Part shown: piece after piece, positions 1-64,000 of the stretch
How positions within the stretch are numbered: the first letter of the stretch is position 1
Layout: every line of letters starts with the position of its first letter
From: Chamaelirium japonicum
Taxonomy: Eukaryota; Streptophyta; Magnoliopsida; Liliales; Melanthiaceae
Length of the DNA stretch: 64,000 nucleotides
Assembly (NCBI GenBank): GCA_947650365.1
Contig: CANTAL010000003.1
Location: 124,001-188,000, forward strand
Direction of reading: 5' to 3'
Translations under genes and position numbers: made by a program
Notes under the pieces: model-generated
Seen by the model: only the letters and a program-made list of their open reading frames with translations
What the model was told of the DNA's origin: nothing
Database searches by the model: none

Positions 1-3000
1 TTTTCTAATTCATTCGTATGATCCATTCTAATTCATTCTAATTCATTAGTATGAATGTATCCATTCTAATTCATTCATAGGATCCATTCAAATTCATTCG
101 TACGATCCATTCTAATTCATTCGTACGAGCTATTCTAATTCATTCGTACGAATGTATCCATTCTAATTCATTCGTATGATCTATTCTAATTCATTCTAAT
201 TTATTCATACGAATATATCCAGTCTAATTCATACGTACGATCCTTTCTAATTCATTCATACGATCCATTCTAATTCATTCATACAAGCTATTCTAATTCA
301 TTTGCATGAATGTATCCATTCTAATTTATTCGTATGATCCATTCTAATTAATTCATTTGATCCATTCAAATTCATTCGTACGAATATTTTCATTCTAATT
401 TATTCAAACGATCCATTCTAATTCATTCATACGATCCATTCTAATTCATTAGTACCATCCATTCTAATTCATTCGTACGAACTATTCTAATTCATTCGCA
501 CGAATGTATCCATTCTAATTCATTCGTATGATCCATTCTAATTCATTCGTACGAATGTATTCATTCTAATTCATTCGTACGATTCATTCTAATTCATTCA
601 AACTAACTATTCTAATTCATTTACATGAATGTATCCATTCTAATTCATTCGTATGATCCATTCTAATTCATTCGTATGATCCATTCTAATTTATTCTAAT
701 TCATTAGTACGAATGTATCCATTCTAATCCATTCATACGATCCATTCTAATTAATTCGTACGATCCATTCTAATTCATTCATACGATCCATTCTAATTAA
801 TTCGTACGAGCTATTCTAATTCATTCAGACGAATGTATCCAGTCTAATTTATTCGTATGATCCATTCTAATTCATTCGTATGATCCATTCTAATTCATTC
901 TAGTTCATTCGTATGAATGTATCCATTCTAGTTCATTCGTATGATCCATTCTAATTTATTCGTACGATCCATTCTAATTCATTCGCACGAGCTATTCTAA
1001 TTCATTCGCATGAATGTTCCCATTCTAATTCATTCATATGATCCATTCTAATTCATTTGTATGATGCATTATAATTTATTCTAATTCATTCGTACGAATA
1101 TATCCATTCTAATTGATTTGTACGATCCATTCTAATTGATTCGTACGATCCATTCTAATTCATTTGTACAAGTTATTCTAATTCATTCGCACGAATGTAT
1201 CCGTTCTAATTTATTCGTTTGATCCATTCTAATTCATTCGTATGATCCATTCAAATTCATTCGTACGAATGTATACATTCTAATTCATTCATTTGATCCA
1301 TTCTATTTCGTTCGTACGATCCATTCTAATTCATTCGTATGATCCATTCTAATGCATTCGTACGAGCTATTATAATATACTCTCACGAATTTATCCATTC
1401 TAATTCATTCGTATGATCCATTCTAATTCATTCGTATGATCCATTCTATTTCATTCTAATTTATTCGTACGAATGTGTCTATTCTAATTTATTCATACGA
1501 TCCATTCTAATTCATTCGTATGATCCATTCTAATTCATTCTTACGATCCATTCTAATTCATTCCTACGAGCTATTCTAATTCATTCACATGAATGTATCC
1601 AATCTAATTCATTCGTATGACCCATTCTAATTCATTCATATGATCCATTCTAATTCATTCGTACGATTGTATCCATTCTAATTTATTCGTACGATCCATT
1701 CTAATTCATTCGTACGAGCTATTCTAATTCATTCGCATGAATGTATCTATTCTAATTCATTTGTAAGATCCATTCTAATTCGTTCGTATGATCCATTATA
1801 ATTCATTCGTACGAATGTATCCATTCTAATTCATTCATACGATCCATTCTAATTGATTCGTACGATGAATTCTAATTCATTCGTACGAGCTATTCTAATT
1901 CATTCGCATGAATGTATCGATTCTAATTTATTTGTATGATCCATTCAAATTTATTTGTATGATCCATTCTAATTCATTCTAATTCATTCGCACGAATATA
2001 TCTGTTCTAATTCATTCATACGATCCATTCTATTTCATTCGTAAAATCCATTCTAAATCATTCGTACAAGTTATTTTAATTCATTCGGACGAATGTATCC
2101 ATTCAAATTCATTCGTATAATCCATTCTAATTCATTCGTATTCGTACGACCCATTCTAATTCATTCGTACGAGCTATTGTAATTCATACGTACGACCTAT
2201 TCTAATTCAATCGTAAGAATCATTCTAATTCATTCTTACGAGCTATTATAATTCATTCGTTTGATCAATTCTAATTCATTCGTACGAGCTATTCTATTTT
2301 ATTCACACGACCCATTCTAATTAATTCGTACGATGCATTCTAATTCATTCGTATGAGCTATTCTAATTCATTCGTACGACCTATTCTAATTCATTCGTAC
2401 GATCCATTCTAATACATTTGTACTATCCATTCTAATTCATTCGTACGAGCCATTTTAATTCATTCGTACGAGTTATTATATTTTATTCGTTCGATCCGTT
2501 CTAATTTATTCGTACGATCCATTCTAATTTATTCACAGGAATGTATCCATTCTAATTCATTCTTACGATCCATTCTAATTCATTCGTACAATCCATTCTA
2601 TTTTATTCGTACGAGCGATTCTAATTCATTTGTACGATCCATTCTAATTCATTCATTCGAGCTATTCTAATTAATTCGTACGACCCATTCTAATACATTC
2701 GTATGATACATTCTAATTCATTCGTTCGATCCATTCTAATTCATTCATATGACCCAATCTAATTCATACGCACGAATATATCCATTCTAATTCATTCACA
2801 TGAACCATACTAATTCCTTTGTACGATCCATTCTAATTCATTCATATGATCTATTTTAATTCATTCGTACGAACCATTCTAATTCGTTCGTATGAACTAT
2901 TCTAATTCATTCATACGACCCATACTAATTCATTCGTACGATCCATTCTAATTCATTCGTACGAACCATTCTAATTCATTGGGACTAGCTATTCTAATTC

Positions 3001-4639
3001 ATTCGTAAGATCCATTGTAATTCATTCGTATGATCCATTCTAATTCATTCATACGAACCATTCTAATTTATTCGTACGAGCTAGTCTAATTCATTCGTAC
3101 TATCCATTCTAATTCATTCGTACGATCCATTCTAATTCATTTGCACGAATATATTCATTCTAATTCATTCGTATAATCCATTCTAATTCATTCATATGAT
3201 CCATTCTAATTCATTCCTACGATCCATTCTAATTCATTCGTACGAACCATTTAATTCATTCGTACGAGCTATTCTAATTCATTCGTATGATCCATTCTAA
3301 TTCATTCGCACAACTGTATCTATTTTAATTCATTCGTACGAGCTATTCTAATTCATTCGTACGAGCTATTCTAATTCATTCGTACGAACCATTCTAATTC
3401 ATTCGTATGAGCTATTCTAATTCATTCGTACGACCCATTCTAATTCATTCGTATGATCCATTCTAATTCATTTGTATGATCCGTTCTAATTAATTCGCAC
3501 GAATGTATCCATTCTAATTCATTCGTACGATCCATTCTAATTCATTCGTACGTTTCATTCTAATTCATTCGTACGAACTATTCTAATACATTCGTATGAG
3601 CTATTCTAATTCATTCGTACAACCTATTCTAACTCATTCGTACGATCCATTCTAATTCATTCGTACGATCCATTCTAATTCATTCGTACGATCTATTCTA
3701 ATTCATGTGTACGACCTATTTTAATTCATTTGTACGATCTATTCTAATTAATTCGTACGATCCATTCTAATTCATTCGTACGATCCATTCTAATTCATTT
3801 TTCATAAGAACCCTTCTAATTCCCTCGTACGATCCATTCTAATTCATTTGTATAATCCATTCTAATTTATTCGCTCGATCCATTCTAATACATTTGTACG
3901 TTCCATTCTAATTCATTCGCACGAATGTTTCGTATGATCCATTTGAATTCATTCGTACGATCCATTCTAATTCTTTCGCACGAATTTATCCATTCTAATT
4001 CATTCGTCCGATCTATTCTAATTCATTCGTACGATCCATTCTAATTAATTCGCACGATCCAATCTAATTCATTTGTATGATCCATTCTAATTCATTGGCT
4101 CGAATGTATCCATTCTAATTCATTCGTACGATCCATTCTAATTCATTCGTACGATCCCTTCTAATTTATTCGTACGAGCTATTCTAATTCATTCGTACGA
4201 CCCATTCTAGTTCATTCATACGATCCATTCTAATCCATTCGTACAAATATATCCATTCTAATTCATTCGTACGATCCATTCTAATTTATTCGCATGATCT
4301 ATTCTAATTCCATCGTACGATCCATTCTAATTCATTCGTACGATCCATTCTAATTCATTCGTATGAACGATTCTAATTCGCTCGTACGATCCATTCTAAT
4401 TCATTCATATAATCCATTCTAATTCATTTGTATGATCCATTGTAATTCATTCGTACGATCCATTCTAATTCATTGGCAGGAATGTTTCGTATGATCCAAT
4501 GTAATTCATTCGTATGATCCATTCTAATTCATTCGTACGAGTGTAACCATTCTAATTCATTCGTACGATCTATTTTAATTCATTCGTACGATCCATTCTA
4601 ATTCATTCGCACGATCCATTCTAATTCATTCGTACGATT
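1..4639 (+). repeat. 23-bp satellite array, forward orientation
   Basis: Uninterrupted tandem array of a 23-bp unit that begins CGTACGATCCATTCTA and ends TTCATT. A common variant replaces CGATCC with CGAATGTATCC, giving 28 bp. Another variant reads GAGCTATT instead of GATCCATT. Short extra CTAATTCATT blocks also occur. The whole stretch reads in one orientation. In the first 2.1 kb the GAGCTATT-type unit, usually followed by the 28-bp variant, recurs about every 125-205 bp, suggesting a loose higher-order repeat. Most unit-to-unit changes fall in the CGTACG core (CGTATG, CATACG, TGTACG). No coding potential is seen. Element A ends the array. Confidence 0.97.
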
Positions 4640-5696
4640 TGTTCGGGGGATTTTTCGCTGGTCCCTGCGGCGTACCTGTAAGACAAAGAAAAGAGAACGT
4701 GAGAACGGCTGGCTCCCTTAGGAGCGCAGACCCTCCGACGCTCAAGTCAGTCACGGTAGCACAACGGCGAGCTGTTGTATACCAAAGTGGTAGGGAAAAG
4801 GATTTCGAACCTGTACTCTGGAGCCTGGGGGTGAGCATTTATAGACATTGGCGACCTACCGCTGTCCGACATGTGGAGATTCTTCCAGGGCCTTCTAGAC
4901 CCCCACGTTCTGGCTCGCGTGGGTCTGACAGTCCTTGGTACTCGCGCCCTGACATTCTGTCGTTAAGCGTGCCAGGCGGTTTGAGTGGGGGAGAGCATCT
5001 TTCTTGTTGCTGCCAGCTGGCTGTTCTGGAATGTTTAAGTCTGGGCGATCTCAAAACTGACTCTGGCGGGCTTCCATGGACGTTAGTCCACGTAGCTTCC
5101 GTGGGATTTCGACACCTGGCCACCTTTATGTCTCTCTATGGGGGCGACCTCCGGTGGGAAGCCAGGGCGAGCTCGTCCTCCGTTGCTCCGCCTTCTCTTC
5201 CACATCTATCAAGAGTCGGACCTCGCAGGAGCGACCTCTTCGATAAATAGGAGAGTCTTGGCGAGCTTGGTGAGCTCCGGAGTGGGTTTGGGCGAGCTCC
5301 TGAGCGAGCTTGGGCGAGCTCCTGAGCGAGCATGGGCGAGCTCCTGAGCGAGCTTGGGCGAGCTCCTGAGCGAGCATGGGCGAGCTCCTGAGCGAGCTTG
5401 GGCGAGCTCCTGAGCGAGCTTGGGCGAGCTCCTGAGCGAGCATGGGCGAGCTCCTGAGCGAGCTTAGGCGAGCTCCTGAGCGAGCTTTGGCGAGCTCCCG
5501 AGTGAGCTTAGGCGAGCTCCAGCGAGCTTAGGCGAGTTCCAGTGAGTTTTGGCGAGCTCCTTAGTGAGCTTAGGCGAGCTCCAGCGAGCTCTTTGCCTAG
5601 GCCCCTTCAGCCCAATGTGGATCTCGCTCCCTGTCAAGATGATTTGGTGAGCACGGGGGGAGCGAACTCCAGGGCAGATTTCAGCTACCCCCAACA
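4640..5696 (-). repeat. Element A 3' LTR
   Basis: 1057 bp, matching 14317-15373 over its full length with scattered substitutions (for example CCCTG/CCGTG near the TG end). It has TG...CA termini. On the minus strand a TATAAATG box lies at 4843-4836, about 850 bp into the LTR, dividing a long U3 from a short R-U5. A 22-bp minisatellite occupies 5265-5590. Apparent open frames here are low-complexity readings of LTR sequence and are not annotated. Confidence 0.95.
5265..5590. repeat. 22-bp minisatellite in element A 3' LTR
   Basis: About 14 copies of a 22-bp unit containing GGGCGAGCTCCTGAGCGAGC, decaying toward 5590 into GAGCTCCAGCGAGCTTAGGC. It sits in U3 relative to the minus-strand promoter. 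The same motif family (GGGCGAGCTTGGGC) recurs inside the 145-bp array of the element body. The other LTR carries the equivalent array. Confidence 0.9.
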
Positions 5697-5708
5697 TTAC
5701 CCCCTCCT
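5697..5708 (-). other. Element A polypurine tract
   Basis: The minus strand reads AGGAGGGGGTAA immediately before the 3' LTR, as expected for the plus-strand DNA primer in a Ty3/gypsy element. The position confirms minus-strand orientation. Confidence 0.85.
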
Positions 5709-5759
5709 GAGGGAGCGACCAAGGAGACTTTGATGCTTGTTCAGGAGTCTTGTTGCACA

Positions 5760-7280
5760 CGCCGGGCGGACTGGGAGTACCAGTCATGAGCGACATCTAC
5801 CTTGTGGGCTGCGAGCACCTGCCGTGTGCGATCTGCGCCAAGAGTTTTGACTGTCAGTATTTCACAAATGCTGGGCGAGCCGCGAGCATCAGCCACGAGC
5901 GATCTCCTTCCGGTGCGAGCTTGCCACACGCGGACAGGGTCTGCTTCGGGCGAGCTTGGGCACCAGCCATGGGCGATCTGCGTCGAGAGTTTTGACTCTC
6001 AGTACTTCACAAACGTTGGGCGGGCCGCGAGCATCAGCCATGAGCGATCTCCTTCCGGTGCGAGCTTGCCACACGCGGACAGGGTCTGCTTCGGGCGAGC
6101 TTGGGCACCAGCCGTGGGCGATCTGCGCCAAGAGCTTTGACTCTCAGTACTTTATAAACGCTGGGCGGGCCGCGAGCATCAGCCACGAGCAATCTCCTTT
6201 CGGTGCGAGCTTGTCACACGCGGCCAGGGTCTGCTTCGGGCGAGCTCAGGCGGCAGCCGGGGGCGATCTGCGTCGAGAGCTTTGACTCCCAGTATTTCAC
6301 AAACGCTGGGTGGGCCACGAGCATCAGCCACGAGCGATCTTCTTCCGGTGTGAGCTCATCACTCGCGGTCAAGGTCTGCCTCGGGCGAGCTGCGGGCACC
6401 AGCCGTGAGCGATCTGCGCCGAGAGCTTTGACTGCCAATACATCAAAAATACTGGGCGGGCCGCGAGCATCAGCCACGAGCGATCTCCTTCCGGTGCGAG
6501 CTTGCCACACACGGACAGGGTCTGCTTCGGGCGAGCTTAGGCGCCAGCCGGGGGCGATCTGCGTCGAGAGTTTTGACTCCCAGTATTTCACAAACGCTGG
6601 GCGAGCCGCGAGCATCAGCCACGAGCGATCTCCTTCCGGTGCGAGCTTGCCACACACGGCCAGGGTCTGCTTCGGGCGAGCTTGGGCGCCTGCCGTGGGC
6701 GGTCTGCTCCGAGAGCTTTGACTGCCAGTACTTCACAAACGCCGGGCGGGCCAAGAGCGTCAGCCACGAGCGATCTCCTTCCGGCGTGAGCTCATCACTC
6801 GCGGTCAGGGTCTGCCTCGGGCGAGCTACGGGCACCAGCCGTGGGCAGTCTGCGCCGAGAGTTTTGACTCCCAGTATTTAACAAACGCTGGGCGGGCCGC
6901 GAGCATCAGCCACGAGCGATCTCCTTCCGGTGCGAGCTTGCCACACGCGGCCAGGGTCTGCTTCGGGCGAGCTTGGGCGCCTGCCGTGGGCGGTCTGCGC
7001 CGAGAGCTTTGACTGCCAGTACTTCACAAACGCCGGGCGGGCCGGGAGCGTCAGCCACGAGCGATATCCTTCCGGCGTGAGCTCATCACTCGCGGTTAGG
7101 GTCTGCCTCGGGCGAGCTGCGGGCACCAGCCGTGGGCAGTCTGCGCCGAGAGTTTTGACTCCCAGTATTTCACAAATGCTGGGCGGGCCGGGAGCGTCAG
7201 CTACGAGCGATCTCCTTCCGGTGCGAGCTTGTCACACGCAGTCAGGGTCTGCCTCGGGCGAGCTGTGGGCACCAGCCGCA
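5760..7280. repeat. 145-bp tandem array upstream of element A antisense gene
   Basis: About ten copies of a GC-rich 145/146-bp unit. The landmark AGCCACGAGCGAT starts at 5891, 6036, 6181, 6326, 6472, 6617, 6762, 6908, 7053 and about 7199. Each copy also carries TTTGACT(C/G)CCAGTA-TTTCACAAA-type sequence and GGGCGAGCT. Two subtypes alternate: GTGCGAGCTTGCCACAC and GTGAGCTCATCACTCGCGG. Reading frames here are by-products of the repeat (145 is not a multiple of three). The array lies between the 3' LTR and the antisense promoter. Confidence 0.93.
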
Positions 7281-7716
7281 GGCGATCTTGTGGCTTGGGT
7301 TTCGCTCCGGATCTCCAGCGGTCGCTTCGTCTTTAATGCGGTGCGAGGCTCGAGGTTGATACAATGAATCTCATCATGAGATCCCGATCGGCGCGAGACA
7401 CATGTCTTCTTCTTATTCGCTCCTTTTTCTGTCAGTAAAGGACAGCGTCGGCGCCGGCGTAGCCTTTTCCACGCGTGGCCCACGTGGCGCTCGACGACTG
7501 GAAAAAAGCGAGCTGTCGCTTCGATTGCCGTCACGTCGCCTCGCCACGCGCGCTCGGGCATTAACTGCGGCTCGATTCACCTACCTCTCACCCGTCTATA
7601 AATAGGAGATGGGGGGCGATAATTACCGTCGCGTGAAAACAACTCTCCCTTCCTTCTTTGCTTTCAGCCCGCCCTGATCACTTTTGCTTCTAGCTCGCCT
7701 TAGCCCTTCTGCTCTA
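7281..7716 (+). promoter_or_regulatory. Putative promoter and leader of element A antisense gene
   Basis: Non-repetitive stretch between the 145-bp array and the first ATG of the plus-strand gene. A canonical plant TATA box, CTATAAATA, lies at 7596-7604, 113 bp before the ATG at 7717. A CACGTG G-box (within CCCACGTGGC) lies at 7481-7486. The leader is CT-rich (CTCTCCCTTCCTTC), as in plant 5' UTRs. The promoter role is inferred from position and motif match only. Confidence 0.6.
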
Positions 7717-10259
7717 ATGGCTTCTGCTTCCGACGTTGCTGCTGCTGTTGCTGCCGCTGCTGCCGCCGCCCAAGCTTCTGAGCCCGCTGCTGAGAGAGCG
7801 ATGGTCTGGCTGCAGAACCCGAGCGGGGTGCCCGTTGGGGACAGTATCCGGGCGGCGATCGATCTCCCTCAGGAGATCCTCATCATCGAGATGCCACTCT
7901 CGGGGAGGCCGCCCCAGGGCACAGTAGCTTCTGTCGGGCTACTGTGGTCCGGGCTGCGGTTCCCCCTGAGTCATCTCGCCGGGGAGCTCCAGGAGTTGAT
8001 GGGGCTTTGCCCTGCTCAGCTCTCAGGAAACTCCTGGGGGATACTTTACGGGCTGTCCCAGCTGGAGACCGCCCTGAAGGCGAGGATCCCACTGAGCTAT
8101 CTGCTCAAAAAGTGGCTCCTCCAGCCCGGCCTGGTTTTCAGCACCGTGGGCTGCAGCTACTTTTACCTCGCCGGGCGGCCTGGCGAGGTGCTCCCCTTCT
8201 CCACCGTCGAGAGAAAGGACCGCCACTGGAAGGACTATCCTTTCGTGGTGGTCGGCGAGTGGCGCGGGCGGCACAGCGGAGTCCCGGCTCACCCCGGGGT
8301 TCCCCCAACGGCGGTCTTCCGGGAGATCTCTTTCTTCAAGGCGGGGAAGAAGAAGTGCATCGCTCCCGACCGGGAGCGGTCTCTGGACGAGGCCTTCCTT
8401 CATTATCTTGGGGGGCGGACTCCGGAGAAGATCACTGCTCCCGACTTCGCCTTCCAGCTGAAGGACGGGAAGACCGGTGCTCTTCTGCTAAAGCAGAAGA
8501 TCGTTCGAAAGAAGAAAGAGGAGGAGATCGGTGCTATTCCACCGATGCAGAATGCCCCTCCTCCCTCCAAAGGGGCCAGCTAGGGGGCAGGGAGCTCGGA
8601 AGGCAACCCCCGCAAGAAGACGGTCCGGAGGCGGGCTTTGCCCATCCGCCTCAACGACCCCGACACCATGGAGATGCTCCGCCAGGGCAAAACCTCCGCT
8701 CCACCGCAACCTCCTCGCCCGGACGCCGGCCCAGGTCAGCCTTCCGCCCCAACTCCAATTGTCCGCCGCAAGATCCAAATGGTTGAGCCCGACGACCCGA
8801 ACATCGACCTCCCGCTAACCATGGCAGAAGTCGAATCTGGGATAGCCGAGATATTAATGGGCTACTTCCCGGGCGATCTGACCGTCCCTCTTCGTGTAGC
8901 AGTGCTGACGCCGGAGATGGAGGCCCGCGAGAAGAAGAAGGCCAAACGCGCGGGGCCCGCGCCTTCGAACACCCAGACGGAGCAGCGGCGAAAAGCGCTG
9001 GAGGAGGCGGGCTTGGACTCATAGCCCAGTTGAAAGGACTCCGAGGAGGAGGCGCCAGGCTCCGAGGAGGAGGGGCCCGCCCCTCAAGCTCTTCGGGCGG
9101 AGCCCGCCGCTCCTGCCCAAGTGGAGAAGCCCGCAGCTCCATCAGCTCCCGCACCAGGAGCGGGACCGAGCGGGCAGGAGCTTCCACCTCCTCCCGCCGG
9201 GGTGGAGGTCCAGCAGGGCGGGGTGCCACCCTCTGCTCCTCGGGAAATTTCCCGCGAGGACAGTGGGCGAGAAACCCCCGCCGCCGCTGCGACCTCTACG
9301 CCCCCTGCAGCTTCCATATCCGCTCCTCTGCCCTCGTCATCTAGACGGGGCAAGGAGAAGGCGGACTTCCCGGAGGATATGGGGGACTTGATCTATAGGT
9401 CCCCCTCCTTCGTGGATATTGGCTCCAACTCCGAGTCTTCCAGCTCGGAGTCGGAGGCCAAGGGGGTCGGGGCGGACCCTCCAAGCCTGCCAGCAGCCGG
9501 AGCTCGCCCGGGGGAGGTGCCAGCCTCCACTCTTCCCGGCGTGCCCCCTGCTACTGAAGCTCCGGGGGGTCCCAGCGCGGGCTCCTCTGCGGAGGAGGGG
9601 AGGGCGCCCTACTACGTGCGGCAGCTGCTGGGCCGCAACGTCTTCGCCCGAGCCCCCTTCGCTTCAATAAGCGAACGCCTAGCCGAGGTACATCTTGCTC
9701 TCTCTGACCCTTTCGCCAAGAATGCTAATTTTTGCTTTTTGCTAACTTTTTCACCTTCCTTATGCAGGCGGAGAAGCAGAGCCAGGCGTTGGCCGCGGAG
9801 GTCGCTGGGGCCGGGAAGGCGCTGGCTGCCTTGTTCGACGATTCCCTTCGGGGGTCCGAGCGCAAGGTGGACGAGCACATCCACGAGCTTCAACGAGCTA
9901 AGGGCTCCGAGGAGCTGAGGACGGAGTCGGAGGCACTGTACCACAGGGTCAAAGCCCTGGTGTCAGGCCTTGCTATGGCCGAGGCAGCCAAAGGCCTGTC
10001 CGCTACCGCCCTCCTCAAAGCTAAGGCGGAGCGAGACGAGGCTGTGTCCGCCAGGGAGGTCGCGCAGCGGGAGGCGGCTCAACTTCAAGGCGAGGTCGCT
10101 GCTCTGAAGACAGCGATCGCCGCCCTGAAGGAGACGCACGCTGATGGCCTCCGGGCTCAGCAAGGTCGCCTCCAAGCCTAGCTGGATGATCTCCTCAAGA
10201 AAGGCGCCCTGGCCGCTGTGGAGAAATACAGGACCGAAAGGTCGAAGAAGCGGCGCTGA
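7717..10259 (+). pseudogene. Element A antisense gene (Tat-type aORF), intron-containing, four internal stops
   Basis: This gene is antisense to gag-pol. The reading frame from ATG 7717 stays open to 9687 except for stops at 8581-8583 (TAG), 9022-9024 (TAG) and 9031-9033 (TGA), with no frameshift. An 80-bp intron (9688-9767) joins phase 0 to a second exon. That exon meets TAG at 10179-10181, but the same frame continues with similar lysine-rich helical sequence to TGA 10257-10259. Layout: an Ala-rich start, a conserved globular block at 7951-8400 (GLRFPL...GLCPAQLSGNSWGILY), basic clusters, a Pro/Ala/Glu-rich linker, and a heptad-like coiled coil in exon 2. The block matches element B's antisense protein. 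I do not know its function. All four stops can arise from CAG or CGA by one C-to-T change. The first in-frame codon of the open stretch is TTG at 7684, but 7717 is the first ATG. Confidence 0.8.
9688..9767 (+). other. Intron in element A antisense gene
   Basis: Donor GAG|GTACAT and acceptor TTATGCAG|GC bound an 80-bp, T-rich segment with a GCTAACT branch-point-like sequence at 9741-9747. Splicing is phase 0 and joins the frame ending at codon 9685-9687 to GCG at 9768-9770. The base composition shifts sharply from the GC-rich exons, as in plant introns. It has not been tested with transcripts. Confidence 0.75.
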
Positions 10260-10715
10260 GGGGACGACAGTGGGGCGGAGACTAGCAAGCCTTGAGCTCG
10301 CAGCCTTGTAATTGTTTTTATAATTTTTGTCAATCAATGAAGTTTTCATCCTTTTGAGCTCGCCTATGCGTTTCTTTCTTTCTCTGTGTCACTCATGAGT
10401 CCGCTCTAGGAGTTCGCAGCAATCTCGAGAGTGATACCCCGGGCGAGGCAGCTAATTCGATTCAACCTTTTTATCTTAAAGTATATGCAAACGAAAAACT
10501 CGGCATGCTCGCAAAAACTCAATAGTCTCTGAGCCCGGAAAACGTTTAAGCGAACCAAAAGACTTCAAAAACTTCCCTATACTCAGAGACTTAAACCATT
10601 TTTATTTTTAAAGGAAACTAATAAGTGCTAGCTGCCCCCTGCCCGGTTAATTTCCCTCGATGATCCTGTTCGGCGGTCTTGCCCTTTGAGGGGTACGCCC
10701 GCGCCAGGATGCTTC
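10260..10715 (+). other. 3' flank of element A antisense gene
   Basis: AT-richer sequence after the stop at 10259. TTGTAATTG and TATAATTTTTGTCAATCAATGAAG (about 10305-10341, including AATGAA at 10336) could serve as plant polyadenylation elements. No coding region is seen. The 78-bp array begins just downstream. Confidence 0.4.
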
Positions 10716-11172
10716 CGTTCATGGCAGGTGAACGCGAAGGATCCCGGTTAGGTTTAGAGTCCACTAGGCAGCAGACTTCCCTAGGAATCTCAAGGTCGCC
10801 CACTGGCTGCCTCTGAGGATCCTGATCTTGCTTTAAGTCTGCACAACGGCGGACTACCCCGGGAATCTCAAGGTCGCCCACTGGCTGCCTCTGAGGATCC
10901 CGGTCTTGCTTTAAGTCCACACAACGGCGGACTACCCCGGGAAGCTCAAGGTCGCCCACTGGCTGCCTCTGAGGATCCCGGTCTTGCTTTAAGTCCGCAC
11001 AACGGCGGACTACCCCGGGAAGCTCAAGGTCGCCCACTGGCTGCCTCTGAGGATCCCGGTCTTGCTTTAAGTCCGCACAACGGCGGACTACCCCGGGAAG
11101 CTCAAGGTTGCCCACTGGCTACCTCTGAGGATCCCGGTCTTGCTTTAAGTCCGCACAACGGCGGACTACACT
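10716..11172. repeat. 78-bp tandem array between antisense gene and integrase tail (element A)
   Basis: About six copies of a 78-bp unit. The landmark AAGGTCGCCCACTGG starts at 10792, 10870, 10948 and 11026, with a variant at 11104. Because 78 is 26 codons, the minus strand is open through the array (10618-11115) and would read as a repeated 26-residue peptide rich in R, D and Q. That may be coincidental. It occupies the convergent gap between gag-pol (minus) and the antisense gene (plus). Confidence 0.9.
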
Positions 11173-11285
11173 TTATAGATCATGCAGGCTCTTGCTGCAC
11201 CGAGCTCTCGAGCTAAATTCCTTGTTGAAACCTTCATCGTTCATTCATAGCTTCTTCAGAAGATGACTTACAAAATTCCTTAGTC

Positions 11286-11500
11286 TTATGCATCAACCTT
11301 GCGAAGGTGCAAAGCATTCCAAGGTCGCTCTAACAGGTCGCCTTCAGCGGTCATCAACCGGCAAGCCGCCGAGCTTCTTGCTTCGTGTACTATGTAGGAG
11401 CCTTCCCAGTTCGCCGCGAACTTTCATGCATTAGGCTCTTGCGTGTTTGCGAACACCCCTCTCATCACCATGTCACCAGCCTTGAATGCCCTTGGTTAGC
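11286..11500 (-). pseudogene. Integrase C-terminal remnant (element A)
   Basis: The minus strand from about 11486 reads FKAGDMVMRGVFANTQ, then a stop, then KFAANWEGSY and PWNALHLRKV, ending at TAA 11286-11288. This matches position for position the end of element B's integrase (FPIGSLVLRAVFYNT, APNWEGPYII, AWNTRHLK). It is the post-core GPY/F-like tail of a Tat integrase with one internal stop (in NA*KF). It proves the element once had a complete pol and that RT, RNase H and the catalytic core were removed internally. Confidence 0.85.
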
Positions 11501-11721
11501 GAGGTCCCGTGATGGACGATCCTTGGTCCGCCCAAGCCACCGATGTTGACTTCTTACTATGGCTCGGCAATGGGAAAACTTCCCCTCTGAGATCCTGGTC
11601 GGCGGCCTTTCTCCTCGAGCTCAAGATCCACACCGCTCCCACCCGAGGGTGAAGCAGGGGATTTAAGCGAGGAGACCTCTCTCGGGCTTCGAGGTAGCCC
11701 GCTCGAGGTGATCGCTAATTG
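11501..11721 (-). other. Pol deletion region (element A)
   Basis: This short stretch links the protease end to the integrase tail. Minus-strand translation after the stop at 11722-11724 stays open for about 60 codons (a glutamate and glycine-rich spacer like the protease-RT linker) before stops near 11556. The roughly 3 kb expected for RT, RNase H and integrase core is absent, so the deletion junction should lie at about 11490-11560. Confidence 0.6.
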
Positions 11722-14226
11722 CTAGGAGGGCGCGGGCCTCTTGGCCTCAGCGACCTCGACGTCTGCGAGGTGAAAGACGTCCTGCTCACACCTGGTAGCA
11801 GCGACCTGATCTCCTCGAATCACCACGACCCCTCTGTTGGTGGGAAACTTGAGGGCCTGGTGATTAGGCGAGGAGACCGCTTTCATCTGCCTCAACCAAG
11901 GTCGCCCTAGGATGGCATTGACAGCGGACTGCCCATCCACCACCGCGAAGCGGACTTGTCATACCTCCGGGCCCGCCGTTACGGTGAGGGTTATCTCCCC
12001 TACCACCTTAGCTACCTCGCCAGTGAAACCGGTGAGCGAGCCCGTTGAGGGAGATAAATCGATTTGTCTCAGTCCCATTCGCTGGAAGGCCGACAAGAAC
12101 AGGACGTCTACTGCACTTCCCGGGTCAATCAGGACCCGCCTTACTTCGATGTTAGCCATCATAAGGCGTATAACGAGGGGGTCATTGTGGGGGGTAACGA
12201 CCCCGGCCATGTCCTCATCCGAGAACCAAATAAAGTCTCGGGATTCCACCCTCGGGGTTTGGAGCAATACAGGGGTCAGAGAAACGGAGAATACCTTCTG
12301 AGCCCGCTCCATCTCCCTCACTTGTCGCTGCACCTCGTTGCTGGATCTTGGGCCGTTCAGGCTCCCGTTGATGGTGTGACAGACCGCCGGTCCTCCCGGG
12401 GGAGGCAGAGGTAGGGCGGGCTCAGCTGGCCCCGGGCGATCTCCCTCCCGAGGAGCCCGCGCCGGCATCACCTCGAATCTCCTTGGAGGCGAAATAAACT
12501 GATCCAAATGGCCTTGGGCGACCAAGTCCTCGAGGTGGTTCTTAAGAGCCCGGCATCTATTGGTGTGATGCCCGGGGCTGCGATGAAAAGCGCACCGCCA
12601 CGCGTTGTCGGTGGAGCCGGGCTCGCCGACCTGCAAGGGTGGTGGGTACTGGAAAAAGGGTTCATTCTGAATCTGATGAAAGATTTGCCCTGGCGAGTGG
12701 GTTAGCACGGTGAAGTCCCGCTCCCCAGGTCCCGGAGGCAGGCGCCAGTTCGCCAGCCTTCCAGCGACCACCGCGGGAGCTTGAGCGGGCTGTACAGCAG
12801 GAGCTGCGGACGGTCCGGGCAAAGGCACCGCCAGTGGCACCTCCCTCCTCTCCACGGCCTTAACGACAAGAGGTCACAGAGCCGGAGGAGGTCGCTGCTC
12901 GACTGCCTTTCCCTTTCGGTCTAGCACCGCATCTTCGAGCTTGATGTATTGCTGGACCAGGGCAAATAGTTCAACCATCGTGCGAGGATCTTTGATCACT
13001 AGAGCGTCATGAAGCTTGCCTCCCTCGGGGAGGGCGCTTCTGAAAGCACTCACCACGGTATGATCTTGGCCCGCCGCATCTTCCAGAGCGAGGTAGGCGC
13101 TTCGGAATCGCGTTGCGAAGCACCAGAGCGTTTCGCGAGCTCCCATGGCTAAAGTAAACAGAGACTCGATTCTTTTCGGGGGCTGCCTATTGTAGCGATA
13201 CTGCTCCAGGAATAGCCTAGAGAGAGTTGGAAAGTCGGGGATCATGCCGGGCGGCAACTTGTGGAACCAGTTCAACGCCGAGCCGGTCAAACTGCTCGGG
13301 AATGCTCGGCACAAGACGTGGTCCTGGTCCCGGAAAAACAGAAGCTTTCTGTAGGCCAAAAGGTGGTCAACGGGATCCTGCGACCCGTCAAACAATACAA
13401 ACTTTGGGGGGGTCCAGTGGTGCGGAAAACCCCCTTGGTGAACCTCGCTGGTGAAAGGTGAGCTACCTCCGTGGGCGGCGAGGTCTTCCAGTAAATCTAC
13501 TGGCGCACTAGATCGCTGCCAGTGCCCGGGGAGAACTCCCAGAGGCGGCTGCGCAGGTCCTAGGCGGTCTTGTACGCTCCCTCGTGGCAAGGCCGGACCC
13601 ACCCCGCGGCGACCCTCGGGGGCCACCGCTCGGCGGCCTCCTTGCTGTTCGCCCGCGGATTCCTTCAGCGCGTCAGTTGGTCTGTGGGAGGCCGTTGCCT
13701 CGCGAGCTTCGGGAGGTATAGCCACCGCAGGCTCTTTCCCTCTTAGCCGATGGAGCGGGTCGCGATCCCGCTCTAGAGACCTTGCCTCCGACCCGTCAGA
13801 ATCGATGCTCCGGCTACGGCGGCAAGAGATGGTCGTGCGCGAGGTCGCCTGGTTGCTAGACCGCTGGGTTACTAGCTTCTGCAACCTCGTGAGCGGGGTT
13901 TTCGGCACCCTGCGCACGGTCGCTCTCCCGACCGGGGGTTCCGGACGGGAAACCTACCGCGCCGGAGCGGTCGTGACCGGGCGCGATGTTGACGCTGGTG
14001 GTCGCACCGGAGGTGCCGTATTCGCCAGACCGGAGCGTCGGCTGGCCGCCGGAACCTGACGCAGTCGCGTCAGTTCCTCCATCATGGCCCGCTGGGTGGC
14101 CAACATCTCCAACAAGAGTTGGTCACTGAGCGGGACCTCGGGCTGAGGGGTCTCAACAGGATGTTCGCTGCGCGCAGATCTCGCGCGGGTCCTTGGTCGC
14201 CTGCGTCCCCTTATCGCCGGAGCCAT
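11722..14226 (-). pseudogene. gag: gag-protease of element A (Tat lineage), three internal stops
   Basis: One minus-strand frame runs from ATG 14226 to TAG 11722. It is broken only by stops at 13956-13954 (TAG), 12876-12874 (TGA) and 11961-11959 (TGA), each one C-to-T change from CAG/CGG or CGA. Order: a basic N-terminus (RGRRRPRTRARSAR), the retrotransposon gag core around 13480-12900 (FVLFDGSQDPVDHLLAYRK, ALNWFHKLPPG), a CAFHRSPGHHTNRC knuckle-like motif (12560-12500), then an aspartic protease. The protease motif reads LIDPGSAVDVL where DTG or DSG is expected, so the flap-side residue is changed and activity is doubtful. It continues through AILGRPWL. The product would be the capsid polyprotein of a Ty3/gypsy particle. 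Confidence 0.88.
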
Positions 14227-14298
14227 CTTTGGGGTTACGAGAGCCGACGGTGCTCAACCGCGTGGTCGTGGGTGTTCTCGCAGGAACCAGCCGAAGAT

Positions 14299-14314
14299 CC
14301 CACATACGGCGCCA
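14299..14314 (-). other. Element A primer binding site
   Basis: The minus strand reads TGGCGCCGTATGTGGG two bases inside the 5' LTR. It is almost the same as element B's PBS (TGGCACCGTCTGTGGG), a type common in the Tat lineage. I do not assign the tRNA. Confidence 0.8.
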
Positions 14315-14316
14315 AA

Positions 14317-15373
14317 TGTTCGGGGGATTTTTCGCTGGTCCGTGCGGCGTACCTGTAAGACAAAGAAAAGAGAACGTGAGAACGGCTGGCTCCCTTAGGA
14401 GCGCAGACCCTCCGACGCTTAAGTCAGTCACGGTAGCACAACGACGAGCTGTTGTATACCAAAGTGGTAGGGAAAAGGATTTCGAACCTGTACTCTGGAG
14501 CCTGGGGGTGAGCATTTATAGACATTGGCGACCTACCGCTGTCCGACACGTGGAGATTCTTCCAGGGCCTTCTAGACCCCCACGTTCTGGCTTGCGTGGG
14601 TCTGACAGTCCTTGGTACTCGCGCCCTGACATTCTGTCGTTAAGCCTGCCAGGCGGTTTGAGTGGGGGAGAGCATCTTTCTTGTTGCTGCCAGCTGGCTG
14701 TTCTGGAATGTTCAAGTCTGGGCGATCTCAAAACTGACTCTAGCGGGCTTCCATGGACGTTAGTCCACGTAGCTTCCGTGGGATTTCGACACCTGGCCAC
14801 CTTTATGTCTCTCTATGGGGGCGACCTCCGATGGGAAGCCAGGGCGAGCTCGTCCTCCGTTGCTCCGCCTTCTTTTCCACATCTATCAAGAGTCGGACCT
14901 CGCAGGAGCGACCTCTTCGATAAATAGGAGAGTCTTGGCGAGCTTGGTGAGCTCTGGAGTGGGTTTGGGCGAGCTCCTGAGCGAGCTTGGGCGAGCTCCT
15001 GAGCGAGCATGGGCGAGTTCCTGAGCGAGCTTGGGCGAGCTCCTGAGCGAGCTTGGGCGAGCTCCTGAGCGAGCATGGGCGAGCTCCTGAGCGAGCTTGG
15101 GCGAGCTCCTGAGCGAGCTTGGGCGAGCTCCTTAGCGAGCAAGGGCGAGCTCCTGAGCGAGCTTTGGCGAGCTCCCGAGTGAGCTTAGGCGAGCTCCAGC
15201 GAGCTTAGGCGAGTTCCAGTGAGTTTTGGCGAGCTCCTTAGTGAGCTTAGGCGAGCTCCAGCGAGCTCTTTGCCTAGGCCCCTTCAGCCCAATGTGGATC
15301 TCGCTCCCTGTCAAGATGATTTGGTGAGCACGGGGGGAGCGAACTCCAGGGCAGATTTCAGCTACCCCCAACA
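14317..15373 (-). repeat. Element A 5' LTR
   Basis: 1057 bp, equal in length to the other LTR. The minus-strand TATAAATG at 14520-14513 is the likely core promoter for gag. A 22-bp minisatellite occupies 14940-15270 with slightly different unit variants from the 3' copy. It begins TGTTGGGG on the minus strand and abuts satellite at 15374. Confidence 0.95.
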
Positions 15374-16310
15374 CGATCCATTCTAATTCATTCGCACGAA
15401 TATATCCATTCTAATTCATTCGTACGATCCATTCTAATTCATTCTTACGATTCATATGAGCTATTCTAATTCATTCGTACGACCTATTCTAATTCATTCG
15501 TACGATCCATTCTAATTCATTCGCACGAATGTATCCATTCTAATTCATTTGTAAGATCCATTCTAATTCATTCGTACGATCCATTCTAATTCATTCGTAC
15601 GATCCATTCTAATTCATTCGTACAATCCATTGTAATTCACTCGTACGATCCATTCTAATTCATTCGTATGAGCTATTATAATTTATTTGTATGATTGTAG
15701 CCATTCTAATTCATTCTACGAATGTAGCCATTCTAATTCATTCGTATGACCCAATCTATTTCATTCGTACGGTCCATTCTAATTCATTCGTACGAGCTAT
15801 TCTAATTCAGTCACACGAATGTATCCATTCTAATTCATTTGTACGATCCATTCTAATTCATTCGTACGATCCATTCTAATGTATTCGTACGAGCTATTCT
15901 AATGCATTCGTACGATCCATTCTAATTCATTCGAACAATCTATAATCTCACGAATGCATCCATTCTAATTCATTCATACGATCCATTCTAATTCATTCGC
16001 ACGTTCCATTCTAATTCATTCGTACGATCCATTCGAATTTATTCGCTAAAATGTATCCATCCTAATTCATTCGTCCGATCCATTCTAATATATTCGTACG
16101 AACGAATGTAGCCATTCTAATTCATTCATACGATCCATTCTAATTCATTCGCATGAATGTATCCATTATAATTCATTCGTACGACCTATTCTAATTCATT
16201 CGTACGATCCATTCTAATTCATTCGCACGATTCATTCTAATTTATTCGTACGATCCATTCTAATTCATTCATTCGTACGATCCATTTTAATTCATCCGTA
16301 CGAATGTATC
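15374..16310 (+). repeat. 23-bp satellite, forward block
   Basis: Forward-orientation satellite between element A and the Cassandra element. It includes the recurring odd variant CAATCTATAATCTCACGAATGCATCC at about 15945, split here only as a landmark of higher-order structure, with several GTAGCC-type 28-bp units. The last five bases, GTATC (16306-16310), are the left target duplication of Cassandra. Confidence 0.95.
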
Positions 16311-16652
16311 TGTAACATCCGTCCCAAACACACAAGATATTGTCCGCTTTGCCCGTGCCCGCACGAGAGCTTCCCAGGGAGGTTACCCATCCTAGTACTA
16401 CTCTCGCCCGAGCACGCTTAACTATGGAGTTCTTACGAAGTCCGTAGCGGCGCACGGTTTTAAAACGCATCTTCTATGTTTGGGAGGGGAAATTATATAA
16501 GTAGCTCAGGATCTTCTTCTCTCCAAGCGATGTGGGGATAACTCATGGCCTTGTACACCTCACCTCACCTCACCTCACCTCATCCATCTTGGCATTCCCG
16601 CCTCAGGAGTCTTGGCTCTTGGCTATTGGCCTATTGGATCTTGATCGTCACA
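16311..16652 (-). repeat. Cassandra 3' LTR with 5S rRNA-derived promoter region
   Basis: On the minus strand, positions about 16437-16365 read AGAACTCCATAGTTAAGCGT, then GCTCGGGCGAGAGTAGTACT, AGGATGGGTAACC and TCCCTGGGAAG. This corresponds to the 5S rRNA internal promoter (A box, intermediate element, C box), with one change in GGGTGACC. It is not a full 5S gene because the flanking 5S stem ends are absent. A CACCT microsatellite run follows near 16558-16580. Confidence 0.93.
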
Positions 16653-16716
16653 ATCCACCCCCCTTAGGGCTACACGTCCTCGTGTAGGGTTAGACCCTAC
16701 CATCCCGAGGAGAACC

Positions 16717-16729
16717 GGCTCTGATACCA
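16717..16729 (-). other. Cassandra primer binding site
   Basis: Minus-strand TGGTATCAGAGCC, complementary to the 3' end of initiator methionine tRNA, three bases from the 5' LTR. Confidence 0.93.
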
Positions 16730-16732
16730 TTT

Positions 16733-17074
16733 TGTAACATCCGTCCCAAACACACAAGATATTGTCCGCTTTGCCCGTGCCCGCACGAGAGCTTCCCAGG
16801 GAGGTCACCCATCCTAGTACTACTCTCGCCCGAGCACGCTTAACTACGGAGTTCTTACGAAGTCCGTAGCGGCGCACGGTTTTAAAACGCGTCTTCTATG
16901 TTTGGGAGGGGAAATTATATAAGTAGCTCAGGATCTCCTTCTCTCCAGGCGATGTGGGGCTAACTCATGGCCTTGTACACCTCACCTCACCTCACCTCAC
17001 CTCATCCATCTTGGCATTCCCGCCTCAGGAGTCTTGGCTCTTGGCTATTGGCCTATTGGATCTTGGTCGTCACA
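16733..17074 (-). repeat. Cassandra 5' LTR with 5S rRNA-derived promoter region
   Basis: The second 342-bp copy, with the 5S-like segment at about 16859-16787 on the minus strand. Here the canonical GGATGGGTGACCTCC is intact. It would supply a Pol III-type internal promoter, as proposed for the Cassandra family. Confidence 0.93.
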
Positions 17075-20000
17075 GTATCCATTCTAATTCATTCGTATGA
17101 TCCATTCTAATTCATTCGTACGAGCTATTCAAATTCAATCGTACGACCCATTCTAATTCATTTGTATGATCTATTCTAATTCATTTGCACGATCCATTCT
17201 AATTCATTTGTACGATCCATTCTAATACATTCGTACGATCCATTCTAATTCATTCGCACGAATGTATCCATTCTAATTCATTCGTATGATCCATTCTAAT
17301 TTATTTGTACGAGCCATTCTAATTCATTCGTACGACCCAATCTAATTCATTCATACGATCCATTCTAATTCATTCGTACGATCCATTCTAATTCATTCAT
17401 ATGATACATTCTAATTCATTCGTACGAGCCATTCTAATTTATTCGTATGAGCCATTCTAATTCATTCGTACGATCCATTCTAAATCATTCGCATGACCCA
17501 TTCTAATTTGTTCGTACAATCCATTCTTATTCATTCGTACGATACATTCTAATTCATGCTAATTCATTCACACAAATGTATCCATTCTAATTCATTCGTA
17601 CGATCCATTCTAATTCATTCGTACGATCCATTCTAATTCATTCGCACGAGCCATTCTAATTCATTCGTACGAGCCATTCTAATTCATTCGTACAACCCAT
17701 TCTAATTCATTCGTATGGCCCATTCTAATTTATTCGTAAGACCCATTCTAATTTATTCGTACGATCCATTCTAATTCATTTGTACGATCCATTCTAATTC
17801 ATTCGTATGAACCATTCTAATTCATTCGTATGATCCATTATAATTCATTCGTACGAATATATCTATTCTAATTTATTCGTACGACCCTTTCTAATTCATT
17901 TGTACGATCCATTCTAATTCATTCGCGATCCATTTTAATTCATTCATACGAACCATTCTAATTCATTCGTACGCGCTATTCTAATTCATTCGTACGACTC
18001 ATTCTAATTCGTTCGTATAATCAATTCTAAGTTATTTGTACGATCCATTCTAATTCATTCCCATGAATGTATCCATTCTAATTTATTCGTACAATCCATT
18101 CTAATATATTCGTACGAATGTATCCATTCTAATTCATTCGTACGACCAATTCTAATTCATTCGTACGATCCATTTTAATTCTTTCATACGAGCCATTCTG
18201 ATTCATTCACACGAATGTATCCATTCTAATTCATTCGTACGATCAATTCTAACTCATTCGTTCGATCCATTCTAATTCATTCGTTCGACCCATCCTAATT
18301 TATTCGTACGATCCATTCTAATTCATTTGTACGATCTACAATCACACGAATGTAGCCATTCTAATTTATTCGCACGAACAAATGGTACGAATGAATTAGA
18401 ATGGGTCGTACGAATGAATTAGAATAGCTCGTACGAATGAATTAGAATGAATCATACACGTATTCATCCATTTTCATTAGAATGAATTAGAATGGATCGT
18501 ATGAATGAATTAGAATGGATCGTATGAATGAATTAGAATGGATCATACCAATGAATTAGAATATATCGTACGAATGAATTAGAATGGATCGTACGAATGA
18601 GTTAGAATGGATCATATGAATGAGTTAGAATGGATCGTACGAATAAATTAGAATGGGTCATACGAATGAATTTGAATGGTTCGTACGAATGAATTTGAAT
18701 GGTTCGTATGAATGAATTAGAATGATTCGTATGAATGAAATAGAATGGATCGTACGAATGAATTAGAATGGATACATTCATGCGAATGAATTAGAACGGA
18801 TCGTACGAATGAATTAGAATGGATCGTATGAATGAATTAGGATGGATCATACAAATGAATTAGAATAGCTCGTACTAATGAATTAGAATAGTTTGTACGA
18901 TTGAATTAGAATGGATCGTACGAATGAATCAGAATGGATCGTACGAATGAATTAGTTTAGTTCTGACGAATGAATTAGAATTAATACATTTGTGCGAATG
19001 AATTAGAATGGGTTGGACGAATGAATAAGAATGGATCGTACGAATGGTGTAGAATGGATCGTACGAATGAATTAAAATGGGTCGTACGAATGAATTAGAA
19101 TAGCTCGTACGAATGAATTAGAATTGATCGTACGAAAGAATTAGAATAGCTAGTACGAATAAATTAGAATGGATCGTACGAATGAATTAGAATGGTTCGT
19201 ACAAATGAATTAGAATGGATCGTGCGAATGAATTAGAACGGATCGTACGAATGAATTAGAATGGATCACACGAATGAATTAGAATGGGTCGTACGAATGA
19301 ATTAGAATGGATACATTTGTGCGAATGAATTAGAATGGATCATACGAATGAATTAGAATGGACCATACGAATGTATTAGAATGGTTTGCACGAATGAATT
19401 AGAATAGCTCGTACGATCCATTATAATTCATTCGTATGATCCATTCTAATTCATTCTAATTCATTAGTACGAACCATTCTAATTCATTCGTACAAGCTAT
19501 TCTAATTCATTCGTACGACCCATTCTAATTCGTTCGTACGATCCATTCTAATTCGTTCGTACGATCCATTCTAATTCATTCTAATTCATTCGCATGAATA
19601 TATCCATTCTAATTCATTAGTACGATTCATTCTAATTCATTCTCACGATCCATTCTAATTCATTCGTACGACCCATTCTAATTCATTAGTATGACCAATT
19701 CTAATTCATTTGTATGATCCATTCTAATTCATTCGTACGACCCATTCTAATTCATTCGTATGATCCATTCTAATTCATTCGCACGATCCATTCTAATTCA
19801 TTCGTACGGTCCATTCTAATTCGTTTGTATGATCCATTCTAATTCATTCGTACGAACTATTCTAATTCATTCATTCAATCCATTCTAATTTATTCGTACG
19901 AATGTATCTATTCTAATTCATTCGTACCACATATTCTAATACATTCGTACGATACATTCTAATTCATTCTTACGATCCATTCTAATTCATTCGTGATCCA

Positions 20001-20569
20001 TTCTAATTCATTCGTACGAAGTATTCTAATTCATTCGTATGGGCTATTCTAATTCATTCATACAATCCATTCTAATTTGTTCGTGCGATCCATTCTAATT
20101 CATTCGTACGATCCATTCTAATTCATTCGCACGAATGTATCCATTCTAATTTATTCGTACGGTCCATTCTAATACATTCGTACGAATGTATCCATTCTAA
20201 TTCATTCGTTCGACCCATTCTAATTCATTCGTACGAGCCATTCTAATTTATTCAAACGAATGTATCCATTCTATTTCATACGTACGATCCATTCTAATTC
20301 AATCGTACAATCCATTCTAATTCATTCGTACGACCCATTCTAATTCATTCGTACGATCCATTTTCTAATTTATTCGTACGATCTACTATCGTACGAATGT
20401 AGATATTCTAATTCATTCGCACGAACGAATGGTACGAATAAATTAGAATGGGTCTTACGAATGAATTAGAATAGCTCGTACGAATGATTTAGAATGGATC
20501 GTACACGAATGTATCTATTCTAATTAGAATGAATTAGAATGGATCGTATGAATGAATTAAAATGGCTCG
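17075..20569. repeat. 23-bp satellite with two orientation switches
   Basis: Forward 17075-18370, reverse 18371-19407, forward 19408-20420, reverse 20421-20569. The two forward-to-reverse switches (about 18366-18385 and 20420-20440) have nearly the same sequence (CGCACGAAC.AATGGTACGAAT). Both are preceded by GATCTAC.ATC variants and followed by a short forward relic, so this is a higher-order duplication of about 2.06 kb. GCTCG at 20565-20569 is the left target duplication of element C. Confidence 0.93.
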
Positions 20570-22169
20570 TGTAATGCCCGATACTTTTACTAAGACAAAC
20601 CCCTGATTTTATTATTAATAATTAGGGCCTTGATTATATAATATCAATTGCTGCATTTTGGCACGGTATTGGAGAGCATGTAATGCATTGTTGGATTTAA
20701 ATTTAGACCGGACCATAAGTCTCGAGTCCAAATCACAAAGCGACATGGTGATGAGATTGCTCAAGCATGTGGGTGTGTGAGTCGGTACACGCTCGCGTAT
20801 GCACGAGTGTTACATGTGCAAGTGAGAACAAATTATTTATTTAACTATTAATTGTATTAATATTGCCGACCATGGTGTGAACCTGTAGCGACCCACCGCC
20901 GTACGACGCATGTCACGACACCCAATCAAGTGTTCGACCTAGGGCCGGTATGATGACCCAAGCACCGATCTGATTCGATCGGGTTATCTCGAATCCCGAG
21001 ACCCTAGGCCGGCACACTATGACTCCACCCCAATCTCCCTTTTGATCTTGGCCGTTGGATGAAGATCTAATGTATCGGACCACCTTGTTTTTTTTTCAAT
21101 CATTCCCTAGGACATCGGACTTAGATCCGACGGACGAGATGCACCAACACAAACCCCATATGTGCAACAACTCAAAAAAAATAAATAAATAAATAAAAAT
21201 GAAATCTCATTCAACCCACCTCTTGTACATACTCTAGTGTACCAACTCAAACACCTTTACTTCGTTACAGCAAAAACCGAAACCCCACCTTCATCCTATT
21301 CAAATCTGTACTTAATTTTTAAACCAACTCTTTCAACCACCCCATCTCAACCAACCCATCTCCCCTCTTCCGTACACACTGGCAACCCCATATCTCTCTC
21401 TTTCCCCTCTATCTCCTCAATAACCCGAACCCATCTCAGCCATCCATCTCTCCCTCTCATCTCCACCAACAAACCCGAAACCAACCCATATCTCCCTCCC
21501 CCTCTCATCCCTATCTCTCGGATCCTTCTCGACCCGACCCGAACCCAACCCTCTCCCTCTCTCTCAGATCCATTTCCCCCCTCACCCGATCTCTCTCTCA
21601 TCTCTCTCTCGGATCTCTCTCCCTCTCACCCGATCCCATCCCCATCAGCCACCCCCCCCTCCATCACCCTTTGTCAACCACTACAGCCACCCTAAGGCCC
21701 GTAGCCCCTCTCCGCCGCCCCAAATCCCGTAGATCCCGCCCCGAATCCCGCCTGTACCGGCCGCCGTCCCCCTTTGTCCTATAAAAACCCTAACCTGACC
21801 CCCCTTCCTCAGCCCGACCCCTCACCCCTCTTCGATCCCTCATTTTCCCCCTGATCTCTGTCCTTCATGGGTGGCCTGCGCGTGGTGCCGGCACCGGAGA
21901 GGAAACGACCAGCCGGAGGAGGTGTCGCAGCCGCAGCTGACGACCCTTCCCCAACCAATCGGTCAGCCCCTCCCCTTTTTACCTTTTTCTTTGTTTCCTT
22001 TGTGTGAATCCGGACGACCCCAAACCCCGGTGGGTTTTGCCCTATTGTAGACATGGCTGCCGGCCCGATGGCCGGCGGTTATGCCGCCAACAAAAGACGA
22101 CCAAGCCCTTTCCGACCACCCGGCCACCTTGGCCAAGTACTACCCGGTGCTCAGACACGAGTGTAGATC
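20570..22169 (+). repeat. Element C 5' LTR, first part (before element B)
   Basis: Matches 41150-42752 of the 3' LTR. It contains a CT-rich tract (about 21340-21660) and a TATAAAAA box at 21780-21787 followed by ACCCTAACC. Further on come CT-rich leader-like sequence and an ATG at 21868 in a GC-rich stretch with possible GT-AG borders (about 21961 to 22050). The open frame at 21237-21695 lies upstream of the TATA box and is a low-complexity reading. The final AGATC (22165-22169) is the left target duplication of element B. Confidence 0.9.
21780..21787 (+). promoter_or_regulatory. TATA box in element C 5' LTR
   Basis: TATAAAAA in context GTCCTATAAAAACCCTAACC. The 3' LTR has the same box at 42363-42370. 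It is the likely start of element C transcription, making U3 about 1.2 kb and R-U5 about 2.6 kb. Confidence 0.65.
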
Positions 22170-22984
22170 TGTGGGTGCAAATTTTGGCAGAAGTTTACCA
22201 ACTACCGCGGGACCCACCGGCCCTGCCTGGTAGGTCCACGAGGACCACCGCAGGACCCACCGGCCCTGCCTGGTGGGTCCACGAAGACTACCACGGGACC
22301 CACCGGCCCTGCCTGGTGGGCCCACGAAGACTACCACGGGACCCACCGGCCCTGCCTGGTGGGCCCACGAAGACTACCACGGGACCCACCGGCCCTGCCT
22401 GGTGGGCCCACGAGGACCACCGCGGGACCCACCGGCCCTGCCCGGTAGGCCCACGAGCCTGTGGAATCCCCCAGAAGACGGTAGCGGGGCCCGCCAGCTT
22501 TACCTGGAGAATCCCCAGATACGACAGCAGAAAACCGCCATTTACCACCAGAAAATCCTATAAATAGCAGAGCCTTCGAATGTAAAAGGATCGAGATCTA
22601 GGATCCGAAAATTCTGATTTTCCACTCTGAGATCTGACTTTCAGAACCAGAGCTCTGAAATCTCTCAACTTTCCCTTTTCTATTTCCCTTTGATCTCTCT
22701 CTTTCGAAGAGATCAGATTGTCTTGAGTGAGACTCGGCCTGTCGAGATCACTTCGATATAAGTGTTAGTGAATTCGGGTTGCTCCCAATAGAACGGAGAC
22801 GTAGGCTTCGGCTGAACTCCGAGATCATATCTCTCGTGTCAAATCTCTGATTGCATCTATCTCTCTGTTTGCATTTTGTGAGTTCCAACTCGAATCGATA
22901 GATCGAGCAACGCTCTCTTCGACTTCAACTTCGATTGACTGGTGAGGCGGGGTCTTCGGGTTGGCACGAAGATTTTCCCCCACA
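22170..22984 (+). repeat. Element B 5' LTR
   Basis: 815 bp, TGTGGGTGC...CCCCCACA, paired with 34782-35595 and differing at about a dozen places. It holds six copies of a 43-bp unit (GGGACCCACCGGCCCTGCC...; GACCC landmarks at 22211, 22254, 22297, 22340, 22383 and 22426). TATAAATA at 22559-22566 is the likely promoter. Open frames through the 43-bp repeats are not genes. Confidence 0.95.
22559..22566 (+). promoter_or_regulatory. TATA box in element B 5' LTR
   Basis: Canonical TATAAATA preceded by ATCC. The equivalent in the 3' LTR is at 35170-35177. It is expected to drive the genomic transcript, placing about 390 bp in U3. Confidence 0.8.
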
Positions 22985-22987
22985 GTT

Positions 22988-23003
22988 TGGCACCGTCTGT
23001 GGG
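22988..23003 (+). other. Element B primer binding site
   Basis: TGGCACCGTCTGTGGG, three bases after the 5' LTR. It is closely similar to element A's PBS and to other Tat-lineage elements. The tRNA is not assigned. Confidence 0.82.
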
Positions 23004-23148
23004 ATACGAGCAAAAAGTCAAGCTCTCTCCACTACGACTTGATCGGTTGAGCATACAACCAATCTTGATAGCCAAACTTCCTCGCCCTCTCGGTTGATCA
23101 GACAACTGATCGGACGTCGGCACTCTCGTTGCACCCTTCGTCCTCTGA

Positions 23149-25047
23149 ATGGCGAGAACCAAACATCAGGGTCAACCAGAAGGAAGTAACACTCAACAAC
23201 AACCTCGTCCTGAGACTCGTTTAATGAGTCAAAGGCTCAACTTCGGACAGCCCCTTGCTGTCCCCGAGATGGGGGTTCGTTCAGGGAGTGGCAGATCTGT
23301 CGATCGACCTATCGCTCACCCCGCGCGACAGTCGATTGGGCAAACAACACCAGCTCCTGCTGAAGACCCTCCATCAACCTACCAAATCTCTGCGGTCGAC
23401 TTCCAGCTGCTCCAATTGGCGAAGCAAAACGCCACCCTCACCGCTGAAAGGGATGCACTTAAGAGGGCAGCTTCTGAAGCTAGGATCGCTCTTCCTATCC
23501 CCTCTACAAGTGAGAGGGTCGATCTTCCTCGACATTCAATTCACTCTGAGCAACGTAGATCAATGGGCACTGTTGCCCTCGAGAGGATCCGACGCAACCC
23601 AACTCCCTCCGCTGCCCCCTGGAAGCAAAGTGTTTGGGATCGCCTCGAAGACGAGTCTTCCCAATCGTCTTCTGGCCGCAACTGCGACAAGAGGACACCT
23701 TCAAAACTTAACATACCAAGGAGGCATCAAATGAAAAGCGCTCCTTCAAAGAGTCGAGTTTCCCCTTCCATTCCACTCCAACGCGTACTCGGATCGGACC
23801 TTCGCCACCGACTCCAACCCACTGATATTCAGAGGCCTGAACAAGACCTCTCGATTCTACCTCTCGATCTACATCCAGGTCGAGGACACAGTCGTAGAGA
23901 TGGGTATTCCTCCGCCGGACCGCTTCATCGAAGTCTCTTTGAGACAACATTTCCAAGGGGATGGAGAACTCCAATCCTCCCCAAATTCAACTGCATCAGA
24001 GGAGATCCAACTCTCCATATACTTGCCTTCAAGTAAGCCCTAACGCCGCACGAAGAAGAAAACAACGTGCTCTGCCGCACCTTCGCAGGAAGTCTCGATG
24101 AGCCGTCACTCGACTGGTATCACAATCTCCGAGCTGGGTCCGTCACCCAGTTCGATGTTTTGGCTAAACTCTTCGTGCAGCATTATCAGCTCAATCTGAA
24201 GCCCGAGAAGAAGCTCGACTCTCTCTATCGATTAAGGATGGGTACTGATGAGACTCTCCGAAGTTTCACTAGGAGGTTTCGCAACGAGCATGCTGCCCTC
24301 TCTGGAAGACACCTGGATGATGAAGCCATCATGTTGGCTTTCCAGAATGCTCTCCGCTTCGATCTACACATCTACAACGACTTCATCCGCAATCCCCCTC
24401 CTTCTCTGGGTGCTATGTTCGATCGAATCCAGAGAGAGATCGAGGTCGAAGACGATCAAGTTGCTCGAAAAGGGCGAGAAACAAAACGAAGGCCTGCGGA
24501 GAGAGAAGCTCCCAAGTATACTGCCAAGGCTCACAACGCTGAGGCAGCAGCCCCTCCAGCCAACAAACGATCAAAGAATGACGGGCGTCGATCTCCAACA
24601 AAGACCACTTTCACCGAGTGGAATATACCGGTCGAACAAATACTCGACCGCATTCAACACGAGGAATTCCTTCGAAGGCCCAATCCACTTCAGCCTAACA
24701 CCAAGTTCACTGCCGACAAAACTGTTTATTGTGATTTCCATCGGAGCCATGGCCATTCCACCGATCGGTGCTATCGGCTAAAGTTTCACCTCGAAGACTT
24801 GCTGAGAGAAGGCCACCTCCATGAATTCACCAGAGAAGGGCAAGATCAACGTCGATCCTCTGCAAAGGGGAAAGAGGCTTGTTGGATCCATCAGATCTCC
24901 TCCAACCCATCACCTCTCACTGTGAATGCCAATGTCTTTGGCATTCATGGATCATTGCATAATCAATCAGTGACCGGGAAGGAAGTTGATCGGCAGATTC
25001 GGTGCATTTTCCATGTCCGATCTACTGCAAACAAAGAAGATACCTGA
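23149..25047 (+). pseudogene. gag: gag of element B, one internal stop
   Basis: Starts at ATG 23149 (context GAATGGCG), 145 bp after the PBS. The frame runs through a hydrophilic N-terminal region, the capsid core (PILPKF...GDPTLHILAFK, stop TAA 24034-24036, ALTPHEEENN, then LDWYHNL, and FRNEHAALSGR), and a knuckle-like CDFHRSHGHSTDRC near 24730-24775. It ends at TGA 25045-25047, where the frame continues into protease. TAA is one C-to-T change from CAA and TGA from CGA. Intact, it would encode the structural protein of the cytoplasmic particle. It closely matches the gag of element A in knuckle spacing and the LEDL(L/V) sequence after it. Confidence 0.9.
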
Positions 25048-25617
25048 ATCGAGAAGCCCATCGAAGGTCTTGCTTGGCCGTCCATCGTCTTCAACGACAC
25101 TGATCTTCAAGGAGTTCATACTCCTCATCGAGACCCCTTGGTTTTGAAACTCATCATCGACGGAAGCACCGTCAATCGGATCCTCATCGACACCGGGAGT
25201 TCTATCGACATTATGTTCTCAGACTGCTTCAAACGTCTGGGACATAAATATCAAAGCCTTGACGTCGTTCCAACCGTGATCACTGGCATCAACGGCGAAC
25301 AAAGCATCACGGTGGGCGAATCGAGATTCACTCTGGACCTCAGCCGAGAGACTCGAGTCTCGGTGAGGTTTGCCATTGTCGAAGGGGTCTCCAGTTACAA
25401 CGCCATCCTCGGGCGACCTTTTCTCCACCAGATCAATGCCATCTCCTCCTCTTACCACCAACTACTCAAGTTTGCAACTGGAGAAGGCATCGTCTGCATT
25501 CGAGGCGATCAACAATCTGGAAGGTCTTGTGAGGCTGCTGCGGCTAAGACAGATCGAAAGATCAACATTGCTCCTTCAAAGCGGCCGCGAGATGAAGCTG
25601 GTCCTTCTTCTAAATAG
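25048..25617 (+). pseudogene. Aspartic protease region of element B
   Basis: Same frame as gag. The catalytic motif is intact: RILIDTGSSIDIMF at about 25177-25218, followed by the family motif YNAILGRPFLHQI near 25399-25437. TAG at 25615-25617 (one change from CAG) ends the open stretch before RT. The domain would mature the gag-pol polyprotein. Unlike element A, the DTG triad is conserved. Confidence 0.9.
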
Positions 25618-27264
25618 CAATCAAAGGAGATTCCGCTGATAGAACCTCTACCAATCGAATGGGAAGCGTCACCTTCAATTGAAGAAATCATCCCAATCAA
25701 CATCAGCAGCGGAGATCTTCCTCGACAGACTTTCATTGGTACCGGTCTTAGCGACGCAGAAGCGCAAGACATGGTATCCTTCCTCAAGTCCAATATCGAC
25801 GTCTTCGCTTGGTGTTTCGAAGACATGCCTGGCATCAATCCAGATGACGCTTGTCACCGACTTGCGATCAAAGAAGAGGTGAAGCCTGTCAAGCAAAAGC
25901 CACGCACCATCCGACCAGAGCTACAAGTTGCTGTTCAAGAAGAAATCACCAAGCTACTCGCAGCAGGCTTCATCCGTGAAGTAGAGTATCCTACTTGGAT
26001 CTCTAATATTGTTGCTGTTCCGAAGAAGAATGGGAAAGTCAAAGTCTGCATCGACTTCACCAACCTCAACAAAGCTTGCCCCAAAGACCCATTTCCCATG
26101 CCAAGGATCGATAGACTCGTCGATGCCACTACTGGCCACGAGCTATTGTCTTTCATGGATGGGTATTCTGGATATAATCAAATTCCACTTCATCCAGACA
26201 ATCAAGAGAAGACTTGCTTCGTGACTAGCCGAGGTCTCTACTGCTACAATGTAATGTCGTTCGGCCTCAAAAATGCTGGATCTACCTATCAAAGGCTAGT
26301 CACCAAGATGATCGAAAACCAGATCGGTCGCAACGTCAAAGTATATGTCGATGATCTCCTCACCAAGAGTTCCGTTCGAAACAAGCATCTTTCCGATCTG
26401 GCGGAAACCTTTCAAGTTCTTCGAAAATATCGTATGAAGCTCAATCCAGCTAAGTGCGCTTTCGGAGTTCAATCGGGCAAATTCCTGGGTCACCTTGTGA
26501 CCAGGAGGGGTATCGAAGCTAATCCCGACCAAATCCGAGCAGTTCTGGATATGCCTTCACCTACAAATCGAAAAGAAGTTCAACGCCTCACTGGAAGGTT
26601 AGCAGCACTCAATCGATTCATCTTAAAATCTTCCGATAAGTGCAAACCCCTCTTCGACAAACTACGAAAGGCGGATACATCCGGCTGGAATCCAATCTGT
26701 GAAGAAGCATTTCAAAACATCAAGAAATATCTGGTGCAAGCTCCTATCTTGACGGCTCCACTTCCAGAAGAAGATTTATGGCTTTATCTCGCCGTCACTG
26801 ATCAAGCAATCAGCGCGGTCCTAGTTAGTAGGAGAAAAGGCATCGAGCATCCAGTCTATTATATCAGTCACACTCTTCTTCCGGCTGAAACTCGCTACTC
26901 AAAAACTTAGAAGGTCATACTGGCCTTACTTACTGCATCACGTCGTCTACAACCTTATTTCGTGTCCCACCAGATCACTGTCATCTCTGAACACCCACTC
27001 AAAGATATTGTTGACAAAGCTGGTAGGGCTGGTCGAATGACCAAATGGGTGATCGAAATGAGTGATCTGGGGATTCAATTCGAATCTCGCACTTCTATCA
27101 AAGGTCAAGCCGTTGCTGACTTCCTAGCTGACTTCCCAGTTGAAGACCCCATCACTTGGGAAGAAGATGTCGACATTCGCTTAGAAGATGAGGACAATAC
27201 TCCGATCAACCTTGCAACAAAAATTGATCCAAGTCTCGAAGCTATTGCTGCAACTCCTCCATAG
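25618..27264 (+). pseudogene. pol: Reverse transcriptase and first RNase H of element B
   Basis: RT signatures run in order: PRTIRPELQ, FIREVEYPTWISNIVAVPKK, VCIDFTNLNKACPKD, LLSFMDGYSGYNQI, and the active site YVDD at 26344-26355, then the thumb and connection. The gypsy-type RNase H follows (LWLYLAVTDQAISAVLV, YYISHTLLPAETRYSK). The first catalytic aspartate of this RNase H seems to be missing, as is known for Tat elements that carry a second RNase H. Stops TAG 26908-26910 and TAG 27262-27264 interrupt the frame. The latter sits where a tryptophan (TGG) is usual before KLYTDGA. Confidence 0.92.
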
Positions 27265-27700
27265 AAGCTTTATACTGATGGAGCTTCAAGTTCGATCGGT
27301 TCGGGAACTGGGATAGTCTTAGTATCCCCCGAATTTGATCATCTACAGAAGGCCACTCTCCTAGGGTTCAACGCCACCAACAACGAAGCCGAATACGAAG
27401 CACTCATTTCTGGACTCGAAATGGCGGAATCCCTGGGAGTAGACCGAATCATAGTATACAGCGACTCCCAGTTGATCATAAGGCAAATCAATGGAGAGTA
27501 TACAGCTCGTGAAGAAAGAATGCAACTCTATTTGGCCTTAGTACGTCGTCTTCAACAACGTTTTACTATTACTGAGTTCGTTCAAATCCCAAGAGCAGAA
27601 AACCGAGAAGCAGATGCCTTAGCCAATGCGGCCTCAGTTCTGGGAGACTCACTCGGAGGAAGGCAAATACAGATCGATTATCAAGAAATACCCAAGACCA
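27265..27700 (+). pseudogene. Archaeal-type RNase H of element B
   Basis: A second RNase H after the connection domain, with TDGASS (catalytic D at 27277-27279), NNEAEYEALISGLE (E), VYSDSQLI (D) and PRAENREADALANAA (final D). This acquired domain is a diagnostic trait of the Tat/Ogre branch and would replace the degenerate first RNase H. It is open throughout and in frame with integrase. Confidence 0.88.
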
Positions 27701-29025
27701 TCCTCGATCAACAGATCCTTGCTACTTCTAAGAGATCTGGGGGTGGAGATCAATTAAGGTCAAGCCTTACTACAAATGAGTTTGAAGATTGGCGACAGCC
27801 GATTTTTGACTTCTTCGAATATGGCAAAGTACCAGAAGATCCCAATCAAGCTCGAAGACTTCAAAGAAAACTTCCTTGCTATACTGTTCAAGGAGAAGAT
27901 CTATATTTCAAATCTCACAACGGGATGTTGCTCAAGTGCCTTGGTCCCGAGCAAGCACAGGCCATCCTGATTGATATCCATTCTGGAGCTTGTGGGAATC
28001 ATTCGGGAGGAAGATCTCTTGAAGCCAAGACGAAGCTGCAAGGTTACTACTGGCCTACAATGACAAGAGATGCTCGACAAGTTGTTCAAAGATGCGAGCC
28101 ATGTCAAACACATGCTCGAGCTATCCATCTCCCTGCAGATGAGCTTCATCAACTATCAAGTCCCTGGCCATTCCATCAATGGGGGTTAGATTTCTTGGGT
28201 CCTTTCCCCCCAACTCCGAGCAAGAAAAAGTATCTACTGCTCGCCACGGATTACTTCACCAAATGGGTTGAAGCTGTGCCCCTCTTCCGAGAGACTGACG
28301 ACGAAGTGATCAAATTCATTCGGCACAACATCTTCTCAAGGTTCGGCACACCTCAAGTTCTTGTTGCTGACAATGGAGCTCAATTTGACTCTGACAAGTT
28401 CCGTGAGTTTTGTCTGAACAACGGAATCAAGCTCTTCTACTCAACTCCAAGGTACCCTCAATGCAATGGTCAAGCTGAAGCCTCTAATAGAGCAATTCTT
28501 GGTATACTCAAGAAAAAACTCGACAACAAGAAGGGATTGTGGGAACAAATCCTACCTGAAGGTCTTTGGGGGTATCGCACAACACCGAGAAGATCAACAG
28601 GGTTCTCACCCTTTCGTCTAACATATGGATCGGAAGCAGTACTCCCAACAGAAAACATATCAAATACTTTGAAGACCAGAGCAGTTGAAGAAGGAATCAA
28701 CAAAGAGCTTCGAATCAATGATCTAGACTTCTCTGAAGAACTACGAGACCAAGCTTCCCTTCGTGTGGCCAAGTACCAGCAGAAGATCAAACGAGCATAC
28801 AACCAAAAGGTTTACAAGAGACAATTCCCAATCGGCAGTCTGGTTCTCAGAGCTGTTTTTTACAACACTAAGGAGCATAGCAGTGGAAAACTAGCTCCCA
28901 ACTGGGAAGGACCCTACATTATCGAATCTGTAGGAGGCAAAGGCTCTTACAGACTGATCTCACCAGAAGGAGATAGATTGCCTCGAGCTTGGAATACTAG
29001 ACATCTCAAGTTATTCTATCCATGA
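27701..29025 (+). pseudogene. Integrase of element B
   Basis: No stop inside the domain. It has the HHCC zinc finger (IHSGACGNHSGG...CEPCQTH), then the DDE core: WGLDFLGPF (D near 28189), VADNGAQFDS (D near 28371) and NGQAEASNRA (E near 28477). The C-terminal tail has LAPNWEGPYIIE, ending RAWNTRHLKLFYP and TGA. There is no chromodomain, which excludes chromoviruses. Taken alone the region is intact, but it is translated only if five upstream stops are bypassed. Confidence 0.93.
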
Positions 29026-29626
29026 TGTAAATACCATGATGAATAAAGTTCTCTTTCAAATGTTCAAATATGCAAGTGTTCAGTTTTTCAATTCAAGTTC
29101 TGAAGCAGTTCCAAATTATCCATATTCAAGTTACCAGGTCTTTTAACAAGTTTGGGTGTTAAGAGTTGTGACTCAACCCCTTACTAGCAAATGTTAAACT
29201 GACCCTATTCAAGTTACCAAGTCTTTTAACAAGTAAAAGTGTTAGAGTTGCGACTCAACCCTTTACTGGCAAATGTTAAATTGACCTTCAAATTTCAATA
29301 TTCAATTTCAATCAATTTCGATATCGTCTAACATGTTTGGGTACTTGAGTTGCGACTCAACCCCTCACATACAAGTGTTGCACGAGTTCCAATTCAATAT
29401 TCAAGTTACAAGTTTGGGTAATCGAGTTGCGACTCGACCCCTTACATTCAAAAGATTGTATCTATTCCAATACTATCCAGTACATGATATTAAAGACATT
29501 CAACTCAAGAGATCCAATTTTCAAACACCAAAAAGATTTCTATTATTATCAAAATGTGCCAAGTACAGGAGCGAGTTACTACATATCAAGAGTTTACAAG
29601 CACAACAACTAAAAAGAAGAAAAGTC
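29026..29626. repeat. Degenerate about 100-bp repeats in the convergent gap of element B
   Basis: AT-rich sequence with four diverged copies of a unit holding AAGTTACCAAGTCTTTTAACA and GAGTTGCGACTCAACCCC (centred near 29170, 29250, 29355 and 29430). GAGTTGCGACTC can fold as a GAGT/ACTC hairpin. It separates the end of pol (29025) from the stop of the antisense gene (29627), the same place as the 78-bp array of element A. No coding sequence is seen. Confidence 0.7.
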
Positions 29627-30163
29627 TCAAGGCTTGGCCACACTTTGCGCGCGCGACTTCTCTCCCTCAGATCCAGTACGAGCTTTGCTCGCCACTGAAG
29701 CCTTAGAAGATCGGACGCTGGTAACATAGACCCTGAGTGCTTCTGCTGCCTTCTCAGCTGTTTCCCTGTAGCTCTTGCACTCGCTCCGCATATGCTCCAG
29801 CTCCTTCTTCTGGGTCTCCTCCTTGGCTGCTGAAGCAGCAAGTTGAGCCTCCAGCTCCGTTATCCGAGCCACACGGTCGAAGCCCAAGTTCTCAATCCTG
29901 AAGAATCGATTCTTCAATTCTTCAAGCTCGTGACCCCGGGCTTCATAACCATTTTTCCACCCCTGGCTCTCCAATTTTTCCTTACGAAGGGCCTCGATCT
30001 TGGCCTTCAATGACTCCTTCTTTGAGGTTAGAATCTCCCTCAGTTTATCCCTCTCCTCGCTTACAGCCTCCAGTTCAGCAGTTAAGCGGGATACTTCAGC
30101 TGAAGCTTCTTTTGCTCCCGCCTTCATGGAGAGCTTGGTCGCGACATTCAAAACTGCTGAGTT

Positions 30164-30236
30164 CTGCAGAAGAACAAAAGCGTTAGAATTATTCTGAAGA
30201 TACAACTCAGATGATCGATCAAGCAGATGCACCTAC
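30164..30236 (-). other. Intron 2 of element B antisense gene
   Basis: 73 bp. Minus-strand donor GTG|GTAGGT and acceptor CTTCTGCAG|AAC, phase 0, with TTCTAAC as a candidate branch site. It lies just before the coiled-coil exon, in the same relative place as the single intron of element A. Confidence 0.78.
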
Positions 30237-30373
30237 CACCAGTTCAAGTCTGTCAAAAGCTTCATCCAGAGTAGCCCCCGGAAGGTTGCAGAGTTTTCGG
30301 ATTACAGCAGTGGGGTGGTTGATGTCAACATCACCCAAGCTTTTCATTTTCGGAGTCGAGCCAACAGGCGCAC

Positions 30374-30456
30374 CTGCAATCAACACGAGATATCAAAGTG
30401 TTAGATTATTTCCAAGCTTCAAAAGCAAGACAATCAAGGCAAGTTAGCACAATTAC
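30374..30456 (-). other. Intron 1 of element B antisense gene
   Basis: 83 bp. Minus-strand donor CCTCAG|GTAATT and acceptor GATTGCAG|GTGCG, with phase 1 splicing that restores an open frame. The intron is T-rich with a TGCTAAC branch-like element near the donor side and TCTAACAC further in. Confidence 0.78.
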
Positions 30457-32398
30457 CTGAGGCTTCAACCCTCGGCTCCTTACCCTTCCGGCGATCGGAG
30501 CCACCCTGAGGGGTCGATTTCTCCTGAATAGGAGTCGGCGCTGATTGAGGTTGAGGAGCCCCATCACCCACGCGACTTTCCCTCTCCAAATGAATAGGAG
30601 AGGAAGCATCCCGAGGAGGTGAGACTCTTTCTTCCTCTTGTGGCCCGCCTGGCTGGATGAGTCCCGCCACCATGGCAGCCACCTCCTCAGCCAGAGACCG
30701 AGAGGGGGGTGGGGGTTGCTCAACCTCCATACCCCCGCTAGTTGTCGCTCCTTCAAGACGGGGTACTTCAGGAAGAATTTGATCGAGGGGCGTGGGGTTG
30801 CTTCCAACCCCACCACTCCTCGACAATTTTATTTTGAAGCGCATCGGTTTCTTCAATTCATCAAACTTATAGGTGGGAACCACCTTTTGGCCATCACCTT
30901 CTGTATCGGTGACTTCTTCCATTTGACGGGCTTTAATCTCGTCAATAGGAATAGGAAGTGAATCTTCTCCTGCTGCACCACCAGTGGGGGTGGGAGGAAT
31001 TTCTTCCTCACCACCCCCGTTCTCACCATCTCCACCAGAGGGGGTGGAAGAAGGATCATCCTCACCATCTCCATCCTCTTTGTCTTCGTCATTGCCACTG
31101 TTGTCGTGGCTGCCGTTCTCAGTCTCTTCGTCTTCCTCATCGCTCTCCTTCTTCTTTTCTTTTTCTTCTTCATCATCTTCTTTCTTTCCTTTATCCTCAT
31201 CTTCCTTCTGCTTGGTAAGGGTTTTTCTTTTCTTCTTCGCTGGGCCTCGCTGTATCACCAGCTTCTCCTCCACAGTAGGCAATCAACGCCTTGCAGTATA
31301 AACTTTCTTCTCAGCCCGAATCCTCCGGATGATCTTACCCGAACGAGGATCCTCCTCATAGTCACAATATAAAACTTCATTGTCCTCGTATCTGTCTCGC
31401 GATCGGTGGAGGAGATTGGCCTTGCCATATCTCACTAGGCAGTTTGAGAACTGCTTCCATGACCTGGTCCCACAGGTCAGCTCTAAGAATAAATTGTCGA
31501 TAGCTCCAGCCCTCTCGGAAGTCCAGGCAAAAATACCTCCCTCACAATACATCTTCACTGCATCATGCACATCACTTCGAGGGGTATCGGGCACGGAGAT
31601 GGGAGTCCATGCACCAGAAACAGAGATGGGCCAATCTGTGTATAATTTATCCGAAGGGACTGTGTCGGTAAGCGGGCGCAGCGGAGATACGCCGGTCAAG
31701 CTGAAAAACGGACTGTCCTTCCTCCAAGCCCACCGATAATGGAAGAAAAAATATCCAAGATCGATCCGGGCAACTTCACCTTCTGGAATACCGGAGTAGC
31801 ATGCCTTCAAGTCCTCCTGGAAATCCGACTCGACGCGGCAGAAAGTGTAAATAATTCTCCAAGCATTCCCAATGACCTGCCCCGGGCAAAGGCCGGAAGT
31901 GTTCAGTAACCTTGCCGCGAAGGATGGCAAAGGAAGACGCAAACCGCAGTTGAGTTGGCCGATGGTCACAATGGTCCCCATGACCTGCTCATTACTGGCA
32001 AAGTTGGTAAAGACGGTCTTCTTGTCAATACCAAACGCAGTCTGGATACTGGGGAGCGAAGGCTGCACCTTCCCTTATGTGAAGTAAGATAGCAGTGATT
32101 GCCACTTCTTCCTCTTCGAATCTGTGAACTCACCGCCAGTATTGTACACGTACTCCGTTTCCTCTGTCAGAGGCATAAGCGGGCCCAAAGTAAACTTCAC
32201 TTTAGGGATGTGCTCTGGCCTAGATGGCGTAGAAGCAAACCCTACTCCTTGATGCCTCTTGCCCAGTTGGCCAAGTTCGGCAAGCACGGCCTTGCCTTTG
32301 CCACGACCCTTCGGAGGGGACGGAACCTCAACAATCTCTTTTCCTTTCCTCTTCGAGGGGACCCCGCCTGACTTCTTCGAACTACCAGAGGAAGCCAT

Positions 32399-32850
32399 TT
32401 GACCGATCAAACAAGAACGAAGAACAAGAGATCAAGAGCAGAAAGACTGGACTACGAAAAATTTTGGAAGCGTGAGGCGAAAATGACAGCCAGTGAAACT
32501 TGTATACCAAGGGTAAAACAGGTACGCAAATCGAGAAGACACGTGTCTTCACCATATCAAATCGCGTGTTTTTGTAGGAACACATGGCATCCATCCATAG
32601 CAGGCGCAAAATCAGGCGAACCGTCGGACCAGACGAAACGTCGGACCTACCGGTCCACGTGAACCAAAGGCCCAAGCGAGCCACCGGTCTGAGTAAACCG
32701 GACCGCCGATTCGAAGCCACATTCAAGCCAACCAAGGATTCAAAACAGGAAGGATCAAGCTCCATCAATGTTCAAAACTCTGCCAGAAGATCGAAGAACA
32801 AAACAGTTGTAAAACCTTCTCTGAAGGGCAGGTTCAAAATTTTAAACTGA
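32399..32850 (-). promoter_or_regulatory. Putative promoter of element B antisense gene
   Basis: Upstream of ATG 32398 on the minus strand lie a CT-rich leader (CTTGATCTCTTGTTCTTCG) and a weak TATA-like GTATACA at 32509-32503. A perfect 16-bp palindrome, GAAGACACGTGTCTTC (32535-32550), contains the G-box CACGTG at 32540-32545. The 119-bp array begins just beyond. The promoter role is inferred from layout and motif. Confidence 0.5.
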
Positions 32851-34170
32851 TCAGTCAAATTTCTACTAGATCTGGCAAAAAACCAAGATTTTTTGCCGAT
32901 CACTCGAACCTTGACCGGATAATTTTTTACCGATCGGTCAAACTTGACCGATCGGCTAAAATCATTCGATCGGTCAAATTTCTACTAGATCCGGCAAAAA
33001 ACCAAGGTTTTTTGCCGATCACTCGAACCTTGACCGGATAATTTTTTACCGATCGGTCAAACTTGACCGATCGGCTAAAATCATTCGATCGGTCAAATTT
33101 CTACTAGATCTGGCAAAAAACCAAGGTTTTTTGCCGATCACTCGAACCTTGACCGGATAATTTTTTACCGATCGGTCAAACTTGACCGATCGGCTAAAAT
33201 CATTCGATCGGTCAAATTTCTACTAGATTTGGCAAAAAACCAAGGTTTTTTGCCGATCACTCGAACCTTGACCGGATAATTTTTTACCGATCGGTCAAAC
33301 TTGACCGATCGGCTAAAATCATTCGATCGGTCAAATTTCTACTAGATCTGGCAAAAAACCAAGGTTTTTTGCCGATCACTCGAACCTTGACCGGATAATT
33401 TTTTACCGATCGGTCAAACTTGACCGATCGGCTAAAATCATTCGATCGGTCAAATTTCTACTAGATCTGGCAAAAAACCAAGGTTTTTTGCCGATCACTC
33501 GAACCTTGACCGGATAATTTTTTACCGATCGGTCAAACTTGACCGATCGGCTAAAATCATTCGATCGGTCAAATTTCTACTAGATCTGGCAAAAAACCAA
33601 GGTTTTTTGCCAATCACTCGAACCTTGACCGGATAATTTTTTACCGATCGGTCAAACTTGACCGATCGGCTAAAATCATTCGATCGGTCAAATTTCTACT
33701 AGATCTGGCAAAAAACCAAGGTTTTTTGCCGATCACTCGAACCTTGACCGGATAATTTTTTATCGATCGGTCAAACTTGACCGATCGGCTAAAATCATTC
33801 GATCGGTCAAATTTCTACTAGATCTGGCAAAAAACCAAGGTTTTTTGCCGATCACTCGAACCTTGACCGGATAATTTTTTACCGATCGGTCAAACTTGAC
33901 CGATCGGCTAAAATCATTCGATCGGTCAAATTTCTACTAGATCTGGCAAAAAACCAAGGTTTTTTGCCGATCACTCGAACCTTGACCGGATAATTTTTTA
34001 CCAATCGGTCAAACTTGACCGATCGGCTAAAATCATTCGATCGGTCAAATTTCTACTAGATCTGGCAAAAAACCAAGGTTTTTTGCTGATCACTCGAACC
34101 TTGACCGGATAATTTTTTACCGATCGGTCAAACTTGACCGATCGGCTAAAAACATTCGATCGGTCAAATT
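32851..34170. repeat. 119-bp tandem array upstream of element B antisense gene
   Basis: Eleven near-identical 119-bp units. TCTACTAGA starts at 32862, 32981, 33100, 33219 and so on every 119 bp to 34052. Most units differ by one or two bases. Each has two perfect or near-perfect dyads: GGCAAAAAACC/GGTTTTTTGCC with a 2-nt loop, and CCGATCGGTCAA/TTGACCGATCGG with a 2-nt loop. No coding potential is seen. Confidence 0.95.
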
Positions 34171-34670
34171 TTTTACTGGATTGGTCAAAAAACCATGTTT
34201 TTTGACCGATCACTCGATCCTTGACCGGTTGAATTTTGACCGATCGGTCAAAATTTGACCGATCGATCAAATTTGACCGATCGGTCAAAAATTAACCGAT
34301 CGGTCAAAATCAACCGATCGGTTAAATTTTCTACTGGATCGGTCAAAAAACCATGTTTTTTGACCGATCACTCGATCCTTGACCGGTTGAATTTTGACCG
34401 ATCGGTCAAAATTTGACCGATCGGTCAAATTTGACCGATCGGTCAAAAATGAACCGATCGGTCAAAATCAACCGATCGGTCAAATTTTCTACTGGATCGG
34501 TCAAAAAAAAAAACCATGTTTTTTGACCGATCAGTCGATCCTTGACCGGTTGAATTTTGACCGATCGGTCAAAATTTGACCGATCGGTCAAAATTTGACC
34601 GATCGGTCAAATTTTGTCCGATCGGCCAAAAATTAACCAATCGGTCAAAATTGACCGGTCAGTCCTTTTT
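34171..34670. repeat. 159-bp tandem units rich in GACCGATCGGTC palindromes
   Basis: About three units (TCTACTGG-type landmarks at about 34171, 34330 and 34488) related to the 119-bp repeat but expanded by extra copies of the self-complementary GACCGATCGGTC, up to five per unit. The stretch ends at about 34670 before unique sequence and the polypurine tract. Short frames reading repeated DRS/FDRSVK peptides here are artefacts of the repeat. Confidence 0.9.
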
Positions 34671-34769
34671 TGTGCTAACACTCGACAAGCTTCTTCGTGC
34701 CTTTTGCAACAGGGGGTTGCTGTTTTTTGCACCAAATCCAAGCCAGCCAGAACGAACTCTAGCTAACTT

Positions 34770-34781
34770 GGAGGGGGTAAC
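34770..34781 (+). other. Element B polypurine tract
   Basis: GGAGGGGGTAAC directly before the 3' LTR. Closely similar to the tract of element A (AGGAGGGGGTAA). Confidence 0.85.
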
Positions 34782-35595
34782 TGTGGGTGCAATTTTGGCA
34801 GAAGTTTACCAACTACCGCGGGACCCACCGGCCCTGCCTGGTAGGTCCACGAGGACCACCGCAGGACCCACCGGCCCTGCCTGGTGGGTCCACGAAGACT
34901 ACCACGGGACCCACCGGCCCTGCCTGGTGGGCCCACGAAGACTACCACAGGACCCACCGGCCTTGCCTGGTGGGCCCACGAAGACAACCACGGGACCCAC
35001 CGGCCCTGCCTGGTGGGCCCACGAGGACCACCGCGGGACCCATCGGCCCTGCCCGGTAGGCCCACGAGCCTGTGGAATCCCCCAGAAGACGGTAGCGGGG
35101 CCCGCCAGCTTTACCTGGAGAATCCCCAGATAGGACAGCAGAAAACCGCCATTTACCACCAGAAAATCCTATAAATAGCAGAGCCTTCGAATGTAAAAGG
35201 ATCAAGATCTAGGATCCGAAAATTCTGATTTTCCACTCTGAGATCTGACTTTCAGAACCAGAGCTCTGAAATCTCTCAACTTTCCCTTTTCCATCTCCCT
35301 TTGATCTCTCTCTTTTGAAGAGATCAGATTGTCTTGAGTGAGACTCGGCCTGTCGAGATCACTTCGATATAAGTGTTAGTGAATTCGGGTTGCTCCCAAT
35401 AGCACGGAGACGTAGGCTTCGGCTGAACTCCGAGATCATATCTCTCGTGTCAAATCTCTGATTGCATCTATCTCTCTGTTTGCATTTTGTGAGTTCCAAC
35501 TCCAATCGATAGATCGAGCAACGCTCTCTTCGACTTCAACTTCGATTGACTGGTAAGGCGGGGTCTTCGGGTCGGCACGAAGATTTTCCCCCACA
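34782..35595 (+). repeat. Element B 3' LTR
   Basis: 814 bp, one base shorter than the 5' copy (AATTTT versus AAATTTT near the start). It has six 43-bp repeats at about 34820-35060 and TATAAATA at 35170-35177. It ends CCCCCACA and is followed by the AGATC duplication at 35596-35600. Confidence 0.95.
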
Positions 35596-37786
35596 AGATC
35601 CCCCTTGTTCCGTTCGTTGTCATTTGCTGTCATTGGCTCTTGGTCGACGACTAGGCCGCCGACAACCATCTACTTGCCACCAGCGCCGCCGACCCCTACC
35701 TTATCCACCGGATTCGGTGCCGACAACTTTATGTTGTGTTTGAACTCAATCCTCGATCCTTTCTCTGCGATTGTATCTCAACCTTTAACATTTATGGTGT
35801 TTGATCATAGTCGACTTACCTACACTTGACACGACGCCCGACCGTTGGAATATCCGCCATGTGCCGAGAACCCTCTAGAGTCTTCGTTTTCGAATCATCG
35901 AGTCAGATGATTCAGTGAGTATTTTATTTATAAGTCTTTAAGACCTAATTCGCTATTAATCAGATCTGACCTTGCTAAGCCACAGAGCCTAGCAATGTGA
36001 ACCACCTTGGGATATCAAGTCGTCGTTTGACCTCTTTTGGCCATGAGATCGACCTCTAGTTTTGCCCCTTTGGATGCGAGATCATTGTGCCTATGTGCAC
36101 GGTATCATAATGCTGCCAAACCGATTGCACCGACGTCCGAGCTTAGGGTTTGGCAATAGTAGTTTCTATGCCCTTGTGTCAACATTTGCCGATTCCGGGA
36201 TCCGACCAAATGAGGCATGTTCGTTGATTTTTATCCGAGTTTAGATTTAGGGAGATCCATTATTTCTCCATTATATCGATTCCCGTAAACCCTTCTAAGC
36301 CGAGGGCATCTCGGGTGGATGACGAATCAAACTCCCGATATTTTCCTAAACTCCGTTGTAGATGTTTTTGTTTAATGGATACATAGTAATATATGAAAAT
36401 GCGCAACTTGTCAGACCTCAACCGTGAAGGCCCGTTGGACGTGGAACGGATTGAACAATCAGAATTTTATATCTCACAAATCTAAGGCAAGTATTCACTT
36501 GCTCTGAGGTTATTTTTGAATTATGTTTTCATTCATATAGTTTGTGATATTTGTAAATGATTCCTCGTATATTGTGTAACATAACCATAGGTCGTATAAT
36601 GATTAATATTAGACTATTGTGATATGTTGGGTTTGGCATTGGGCAATTAGAATTGTATGATGTAGTTTTTAATGCTGTTAAGTAACACTCTTGTTGAGAC
36701 CCGGGCTTGCTAAATGATTAAAAACGATCAAACACTGTATTTCTACTATATACGATGCATGGTTAGTACTATGGCATATATTATTAAAAACTATTATATC
36801 GTGCCTCTGAACATATTATAATTAAGAGTTAAATGAAATATTGGATGGGAGTTAAAAAGCCAATAGCTGAGTGATAGTTCATAACATTTTTCTCTCAGAT
36901 TGTTTCTTATTAAGCTATATTATCACTCTCTTTGATCTCGTTATGATAAATTTTATTTTAAAGACACCATCGCACACACTCACCCCCTTAGAGCGGGGGT
37001 TTACTTGCCAGTCAGTGGTTTGGACTGACCCTGTGTGGGGCACTACTCTTTCCACGGAACTTTCTTACAGAGTGGTACAAAAGCTGGAGTACGGGTGGCC
37101 GCTGCAGAGTATAGCGGCAGTAGCAGAGTTAGTGGTTGTAGTTTTCTTTTTGTATTAGCACTTTGTAGACCTTATGTTATATTTTTTTGGGACTGTATTA
37201 TGGATATCAGAATAAGAATATTGTTCGATTTAGTTTAGCTTGCGGTATTGTTAGTGTAGAATATAGTTGCAATGATCCAGTTGTAAAACTCATCTAGGTA
37301 GGCCTCTCCTCAAGGCCCAAGCCTAGGGTAGCTCACTATGAAAATATAAATCTTAAAGTGACCTAATCGACTAGCCCAGTAGAAAGAATCCCTAAACCAG
37401 TGCCCGAGTGCTAGAGAGCGGGCGAGGCAATTCAGCTCGCCATCATAGGCTTGAGCCTCGTGCTCCCTTAAGAGGGACTTCTGTCAGTATGAGGGGCACC
37501 GACAGGCCACACATGCTGAGAGGATAATTCGGTTGAAGGTCGAGCGTGATCATCTTTCTGTCAACAAAATTTTATTCCTCTACTTTTTTTTAAATTAAAA
37601 TATTTAAAAAAAAAAAATTAAGTTTGAAAATATTCCTTGTTTCTCCCTTCTCTTTCTTCATTTATGAGAGAATCACAGCCCAGTGAGAAACCCTAACTGG
37701 CATAGATAGCTGACTAAACCCTAAACCCCTTGGTTTTTCTTCAACTCACACCCCAGGGATCGGTTCCAGATTTCTGGGGTGTGACA
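35596..37786 (+). repeat. Element C 5' LTR, second part (after element B)
   Basis: Continues the LTR of element C after the duplicated AGATC and aligns with 42749-44937. It holds AT-rich sequence, a conserved CACACACTCACCCCCTTAGAG stretch near 36970-36990, and the terminal GGGGTGTGACA. Small open frames (for example 36062-36244, repeated at 43214-43396) are conserved only because they lie in the LTR. No gene is recognised. Confidence 0.92.
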
Positions 37787-37788
37787 GC

Positions 37789-37801
37789 TGGTATCAGAGC
37801 C
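37789..37801 (+). other. Element C primer binding site
   Basis: TGGTATCAGAGCC, complementary to initiator methionine tRNA, two bases after the LTR. Confidence 0.93.
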
Positions 37802-40800
37802 TAGGGATATGTTCCTAAGGGTTTCATTAGGATATTATTTTAACGAGAGGTTTAGGCTGTATTAGTGCTAGAATGATTCTAGAGATAGTCAAGAGATTGA
37901 TTTGGTAGTATTTCTTAGAGTAGTTCATGGTAGCTTAGTGTGCGAGAGTTTAGGGTTTATTGTACTTGGAGAATTGGATAGATTGGAGGAATTGATTGAT
38001 AGTTAAGAAATTGCCCATACTTGGGTATTTGATTGATAGGGACTTGATGAGTCAATATAACTATTATACAGATGGATCTGGATTATATTTGTCTCAGGAC
38101 CTTAATGTTTAGGCACAGAGCTAGTCATAATGACTCAGGTAGTAATCTACTAGAACATCTTCACCAAGGATAGTGTTTGAGTCAATCGCGGAGTTTTTAT
38201 TTGGAGTCTAATGTTTATTTGGATTTGCTAGATATGGGCCTAGTGGCGAGTTGACTAAGAACTGGATATCGAATTTTAGTTAGTAATATGGTTATTTGAT
38301 TTTGAAAGATGAATGTATGATTGAATATGGTTGGAAGGATGTCCATCGGCATGGCTATGAGATCCTCTTTTTGTTAGTTATTATTTTCTGTTGACCTTTA
38401 GTATTAGAAACCTAGCCTGTATTTTAGGGCTCCTTAATCTTCGTTGACCCTTAGCACTAGAGACCTAGCTGGTATTTTAGAATTTCTTGATTCTCCATCG
38501 ACCATTAGTATTAGAGACCTAGTCGGTATTTTTAGGATTGTCCATTGTTTAGTTCTAAGTATAATAATTGGATTGGTTTTTTTTGTTAGTTTTCTCCGGT
38601 GTATCGTCGGTTATAGTAGAGCTTATATGTGATGTTTGAACGAATCCTATGAGAAATGATGACCTTGGGGGCAGTGGTTTCAAAGAGTGTACTAGAAGAT
38701 GGAAATCTCAGGTAGTAGTTGAGTTCACATGGTTCATAAATTTCGGAATGTCTTGATGGAGACCCTCGCGGCAGGGTACGCACTGTTCCTCGAGAACTTT
38801 AGCGGTGGATTATGACTGTCCAGTAGAGGACATTGTGAGGCTACGCACTTTCTCTTCGGAGGATTTGGCGGATACATACGCACTGACTCTTCGGAGGCTT
38901 TGGTGGTTGGTTTTGCAGTTCCTGTTGGAACTTGCGGCAGGGCGTGCACTGTTTCTTCGGAAACTTTGGCACCTGGCAGAGCTTGCACTGTTCCCAATTG
39001 GAACTTTGGCAGCTGGTTACGCAGTTCCTGTTGGAACTTGCGGCAGAGCGTTCACTGTTTCTTCGGAAACTTTGGCAGCTGGTAGAGCTAGCACTGTTCC
39101 CAATCGGAACTTTGGCAGCTAGTTACGAAGTTCCTGTTGGAACTTGCGGCAGAGCGTGTACTGTTTCTTCGAAAACTTTGGCACTGGCAGAGCTTGCACT
39201 GTTCTCAAAAGGAACTTTGGCAGCTGGTTACGCAGTTCCTGTTGGAACTTGCGGCAGAGTGTGCACTGTTTCTTCGGAATCTTTGGCTGCTGGCAGAGCT
39301 TGCACTGTTCCTAATCGGAACTTTGGCAGCTAGTTACGCAGTTCCTGTTGGAACTTGCGGCAGAGTGTGCACTGTTTCATCGAAAACTTTGGCACCTGGC
39401 AGAGCTTGCACTGTTCCCAATCGGAACTTTGGCAGCTAGTTACGTAATTCCTGTGGGGACTTGCGGCAGAGCGTGCACTGTTTCTTCGGAAACTTTGGCA
39501 GCTGGCAGAGCTTGCACTGTTCCCAATCGGAACTTTGGCAGTTAGTTATGCAATTCCTGTAGGGACTTGCGGCAGAGCGTGCACTGTTTCTTCGGAAACT
39601 TTGGCAGCTGGCAGAGCTTGCACTGTTCCCAATCGGAACTTTGGCAGCTAGTTATGCAATTCCTGTGGGGACTTTCGGCAGAGCGTGCACTGTTTTTTCG
39701 GAAACTTTGGCAGCTGGCAGAGCTTGCACTGTTCCCAATCGGAACTTTGGCAGCTAGTTACGCAATTCCTGTGGGGACTTGCGGCAGGGCGTGCACTATT
39801 TCTTCAGAAACTTTGACAGCTGACAGAGCTTGCACTGTTCCTAATCGAAACTTTGGCAGCTAGTAGCGCGGTTCTTGTTGGGACTTGTGGCAGAGCGTGC
39901 ACTGGTCAGATGGTAGTGATGTCAAGTTGGAACTGGGATATTTGAGCACTGGATAGATGATTAGTGACTATATCAAAGAAATTTCCTATATATATGGAAT
40001 TTTGAAATACTTTGTCGGTTAGGAAGAATATTTATTGTTTAGTTGTTTCACCCTGCCTTGTTTTCGTTGCTTACCGGATCTAGTAACTTTTATCGCCGTA
40101 GTTCTTATGACTAATTTTCATTGGTGTTTAGTGGTTTCGAATTATGTTAGTTTCTCCGTGGTCCTTGTCGCGCTAAATTGTATTGCTTGGGTCTAACTAG
40201 TTTCGCCTTATTTTGATCTGTTTCGAGTTATTCCTAACTGTCTCAGTTCTCCTATTCTCACTTTTCGTGTTCGTTAGGTCCCTAACTATAATGATGTTTA
40301 GTTTAGTGTGAAATTCTAGTACTTGGTATCGATATGCTTAGTCATTGTTGAGAGTGCCAGGGGCTAGTAGGATACTAGCTGGCAATCAATTTTTTTTTGC
40401 CTTTACTTAGTACTAGTACAACATGTAGCTTCTTAACCTAAGTTATAGTTGTTTTGTTTTTGGACCGAGCACCCAATCTTAGAGAGAGTTATTACCGGAG
40501 TGGTGTGTAGTTATGTCGATATCCTTGTTTTCAGCTCCTTCTGATAATAGGTTGATTGTTCTCTTAGTTAGTACTACCTAACCAGGTAATTATGTTTGCA
40601 TAGGAAGTATATGTTTTGTTCTACCGAGTAATCTTATAGGAATTGAGTCTAGGCGTACTAGTTCGAGTTATCTAGTTGTCTTCATTTCGGTTCTATAGGT
40701 GTATGAGCATAGGTTTATAAGTTTCTGCTTTAGTATCGTTATTTAAGAATGTCTCGTGATCTTGTTTCGTGAATCGGATTACTACCTCACTTCTGAATAA

Positions 40801-41136
40801 GGAGGACGCTCCTTATCCAGGAAAGGGAATAATCAGGAGTCACAAAATTTTTATTAGTCCATAGTTATTAGAATAATGATTGAACATTATGCCTTGTGTG
40901 AGCTCCATGAGAGCCTAATGGTCTGATCATATCCTAATAATTACGTGACTCGATTGTATAAGCTTGGCCAGTAGTACCGCAAGTGTCAGAGTTTCTTTTT
41001 GATATGATTAGTGCGGTGCTTTAGCTGCTTGTTGACAATATTGGTAAGGGTCTTCGTACCGACCGTAAGTTCCCTTTTTGTTATTCTAATATTACTTACA
41101 TGGATAGTAGTTGAATTTTCGGGACGAAAATTTTAT
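37802..41136 (+). other. Non-coding interior of element C
   Basis: About 3.3 kb with stops in all frames and no gag, protease, RT or integrase motif. It contains three copies of a roughly 60-bp unit (GTATTAGAGACCTAG(C/T).GGTATTTT) at 38395-38535 and a 106-bp array at 38820-39905. The last part (about 40740-41110) is AT-rich unique sequence before the Tekay-like end (GGGACGAAAATTTT). The size and lack of coding fit a LARD-type derivative. Confidence 0.8.
38820..39905. repeat. 106-bp tandem array in element C
   Basis: About ten copies. CTTGCGGCAGAGCGTGCACTG landmarks start at 38931, 39037, 39143, 39248, 39354, 39460, 39566, 39672, 39778 and 39884. Each unit contains a doubled theme: GTGCACTGTTTCTTCGGAAAC and CTTGCACTGTTCCCAATCGGA are diverged halves of about 53 bp. 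Open frames across the array change frame with each unit and are not genes. Confidence 0.93.
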
Positions 41137-41149
41137 AAGGTGGGTAGGA
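41137..41149 (+). other. Element C polypurine tract
   Basis: AAGGTGGGTAGGA directly before the 3' LTR, preceded by TTTTCGGGACGAAAATTTTAT, split here as TTTTCGGGACG and AAAATTTTAT. This is the end signature seen in Tekay/Del-like elements. Confidence 0.82.
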
Positions 41150-44100
41150 TGTAATGCCCGATACTTTTACTAAGACAAACGCCTGATTTTATTATTAATA
41201 ATTAGAGCCTTGATTATATAATATCAATTGCTGCATTTTGGCACGGTATTGGAGAGCATGTAATGCATTGTTGGATTTAAATTTAGACCGGACCATAAGT
41301 CCCGAGTCCAAATCGCAAAGCGACATGGTGATGAGATTGCTCAAGCATGTGGGTGTGTGAGTCGGTACACGCTCGCGTATGCACGAGTGTTACATGTGCA
41401 AGTGAGAACAAATTATTTATTTAACTATTAATTATATTAATATTGCCGACCATGGTGTGAACCTGTAGCGACCCACCGCCGTACGACGCATGTCACGACA
41501 CCCAATCAAGTGTTTGACCTAGGGCCGGTATGATGACCCAAGCACCGATCTGATTCGATCGGGTTATCTCGAATCCCGAGATCCTAGGCGGGCACACTAT
41601 GACTCCACCCCAATCTCCCTTTTGATCTTGGCCGTTGGATGAAGATCTAACGTATCGGACCACCTTGTTTTTTTTTCAATCATTCCCTAGGACATCGGAC
41701 TTAGATCCGACGGACGAGATGCACCAACACAAACCCCATATGTGGAACAACTCAAAAAAAAAAAAAATTAAATAAATAAAAACGAAATCTCATTCAACCC
41801 ACCTCTTGTACATACTCTAGTGTACCAACTCAAACACCTTTACTTCGTTACAGCAAAAACCGAAACCCCACCTTCATCCTATTCAAATCTGTACTTAATT
41901 TTTAAACCAACTCTTTCAACCACCCCATCTCAACCAACCCATCTCCCCTCTTCCGTACACACTGTCAACCCCATATCTCTCTCTTCCCCCTCTATCTCCT
42001 CAATAACCCGAACCCATCTCAGCCATCCATCTCTCCCTCTCATCTCCACCAACAAACCCGAAACCCAGCCAGATCTCCCTCCCCCTCTCATCCCTATCTC
42101 TCGGATCCTTCTCTACCCGACCCGAACTCAACCCTCTCCCTCTCTCTCAGATCCATTTCCCCCCTCACCCGATCTCTCTCTCATCTCTCTCTCGGATCTC
42201 TCTCCCTCTCACCCGATCCCATCCCCATCAGCCACCCCCCCCTCCATCACCCTTTGTCAACCACTACAGCCACCCCAAGGCCCGTAGCCCCTCTCCGCCG
42301 CCCAAAATCCCGTAGATCCCGCCCCGAATCCTGCCTGTACCGGCCGCCATCCCCCTTTGTCCTATAAAAACCCTAACCTGACCCCCCTTCCTCAGCCCGA
42401 CCCCTCACCCCTCTTCGATCCCTCATTTCCCCCCTGATCTCTCTCCTTCATGGGTGGCCTGCGCGTGGTGCCGGCACCGGAGAGGAAACGACCAGCCGGA
42501 GGAGGAGTCGCAGCCGCAGCTGACGACCCTTCCCCAACCAAACGGTCAGCCCCTCCCCTTTTCACCTTTTTCTTTGTTTCCTCTGTGTGAATCCGGACGA
42601 CCCCAAACCCCGGTGGGTTTTGCCCTATTGTAGACATGGCTGCCGGCCCGATGGCCGGCGGTTATGCCGCCAACAAAAGACGACCAAGCCCTTTCCGACC
42701 ACCCGGCCACCTTGGCCAAGTACTACCCGGTGCTCAGACACGAGTGTAGATCCCCCTTGTTCCCTTCGTTGTCATTTGCTGTCATTGGCACTTGGCCGCC
42801 GACTAGGCCGCTGACAACCATCTACTTGCCACCAGTGCCGCCGACCCCTACCTTATCCACCGGATTCGGTGCCGACAACTTTATGTTGTGTTTGAACTCA
42901 ATCCTCGATCCTTTCTCTGCGATTTTATCTCAACCTTTAACATTTATGGTGTTTGATCATAGTCGACTTACCTACACTTGACACGACGCCCGACCGTTGG
43001 AATCTCCGCCATGTGCCGAGAACCCTCTAGAGTCTTCGTTTTCGAATCATCGAGTCAGATGATTCAGTGAGTATTTTATTTATAAGTCTTTAAGACCTAA
43101 TTCGCTATTAATCAGATCCGACCTTGCTAAGCCACAGAGCCTAGCAATGTGAACCGCCTTGGGATATCAAGTCGTCGTTTGACCTCTTTTGGCCATGAGA
43201 TCGACCTCTAGTTTTGCCCCTTTGGATGCGAGATCATTGTGCCTATGTGCACGGTATCATAATGCTGCCAAACCGATTGCACCGACGTCCGAGCCTAGGG
43301 TTTGGCAATAGTAGTTTCTATGCCCTTGTGTCAACATTTGCCGATTCCGGGATCCGACCAAATGAGGCATGTTCGTTGATTTTTATCCGAGTTTAGATTT
43401 AGGGAGATCTATTATTTCTCCATTATATCGATTCCCGTAAACCCTTCTAAGCCGAGGGCATCTCGGGTGGATGACGAATCAAACTCCCGATATTTTCCTA
43501 AACTCCGTTGTAGATGTTTTTGTTTAATGGATAAATAGTAATATATGAAAATGCGCAACTTGTCAGACCTCAACCGTGAAGGCCCGTTGGACGTGGAACG
43601 GATTGAACAATCAGAATTTTATATCTCACAAATCTAAGGCAAGTATTCACTTGCTCTGAGGTTATTTTTGATTTATGTTTTCGTTCGTATAGTATGTGAT
43701 ATTTGTAAATGATTCCTCGTATATTGTGTAACATAACCATAGGTCGTATAATGATTAATATTAGACTATTGTGATATGTTGGGTTTGGCATTGGGCAATT
43801 AGAATTGTATGATGTAGTTTTTAATGCTGTTAAGTAACACTCTTGTTGAGACCCGGGCTTGCTAAATGATTAAAAACGATCAAACACTGTATTTCTACTA
43901 TATACGATGCATGGTTAGTACTATGGCATATATTATTAAAAACTATTATATCGTGCCTCTGAACATATTATAATTAAGAGTTAAATGAAATATTGGATGG
44001 GAGTTAAAAAGCCAGTAGCTGAGTGATAATTCATAACATTTTTCTCTCAGATTGTTTCTTATTAAGCTATATTATCGCTCTCTTTGATTTCGTTATGATA

Positions 44101-44937
44101 AATTTTATTTTAAAGACACCATCGCACACACTCACCCCCTTAGAGCGGGGGTTTACTTGCCAGTCAGTGGTTTAGACTGACCCTGTGTGGGGCACTACTC
44201 TTTCCACGGAACTTTCTTACAGAGTGGTACAAAAGCTGGAGTATGGGTGGCCGCTGCGGAGTATAGCGGCAGTAGCAGAGTTAGTGGTTGTAGTTTTCTT
44301 TTTGTATTAGCACTTTGTAGACCTTATGTTATATTTTTTTGGGACTGTATTTTGGATATCAGAATAAGAATATTGTTCGATTTAGTTTAGCTTGCTGTAT
44401 TGTTAGTGTAGAATATAGTTGTAATGATCCAGCTGTAAAACTCATCTAGGTAGGCCTCTCCTCAAGGCCCAAGCCTAGGGTAGCTCACTATGAAAATATA
44501 AATCTTAAAGTGGCCTAATCGACTAGCCCAGTAGAAAGAATCCCTAAACCAGTGCCCGAGTGCTAGAGAGCGGGCGAGGCTATTCAGCTCGCCATCATAG
44601 GCTTGAGCCTCGTGCTCCCTTAAGAGGGACTTCTGTCAGTATGAGGGGCACCGACAGGCCATACATGCTGAGAGGATAATTCGGTTGAAGGTCGAGCGTG
44701 CTCATCTTTCTGTCAACAAAATTTTATTCCTCTACTTTTTTTTAAATTAAAATATTAAAAAAAAAAAATTAAGTTTTAAAATATTCCTTGTTTCTCCCTT
44801 CTCTTTCTTCATTTATGAGAGAATCACAGCCCAGTGAGAAACCCTAACTGGCATAGATAGCTGCCTAAACCCTAAACCCCTTGGTTTTTCTTCAACTCAC
44901 ACCCCAGGGATCGGTTCCAGATTTCTGGGGTGTGACA
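41150..44937 (+). repeat. Element C 3' LTR (intact, 3788 bp)
   Basis: The undisturbed LTR copy, starting TGTAATGCCCG and ending GGTGTGACA, with TATAAAAA at 42363-42370. It shows the uninterrupted sequence at the element B insertion point (GTGTAGATCCCCC, near 42748). Differences from the 5' LTR are scattered single bases, many of them C/T or G/A. Confidence 0.95.
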
Positions 44938-47900
44938 GCTCGTACGAATGAATTAGAATGGATCGTACGAATGAATTAGAATGTATCATACGAATGAATT
45001 AGAATGGATCATACGAATGAATTAGAATGGATCGTACGAAAAATTAGAATGGATAATACTAATGAATTAGAATGGGTCGTACGAATGAACTAGAATAGCT
45101 CGTACGAATGAATTAGAATGGTTCGTACGAATGAATTAGAATGGATCGTACGAATGAATTAGAATGGATGCATTCGTGCAAATGAATTAGAATGGATCGT
45201 ACGAATGAATTAGAATGGATCGTGCGATGAATTTGAATGGATCGTACGAATGAATTAGAATGGGTGGTACGAATGAATTAGAATAGCTCGTACGAATGAA
45301 TTAGAATTGATTGTACGAATGAATTAGAATGTATCGTACGAATGAACTAGAATGGATCATACGAATGAAATAAAATAGATCATACGAATGAATTAGAATA
45401 GCTTGTACAAATGAATTAGAATAGCTTGTACGAATTAGAATAGCTTGTACGAATGAATTAGAATAGCTTGTACAAATGAATTAGAATGGGTCGTACGAAT
45501 GAATTAGAATAGCTTGTACGAATGAATTAGAATGGATCGTACGAATGAATTAGAATGGATCATACGAATGACTTAGAATGGATACATTCGTGCGAATGAA
45601 TTAAAATGGATCGTACGAATGAATTAGAATAGATCATGTGAATGAATTAGAATGGATCGTACGAATAAATTAGAATGGATCATGCGAATGAATTAGAATG
45701 GATCGTATGAATGAATAAGAATGTATCGTACGAATGAATTAGAGTAGCTAGTATCAATGAATTAGAATAGCTTATACAAATGAATTACAATGGATCATAC
45801 GAATGAATTAGAATGGATCATACAAATGAATTAGAATAGCTCATACGAATGAATTAGAATAGCTTATACGAATGAATTAGAATGGATCTTACGAATGAAT
45901 TAGAATGGATCGTATGAATGAATTAGAATGAATACATTTGTGCGAATGAATTAGAATGGGTTGTACGAATGAATTAGAATGGATCATACGTATAAATTAT
46001 AATGGATTATACGAATGAATTAGAATGGCTTCAATGGTACGTACGAATGAATTACAATGAATTAAAATGGTTTATACGAATGAATTAGAATGGATCGTAC
46101 GAGCTATTCTAATTCATTCGTACGATCCTCTATAATTCATTCATACGAGCTATTCTAATTCATTCATACGACCCATTCTAATTCATTCGCACGAATGTAT
46201 CCATTCTAATTTATTCGTATGATCCATTTTAATTCATTTGTACGAGCTATTCTAATTCATTCGTACAATTTTTGCCATTCTAATTCATTCGTCGAGTCCA
46301 TTCAAATTCATTCGTATGATCCATTCTAATTCATTCGTACGAGCTATTCTAATTCATTTGTACTACCCTTTCTGATTCATTCGTACGATCCATTGTAATT
46401 CATTCGTACGATCCATTCTAATTCATTTGTACGAGCTATTCTAATTCTTTCATACGACCTATTCTAATTCATTCGTACGATCCATTCTAATTCATTCGTA
46501 CGACCAATTCTAATTCATTCGCACGAATATAGCCATTCTAATTCATTCGTACGACCAGTTCTAATTCATTCGTACGATCCATTCTAATTCATTCTTACGA
46601 GCTATTCTAATTCATTCGAATGAATTAGAATGGTTCGTACGAATGAATTAGAAGAATGAATTAGAATGGGTCGTATGAACGAATTAGAATAGCTCGTACG
46701 AATGAATTAGAATGGATTGTACGAATAAATTAGACTGGGAATGGATCATAAGAATTCATTCCAATTCATTTGTAAGATCCATTCTAATTCATTCGTACGA
46801 TCCATTCAAATCCATTCGTACGAATCATTCTAATTCATTCGTACGATCCATTCAAATTTATTCGCACGACCAATTCTAATTCATTCGTACGATCCATTCT
46901 AATTCATTCGCACGATCCATTCTAATTCATTCGTACGATCGATACTAAATCATTCATACGGCCCATTCTAATTCATTCGCACGAATATATCCATTCTAAT
47001 TCATTCGTACGAACCATTCTAATTCATTCGTACGATCCATTCTAATTCATTCGTACGAGCCACTCTAATTCATTTGTACGACCAATTCTAATTCATTCTT
47101 ACGATCCATTCTAATTCTTTCATACGATCCATTCAAATTCATTCTTACGATCCATTCAAATTCATTCGTACGATCCATTCTAATTCATTCGTACGATCCA
47201 TTCTAATTCGTTCATACGAGCCATTCTAATTCGTTCGTATGAGCTATTCTAATTCATTCGTACGAACCATTCTAATTCATTCGTACGAGCTATTCTAATT
47301 CATTCGTACGAACCATTCTAATTCATTCGAACGATACATTCTAATTCATTCGTAGGATCCATTCTAATTCATTCGTACGATCCATTCTAATTCATTTGTA
47401 CGATCCATTCTAATTCATTCGAACAATCCATTCTAATTCAATCAATGGATCTATTCTAATTCATTCGTACGAGCTATTTTAATTCATTCATACAATCCAT
47501 TCTAATTCATTCATACGATACATTTCAATTCATTCGTATGATCCATTCTAATTCATTCGCACGATCCATTCTAATTCATTCGTACGATCCATTATAATTC
47601 ATTCGTACGAATGTATTTATTCTAATTCATTCGTACAATCCATTTAAATTCATTCGTTCGATCCATTCTAATTCATTCGTACAAGCCATTCTAATTCATT
47701 CGTACGACCCATTCGTACGACCCACTCTAATTCATTTGCATGAGAAAATTAATTAGAAAGGATACATTCATGCGAATGAATTAGAATGGATCGTATGAAT
47801 GAATTAGAATGGATCGTTCGATCGAATTAGAATGGAACGTATGAATGAATTAGAATAGCTCGTATGAATGAATTAGAATGGCTCGTACGAATGAATTAGA

Positions 47901-50900
47901 ATGGCTCATAAGAATGAATTAGAATGGCTTGTACGAATAAATTAGATTGGTTCGTACGAATTAATTAGAATGGATCGTACGAATGAATTAGAATGGATCG
48001 TACCAATGAATTAGAATAGCTAATAGGAATGAATTAGAAAGGATCATAAGAATGAATTAGAATAGCTACATTCAAACGAATGAATTAGAATGGCTCGTAC
48101 GAATGAATTAGAATGGCTATATACGAATGAGTTAGAATGGATCGTACGAATGAATTAGAATGGATCGTACGAATGAATTAGAACGGCTCGTACGAATGAA
48201 TTAGAGGGAATCATGCGAATGAATTAGGATGGATCGTGCGAATGAATTAGAATGGGTGATTATATGAATGAATTATAATGGATACATTGGTACGAATGAA
48301 TTAGAATGGATCGAATGAATGAATTAGAATAGCTCGTACGAACGAATTAGAATGGATCATACGAATGAATTAGAATAGATCGTACGAATGAATTAGAATG
48401 GATCGTGCGATTGAATTAGAATAGATCGTACGAATGAATTAGAATGGGTCGTATGAATGAATTAGAATGGATACATTCGTGCGAATGAATTAGAATGGGT
48501 CGTACGAATAAATCAGAAAAGCTCATACGAATGAATTAGAATGATTCGTATGAATGAATTAGAATGGATCGTATGAATGAATTAGAATGGATCGTACGAA
48601 TGAATTAGAATGGGTCGTACGAATGAATTAGAATAACTCGTACGAATGAATTAGAATGGGTCATACAAATAAATTAGAATGGATCGTACGAATGAATTAG
48701 AATAGATACATTCGTGCGAATGAATTAGATTGGATCGTACGAATAAATTAGAATGGATACATTCGTGCGAATGAATTAGAATGGGTCGTACGAATAAATC
48801 AGAAAAGCTCATACGAATGAATTAGAATGATTCGTATGAATGAATTAGAATGGATCGTATGAATGAATTAGAATGGATCGTACGAATGAATTAGAATGGA
48901 TCGTACGAATGAATTAGAATGGGTCGTACGAATGAATTAGAATAACTCGTACGAATGAATTAGAATGGGTCATACAAATAAATTAGAATGGATCGTACGA
49001 ATGAATTAGAATAGATACATTCGTGCGAATGAATTAGATTGGATCGTACGAATAAATTAGAATGGATACATTCGTGTGAATGAATTAGAATGGGTCGTAC
49101 GAATGAATTAGAATAGCTCATCCGAATGAATTAGAATAGATTGTATGAATGAATTAGAATAGCTTGTACGAATGAATTAGAATGGATTGTACGAATGAAT
49201 TTGAATGGATCGTACGAATGATTTAGAATGGATACATTCGTGTGAATGAAGTAGAATGGATCGTACGAATAAATTAGAATGGCTTGTACGAATGAATTAG
49301 AATGGATCGTATGAATGAATTAGAATGGGTCATATGAATGAATTAGAATGGATTGTACGAATGAATTAGATTGGATCATACGAATGAATTAGAATGGATC
49401 GTATGAATGAATTAGATCGGATACATTTATGCTAATGAATTAGAATGGATCATACGAATGAATTAGAATGGGTCGTACGAATGAATTAGAATGGATCGTA
49501 CAACTGAATTAGAATGGATCATACGAATGAATTAGAATGGATACATTCATGCGAATGAATTAGAAGAGCTCGTACGAATGAATTAGAATGGATCGTACAA
49601 ATGAATTAGAATGGGTTATATGAATGAATTAGAATGGATCGTGCAAATCAATTAGAATGCATCATATGAATGAATTAGAAGGGATACATTCATGCGAATG
49701 AATTAGAATAGCTCGTATAAATGAATTAGAATGGATTGTATGAATTAATTAGAATAGCTCGTATGAATGAATTAGAATAGCTCGTACGAATGGATCGTAT
49801 GAATGAATTAGAATGGATCGTGCGAATGAATTAGAATGGATTGTACGAATGAATTAGAAAGGGTCGTACGAATGAATTAGAATGGATCGTACAAATGAAT
49901 TAGAATGGATCATACGAATGAAATAGAATGGATACATTCGTTCGAATGAATTAGAATGGATCATACGAATGAATTAGAATGGATCGTGTGAATGAATTAG
50001 AATGGATCATATGAATGAATTAGAATGGATCGTATGTTCTAATTTATTCGTATAATCCATTCTAAAACATTCGTACGAGCTATTCTAATGCATTCGTATG
50101 AACCATTCTAATTCAATCATTGGTACGAATGAATTAGAATGGTTCATACAAATGAATTAGAATGGATCTTGCTAATGAATTAGAATGGATCGTACACGAA
50201 TGTATCCATTCTAATTTATTCGTACGATCCATTCTAATTCATTCCTACGATCCATTCTAATTCATTCGCACAAATGACCCATTCTAATTCATTCATACGA
50301 TCTATTCTAATTCGTACGATCCATTCTAATATATTCCTACGATCCATTCTAATTGATTCGTACGAGCTATTCTAATTCATTCGCACGAATGTGTCCATTC
50401 TAATACATTCGTACGATCCATTCTAATTCATTCATATGATCCATTCTAATTCATTCGTACGAGCTATTCTAATTCATTCGTACGATCCTTTCTAATTCAT
50501 TCATACGAGCTATTCTAATTTATTCGTATGATCCTTTCTCGTACGAATGAATTAGAATGGATCGTACGAATAAATTAGGATAGATAGATTCGTACGATAG
50601 TAGATCATACGAATGAATTAGAATGGATCATACGAATGAATTAGAATGGGTCGTATGAATGTATTAGAATAGCTCGTACGAATGAATTAGAATGGATCAT
50701 ACGAATGAATTAGAATGGATCGTACGAATAAATAAGAATGGATACAATTGTACGAATGAATTAGAATAGCTCGTACGAATTAGAATGGATCATACGAATG
50801 AATTAGAATGGATCGTACGAATGAATGAGAATAGATCGTACGAATGAATTGGAATGACTCGTACGAATGAATTAGAATGGCTACATTCGTTTGTACGAAT

Positions 50901-53257
50901 GAATTTGAATGAATCGTACGATCTAATTCATTCACACAAACTATTCTAATTCATTCGTACGAATATAGCCATTCTAGTTCATTCATACGATCCATTCTAA
51001 TTCATTCGTACGAACGAATGAAAGAATAAATTAGAATGGATACATTCGTGCGAAAGAATTAGAATATATCGTACGAATGAATTTGAATGGATTGTCCGAA
51101 TGAATTAGAATGGATCGTACGAATGAATTAGAATGGGTCGTACGAATGAATTAGAATGGCTCATACGAAGGAATTAGAATGGCTCGTACGAATAAATTAG
51201 AATAGATTATACGAATCAATTAGAATAGATCATTTGAATGAATTAGAATGGTTCGTACGAATGAATTAGAATGGATCATACGAATGAATTAGAATGTATC
51301 ATACTTATAAATTAGAATGGAATGTTCGAATGAAACAGAATGGATCGTACGAATGATTTAGAATGGATCGTACGAATGAATTAGATTGGGTCGTACGAAT
51401 GAATTAGAATAGCTCGTACGAATGAATTAGAATGGGTCATACGAATGAATTAGAATGGATCGTACGAATGAATTAGAATGCATCGTACGAATGAATTAGA
51501 ATGGATCATACGAATGAATTAGAATGGATTATACGAATGAATTAGAATGGCTCATACGAATGAATTAGAATGGCTCATACGAATGAATTAGAATGGATTG
51601 TACGAATGAATTAGAATAGATACATTTGTACGAATGAATTCGAATGGATTGTACGAATGAATTAGAACGATTCGTACGAATGAATTAGAATGGGTCGTAT
51701 GAATGAATTAGAATATCTCGTACGAATGAATTAGAATGGATCGTACGAATGAATTAGAATGGATCGTACGAATGAATTAGAATGGTTTGTAAGAATGAAT
51801 TAGAATGGATACACTCCTGCGAATGAATTTGAAAGGGTCGTACGAATGAATTAGAATGCATCCTACGAATGAATTAGAATAGCACGTACGAATGAATTAG
51901 AATGGCTCGTACGAATGAATTAGAATGGATCATACGAATAATTTATAATGGATCATATGAATGAATTAGAATGGATCGTGCGAATTAATTAGAATTGATC
52001 GTGCGACTGAATTAGAATGGATCGTGCGAATGAATTAGAATGGGTCGTGCGAATAAATTAGAATGGATTGCACGAATGAATTAGAATGGATCATACGAAT
52101 GAATTAGAATGAATTCATATGATCCATTCCCATTCTAATTCATTCGTACGAACCATTCTAATTCATTCGTACGAGCCATTCTAATTCATTCGTACGACCC
52201 ATTCTAATTCATTCGCATGAACAATTCTAATTCATTCATATGATCCATTCCAATTCATTCACACGAATGTGTCCATTCTAATTAATTCGTACGATCCATT
52301 CTAATTTATTCTTATAATCCATTCTAATTCATTCGCACGATCCATTCTAATTCATTCGTACGATCCGGTCTAATTCATTCGTACGATCCATTCTAATTCA
52401 TTCGTACGTTCTATTCTAATTCATTCGTACGAGCCATTCTAATTCATTCGTACGAGCCATTCTAATTCATTCGTTCGAGTGTAGCTATTCTAATTCATTC
52501 GTACGATATATTCTAATTCATTTGTACGATGAATTAGAATGGACCATACGAATGAATTAGAATTGATCGTGTGGATATATTTGTGCGAATGAATTAGAAT
52601 GGATCGTACGAATGAATTGGAATGGATCGTACGAATGAATTAGAATGGATCGTACGAATGAATTAGTATAGCTAATACGAAATAATTAGAATAGATCGTA
52701 CGAATGAATTAGAATGGGAAAGGATCATACAAATGAATTAGAATGGATACATTCGTACAAATGAATTAGAATAGATCATACGAAATGGCTACAATCGTAC
52801 GAATGAATCAGAATGGCTACATTCGTACGAATGAATTAGAATGGATCGTACGAATGAATTAGAATGGATCGTGCGAATGAATTAGAATGGATCATACGAT
52901 TGAATTAGAATGGGTCGTACGAATGAATTAGAATAGGTCGTACGAATGAATTAGAATGTCTCATACTAATGAATTAGAATGGATCGTACGAATGAATTAG
53001 AATGGATCATATGAATGAATTAGAATGGATACATTTGTGCGAATGAATTAGAATGGATCGTATGAATGAATTAGAATGGATCGTACGAATGAATTAGAAT
53101 AGCTCGTTCGAATGTATTAGAATGGATCATATGAATGAATTAGAATAGCTCGTACGAATGAATTAGAATGGTTCGTACGAATGAATTAGAATGGATCGTA
53201 CGAATGAATTAGAATGGATACAATCATACAAATGAATTAGAATGGTTACAATCATAC
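44938..53257. repeat. 23-bp satellite, mostly reverse orientation with forward islands
   Basis: Approximate orientation blocks: reverse 44938-46105, forward 46106-46617, reverse 46618-46745, forward 46750-47735, reverse 47745-50034, forward 50035-50118, reverse 50119-50195, forward 50196-50535, reverse 50536-50915, forward 50916-51015, reverse 51016-52113, forward 52114-52530, reverse 52531-53257. A duplicated segment of 286/309 bp lies at 48471-49080. The first five bases, GCTCG, are element C's target duplication. No genes are seen. Confidence 0.93.
48471..49080. repeat. Tandem duplication of a multi-unit satellite segment
   Basis: A segment starting ATTCGTGCGAATGAATTAG at 48475 is repeated from 48761, and its leading motif recurs at 49070. 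Unusual variants are shared in order: AATAAATCAGAAAAGCTC, AGAATGATTCGTATG, AGAATAACTCGTACG and GAATTAGATTGG. The second copy has one additional 23-bp unit (offset 286, then 309). Confidence 0.88.
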
Positions 53258-53260
53258 AAA

Positions 53261-54250
53261 TATGTAATAAAAGAAATTGAAGGTGTCTTCAGCAGATTCC
53301 TTTGGGTGTGGCCTTCACTCACTAGAAGAATGGTCTCTATTGCATTGAAGAAACTATGCTATCCTAAGAGTGAAGGAGGGCTTGGGTTCAGAAATTTGTT
53401 GGAATGGAATGAAGCTGCTTTGGCCAAACACTTATGGAGAATTTGCTCTATGGAGAAGTCTCTCTGGGTCAAATGGATCAATTCTAATTATTTGAGGCAT
53501 GAAGGTATTTGGGAATGCAAAAACACTCAAAATGCTTCAGGGATTTGGTGAGGGATACTACAAATTAGAAACCAATTTAAACACAATATTATCAGTGTTG
53601 TTGGGGATGGTAAAAACACTAATTTCTGGCTAGATAATTGGTTGCCTCAAGGTAGACTCATTGATAAATTTGATAGAAGAGTAATTTATGATTTGGGATA
53701 TGGAACAGATTTTACTATCAGTGAGTTCATAAATAATGGGAAATGGTCCTTTCCTCTACCATCTTCAGCAGACATTATGAGTATCTTTGATATGGTCTCA
53801 GATTTCGAAATTTCTTATCCACAGCTCTCTGATATGATAATTTGGAAGCCTTCAAACAGTAGAGTCTATACATTCAAATCAGCATGGGATTCAAATAGAC
53901 TAAGAGGGCAGCTTTTTATAGAAGCTAGTTGGATTTGGCACCAACAGAGAATTAAAAGGCATGCAATTTGCTTGTGTAGAGCTACTTTAATAAACTTCTT
54001 ACCTGTGACAAGTTTCACAACAGAGGTATGATGGTTCCTTCTTTATGTACTCTCTGCTGGTCTGATAGAGAGACACATGAACATCTTTTTTTTAAATGCT
54101 CTTACTCCAACTTGATTTGGAGATCCGTTCTCTCTAGATTGGACATCAAAGCAACTAGAATTGGTAATATTACTGATGAGATTGCAAGGCTGAATGCTAA
54201 ATTCAAAGTCAAGGGTCAAATAGCCACTTTGGCCAAATTAGCTACAGGTT
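53261..54250 (+). pseudogene. LINE ORF2 C-terminal part with zf-RVT domain
   Basis: The frame is open from 53261 to TGA 53549-53551, continues in the same frame (GDGKNTNFWLDNWLP) to about 53985, then shifts by one for LLTCDKFHNRGMMVPSLC, CTLCWSDRETHEHLFFKCSY. That Cys/His pattern is the zinc-binding reverse transcriptase domain (zf-RVT) found after RT in plant LINEs. It shifts again near 54240. At least one nonsense change and two frameshifts mean it is dead. Confidence 0.88.
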
Positions 54251-54832
54251 GTGGTTAAAATGCTATGGGAGGAGAGATGCAAAAGAATTTTTGAAAAGAC
54301 CACCACTCACAAGAGAGTTCTATTGGATTACATTTCTAGAATAGTGGTCTTAAGAATGTCAAATTGTGACTACTCTAAAGAAGATACTCTTGAAAATAAA
54401 ATTATTATGGCAAAATGGGGATGCTATCTGAAGCCTAACATCCGAAAAACCCATAATGTCACTTGGGATGGCTGAAGTTGAATACTGATGGAGCTCTGGC
54501 AAATCATTTAGCCTCTTTTGGGGGAGTGTTTTAGAAATAGTAATGGTGAAGCAGTTCAATGTTTTTATGGTCCATCTATGTATAAAGATATACTTAATAT
54601 TGAATTAGATGTAGTGGTAAAAGGGCTTTCATATGCAGAAGATAGGCAGATATCAAAACTATGGATCGAATCTGATTCCCTTATTACAGTGAAGTGTATT
54701 AGAGATGAATGTTCTATTCCCTGGACTGCTATACATCAGGTTTTAAGTATCAGAGCTGCCATAAACAGGTACAATATGCACAAAATCACTCATATTTGGA
54801 GGGAGGGTAATCAACCTGTAGACATCTTGTAA
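54251..54832 (+). pseudogene. LINE RNase H domain remnant
   Basis: After a linker (VKMLWEERCKRIFEK) the sequence enters a plant-type RNase H: LNTDGALA (54477-54500), a one-base shift at the T-run near 54532 (GVFRNSNGEAV resumes), NIELDVVVKGL, IESDSLI and WREGNQPVDIL. All four catalytic acids (D, E, D, D) are visible across the frames. The end is at TAA 54830-54832. The domain is characteristic of the 3' end of plant L1 elements. Confidence 0.85.
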
Positions 54833-55187
54833 AAAATGGGTCACGGTAATCAGATGGTTCAGATGTACCCACATGATTAAAAAGAAAATATACGCATAGC
54901 AATAGATGTTGTTTGTAAGGGTAGAAGCTATACGAGATAGAATGGACGATATTTCAAGGTGATTGATTTTGCAGATGATCAAGAAATGAGAGATGAGGTG
55001 GCTTCTTATCTCTACAATTTGCCTTTAGATAATGATGTTGTTTGTTTTGTTCCTTTGTAATTTTTTCTTTCTTTTATTTCTCCAATAGCCCTGAATTTAT
55101 AAAGGGACAGAGTTGTAATGCGACTATCTGCTTTTGTTTCAAGGGCGGGGTCCCTAATAAAATCCCCTAGCATTGATTAAAAAAAAA
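54833..55187 (+). other. LINE 3' untranslated region and poly(A)
   Basis: Non-coding AT-rich tail. It includes GGGCGGGGTCCCTAATAAAATCC (the signal AATAAA at about 55157) and the terminal A-run. Satellite resumes at about 55191. Confidence 0.75.
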
Positions 55188-55699
55188 GAAGAATGGATCG
55201 CACGAATGAATTAGAATGGATCGTACGAATGAATTAGAATGGATTGTACGAATGAATTAGAATGGATACAATCGTACGAATGAATTAGAATAGATCGTAT
55301 GAATAAAATAGAATGGATCATACGAAATATTTAGAATGGATACATTCGTGCGAATGAATTAGAATAGCTCGTACGAATGAATTAGAATGGATCGCATAAA
55401 TGAATTATAATGGATCGAACGAATGAATTAGAATGGATCATACGAATGAATTAGAATAGGTCGTACGAATGAATTAGAATAGCTCATACGAATGAATTAG
55501 AATAGCTCGTACGAATAAATTAGAATGGCTCGTATGAATGAATTAGAATGGATCGTACGAATGAATTAGAATGGGTCATACGAATTAATTAGAATAGCTC
55601 ATACAAATGAATTAGAATAGCTCGTGCGAATGAATTAGAATGGATCGTACGAATCAATTAGAACAGCTACATTCGAACGAATGAATTAGAATGGCACGT

Positions 55700-56490
55700 A
55701 CGAAAGAATTAGAATGCTCATACGAAAGAATTAGAATAGATCGTGCGAATTAATTTGAATGGATCGTACAAATGAATTAGAATGGATCGTGCGAATTAAT
55801 TAGAATTAGAATAGCTCTAGAATGGTTCGTACGAATGAATTAGAATGGAACGTACGACTGAATTATAAAAGCACGTACAAATGAATTAGAATGGATTGTA
55901 CGAATGCATTAGAATGGATTGTACGAATGAATTAGAATGGGTTGTACGAATGAAAAAGAATAGCTCGTACGAATGAATTAGAATGGTTTGTATGAATGAA
56001 TTAGAATGGATCGGACGAATGAATTAGTATGGATCGTACGAATGAATTAGAATAGCTTGTACGATCCATTCTAATTCATTTCTGTGATCCATTCTAATTC
56101 ATTCATATGATCCATTCTAATTAATTCGCTCGATTGTATCCATTCTAATTCATTCGTATGATCCATTCTAATTCATTCGTGAGACCCATTCTAATTCATT
56201 CGTACGAACCATTCTAATTCATTCTTATGAGCTATTCTAATTCATTCGTACGACCCATTCCAATTCATTCGTACGATCCATTCTAATTCAACCGTACGAT
56301 CCATCTAATTCATTCGTACAAGCCAATCTAATTCATTCGTACGATATATTCTAATTTTTTAGGACGAACCATTCTAGAGCTATTCTAATTCTAATTCATT
56401 CGCACAATCCATTCTAATTCATTCGTACGATCCATTCTAATTCATTTGCACGAATGTATCCATTCTAATCCATTCGTACGATCAATTCTA
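55700..56490. repeat. Large imperfect inverted repeat in satellite
   Basis: The rare landmark AATTAGAATAGCTCTAGAAT at about 55804-55823 has its reverse complement at about 56371-56391 (centre 56097). Neighbouring variant units match in mirrored order for more than 300 bp on each side, so the arms derive from one inverted duplication and are more than generic satellite similarity. Confidence 0.8.
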
Positions 56491-59400
56491 ATTCATTTGT
56501 ATGAACCATTCTATTTCATTTGTACGAATGAATTAGAATGGATCATGCGAATGAATTAGAATGGATCGTATGAATGAATTAGAAGGGGTCGTACGAATGA
56601 ATTAGAATGGCTCATACGAATGAATTAGAATGGATCGTACGAATGAATTAGAATGGGTCGTGCGAATGAATTAGAATGAATCGTTCGAATGAATTAGAAT
56701 GGTTCGTACGAATGAATTAGAATGGATCGTACGATTGAATTAGATGGATCGTACGAATAAATTAGAATGGATCGTACGAATGAATTAGAATTGATACATT
56801 CTTGTGAATGAATTAGAATGGATCGTACGAATGAATTAGAATGGATCATACGAATGAATTAGAATGGATCGTACGAGTTATTCTAATTTATTCCTACGAT
56901 TGATTCTAATTCATTCGTACAAACCATTCTAATTCATTTGTACGAGCCATTCTAATTCATTCGTACGATCCATTATAATTCATTCGTACGAATCATTCTA
57001 ATTTATTTGTACGAGCTATTATAATTCATTCGTACGATCCATTTAATTCATTCACACGATCCATTCTAATTTATTCGTACGAGCTATTGTAATTCATTCG
57101 TGCGAATGTATCCTTTCTAATTCTTTCTAACGAGCTATTATAATTCATTCGTACGATCCATTCTAATTCATTCGTACTAACCATTCTAATTCATTTGTAC
57201 GGGCTATTCTAATTAATTCTTACGATTCATTCTAATTCATTCGCACGATCCATTCGAATTCATTTGGACGAGCTATTCTAATTCATTCGAACGAATGTAT
57301 CCATTCTAATTTACTCGTACGATCCATTCTAATTTATTCGCACGATCCATTCTAATTCATTCATACGATCTACAATCTTATTCATTCGTACGATCCATTC
57401 TAATTCATTCGTACGATCCATTCTAATTCATTCGTACGAACGAATGTAGCCATTCTAATTCATTCATATGACCCATTCTAATTCATTCGTACGATCTATT
57501 ATAATACATTCATTCGTAAGATCCATTCTAATTCATTTGTATGATCCATTCTTATTTATTCTAATTCATTCGTACGATCAATTCTAATTCATTCGTACGA
57601 TCCATTCTAATCCATTTGTACGAGCTATTCTGATTCATTCGTATGATCCATTTTAATTCATTCGTACTATCCATTCTAATTCATTCGTACGAGCTATTCT
57701 AATTCATTCGTACGATCCATTCTAATTTATTAGCACGATCCATTCTAATTCGTTCGTACGATCCATTTTAATTTATTCGTACGATCCATTCTAATTTATT
57801 CGTACGATCCATTCTAATTCATTCATACGAACCATTCTAATTCATTCATACGAGCTATTCTAATTCATTCATACGACCCATTCTAATTCATTCGTAAGAT
57901 CCATTCTAATTCATTCATACGAATGTATCCATTCTAATTTATTCGTACGATTCATTCTGATTCATTCGTACGATCCATTCGAATTCATTCGTACGATCCA
58001 TTCTAATTCATTCACATTAATGTATCCATTCTTATTCATTCGTACGATCCATTCTAATTTATTCATACGATATATTCTAATTCATTCGTATGAGCTATTC
58101 TAATTCATTCATAAGATCTATTCTAATTCATTCGTACGAGCTATTCTAATTCGACCCATTCTAATTCATTCATACGATCCATTCTAATTTATTCGTACGA
58201 TCCATTCTAATTCATTCGCACGAATGCATCCATTCTAATTCATTCGTGTGATCCATTCTAATTCATTTGTACAATCTATTCAACTTCATTCGTACGAGAT
58301 ACAATCGCAAGAATGTAGCCATTCTAATTCATCCGTACGATCCATTCTAATTTATTCGTACGATCCATTCTAATTCATTCGTATGAACCATTCTAATTCA
58401 TTCGTATGACCCATTCTAATTAATTCGCACGAATGTATCAATTCTAATTCATTCGTACGATCCATTCTAATTCATTCGTACGAACAAATGTAGCCTTTCT
58501 AATTCATTCGTATGATCCATTATAATTTATTCGTATGAACGAATATAGCCATTCTAATTCATTCGTATGATCCATTCTAATTCATTCGTACGATCCATTC
58601 TAATTCATTTGTACGAACGAATATAGCCATTCTAATTCATTTGTACGAGCCATTCTAATTCATTCGAATGATCCATTCTAATTCATTCGTACGAGCTATT
58701 CAAATTTATTCGTTCGACCCATTCTAATTCATTAGTATGAGCTATTGTAATTCATTCGCACGACCCATTCTAATTCATTCGTAAGATCCATTCTAATTCA
58801 TTCGCACGATCCATTCTAATCCATTCGTACGATCCATTCTAATTCATTCGCACGAATATATCCATTCTAATTTATACGTACGATCTATTATAATTCATTC
58901 GTATGATCCATTCTAATTCATTCGTTCGATCTATTCTAATTCATTCGTATGAACGAATATAGCCATTCTAATTCATTCGTATGAACCATTCTAATTCCTT
59001 CGTATGAGCTATTCTACTACATTCATACGCATACGAAATGGCTAAAATCGTACAAATGAGTAAGAATGGCTACTTTCGTATGAATGAATTAGATTGGATT
59101 ATACGAATGAAGTAGAATGGAGCGTACGAATGAATTAGAATGGATACGTACGACCCATTCTAATTCATTTGCACGATCCATTCTAATTCATTCGCACGAT
59201 CCATTCTAATTCATTCGTACGATCCATTCTAATTCATTCGCACGAATGTATCCATTCTAATTCATTCGTATTAGCTATTCTAATTCATTCGTACAATCCA
59301 TTCTAATTAATTAGTATGACCCATTCTAATTCATTCGTACGATCCATTCTAATTCATTCGCACGATCCATTCTAATTCATTCGTACAATCCATTCTAGTT

Positions 59401-61139
59401 TATTCTAATTTATTTGTACGATCCATTCTAATTTATTCGTACGAGCTATTCTAATTCATTTGTACGATCCTTTCTAATTCATTCGAATTCATTCGTACGA
59501 TCCATTCTAATTCATTCATACAAGCTATTCTAATTCATTCGTACAATCCATTGTAATATATTCGTACGAGCCATTCTAATGCATTCGTACGATCCATTCT
59601 AATTCATTCGTACGACCCATTCTAATTTATTCGTACGATCTACTCTAATTCATTCGTACGACCCATTCTAATTCATTCGCATGATCCATTCTAATTCATT
59701 CGTACGAACCAGTCTAATTAGAATGGATCGTACGAATGAAATAGAATAGCCAGTGCGAATGAACTAGAATAGATCGCATGAATGAATTAGAATGGCTATA
59801 TTCATTCATACAAATGAATTAGAATGAATAAAAATGGATCTTACGCGATCCATTCTAATTCATTCACATGATCCATTCTAATTCATTGGCACGATCCATT
59901 CTAATTCATTCGGACGATCCATTCTAATTCATTCGTACGATTGTTTCCATTCTAATTCATTCGTACAAGTCATTCTAATTCAATCATTCGAATATAGCTA
60001 TTCTAATTCATTCGTACGATCCATTCAAATTCATTCGTACGAGCTATTCTAATTCATTCGTATAAGCTATTCTAATTCATTCGTACGACACATTCTAATT
60101 CATTCGTATTATCCATTCTAATTCATTTGTATGATCCATTTTGATTCATTCGTACGAGTTATTCTAATTCATTTGTATGTGCTATTCTAATTCATTCACA
60201 TGACCCATTCTAATTCATTCGTACGATGCATTCTAATTAATTCGTACGATCCATTATAATTTATTCGTATGATCCATTCTAATTCATTCGTACGATCCAT
60301 TCTAATTTATTCGTACGATCCATTCTAATTCATTCTTATGATCCATTATAATTCATTTATACGAGCTATTCTAATTCATTCGCACGAATGTATACATTCT
60401 AATTCATTCGTATGATCCATTCTAATTCATTTGTATGATCCATTCTAATTCATTCGTACGATTGTATCCATTCTAACTCATTCGTACGATCCATTCTAAT
60501 TCATTCGTAGGATCCATTCTACTTTATTCATACAATATGTACTAATTCATTCGTACGATTGTATCTATTCATATTCATTCATACGATCCATTCTAATTCG
60601 TTCGTACGATCCATTCTAATTCATTCGTATGATCCATTCTAATTCATTCGTAAGATCCATTCTAATTCATTCATACGAGCTATTCTAATTCATTCATACG
60701 ATCCATTCTAATTCATTCATACGAGCTATTCTAATTCATTCATACGATCCATTCTAATTCATTCGTACGATCCATTCTAAATCCTTCGCACGAATGTATC
60801 CATTCTAATTCATTCATATGAATGCATCCATTCTAATTCATTCGTATGATCCATTCTAATTCATTCGTATGATCCATTCTAATTCATTCGTACAATTATA
60901 TCCGGATCGTACGAATCAAATAGAATAGCTCGTACGAATGAATTAGAATGGATCGTACGAATGAATTAGAATGGGTCGTATGAATGAATTATAATAGCTC
61001 GTACGAATGAATTAGAATGGTTTGTACGAATAAATTAGAATTGATCGTATGAATGAATTAGAATGGATCGTACGAATGAATTAGAATGGATACATTCATG
61101 CGAATGAATTAGAATGGATCGTACGAATGAATTAGAATG

Positions 61140-61870
61140 GATAATCCATTATAATTCATTCGCACGATTGTATCCATTCTAATTCATTCGTACGACCCAA
61201 TCTAATTCATTTGTACGATCCATTCTAATTCATTCGTACGAATATATCCATGCTAATTCATTCCTAGGATTCATTCTAATTCATTCGTACACTCCATTCT
61301 AATTCATTCGTATGAACCATTCTAATTCATTCATAGGGACTATTCTAATTCATTCATTTGAGCCAATCTAATTCATTCGTACGATCCATTCTAAATAATT
61401 AGAATGGATCGTATGAATGAATCAGAATGGATCGTACAAATTAATCATAATGGATCGTACGAATGAATCAGAATGGATCGTACGAATGAATTAGAATGGA
61501 TAATCCATTCTAATTTATTCGCACGAATATATCCATTCTAATCCATTCGTACGATCCATTCTAATTCATTCCCATGTATTTATCCATTCTAATTCATTCG
61601 TACGATCCATTCTAATTTATTCATACGATCCATTCTATTTCATTCGCACGATCCATTCTAATTCATTCGTACGATCTATTCTAATTCATTCGCACGACTG
61701 TATCATTTCTAATTCATTCGTACGATCCATTCTAAATAATTAGAACAGATCGTACGAATGAATTAGAATGGATCGTACGAATGAATTAGAATGGAACGTA
61801 CGAAGGAATTAGAATGGTTTGTACGAATGAATTAGAATCGATCGTACGGATGAATTAGAATGGATAAACC
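61140..61870. repeat. Compound satellite units containing both orientations
   Basis: A forward stretch of about 230-250 bp, the self-complementary joint CCATTCTAAATAATTAGAA (centred near 61395 and again at 61735), then about 110-130 bp in reverse ending GAATGGATAA(A/T)CCATT. This forward-joint-reverse cycle occurs twice in a row, about 340-360 bp apart, so the inversion itself has been tandemly copied. Confidence 0.8.
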
Positions 61871-64000
61871 ATTTTAATTCATTCGCACGAATGTATCCAA
61901 TCTAAGTTATTCACACGACCCATTCTATTTATTCGTACGATCCATTCTAATTCATTCGCACGAATATATCCATTCTAATTCATTCGTACGATCCATTCTA
62001 ATACATTCGTACGATCCATTCTTATTCATTCGCACGATCCATTCTAATTCATTCGTATTATCCATTCTAATTCATTTGCACGAATGTATCCATTCTAGTT
62101 CATTCGTACGATCCACTCTAATTTATTCGCACGATCCATTCTAATTCATTCGTACGATCCATTCTAATTCATTCGTACGAGTAATTCTAATTCATTCGTT
62201 CGTATGTAGCCATTCTAATTCATTCATATGATCCATTCTAATTCATTTGTTCATATGATCCATTCTAATTCATTCGTACGAGCCATTCTAATTCATTCGT
62301 ACGATCCATCCTAATTCAATCGTACAAGCTATTATAATTCATTTGTACGATCCATTCTAATTCATTCGTACAATCCATTCTAATTCATTCGTTCGAGCCA
62401 TTCTAATTCTTTCGTACGAGCTATTCTAATTCATTCGTACGATCCAATCTAATTCATTCGTACAACCCAATCTAATTCATTCGTACGATCCAATCTAATT
62501 CATTCATATGAATGAATTAGAAAGGCTCGTAAAAATGAATTAGAATGGATCGTACGAATGAATTAGAATAGCTCGTACAAATGAATTAGAATGGATCGTG
62601 TGAACGAATGAATTAGAATGGCTCGTACGAATGAATTAGAATGGATCATACGAACAAATATATTAAAATGGATCGTATGAATGAATTAGAATGGGTACAT
62701 TCGAACGAATGAATTAGAATGGCTCGTACAAATGAATTAGAATGTATTGTATGAATGAATTAGAATGGATCGTTCAAATGAATTAGAATGGATCGTATGA
62801 ATGAATTAGAACGGATCGTATGAATGAATTAGAATGGCTCGAATGAGTGAATTAGAATGGATCATGTGAACGAATGAATTAGAATGGATTGTACGAATGA
62901 ATTAGAATGGCAACATTCGAACGAATGAATTAGAATGGATCGTATGAATGAATTAGAATGGATCGTGCGAATGAATTAGAATTGATCGTACTAATGAATT
63001 AGAATGGATACATTCATGCGAATGAATTAGAAGGGATCGTATGAATGAATTAGAATGGATCGTGCGAATGAATTAGAATGGATCATTCCAATGAATTAGA
63101 ATGGGTCGTACGAATGAATTAGAATAGCTCGTACGAATGAATTAGAATGGCTCGTACGAATGAATTAGAATGGATCGTACGAATGAATTAGAATGGATAC
63201 ATTCATGCGAATGAATTAGAAAAGCTCGTATGAATGAATTAGAATGGATCGTACGAATGAATTAGAATGGATACATTCGTTCGATTCTAGATCGTACGAA
63301 TGAATTAGAATGGATCGTACGAATAAATAAGAATGGGCCATACGAATGAATTAGAATAGCTCGTACAAATTAATTAGAATGGATCGTATGAATGAATTAG
63401 AATGGATACAATCGTGCGAATGAATTAGAATGGATCGTGCGAATGAATTAGAATGGATCGTGCGAATGAACAAGAATGGATCGTACAAATGAATTAGAAT
63501 GGGTCATACGAATGAATTAGAATGGATCGTACGAATGAATTAGAATGGATTGTACGAATGAATTAGAATAGCTCATACGAATGAATTAGAATGGATCGTA
63601 CGAATGAATTAGAATGGATACATTCGTGCGAATGAATTAGAATGGATCGTACGAATGAATTAGAATAGCTCGTACGAATGTATTAGAATGGATCGTGTGA
63701 ATGAATTAGAATAGATCGTACGAATGAATTAGAATGGGTCGTACGAATGAATTAGGATAGCTCATACGAATGAATTTGAATAGATCATACGAACGAATTA
63801 GATTGGATCATACGAACGAATAAGAATAGCTCGTTTAAATGAATTAGAATGGATCGTACGAATGAATTAGAATGGCTCATACGGATGAATTAGAATGGAT
63901 CATACGAACGAATGAATTGGAATGGATCGTACGAATGAATTAGAATGGCTACAATCGAACAAAAGAATTAGAATGGCTTGTACGACTGAATTAGAATGGA

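Follow-up and report, generated by a model that had tools for sequence, protein, structure and literature searches.

Homologous antisense genes, very probably of the TRP28 type, under purifying selection in two retrotransposon families of Chamaelirium japonicum

The window analysed here is a 64,000-nucleotide stretch of Chamaelirium japonicum DNA in which two LTR retrotransposons each carry a gene opposite gag-pol, towards the 3' LTR. Element A (4640-15373) has its sense (gag-pol) strand on the minus strand and element B (22170-35595) has gag-pol on the plus strand, B having inserted into the 5' LTR of a further element, C, with the target-site duplication AGATC. The features of the two elements are as follows.

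4640-5696, minus: 3' LTR of A, 98.2% identical to 14317-15373 across 1057 bp
5815-7288, plus: tandem array of A, 145-bp unit, 10.1 copies, its end lying 428 bp upstream of the antisense ATG
7289-7716, plus: promoter-like stretch of A, with CACGTG (7481-7486) and TATAAA (7597-7602), without GACACGTGTC
7717-9720 (end approximate), plus: antisense gene of A, first coding part, ATG at 7717, an ORF opposite gag-pol
7843-8415, plus: probable TRP28-type domain of A, the stretch aligning with B (BLASTP E 1e-15)
9768-10259, plus: coiled-coil-like C-terminal part of the A gene, by a crude heptad count
11301-11492, minus: integrase C-terminal remnant of A, matching B-pol residues 1068-1131 (E 5.9e-15)
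11734-12231, minus: protease of A, 44% identical to that of B (E 2.6e-42)
12874-13953, minus: gag ORF of A (PF03732 Retrotrans_gag, E 1e-8)
14317-15373, minus: 5' LTR of A, the pair of 4640-5696
22170-22984, plus: 5' LTR of B, 98.3% identical to the 3' copy, within the 5' LTR of element C
24037-25047, plus: gag ORF of B, Retrotrans_gag part (PF03732, E 2.6e-8)
25048-29025, plus: protease, RT, RNase H and integrase ORFs of B, by Pfam matches
29627-30163, minus: exon 3 of the B antisense gene, coiled-coil-like, by splice sites and a crude heptad count
30237-30373, minus: exon 2, splice sites conserved, 137 bp in 20/20 copies
30457-32398, minus: exon 1, ATG at 32398
31469-32050, minus: probable TRP28-type domain of B, the stretch aligning with A (PF04195 E 4e-4)
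32399-32848, minus: promoter-like stretch of B, with CACGTG at 32656-32661 and 32540-32545, without TATAWA
32849-34657, minus: tandem array of B, 119-bp unit at 32849-34265, then 19-, 37- and 158-bp sub-repeats
34782-35595, plus: 3' LTR of B, 98.3% identical to 22170-22984

Element B has the Ty3/gypsy order protease-RT-RNase H-integrase, with no chromodomain found among the Pfam matches of its pol region. These genes are missing from A as it stands in the window: apart from the protease, the only part of B-pol matched confidently is the stretch of residues 1068-1131, and comparison with B-pol shows RT, RNase H and the integrase core to be gone between the protease and the integrase remnant. 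An earlier note on this DNA had placed the gene of A opposite gag-pol and 3' of the integrase end; A keeps gag and protease, but its pol is not intact in this copy. RNase H and integrase are retained in 4/4 sampled A-family copies. The flanks of A (CGATT and CGATC) agree at 4/5 bases.

The two antisense proteins are homologous, as had been proposed together with their shared layout. Both ORFs could be located, and BLASTP between the proteins gives 53 identical of 210 columns (E 1e-15), with GLR[FL]PL followed after 11 residues in both by GLCP.Q..GN.W.I.Y. The best blastn match between the genes has an E of 0.87, and codon positions 1, 2 and 3 agree at 0.434, 0.516 and 0.342, against 0.251, 0.251 and 0.281 expected from composition, so that conservation lies at the level of the protein. 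The claimed difference in base composition is also present, with domain GC at 64.8% over 30 A copies and 51.7% over 20 B copies. Beyond the N-terminal domain, neither the linker pieces (E >=4.2) nor the tails (E 6.0) match significantly, and homology is, as judged from these alignments, limited to that domain. The earlier idea of a common middle and coiled coil survives only in that a coiled-coil-like tail occurs in both by heptad count; these tails would be alike in kind, which does not imply that they are homologous.

PF04195 (Transposase_28) scores 21.0 bits in window B and 23.8 in a further B-family copy, L002, against a curated cut-off of 26.2 that is passed by two relatives of B, L051 (32.5 bits) and L075 (29.5 bits). 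The window A protein has no Pfam match at the domain, and three A-family copies (L024, L030, L039) give a weak PF04195 match below the cut-off (E 0.022-0.23, 12.2-15.4 bits). By tblastn, A matched 30/30 of the loci sampled through PF04195 at E 1e-3, with values of 5e-5 or better and 5e-7 for L077, a third TRP28 family. BLASTP with B and this search together make A homologous to a lineage whose members exceed the PF04195 cut-off. An antisense TRP28 gene between pol and the 3' LTR, the trait of Retand (Tat, Ty3/gypsy), is present in both A and B. PMC11963269 reports antisense TRP28 (PF04195) from 97% of Retand clusters with recent activity, and the antisense extra ORFs that the earlier note mentioned for the Tat lineage are a published Retand feature. 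The pol of A-family copies is 48-51% identical to that of B and the domain 28%; both have diverged, as joint descent predicts. We are therefore highly confident that these are diverged TRP28-type antisense genes of Tat/Retand, co-inherited from a common ancestor and not separately captured. Searches of PDB sequences for relatives with a solved structure gave chance-level matches only, and AlphaFold2 models of the two window proteins were of low confidence (mean pLDDT 42.7 and 35.7), which leaves nucleic-acid binding without computed support. The viral and bacterial collections searched held no relative of the antisense proteins.

The genome holds at least 145 copies of the B domain and at least 136 of the A domain. 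Domain dN/dS is 0.088 among 20 B copies and 0.137 among 30 A copies, copies within one family not being independent, while shifted frames give 1.87-1.98. Since copies were found through similarity to the measured protein, there is a bias to low dN, partly controlled by the linker parts beyond the query (0.37 and 0.42 in the two families) and by the PF04195-sampled loci (0.079, measured outside the PF04195 block). The domain is under purifying selection in both families, its dN/dS of 0.08-0.14 being far from that of a neutral reading frame. Layout is fixed as well: when domain matches were compared with RT matches (145 with 131 for B, 136 with 150 for A), the expected antisense 3' arrangement was seen in 15/15 and 10/11 neighbouring pairs in the two families. 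Retention of the antisense gene under selection, suggested earlier, is thereby upheld. A comparison of 43 of 137 PF04195 matches with 85 of 131 RT matches gave 5 neighbouring pairs, 4 of them antisense and one, C7:5546264, with its PF04195 and RT matches on one strand.

The window copies themselves are interrupted, with stops at 8581, 9022, 9031 and 10179 in the A frame and at 32077 and 31285 in that of B, and most other copies are without these stops, their open frames reaching 892 aa in the A family and 848 aa in the B family. The suggestion that both genes contain introns fared unevenly. B has two, with donors conserved in 20/20 and 20/20 copies and acceptors in 20/20 and 19/20; in A, an acceptor-like site precedes the C-terminal part in 25/30 copies by pattern, but a splice donor was looked for in the antisense gene and none was found.

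In the window the B array stops 450 bp upstream of the antisense ATG, and across both families the array usually ends 400-480 bp ahead of it, with a G-box/TATA promoter-like stretch next. Tandem arrays of any period accompany 30/30 A copies, and a 140-150 bp array 20/30. Between array and ATG, CACGTG is found in 29/30 A, 20/20 B and 25/29 kin copies against 0/79 coding controls, and TATAWA in 28 A, 19 B and 18 kin copies against 1/79. The B motif at 32540-32545 falls within GACACGTGTC (32538-32547). Judging by these motifs, the stretch may act as a promoter; the lack of TATA in window B, of GACACGTGTC in window A, and of both CACGTG and TATAWA in the stretch searched in L077 counts against this reading. 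Common ancestry of the A and B promoters was also considered and is not supported: the window stretches share no 10-mer, and 156/1000 shuffled pairs share one.

Taking these data together, our preferred reading is a self-promoted gene for an accessory protein, probably a regulatory one. The fuller account, which we hold with about as much confidence as doubt, is that the gene would be transcribed from a promoter of its own inside the element, where tandem array, G-box, TATA and ATG follow one another, and the antisense mRNA spliced, at least in B. Its translation would give a protein in which a domain of about 200 residues is constrained, a charged or proline-rich linker evolves faster and the tail is coiled-coil-like; the protein may oligomerise. 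It would most likely be nuclear, with DNA, chromatin or the integration complex as its target and regulation of the element's expression or transposition as its role. The antisense ORFs of maize Grande (gene23), RIRE2 and Silene Retand, likened here by description, also lie between pol and the 3' LTR, and Grande gene23 is described as a nuclear protein whose gene has its own promoter (PMC7264820). HTLV HBZ, likened by position, is similarly an antisense accessory gene towards a retroelement 3' LTR (PMC11963269, PMC7264820), but the HTLV antisense promoter sits in the 3' LTR and the promoter-like stretch of A and B is internal.

The coiled-coil-like tail and conserved domain would also suit a protein that enters the virus-like particle or pre-integration complex by way of its coiled coil and aids nuclear entry or target choice, and accessory roles have been discussed for ORFs of this sort (PMC7264820). 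Expression from its own opposite-strand promoter would, however, be an unusual route to a particle protein, and we regard this alternative as unlikely.

Somewhat less likely again, by analogy with VANC of VANDAL, is that the TRP28 protein binds its own array and promoter for anti-silencing or activation, array and protein coevolving. In VANDAL, too, a transposon gene lies next to tandemly repeated short motifs particular to the family, a likeness of arrangement, and VANC proteins bind such motifs built up as repeats of their own element (PMC5735166); VANDAL is nevertheless a DNA transposon, and binding and anti-silencing are proven for VANC. The near-constant distance of the array 5' of the gene in both families would fit, as would the B array itself, which holds 76 TTGAC[CT] half-sites on both strands (Markov mean 1.9), many of them within the palindrome TTTGACCGATCGGTCAAA, and whose unit differs from its kin by 16%, less than the gap (26.5%) or fourfold sites (61.5%). 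TTGACC is also the core of the W-box, to which host WRKY factors bind, so that a host factor may read it instead. Half-site columns are also barely more conserved than the rest of the B unit (0.956 against 0.901), and gene conversion could equally homogenise units. The A array has 11 TTGACC-type sites in 1481 bp, about one per unit, which may be chance, and L002 lacks both a 119-bp array and any half-site in the 1.5 kb upstream of its domain.

A functional antisense RNA acting through double-stranded RNA or silencing control, its reading frame incidental, has been raised (PMC7264820) and would suit the promoter-like motifs as well as an mRNA does, but with dN/dS far below 1, shifted frames at about 1.9 and protein homology where the DNA is unalignable, we find it very improbable. 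More improbable still is that A and B each picked up a passenger or host gene independently, for although the introns of B and the promoter-like region resemble those of a host gene, position and orientation are identical in both families within the one plant genome searched, and the antisense gene recurs in 97% of Retand clusters (PMC11963269).

The TRP28 core as an antisense Retand gene is already known, and the survey of Retand elements describes several traits that A and B share: a position antisense to gag-pol between pol and the 3' LTR, a conserved G/P/L/P/N block, tandem arrays nearby and, in its Table 1, pol-deficient clusters that keep TRP28, as window A does (PMC11963269). The same 2025 survey calls TRP28 function unknown. 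Unlike the Pfam model, which has 69 positions, the stretch shared by A and B covers about 200 residues, and A is too diverged for the Pfam cut-off. The present analysis adds selection, the B introns, the promoter-like motifs and the array half-sites, and the copy counts, dN/dS, layout counts, array-to-ATG spacing, promoter-like stretch and B half-sites are new here.

Strong selection on the domain, a candidate promoter and near-constant array spacing together make it testable whether Tat repeats are regulatory DNA that the element's own protein, or a host factor, reads. We propose, tentatively and as something on balance unlikely, that gene, promoter and array form one conserved regulatory cassette whose half-sites would be read by the TRP28 protein or a host WRKY. 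If Tat repeats are regulatory, two puzzles that are usually kept apart in this abundant plant retrotransposon lineage, its antisense genes and its 3' repeats, would be joined. Were the cassette real, the retrotransposon would thereby control or protect its own expression, and the hypervariable Tat repeats, instead of being by-products of replication, would be regulatory DNA on which selection acts.

The antisense genes of elements A and B, two LTR retrotransposons of Tat/Retand type, are placed as follows.

4640-15373, sense strand minus: element A, LTRs of 1,057 bp, 98.2% identical
7717, plus strand: ATG of the antisense gene of A
22170-35595, sense strand plus: element B, LTRs 22170-22984 and 34782-35595, 98.3% identical; duplication AGATC
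32398, minus strand: ATG of the antisense gene of B

The earlier note had taken these two genes to be homologous, and this was correct: their proteins are 25% identical across 210 aligned columns (E 1e-15), with no DNA similarity between the genes and with conservation highest at codon position 2. The similarity is limited to an N-terminal domain, and comparison of the linkers and tails gave no significant match. As to the C-terminal coiled coil claimed for both proteins, each tail scores on a crude heptad count, but the tails do not significantly match one another. The shared stretch begins with a Transposase_28 block (PF04195), a model that matched the window B protein under the cut-off (E 4e-4), two of B's kin (the kin being 29 related PF04195-sampled loci) over it, three A-family copies at E 0.022-0.23 and the window A protein not at all. 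Since the A-B alignment extends about 100 positions further, to the conserved residues D..W/Y..D.P..V.G.W, the conserved unit exceeds the 69-position Pfam model. Both genes are members of the TRP28 group of antisense genes found in Retand-type elements, and the core of this finding is already published. A strongly diverged third TRP28 lineage was also seen (L077:1222-1962, minus strand; 20% identity to window B in alignment; PF04195 E 2e-7).

Genomic matches numbered at least 145 of B type, 136 of A type and 137 to PF04195. By the Nei-Gojobori method, dN/dS for the domain was 0.088 in B (20 copies, 190 pairs) and 0.137 in A (30 copies, 435 pairs), the copies being best protein matches, a choice that favours low dN; shifted reading frames gave 1.87-1.98. 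Less biased values came from exon 1 sequence not included in the query, towards its 3' end (0.37 in B, with at least 200 open codons in 15 of 20 copies; 0.42 in A, 22 of 30), from the stretch preceding B's domain (0.21; 17 of 20 copies) and from PF04195-sampled loci measured from residue 90 on (0.079; the domain was uninterrupted in 19 of 30 loci, and 151 of their 171 pairs were used, 20 being saturated). Set against its kin, B gave 0.066; here 271 of the 440 pairs were saturated and left out. Purifying selection on the domain is strong and that on the linker weaker, so that the antisense reading frame is kept, as had been proposed, and neutral evolution is not borne out. Three B-type copies with equal scores lie on one contig (G000:C3:27345068, 27379251 and 27413892), and their spacing of about 34.2 and 34.6 kb suggests tandem segmental duplication.

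Introns had been claimed for both genes, and the claim holds for B, which has two, with GT donors in 20/20 and 20/20 copies, AG acceptors in 20/20 and 19/20, and an exon 2 of 137 bp in all 20. For A, pattern matching places an acceptor-like site before the coiled-coil exon in 25 of 30 copies, but no donor was located.

The shared antisense, 3' layout recurs through both families. Among the best-scoring copies listed (145 B-domain and 131 RT places), all 15 pairs within 8 kb had the domain antisense on the 3' side, 4,482-5,353 bp away. For 136 A-domain and 150 A-type integrase places, likewise best-scoring copies, this was so in 10 of 11 pairs (2,515-3,128 bp); the remaining pair lies on the 5' side, and its gene also has a 3' partner. 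Most places lack a partner because each list holds best-scoring copies only. A comparison of 43 of the PF04195 places with RT found four of five pairs antisense. The fifth is the PF04195 match at G000:C7:5546264-5546413 (minus), which has a B-type RT 4.4 kb away in the same orientation; either it departs from the antisense rule or it belongs to a neighbouring element.

Element A is internally deleted: it matches B pol with confidence only at residues 1068-1131 (11301-11492), and this integrase remnant adjoins a protease ending at 11734. In four A-family copies, stretches past the gene gave unbroken B-pol matches (48-51% identity) from residue 386, 409, 427 or 586 to residue 1134, so the deletion is not common to these four, which are drawn from at least 136 listed copies and whose stretches are too short to reach RT.

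Upstream of the antisense ATG stands a tandem array, of 145-bp units ending 428 bp away in window A and of 119-bp units ending 450 bp away in window B. Converted from domain-relative ends, the distance is 399-451 bp in the 19 of 20 B copies with a 119-type array and 404-479 bp in the 20 of 30 A copies with one of 140-150 bp. Arrays of any period of at least 15 bp precede the gene in B 20/20, A 30/30 and kin 28/29, against 0/6 gag/pol stretches; among those with other periods, some could be repeats of the LTR, as seen in the B-family copy L002. Between array and ATG, CACGTG (the G-box) occurs in A 29/30, B 20/20 and kin 25/29, and GACACGTGTC in 15/30, 14/20 and 21/29, each against 0/79 length-matched coding stretches; TATAWA, no further than 150 bp from the ATG, occurs in 28/30, 19/20 and 18/29, against 1/79. 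As copies of one family are not independent, these counts amount to two or three observations, not 79. In L077, the stretch searched holds neither G-box nor TATA motif.

Counting both strands, the 1,809-bp B array holds 76 TTGAC[CT] half-sites (Markov mean 1.9, maximum 7 in 500 runs), many arranged as TTTGACCGATCGGTCAAA. Of the 20 B copies, 19 have 21-36 in the 1.5 kb upstream and L002 has none; 27 of 29 kin have at least eight. In the 1,481-bp A array there are 11 where 0.8 would be expected, about one per unit, a count that may be due to chance. Between B and kin the array unit, which is 117-120 bp long in the 45 of 49 loci compared, diverges by 16%, the gap by 26.5% and fourfold sites by 61.5%, and conservation is 0.956 in half-site columns and 0.901 in others; the low unit divergence could stem from selection or gene conversion. 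A second array in A (10660-11247, 78 bp), between integrase remnant and antisense-gene 3' end, lacks these half-sites.

The window lies on contig C15 of a 1.52 Gb assembly. The 5-mers flanking element A match at four of five bases. Window self-matches pair 20570-22169 with 41150-42752 and 35596-37793 with 42748-44944, an order that places element B within the 5' LTR of a third element, C (20570-44937; LTRs about 3.8 kb long, with B interrupting the 5' copy; duplication GCTCG). C is a large non-autonomous element: its internal region is short (about 3.4 kb), includes a 106-bp tandem array and gave no gag or pol match. The sequence after its LTR resembles the initiator-tRNA primer site. LTR divergence (K = 0.016-0.018 in each of A, B and C) corresponds to about 0.6-0.7 My at 1.3e-8 per site per year. 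The remainder of the window (1-4639, 15374-20569, 44945-64000) is largely a 23-bp-based tandem array in both orientations, into which both A and C are inserted. Tandem repeats also occur inside LTRs, of 43-bp units in B (22201-22457) and 22-bp units in A (5247-5590).

In published accounts, TRP28 function is called unknown (PMC11963269), Grande gene23 is given a nuclear location and its own promoter (PMC7264820), Tat elements are said to carry hypervariable tandem repeats at their 3' side that are a source of satellites (PMC7004042), and VANC is described (PMC5735166). The literature searched, which covered few subscription papers, tied neither a G-box/TATA promoter nor array half-sites to a TRP28 antisense gene. 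What is new here is that selection, layout and splicing have been measured in the Chamaelirium japonicum genome, together with a testable hypothesis, that array, promoter and gene may form a cassette.
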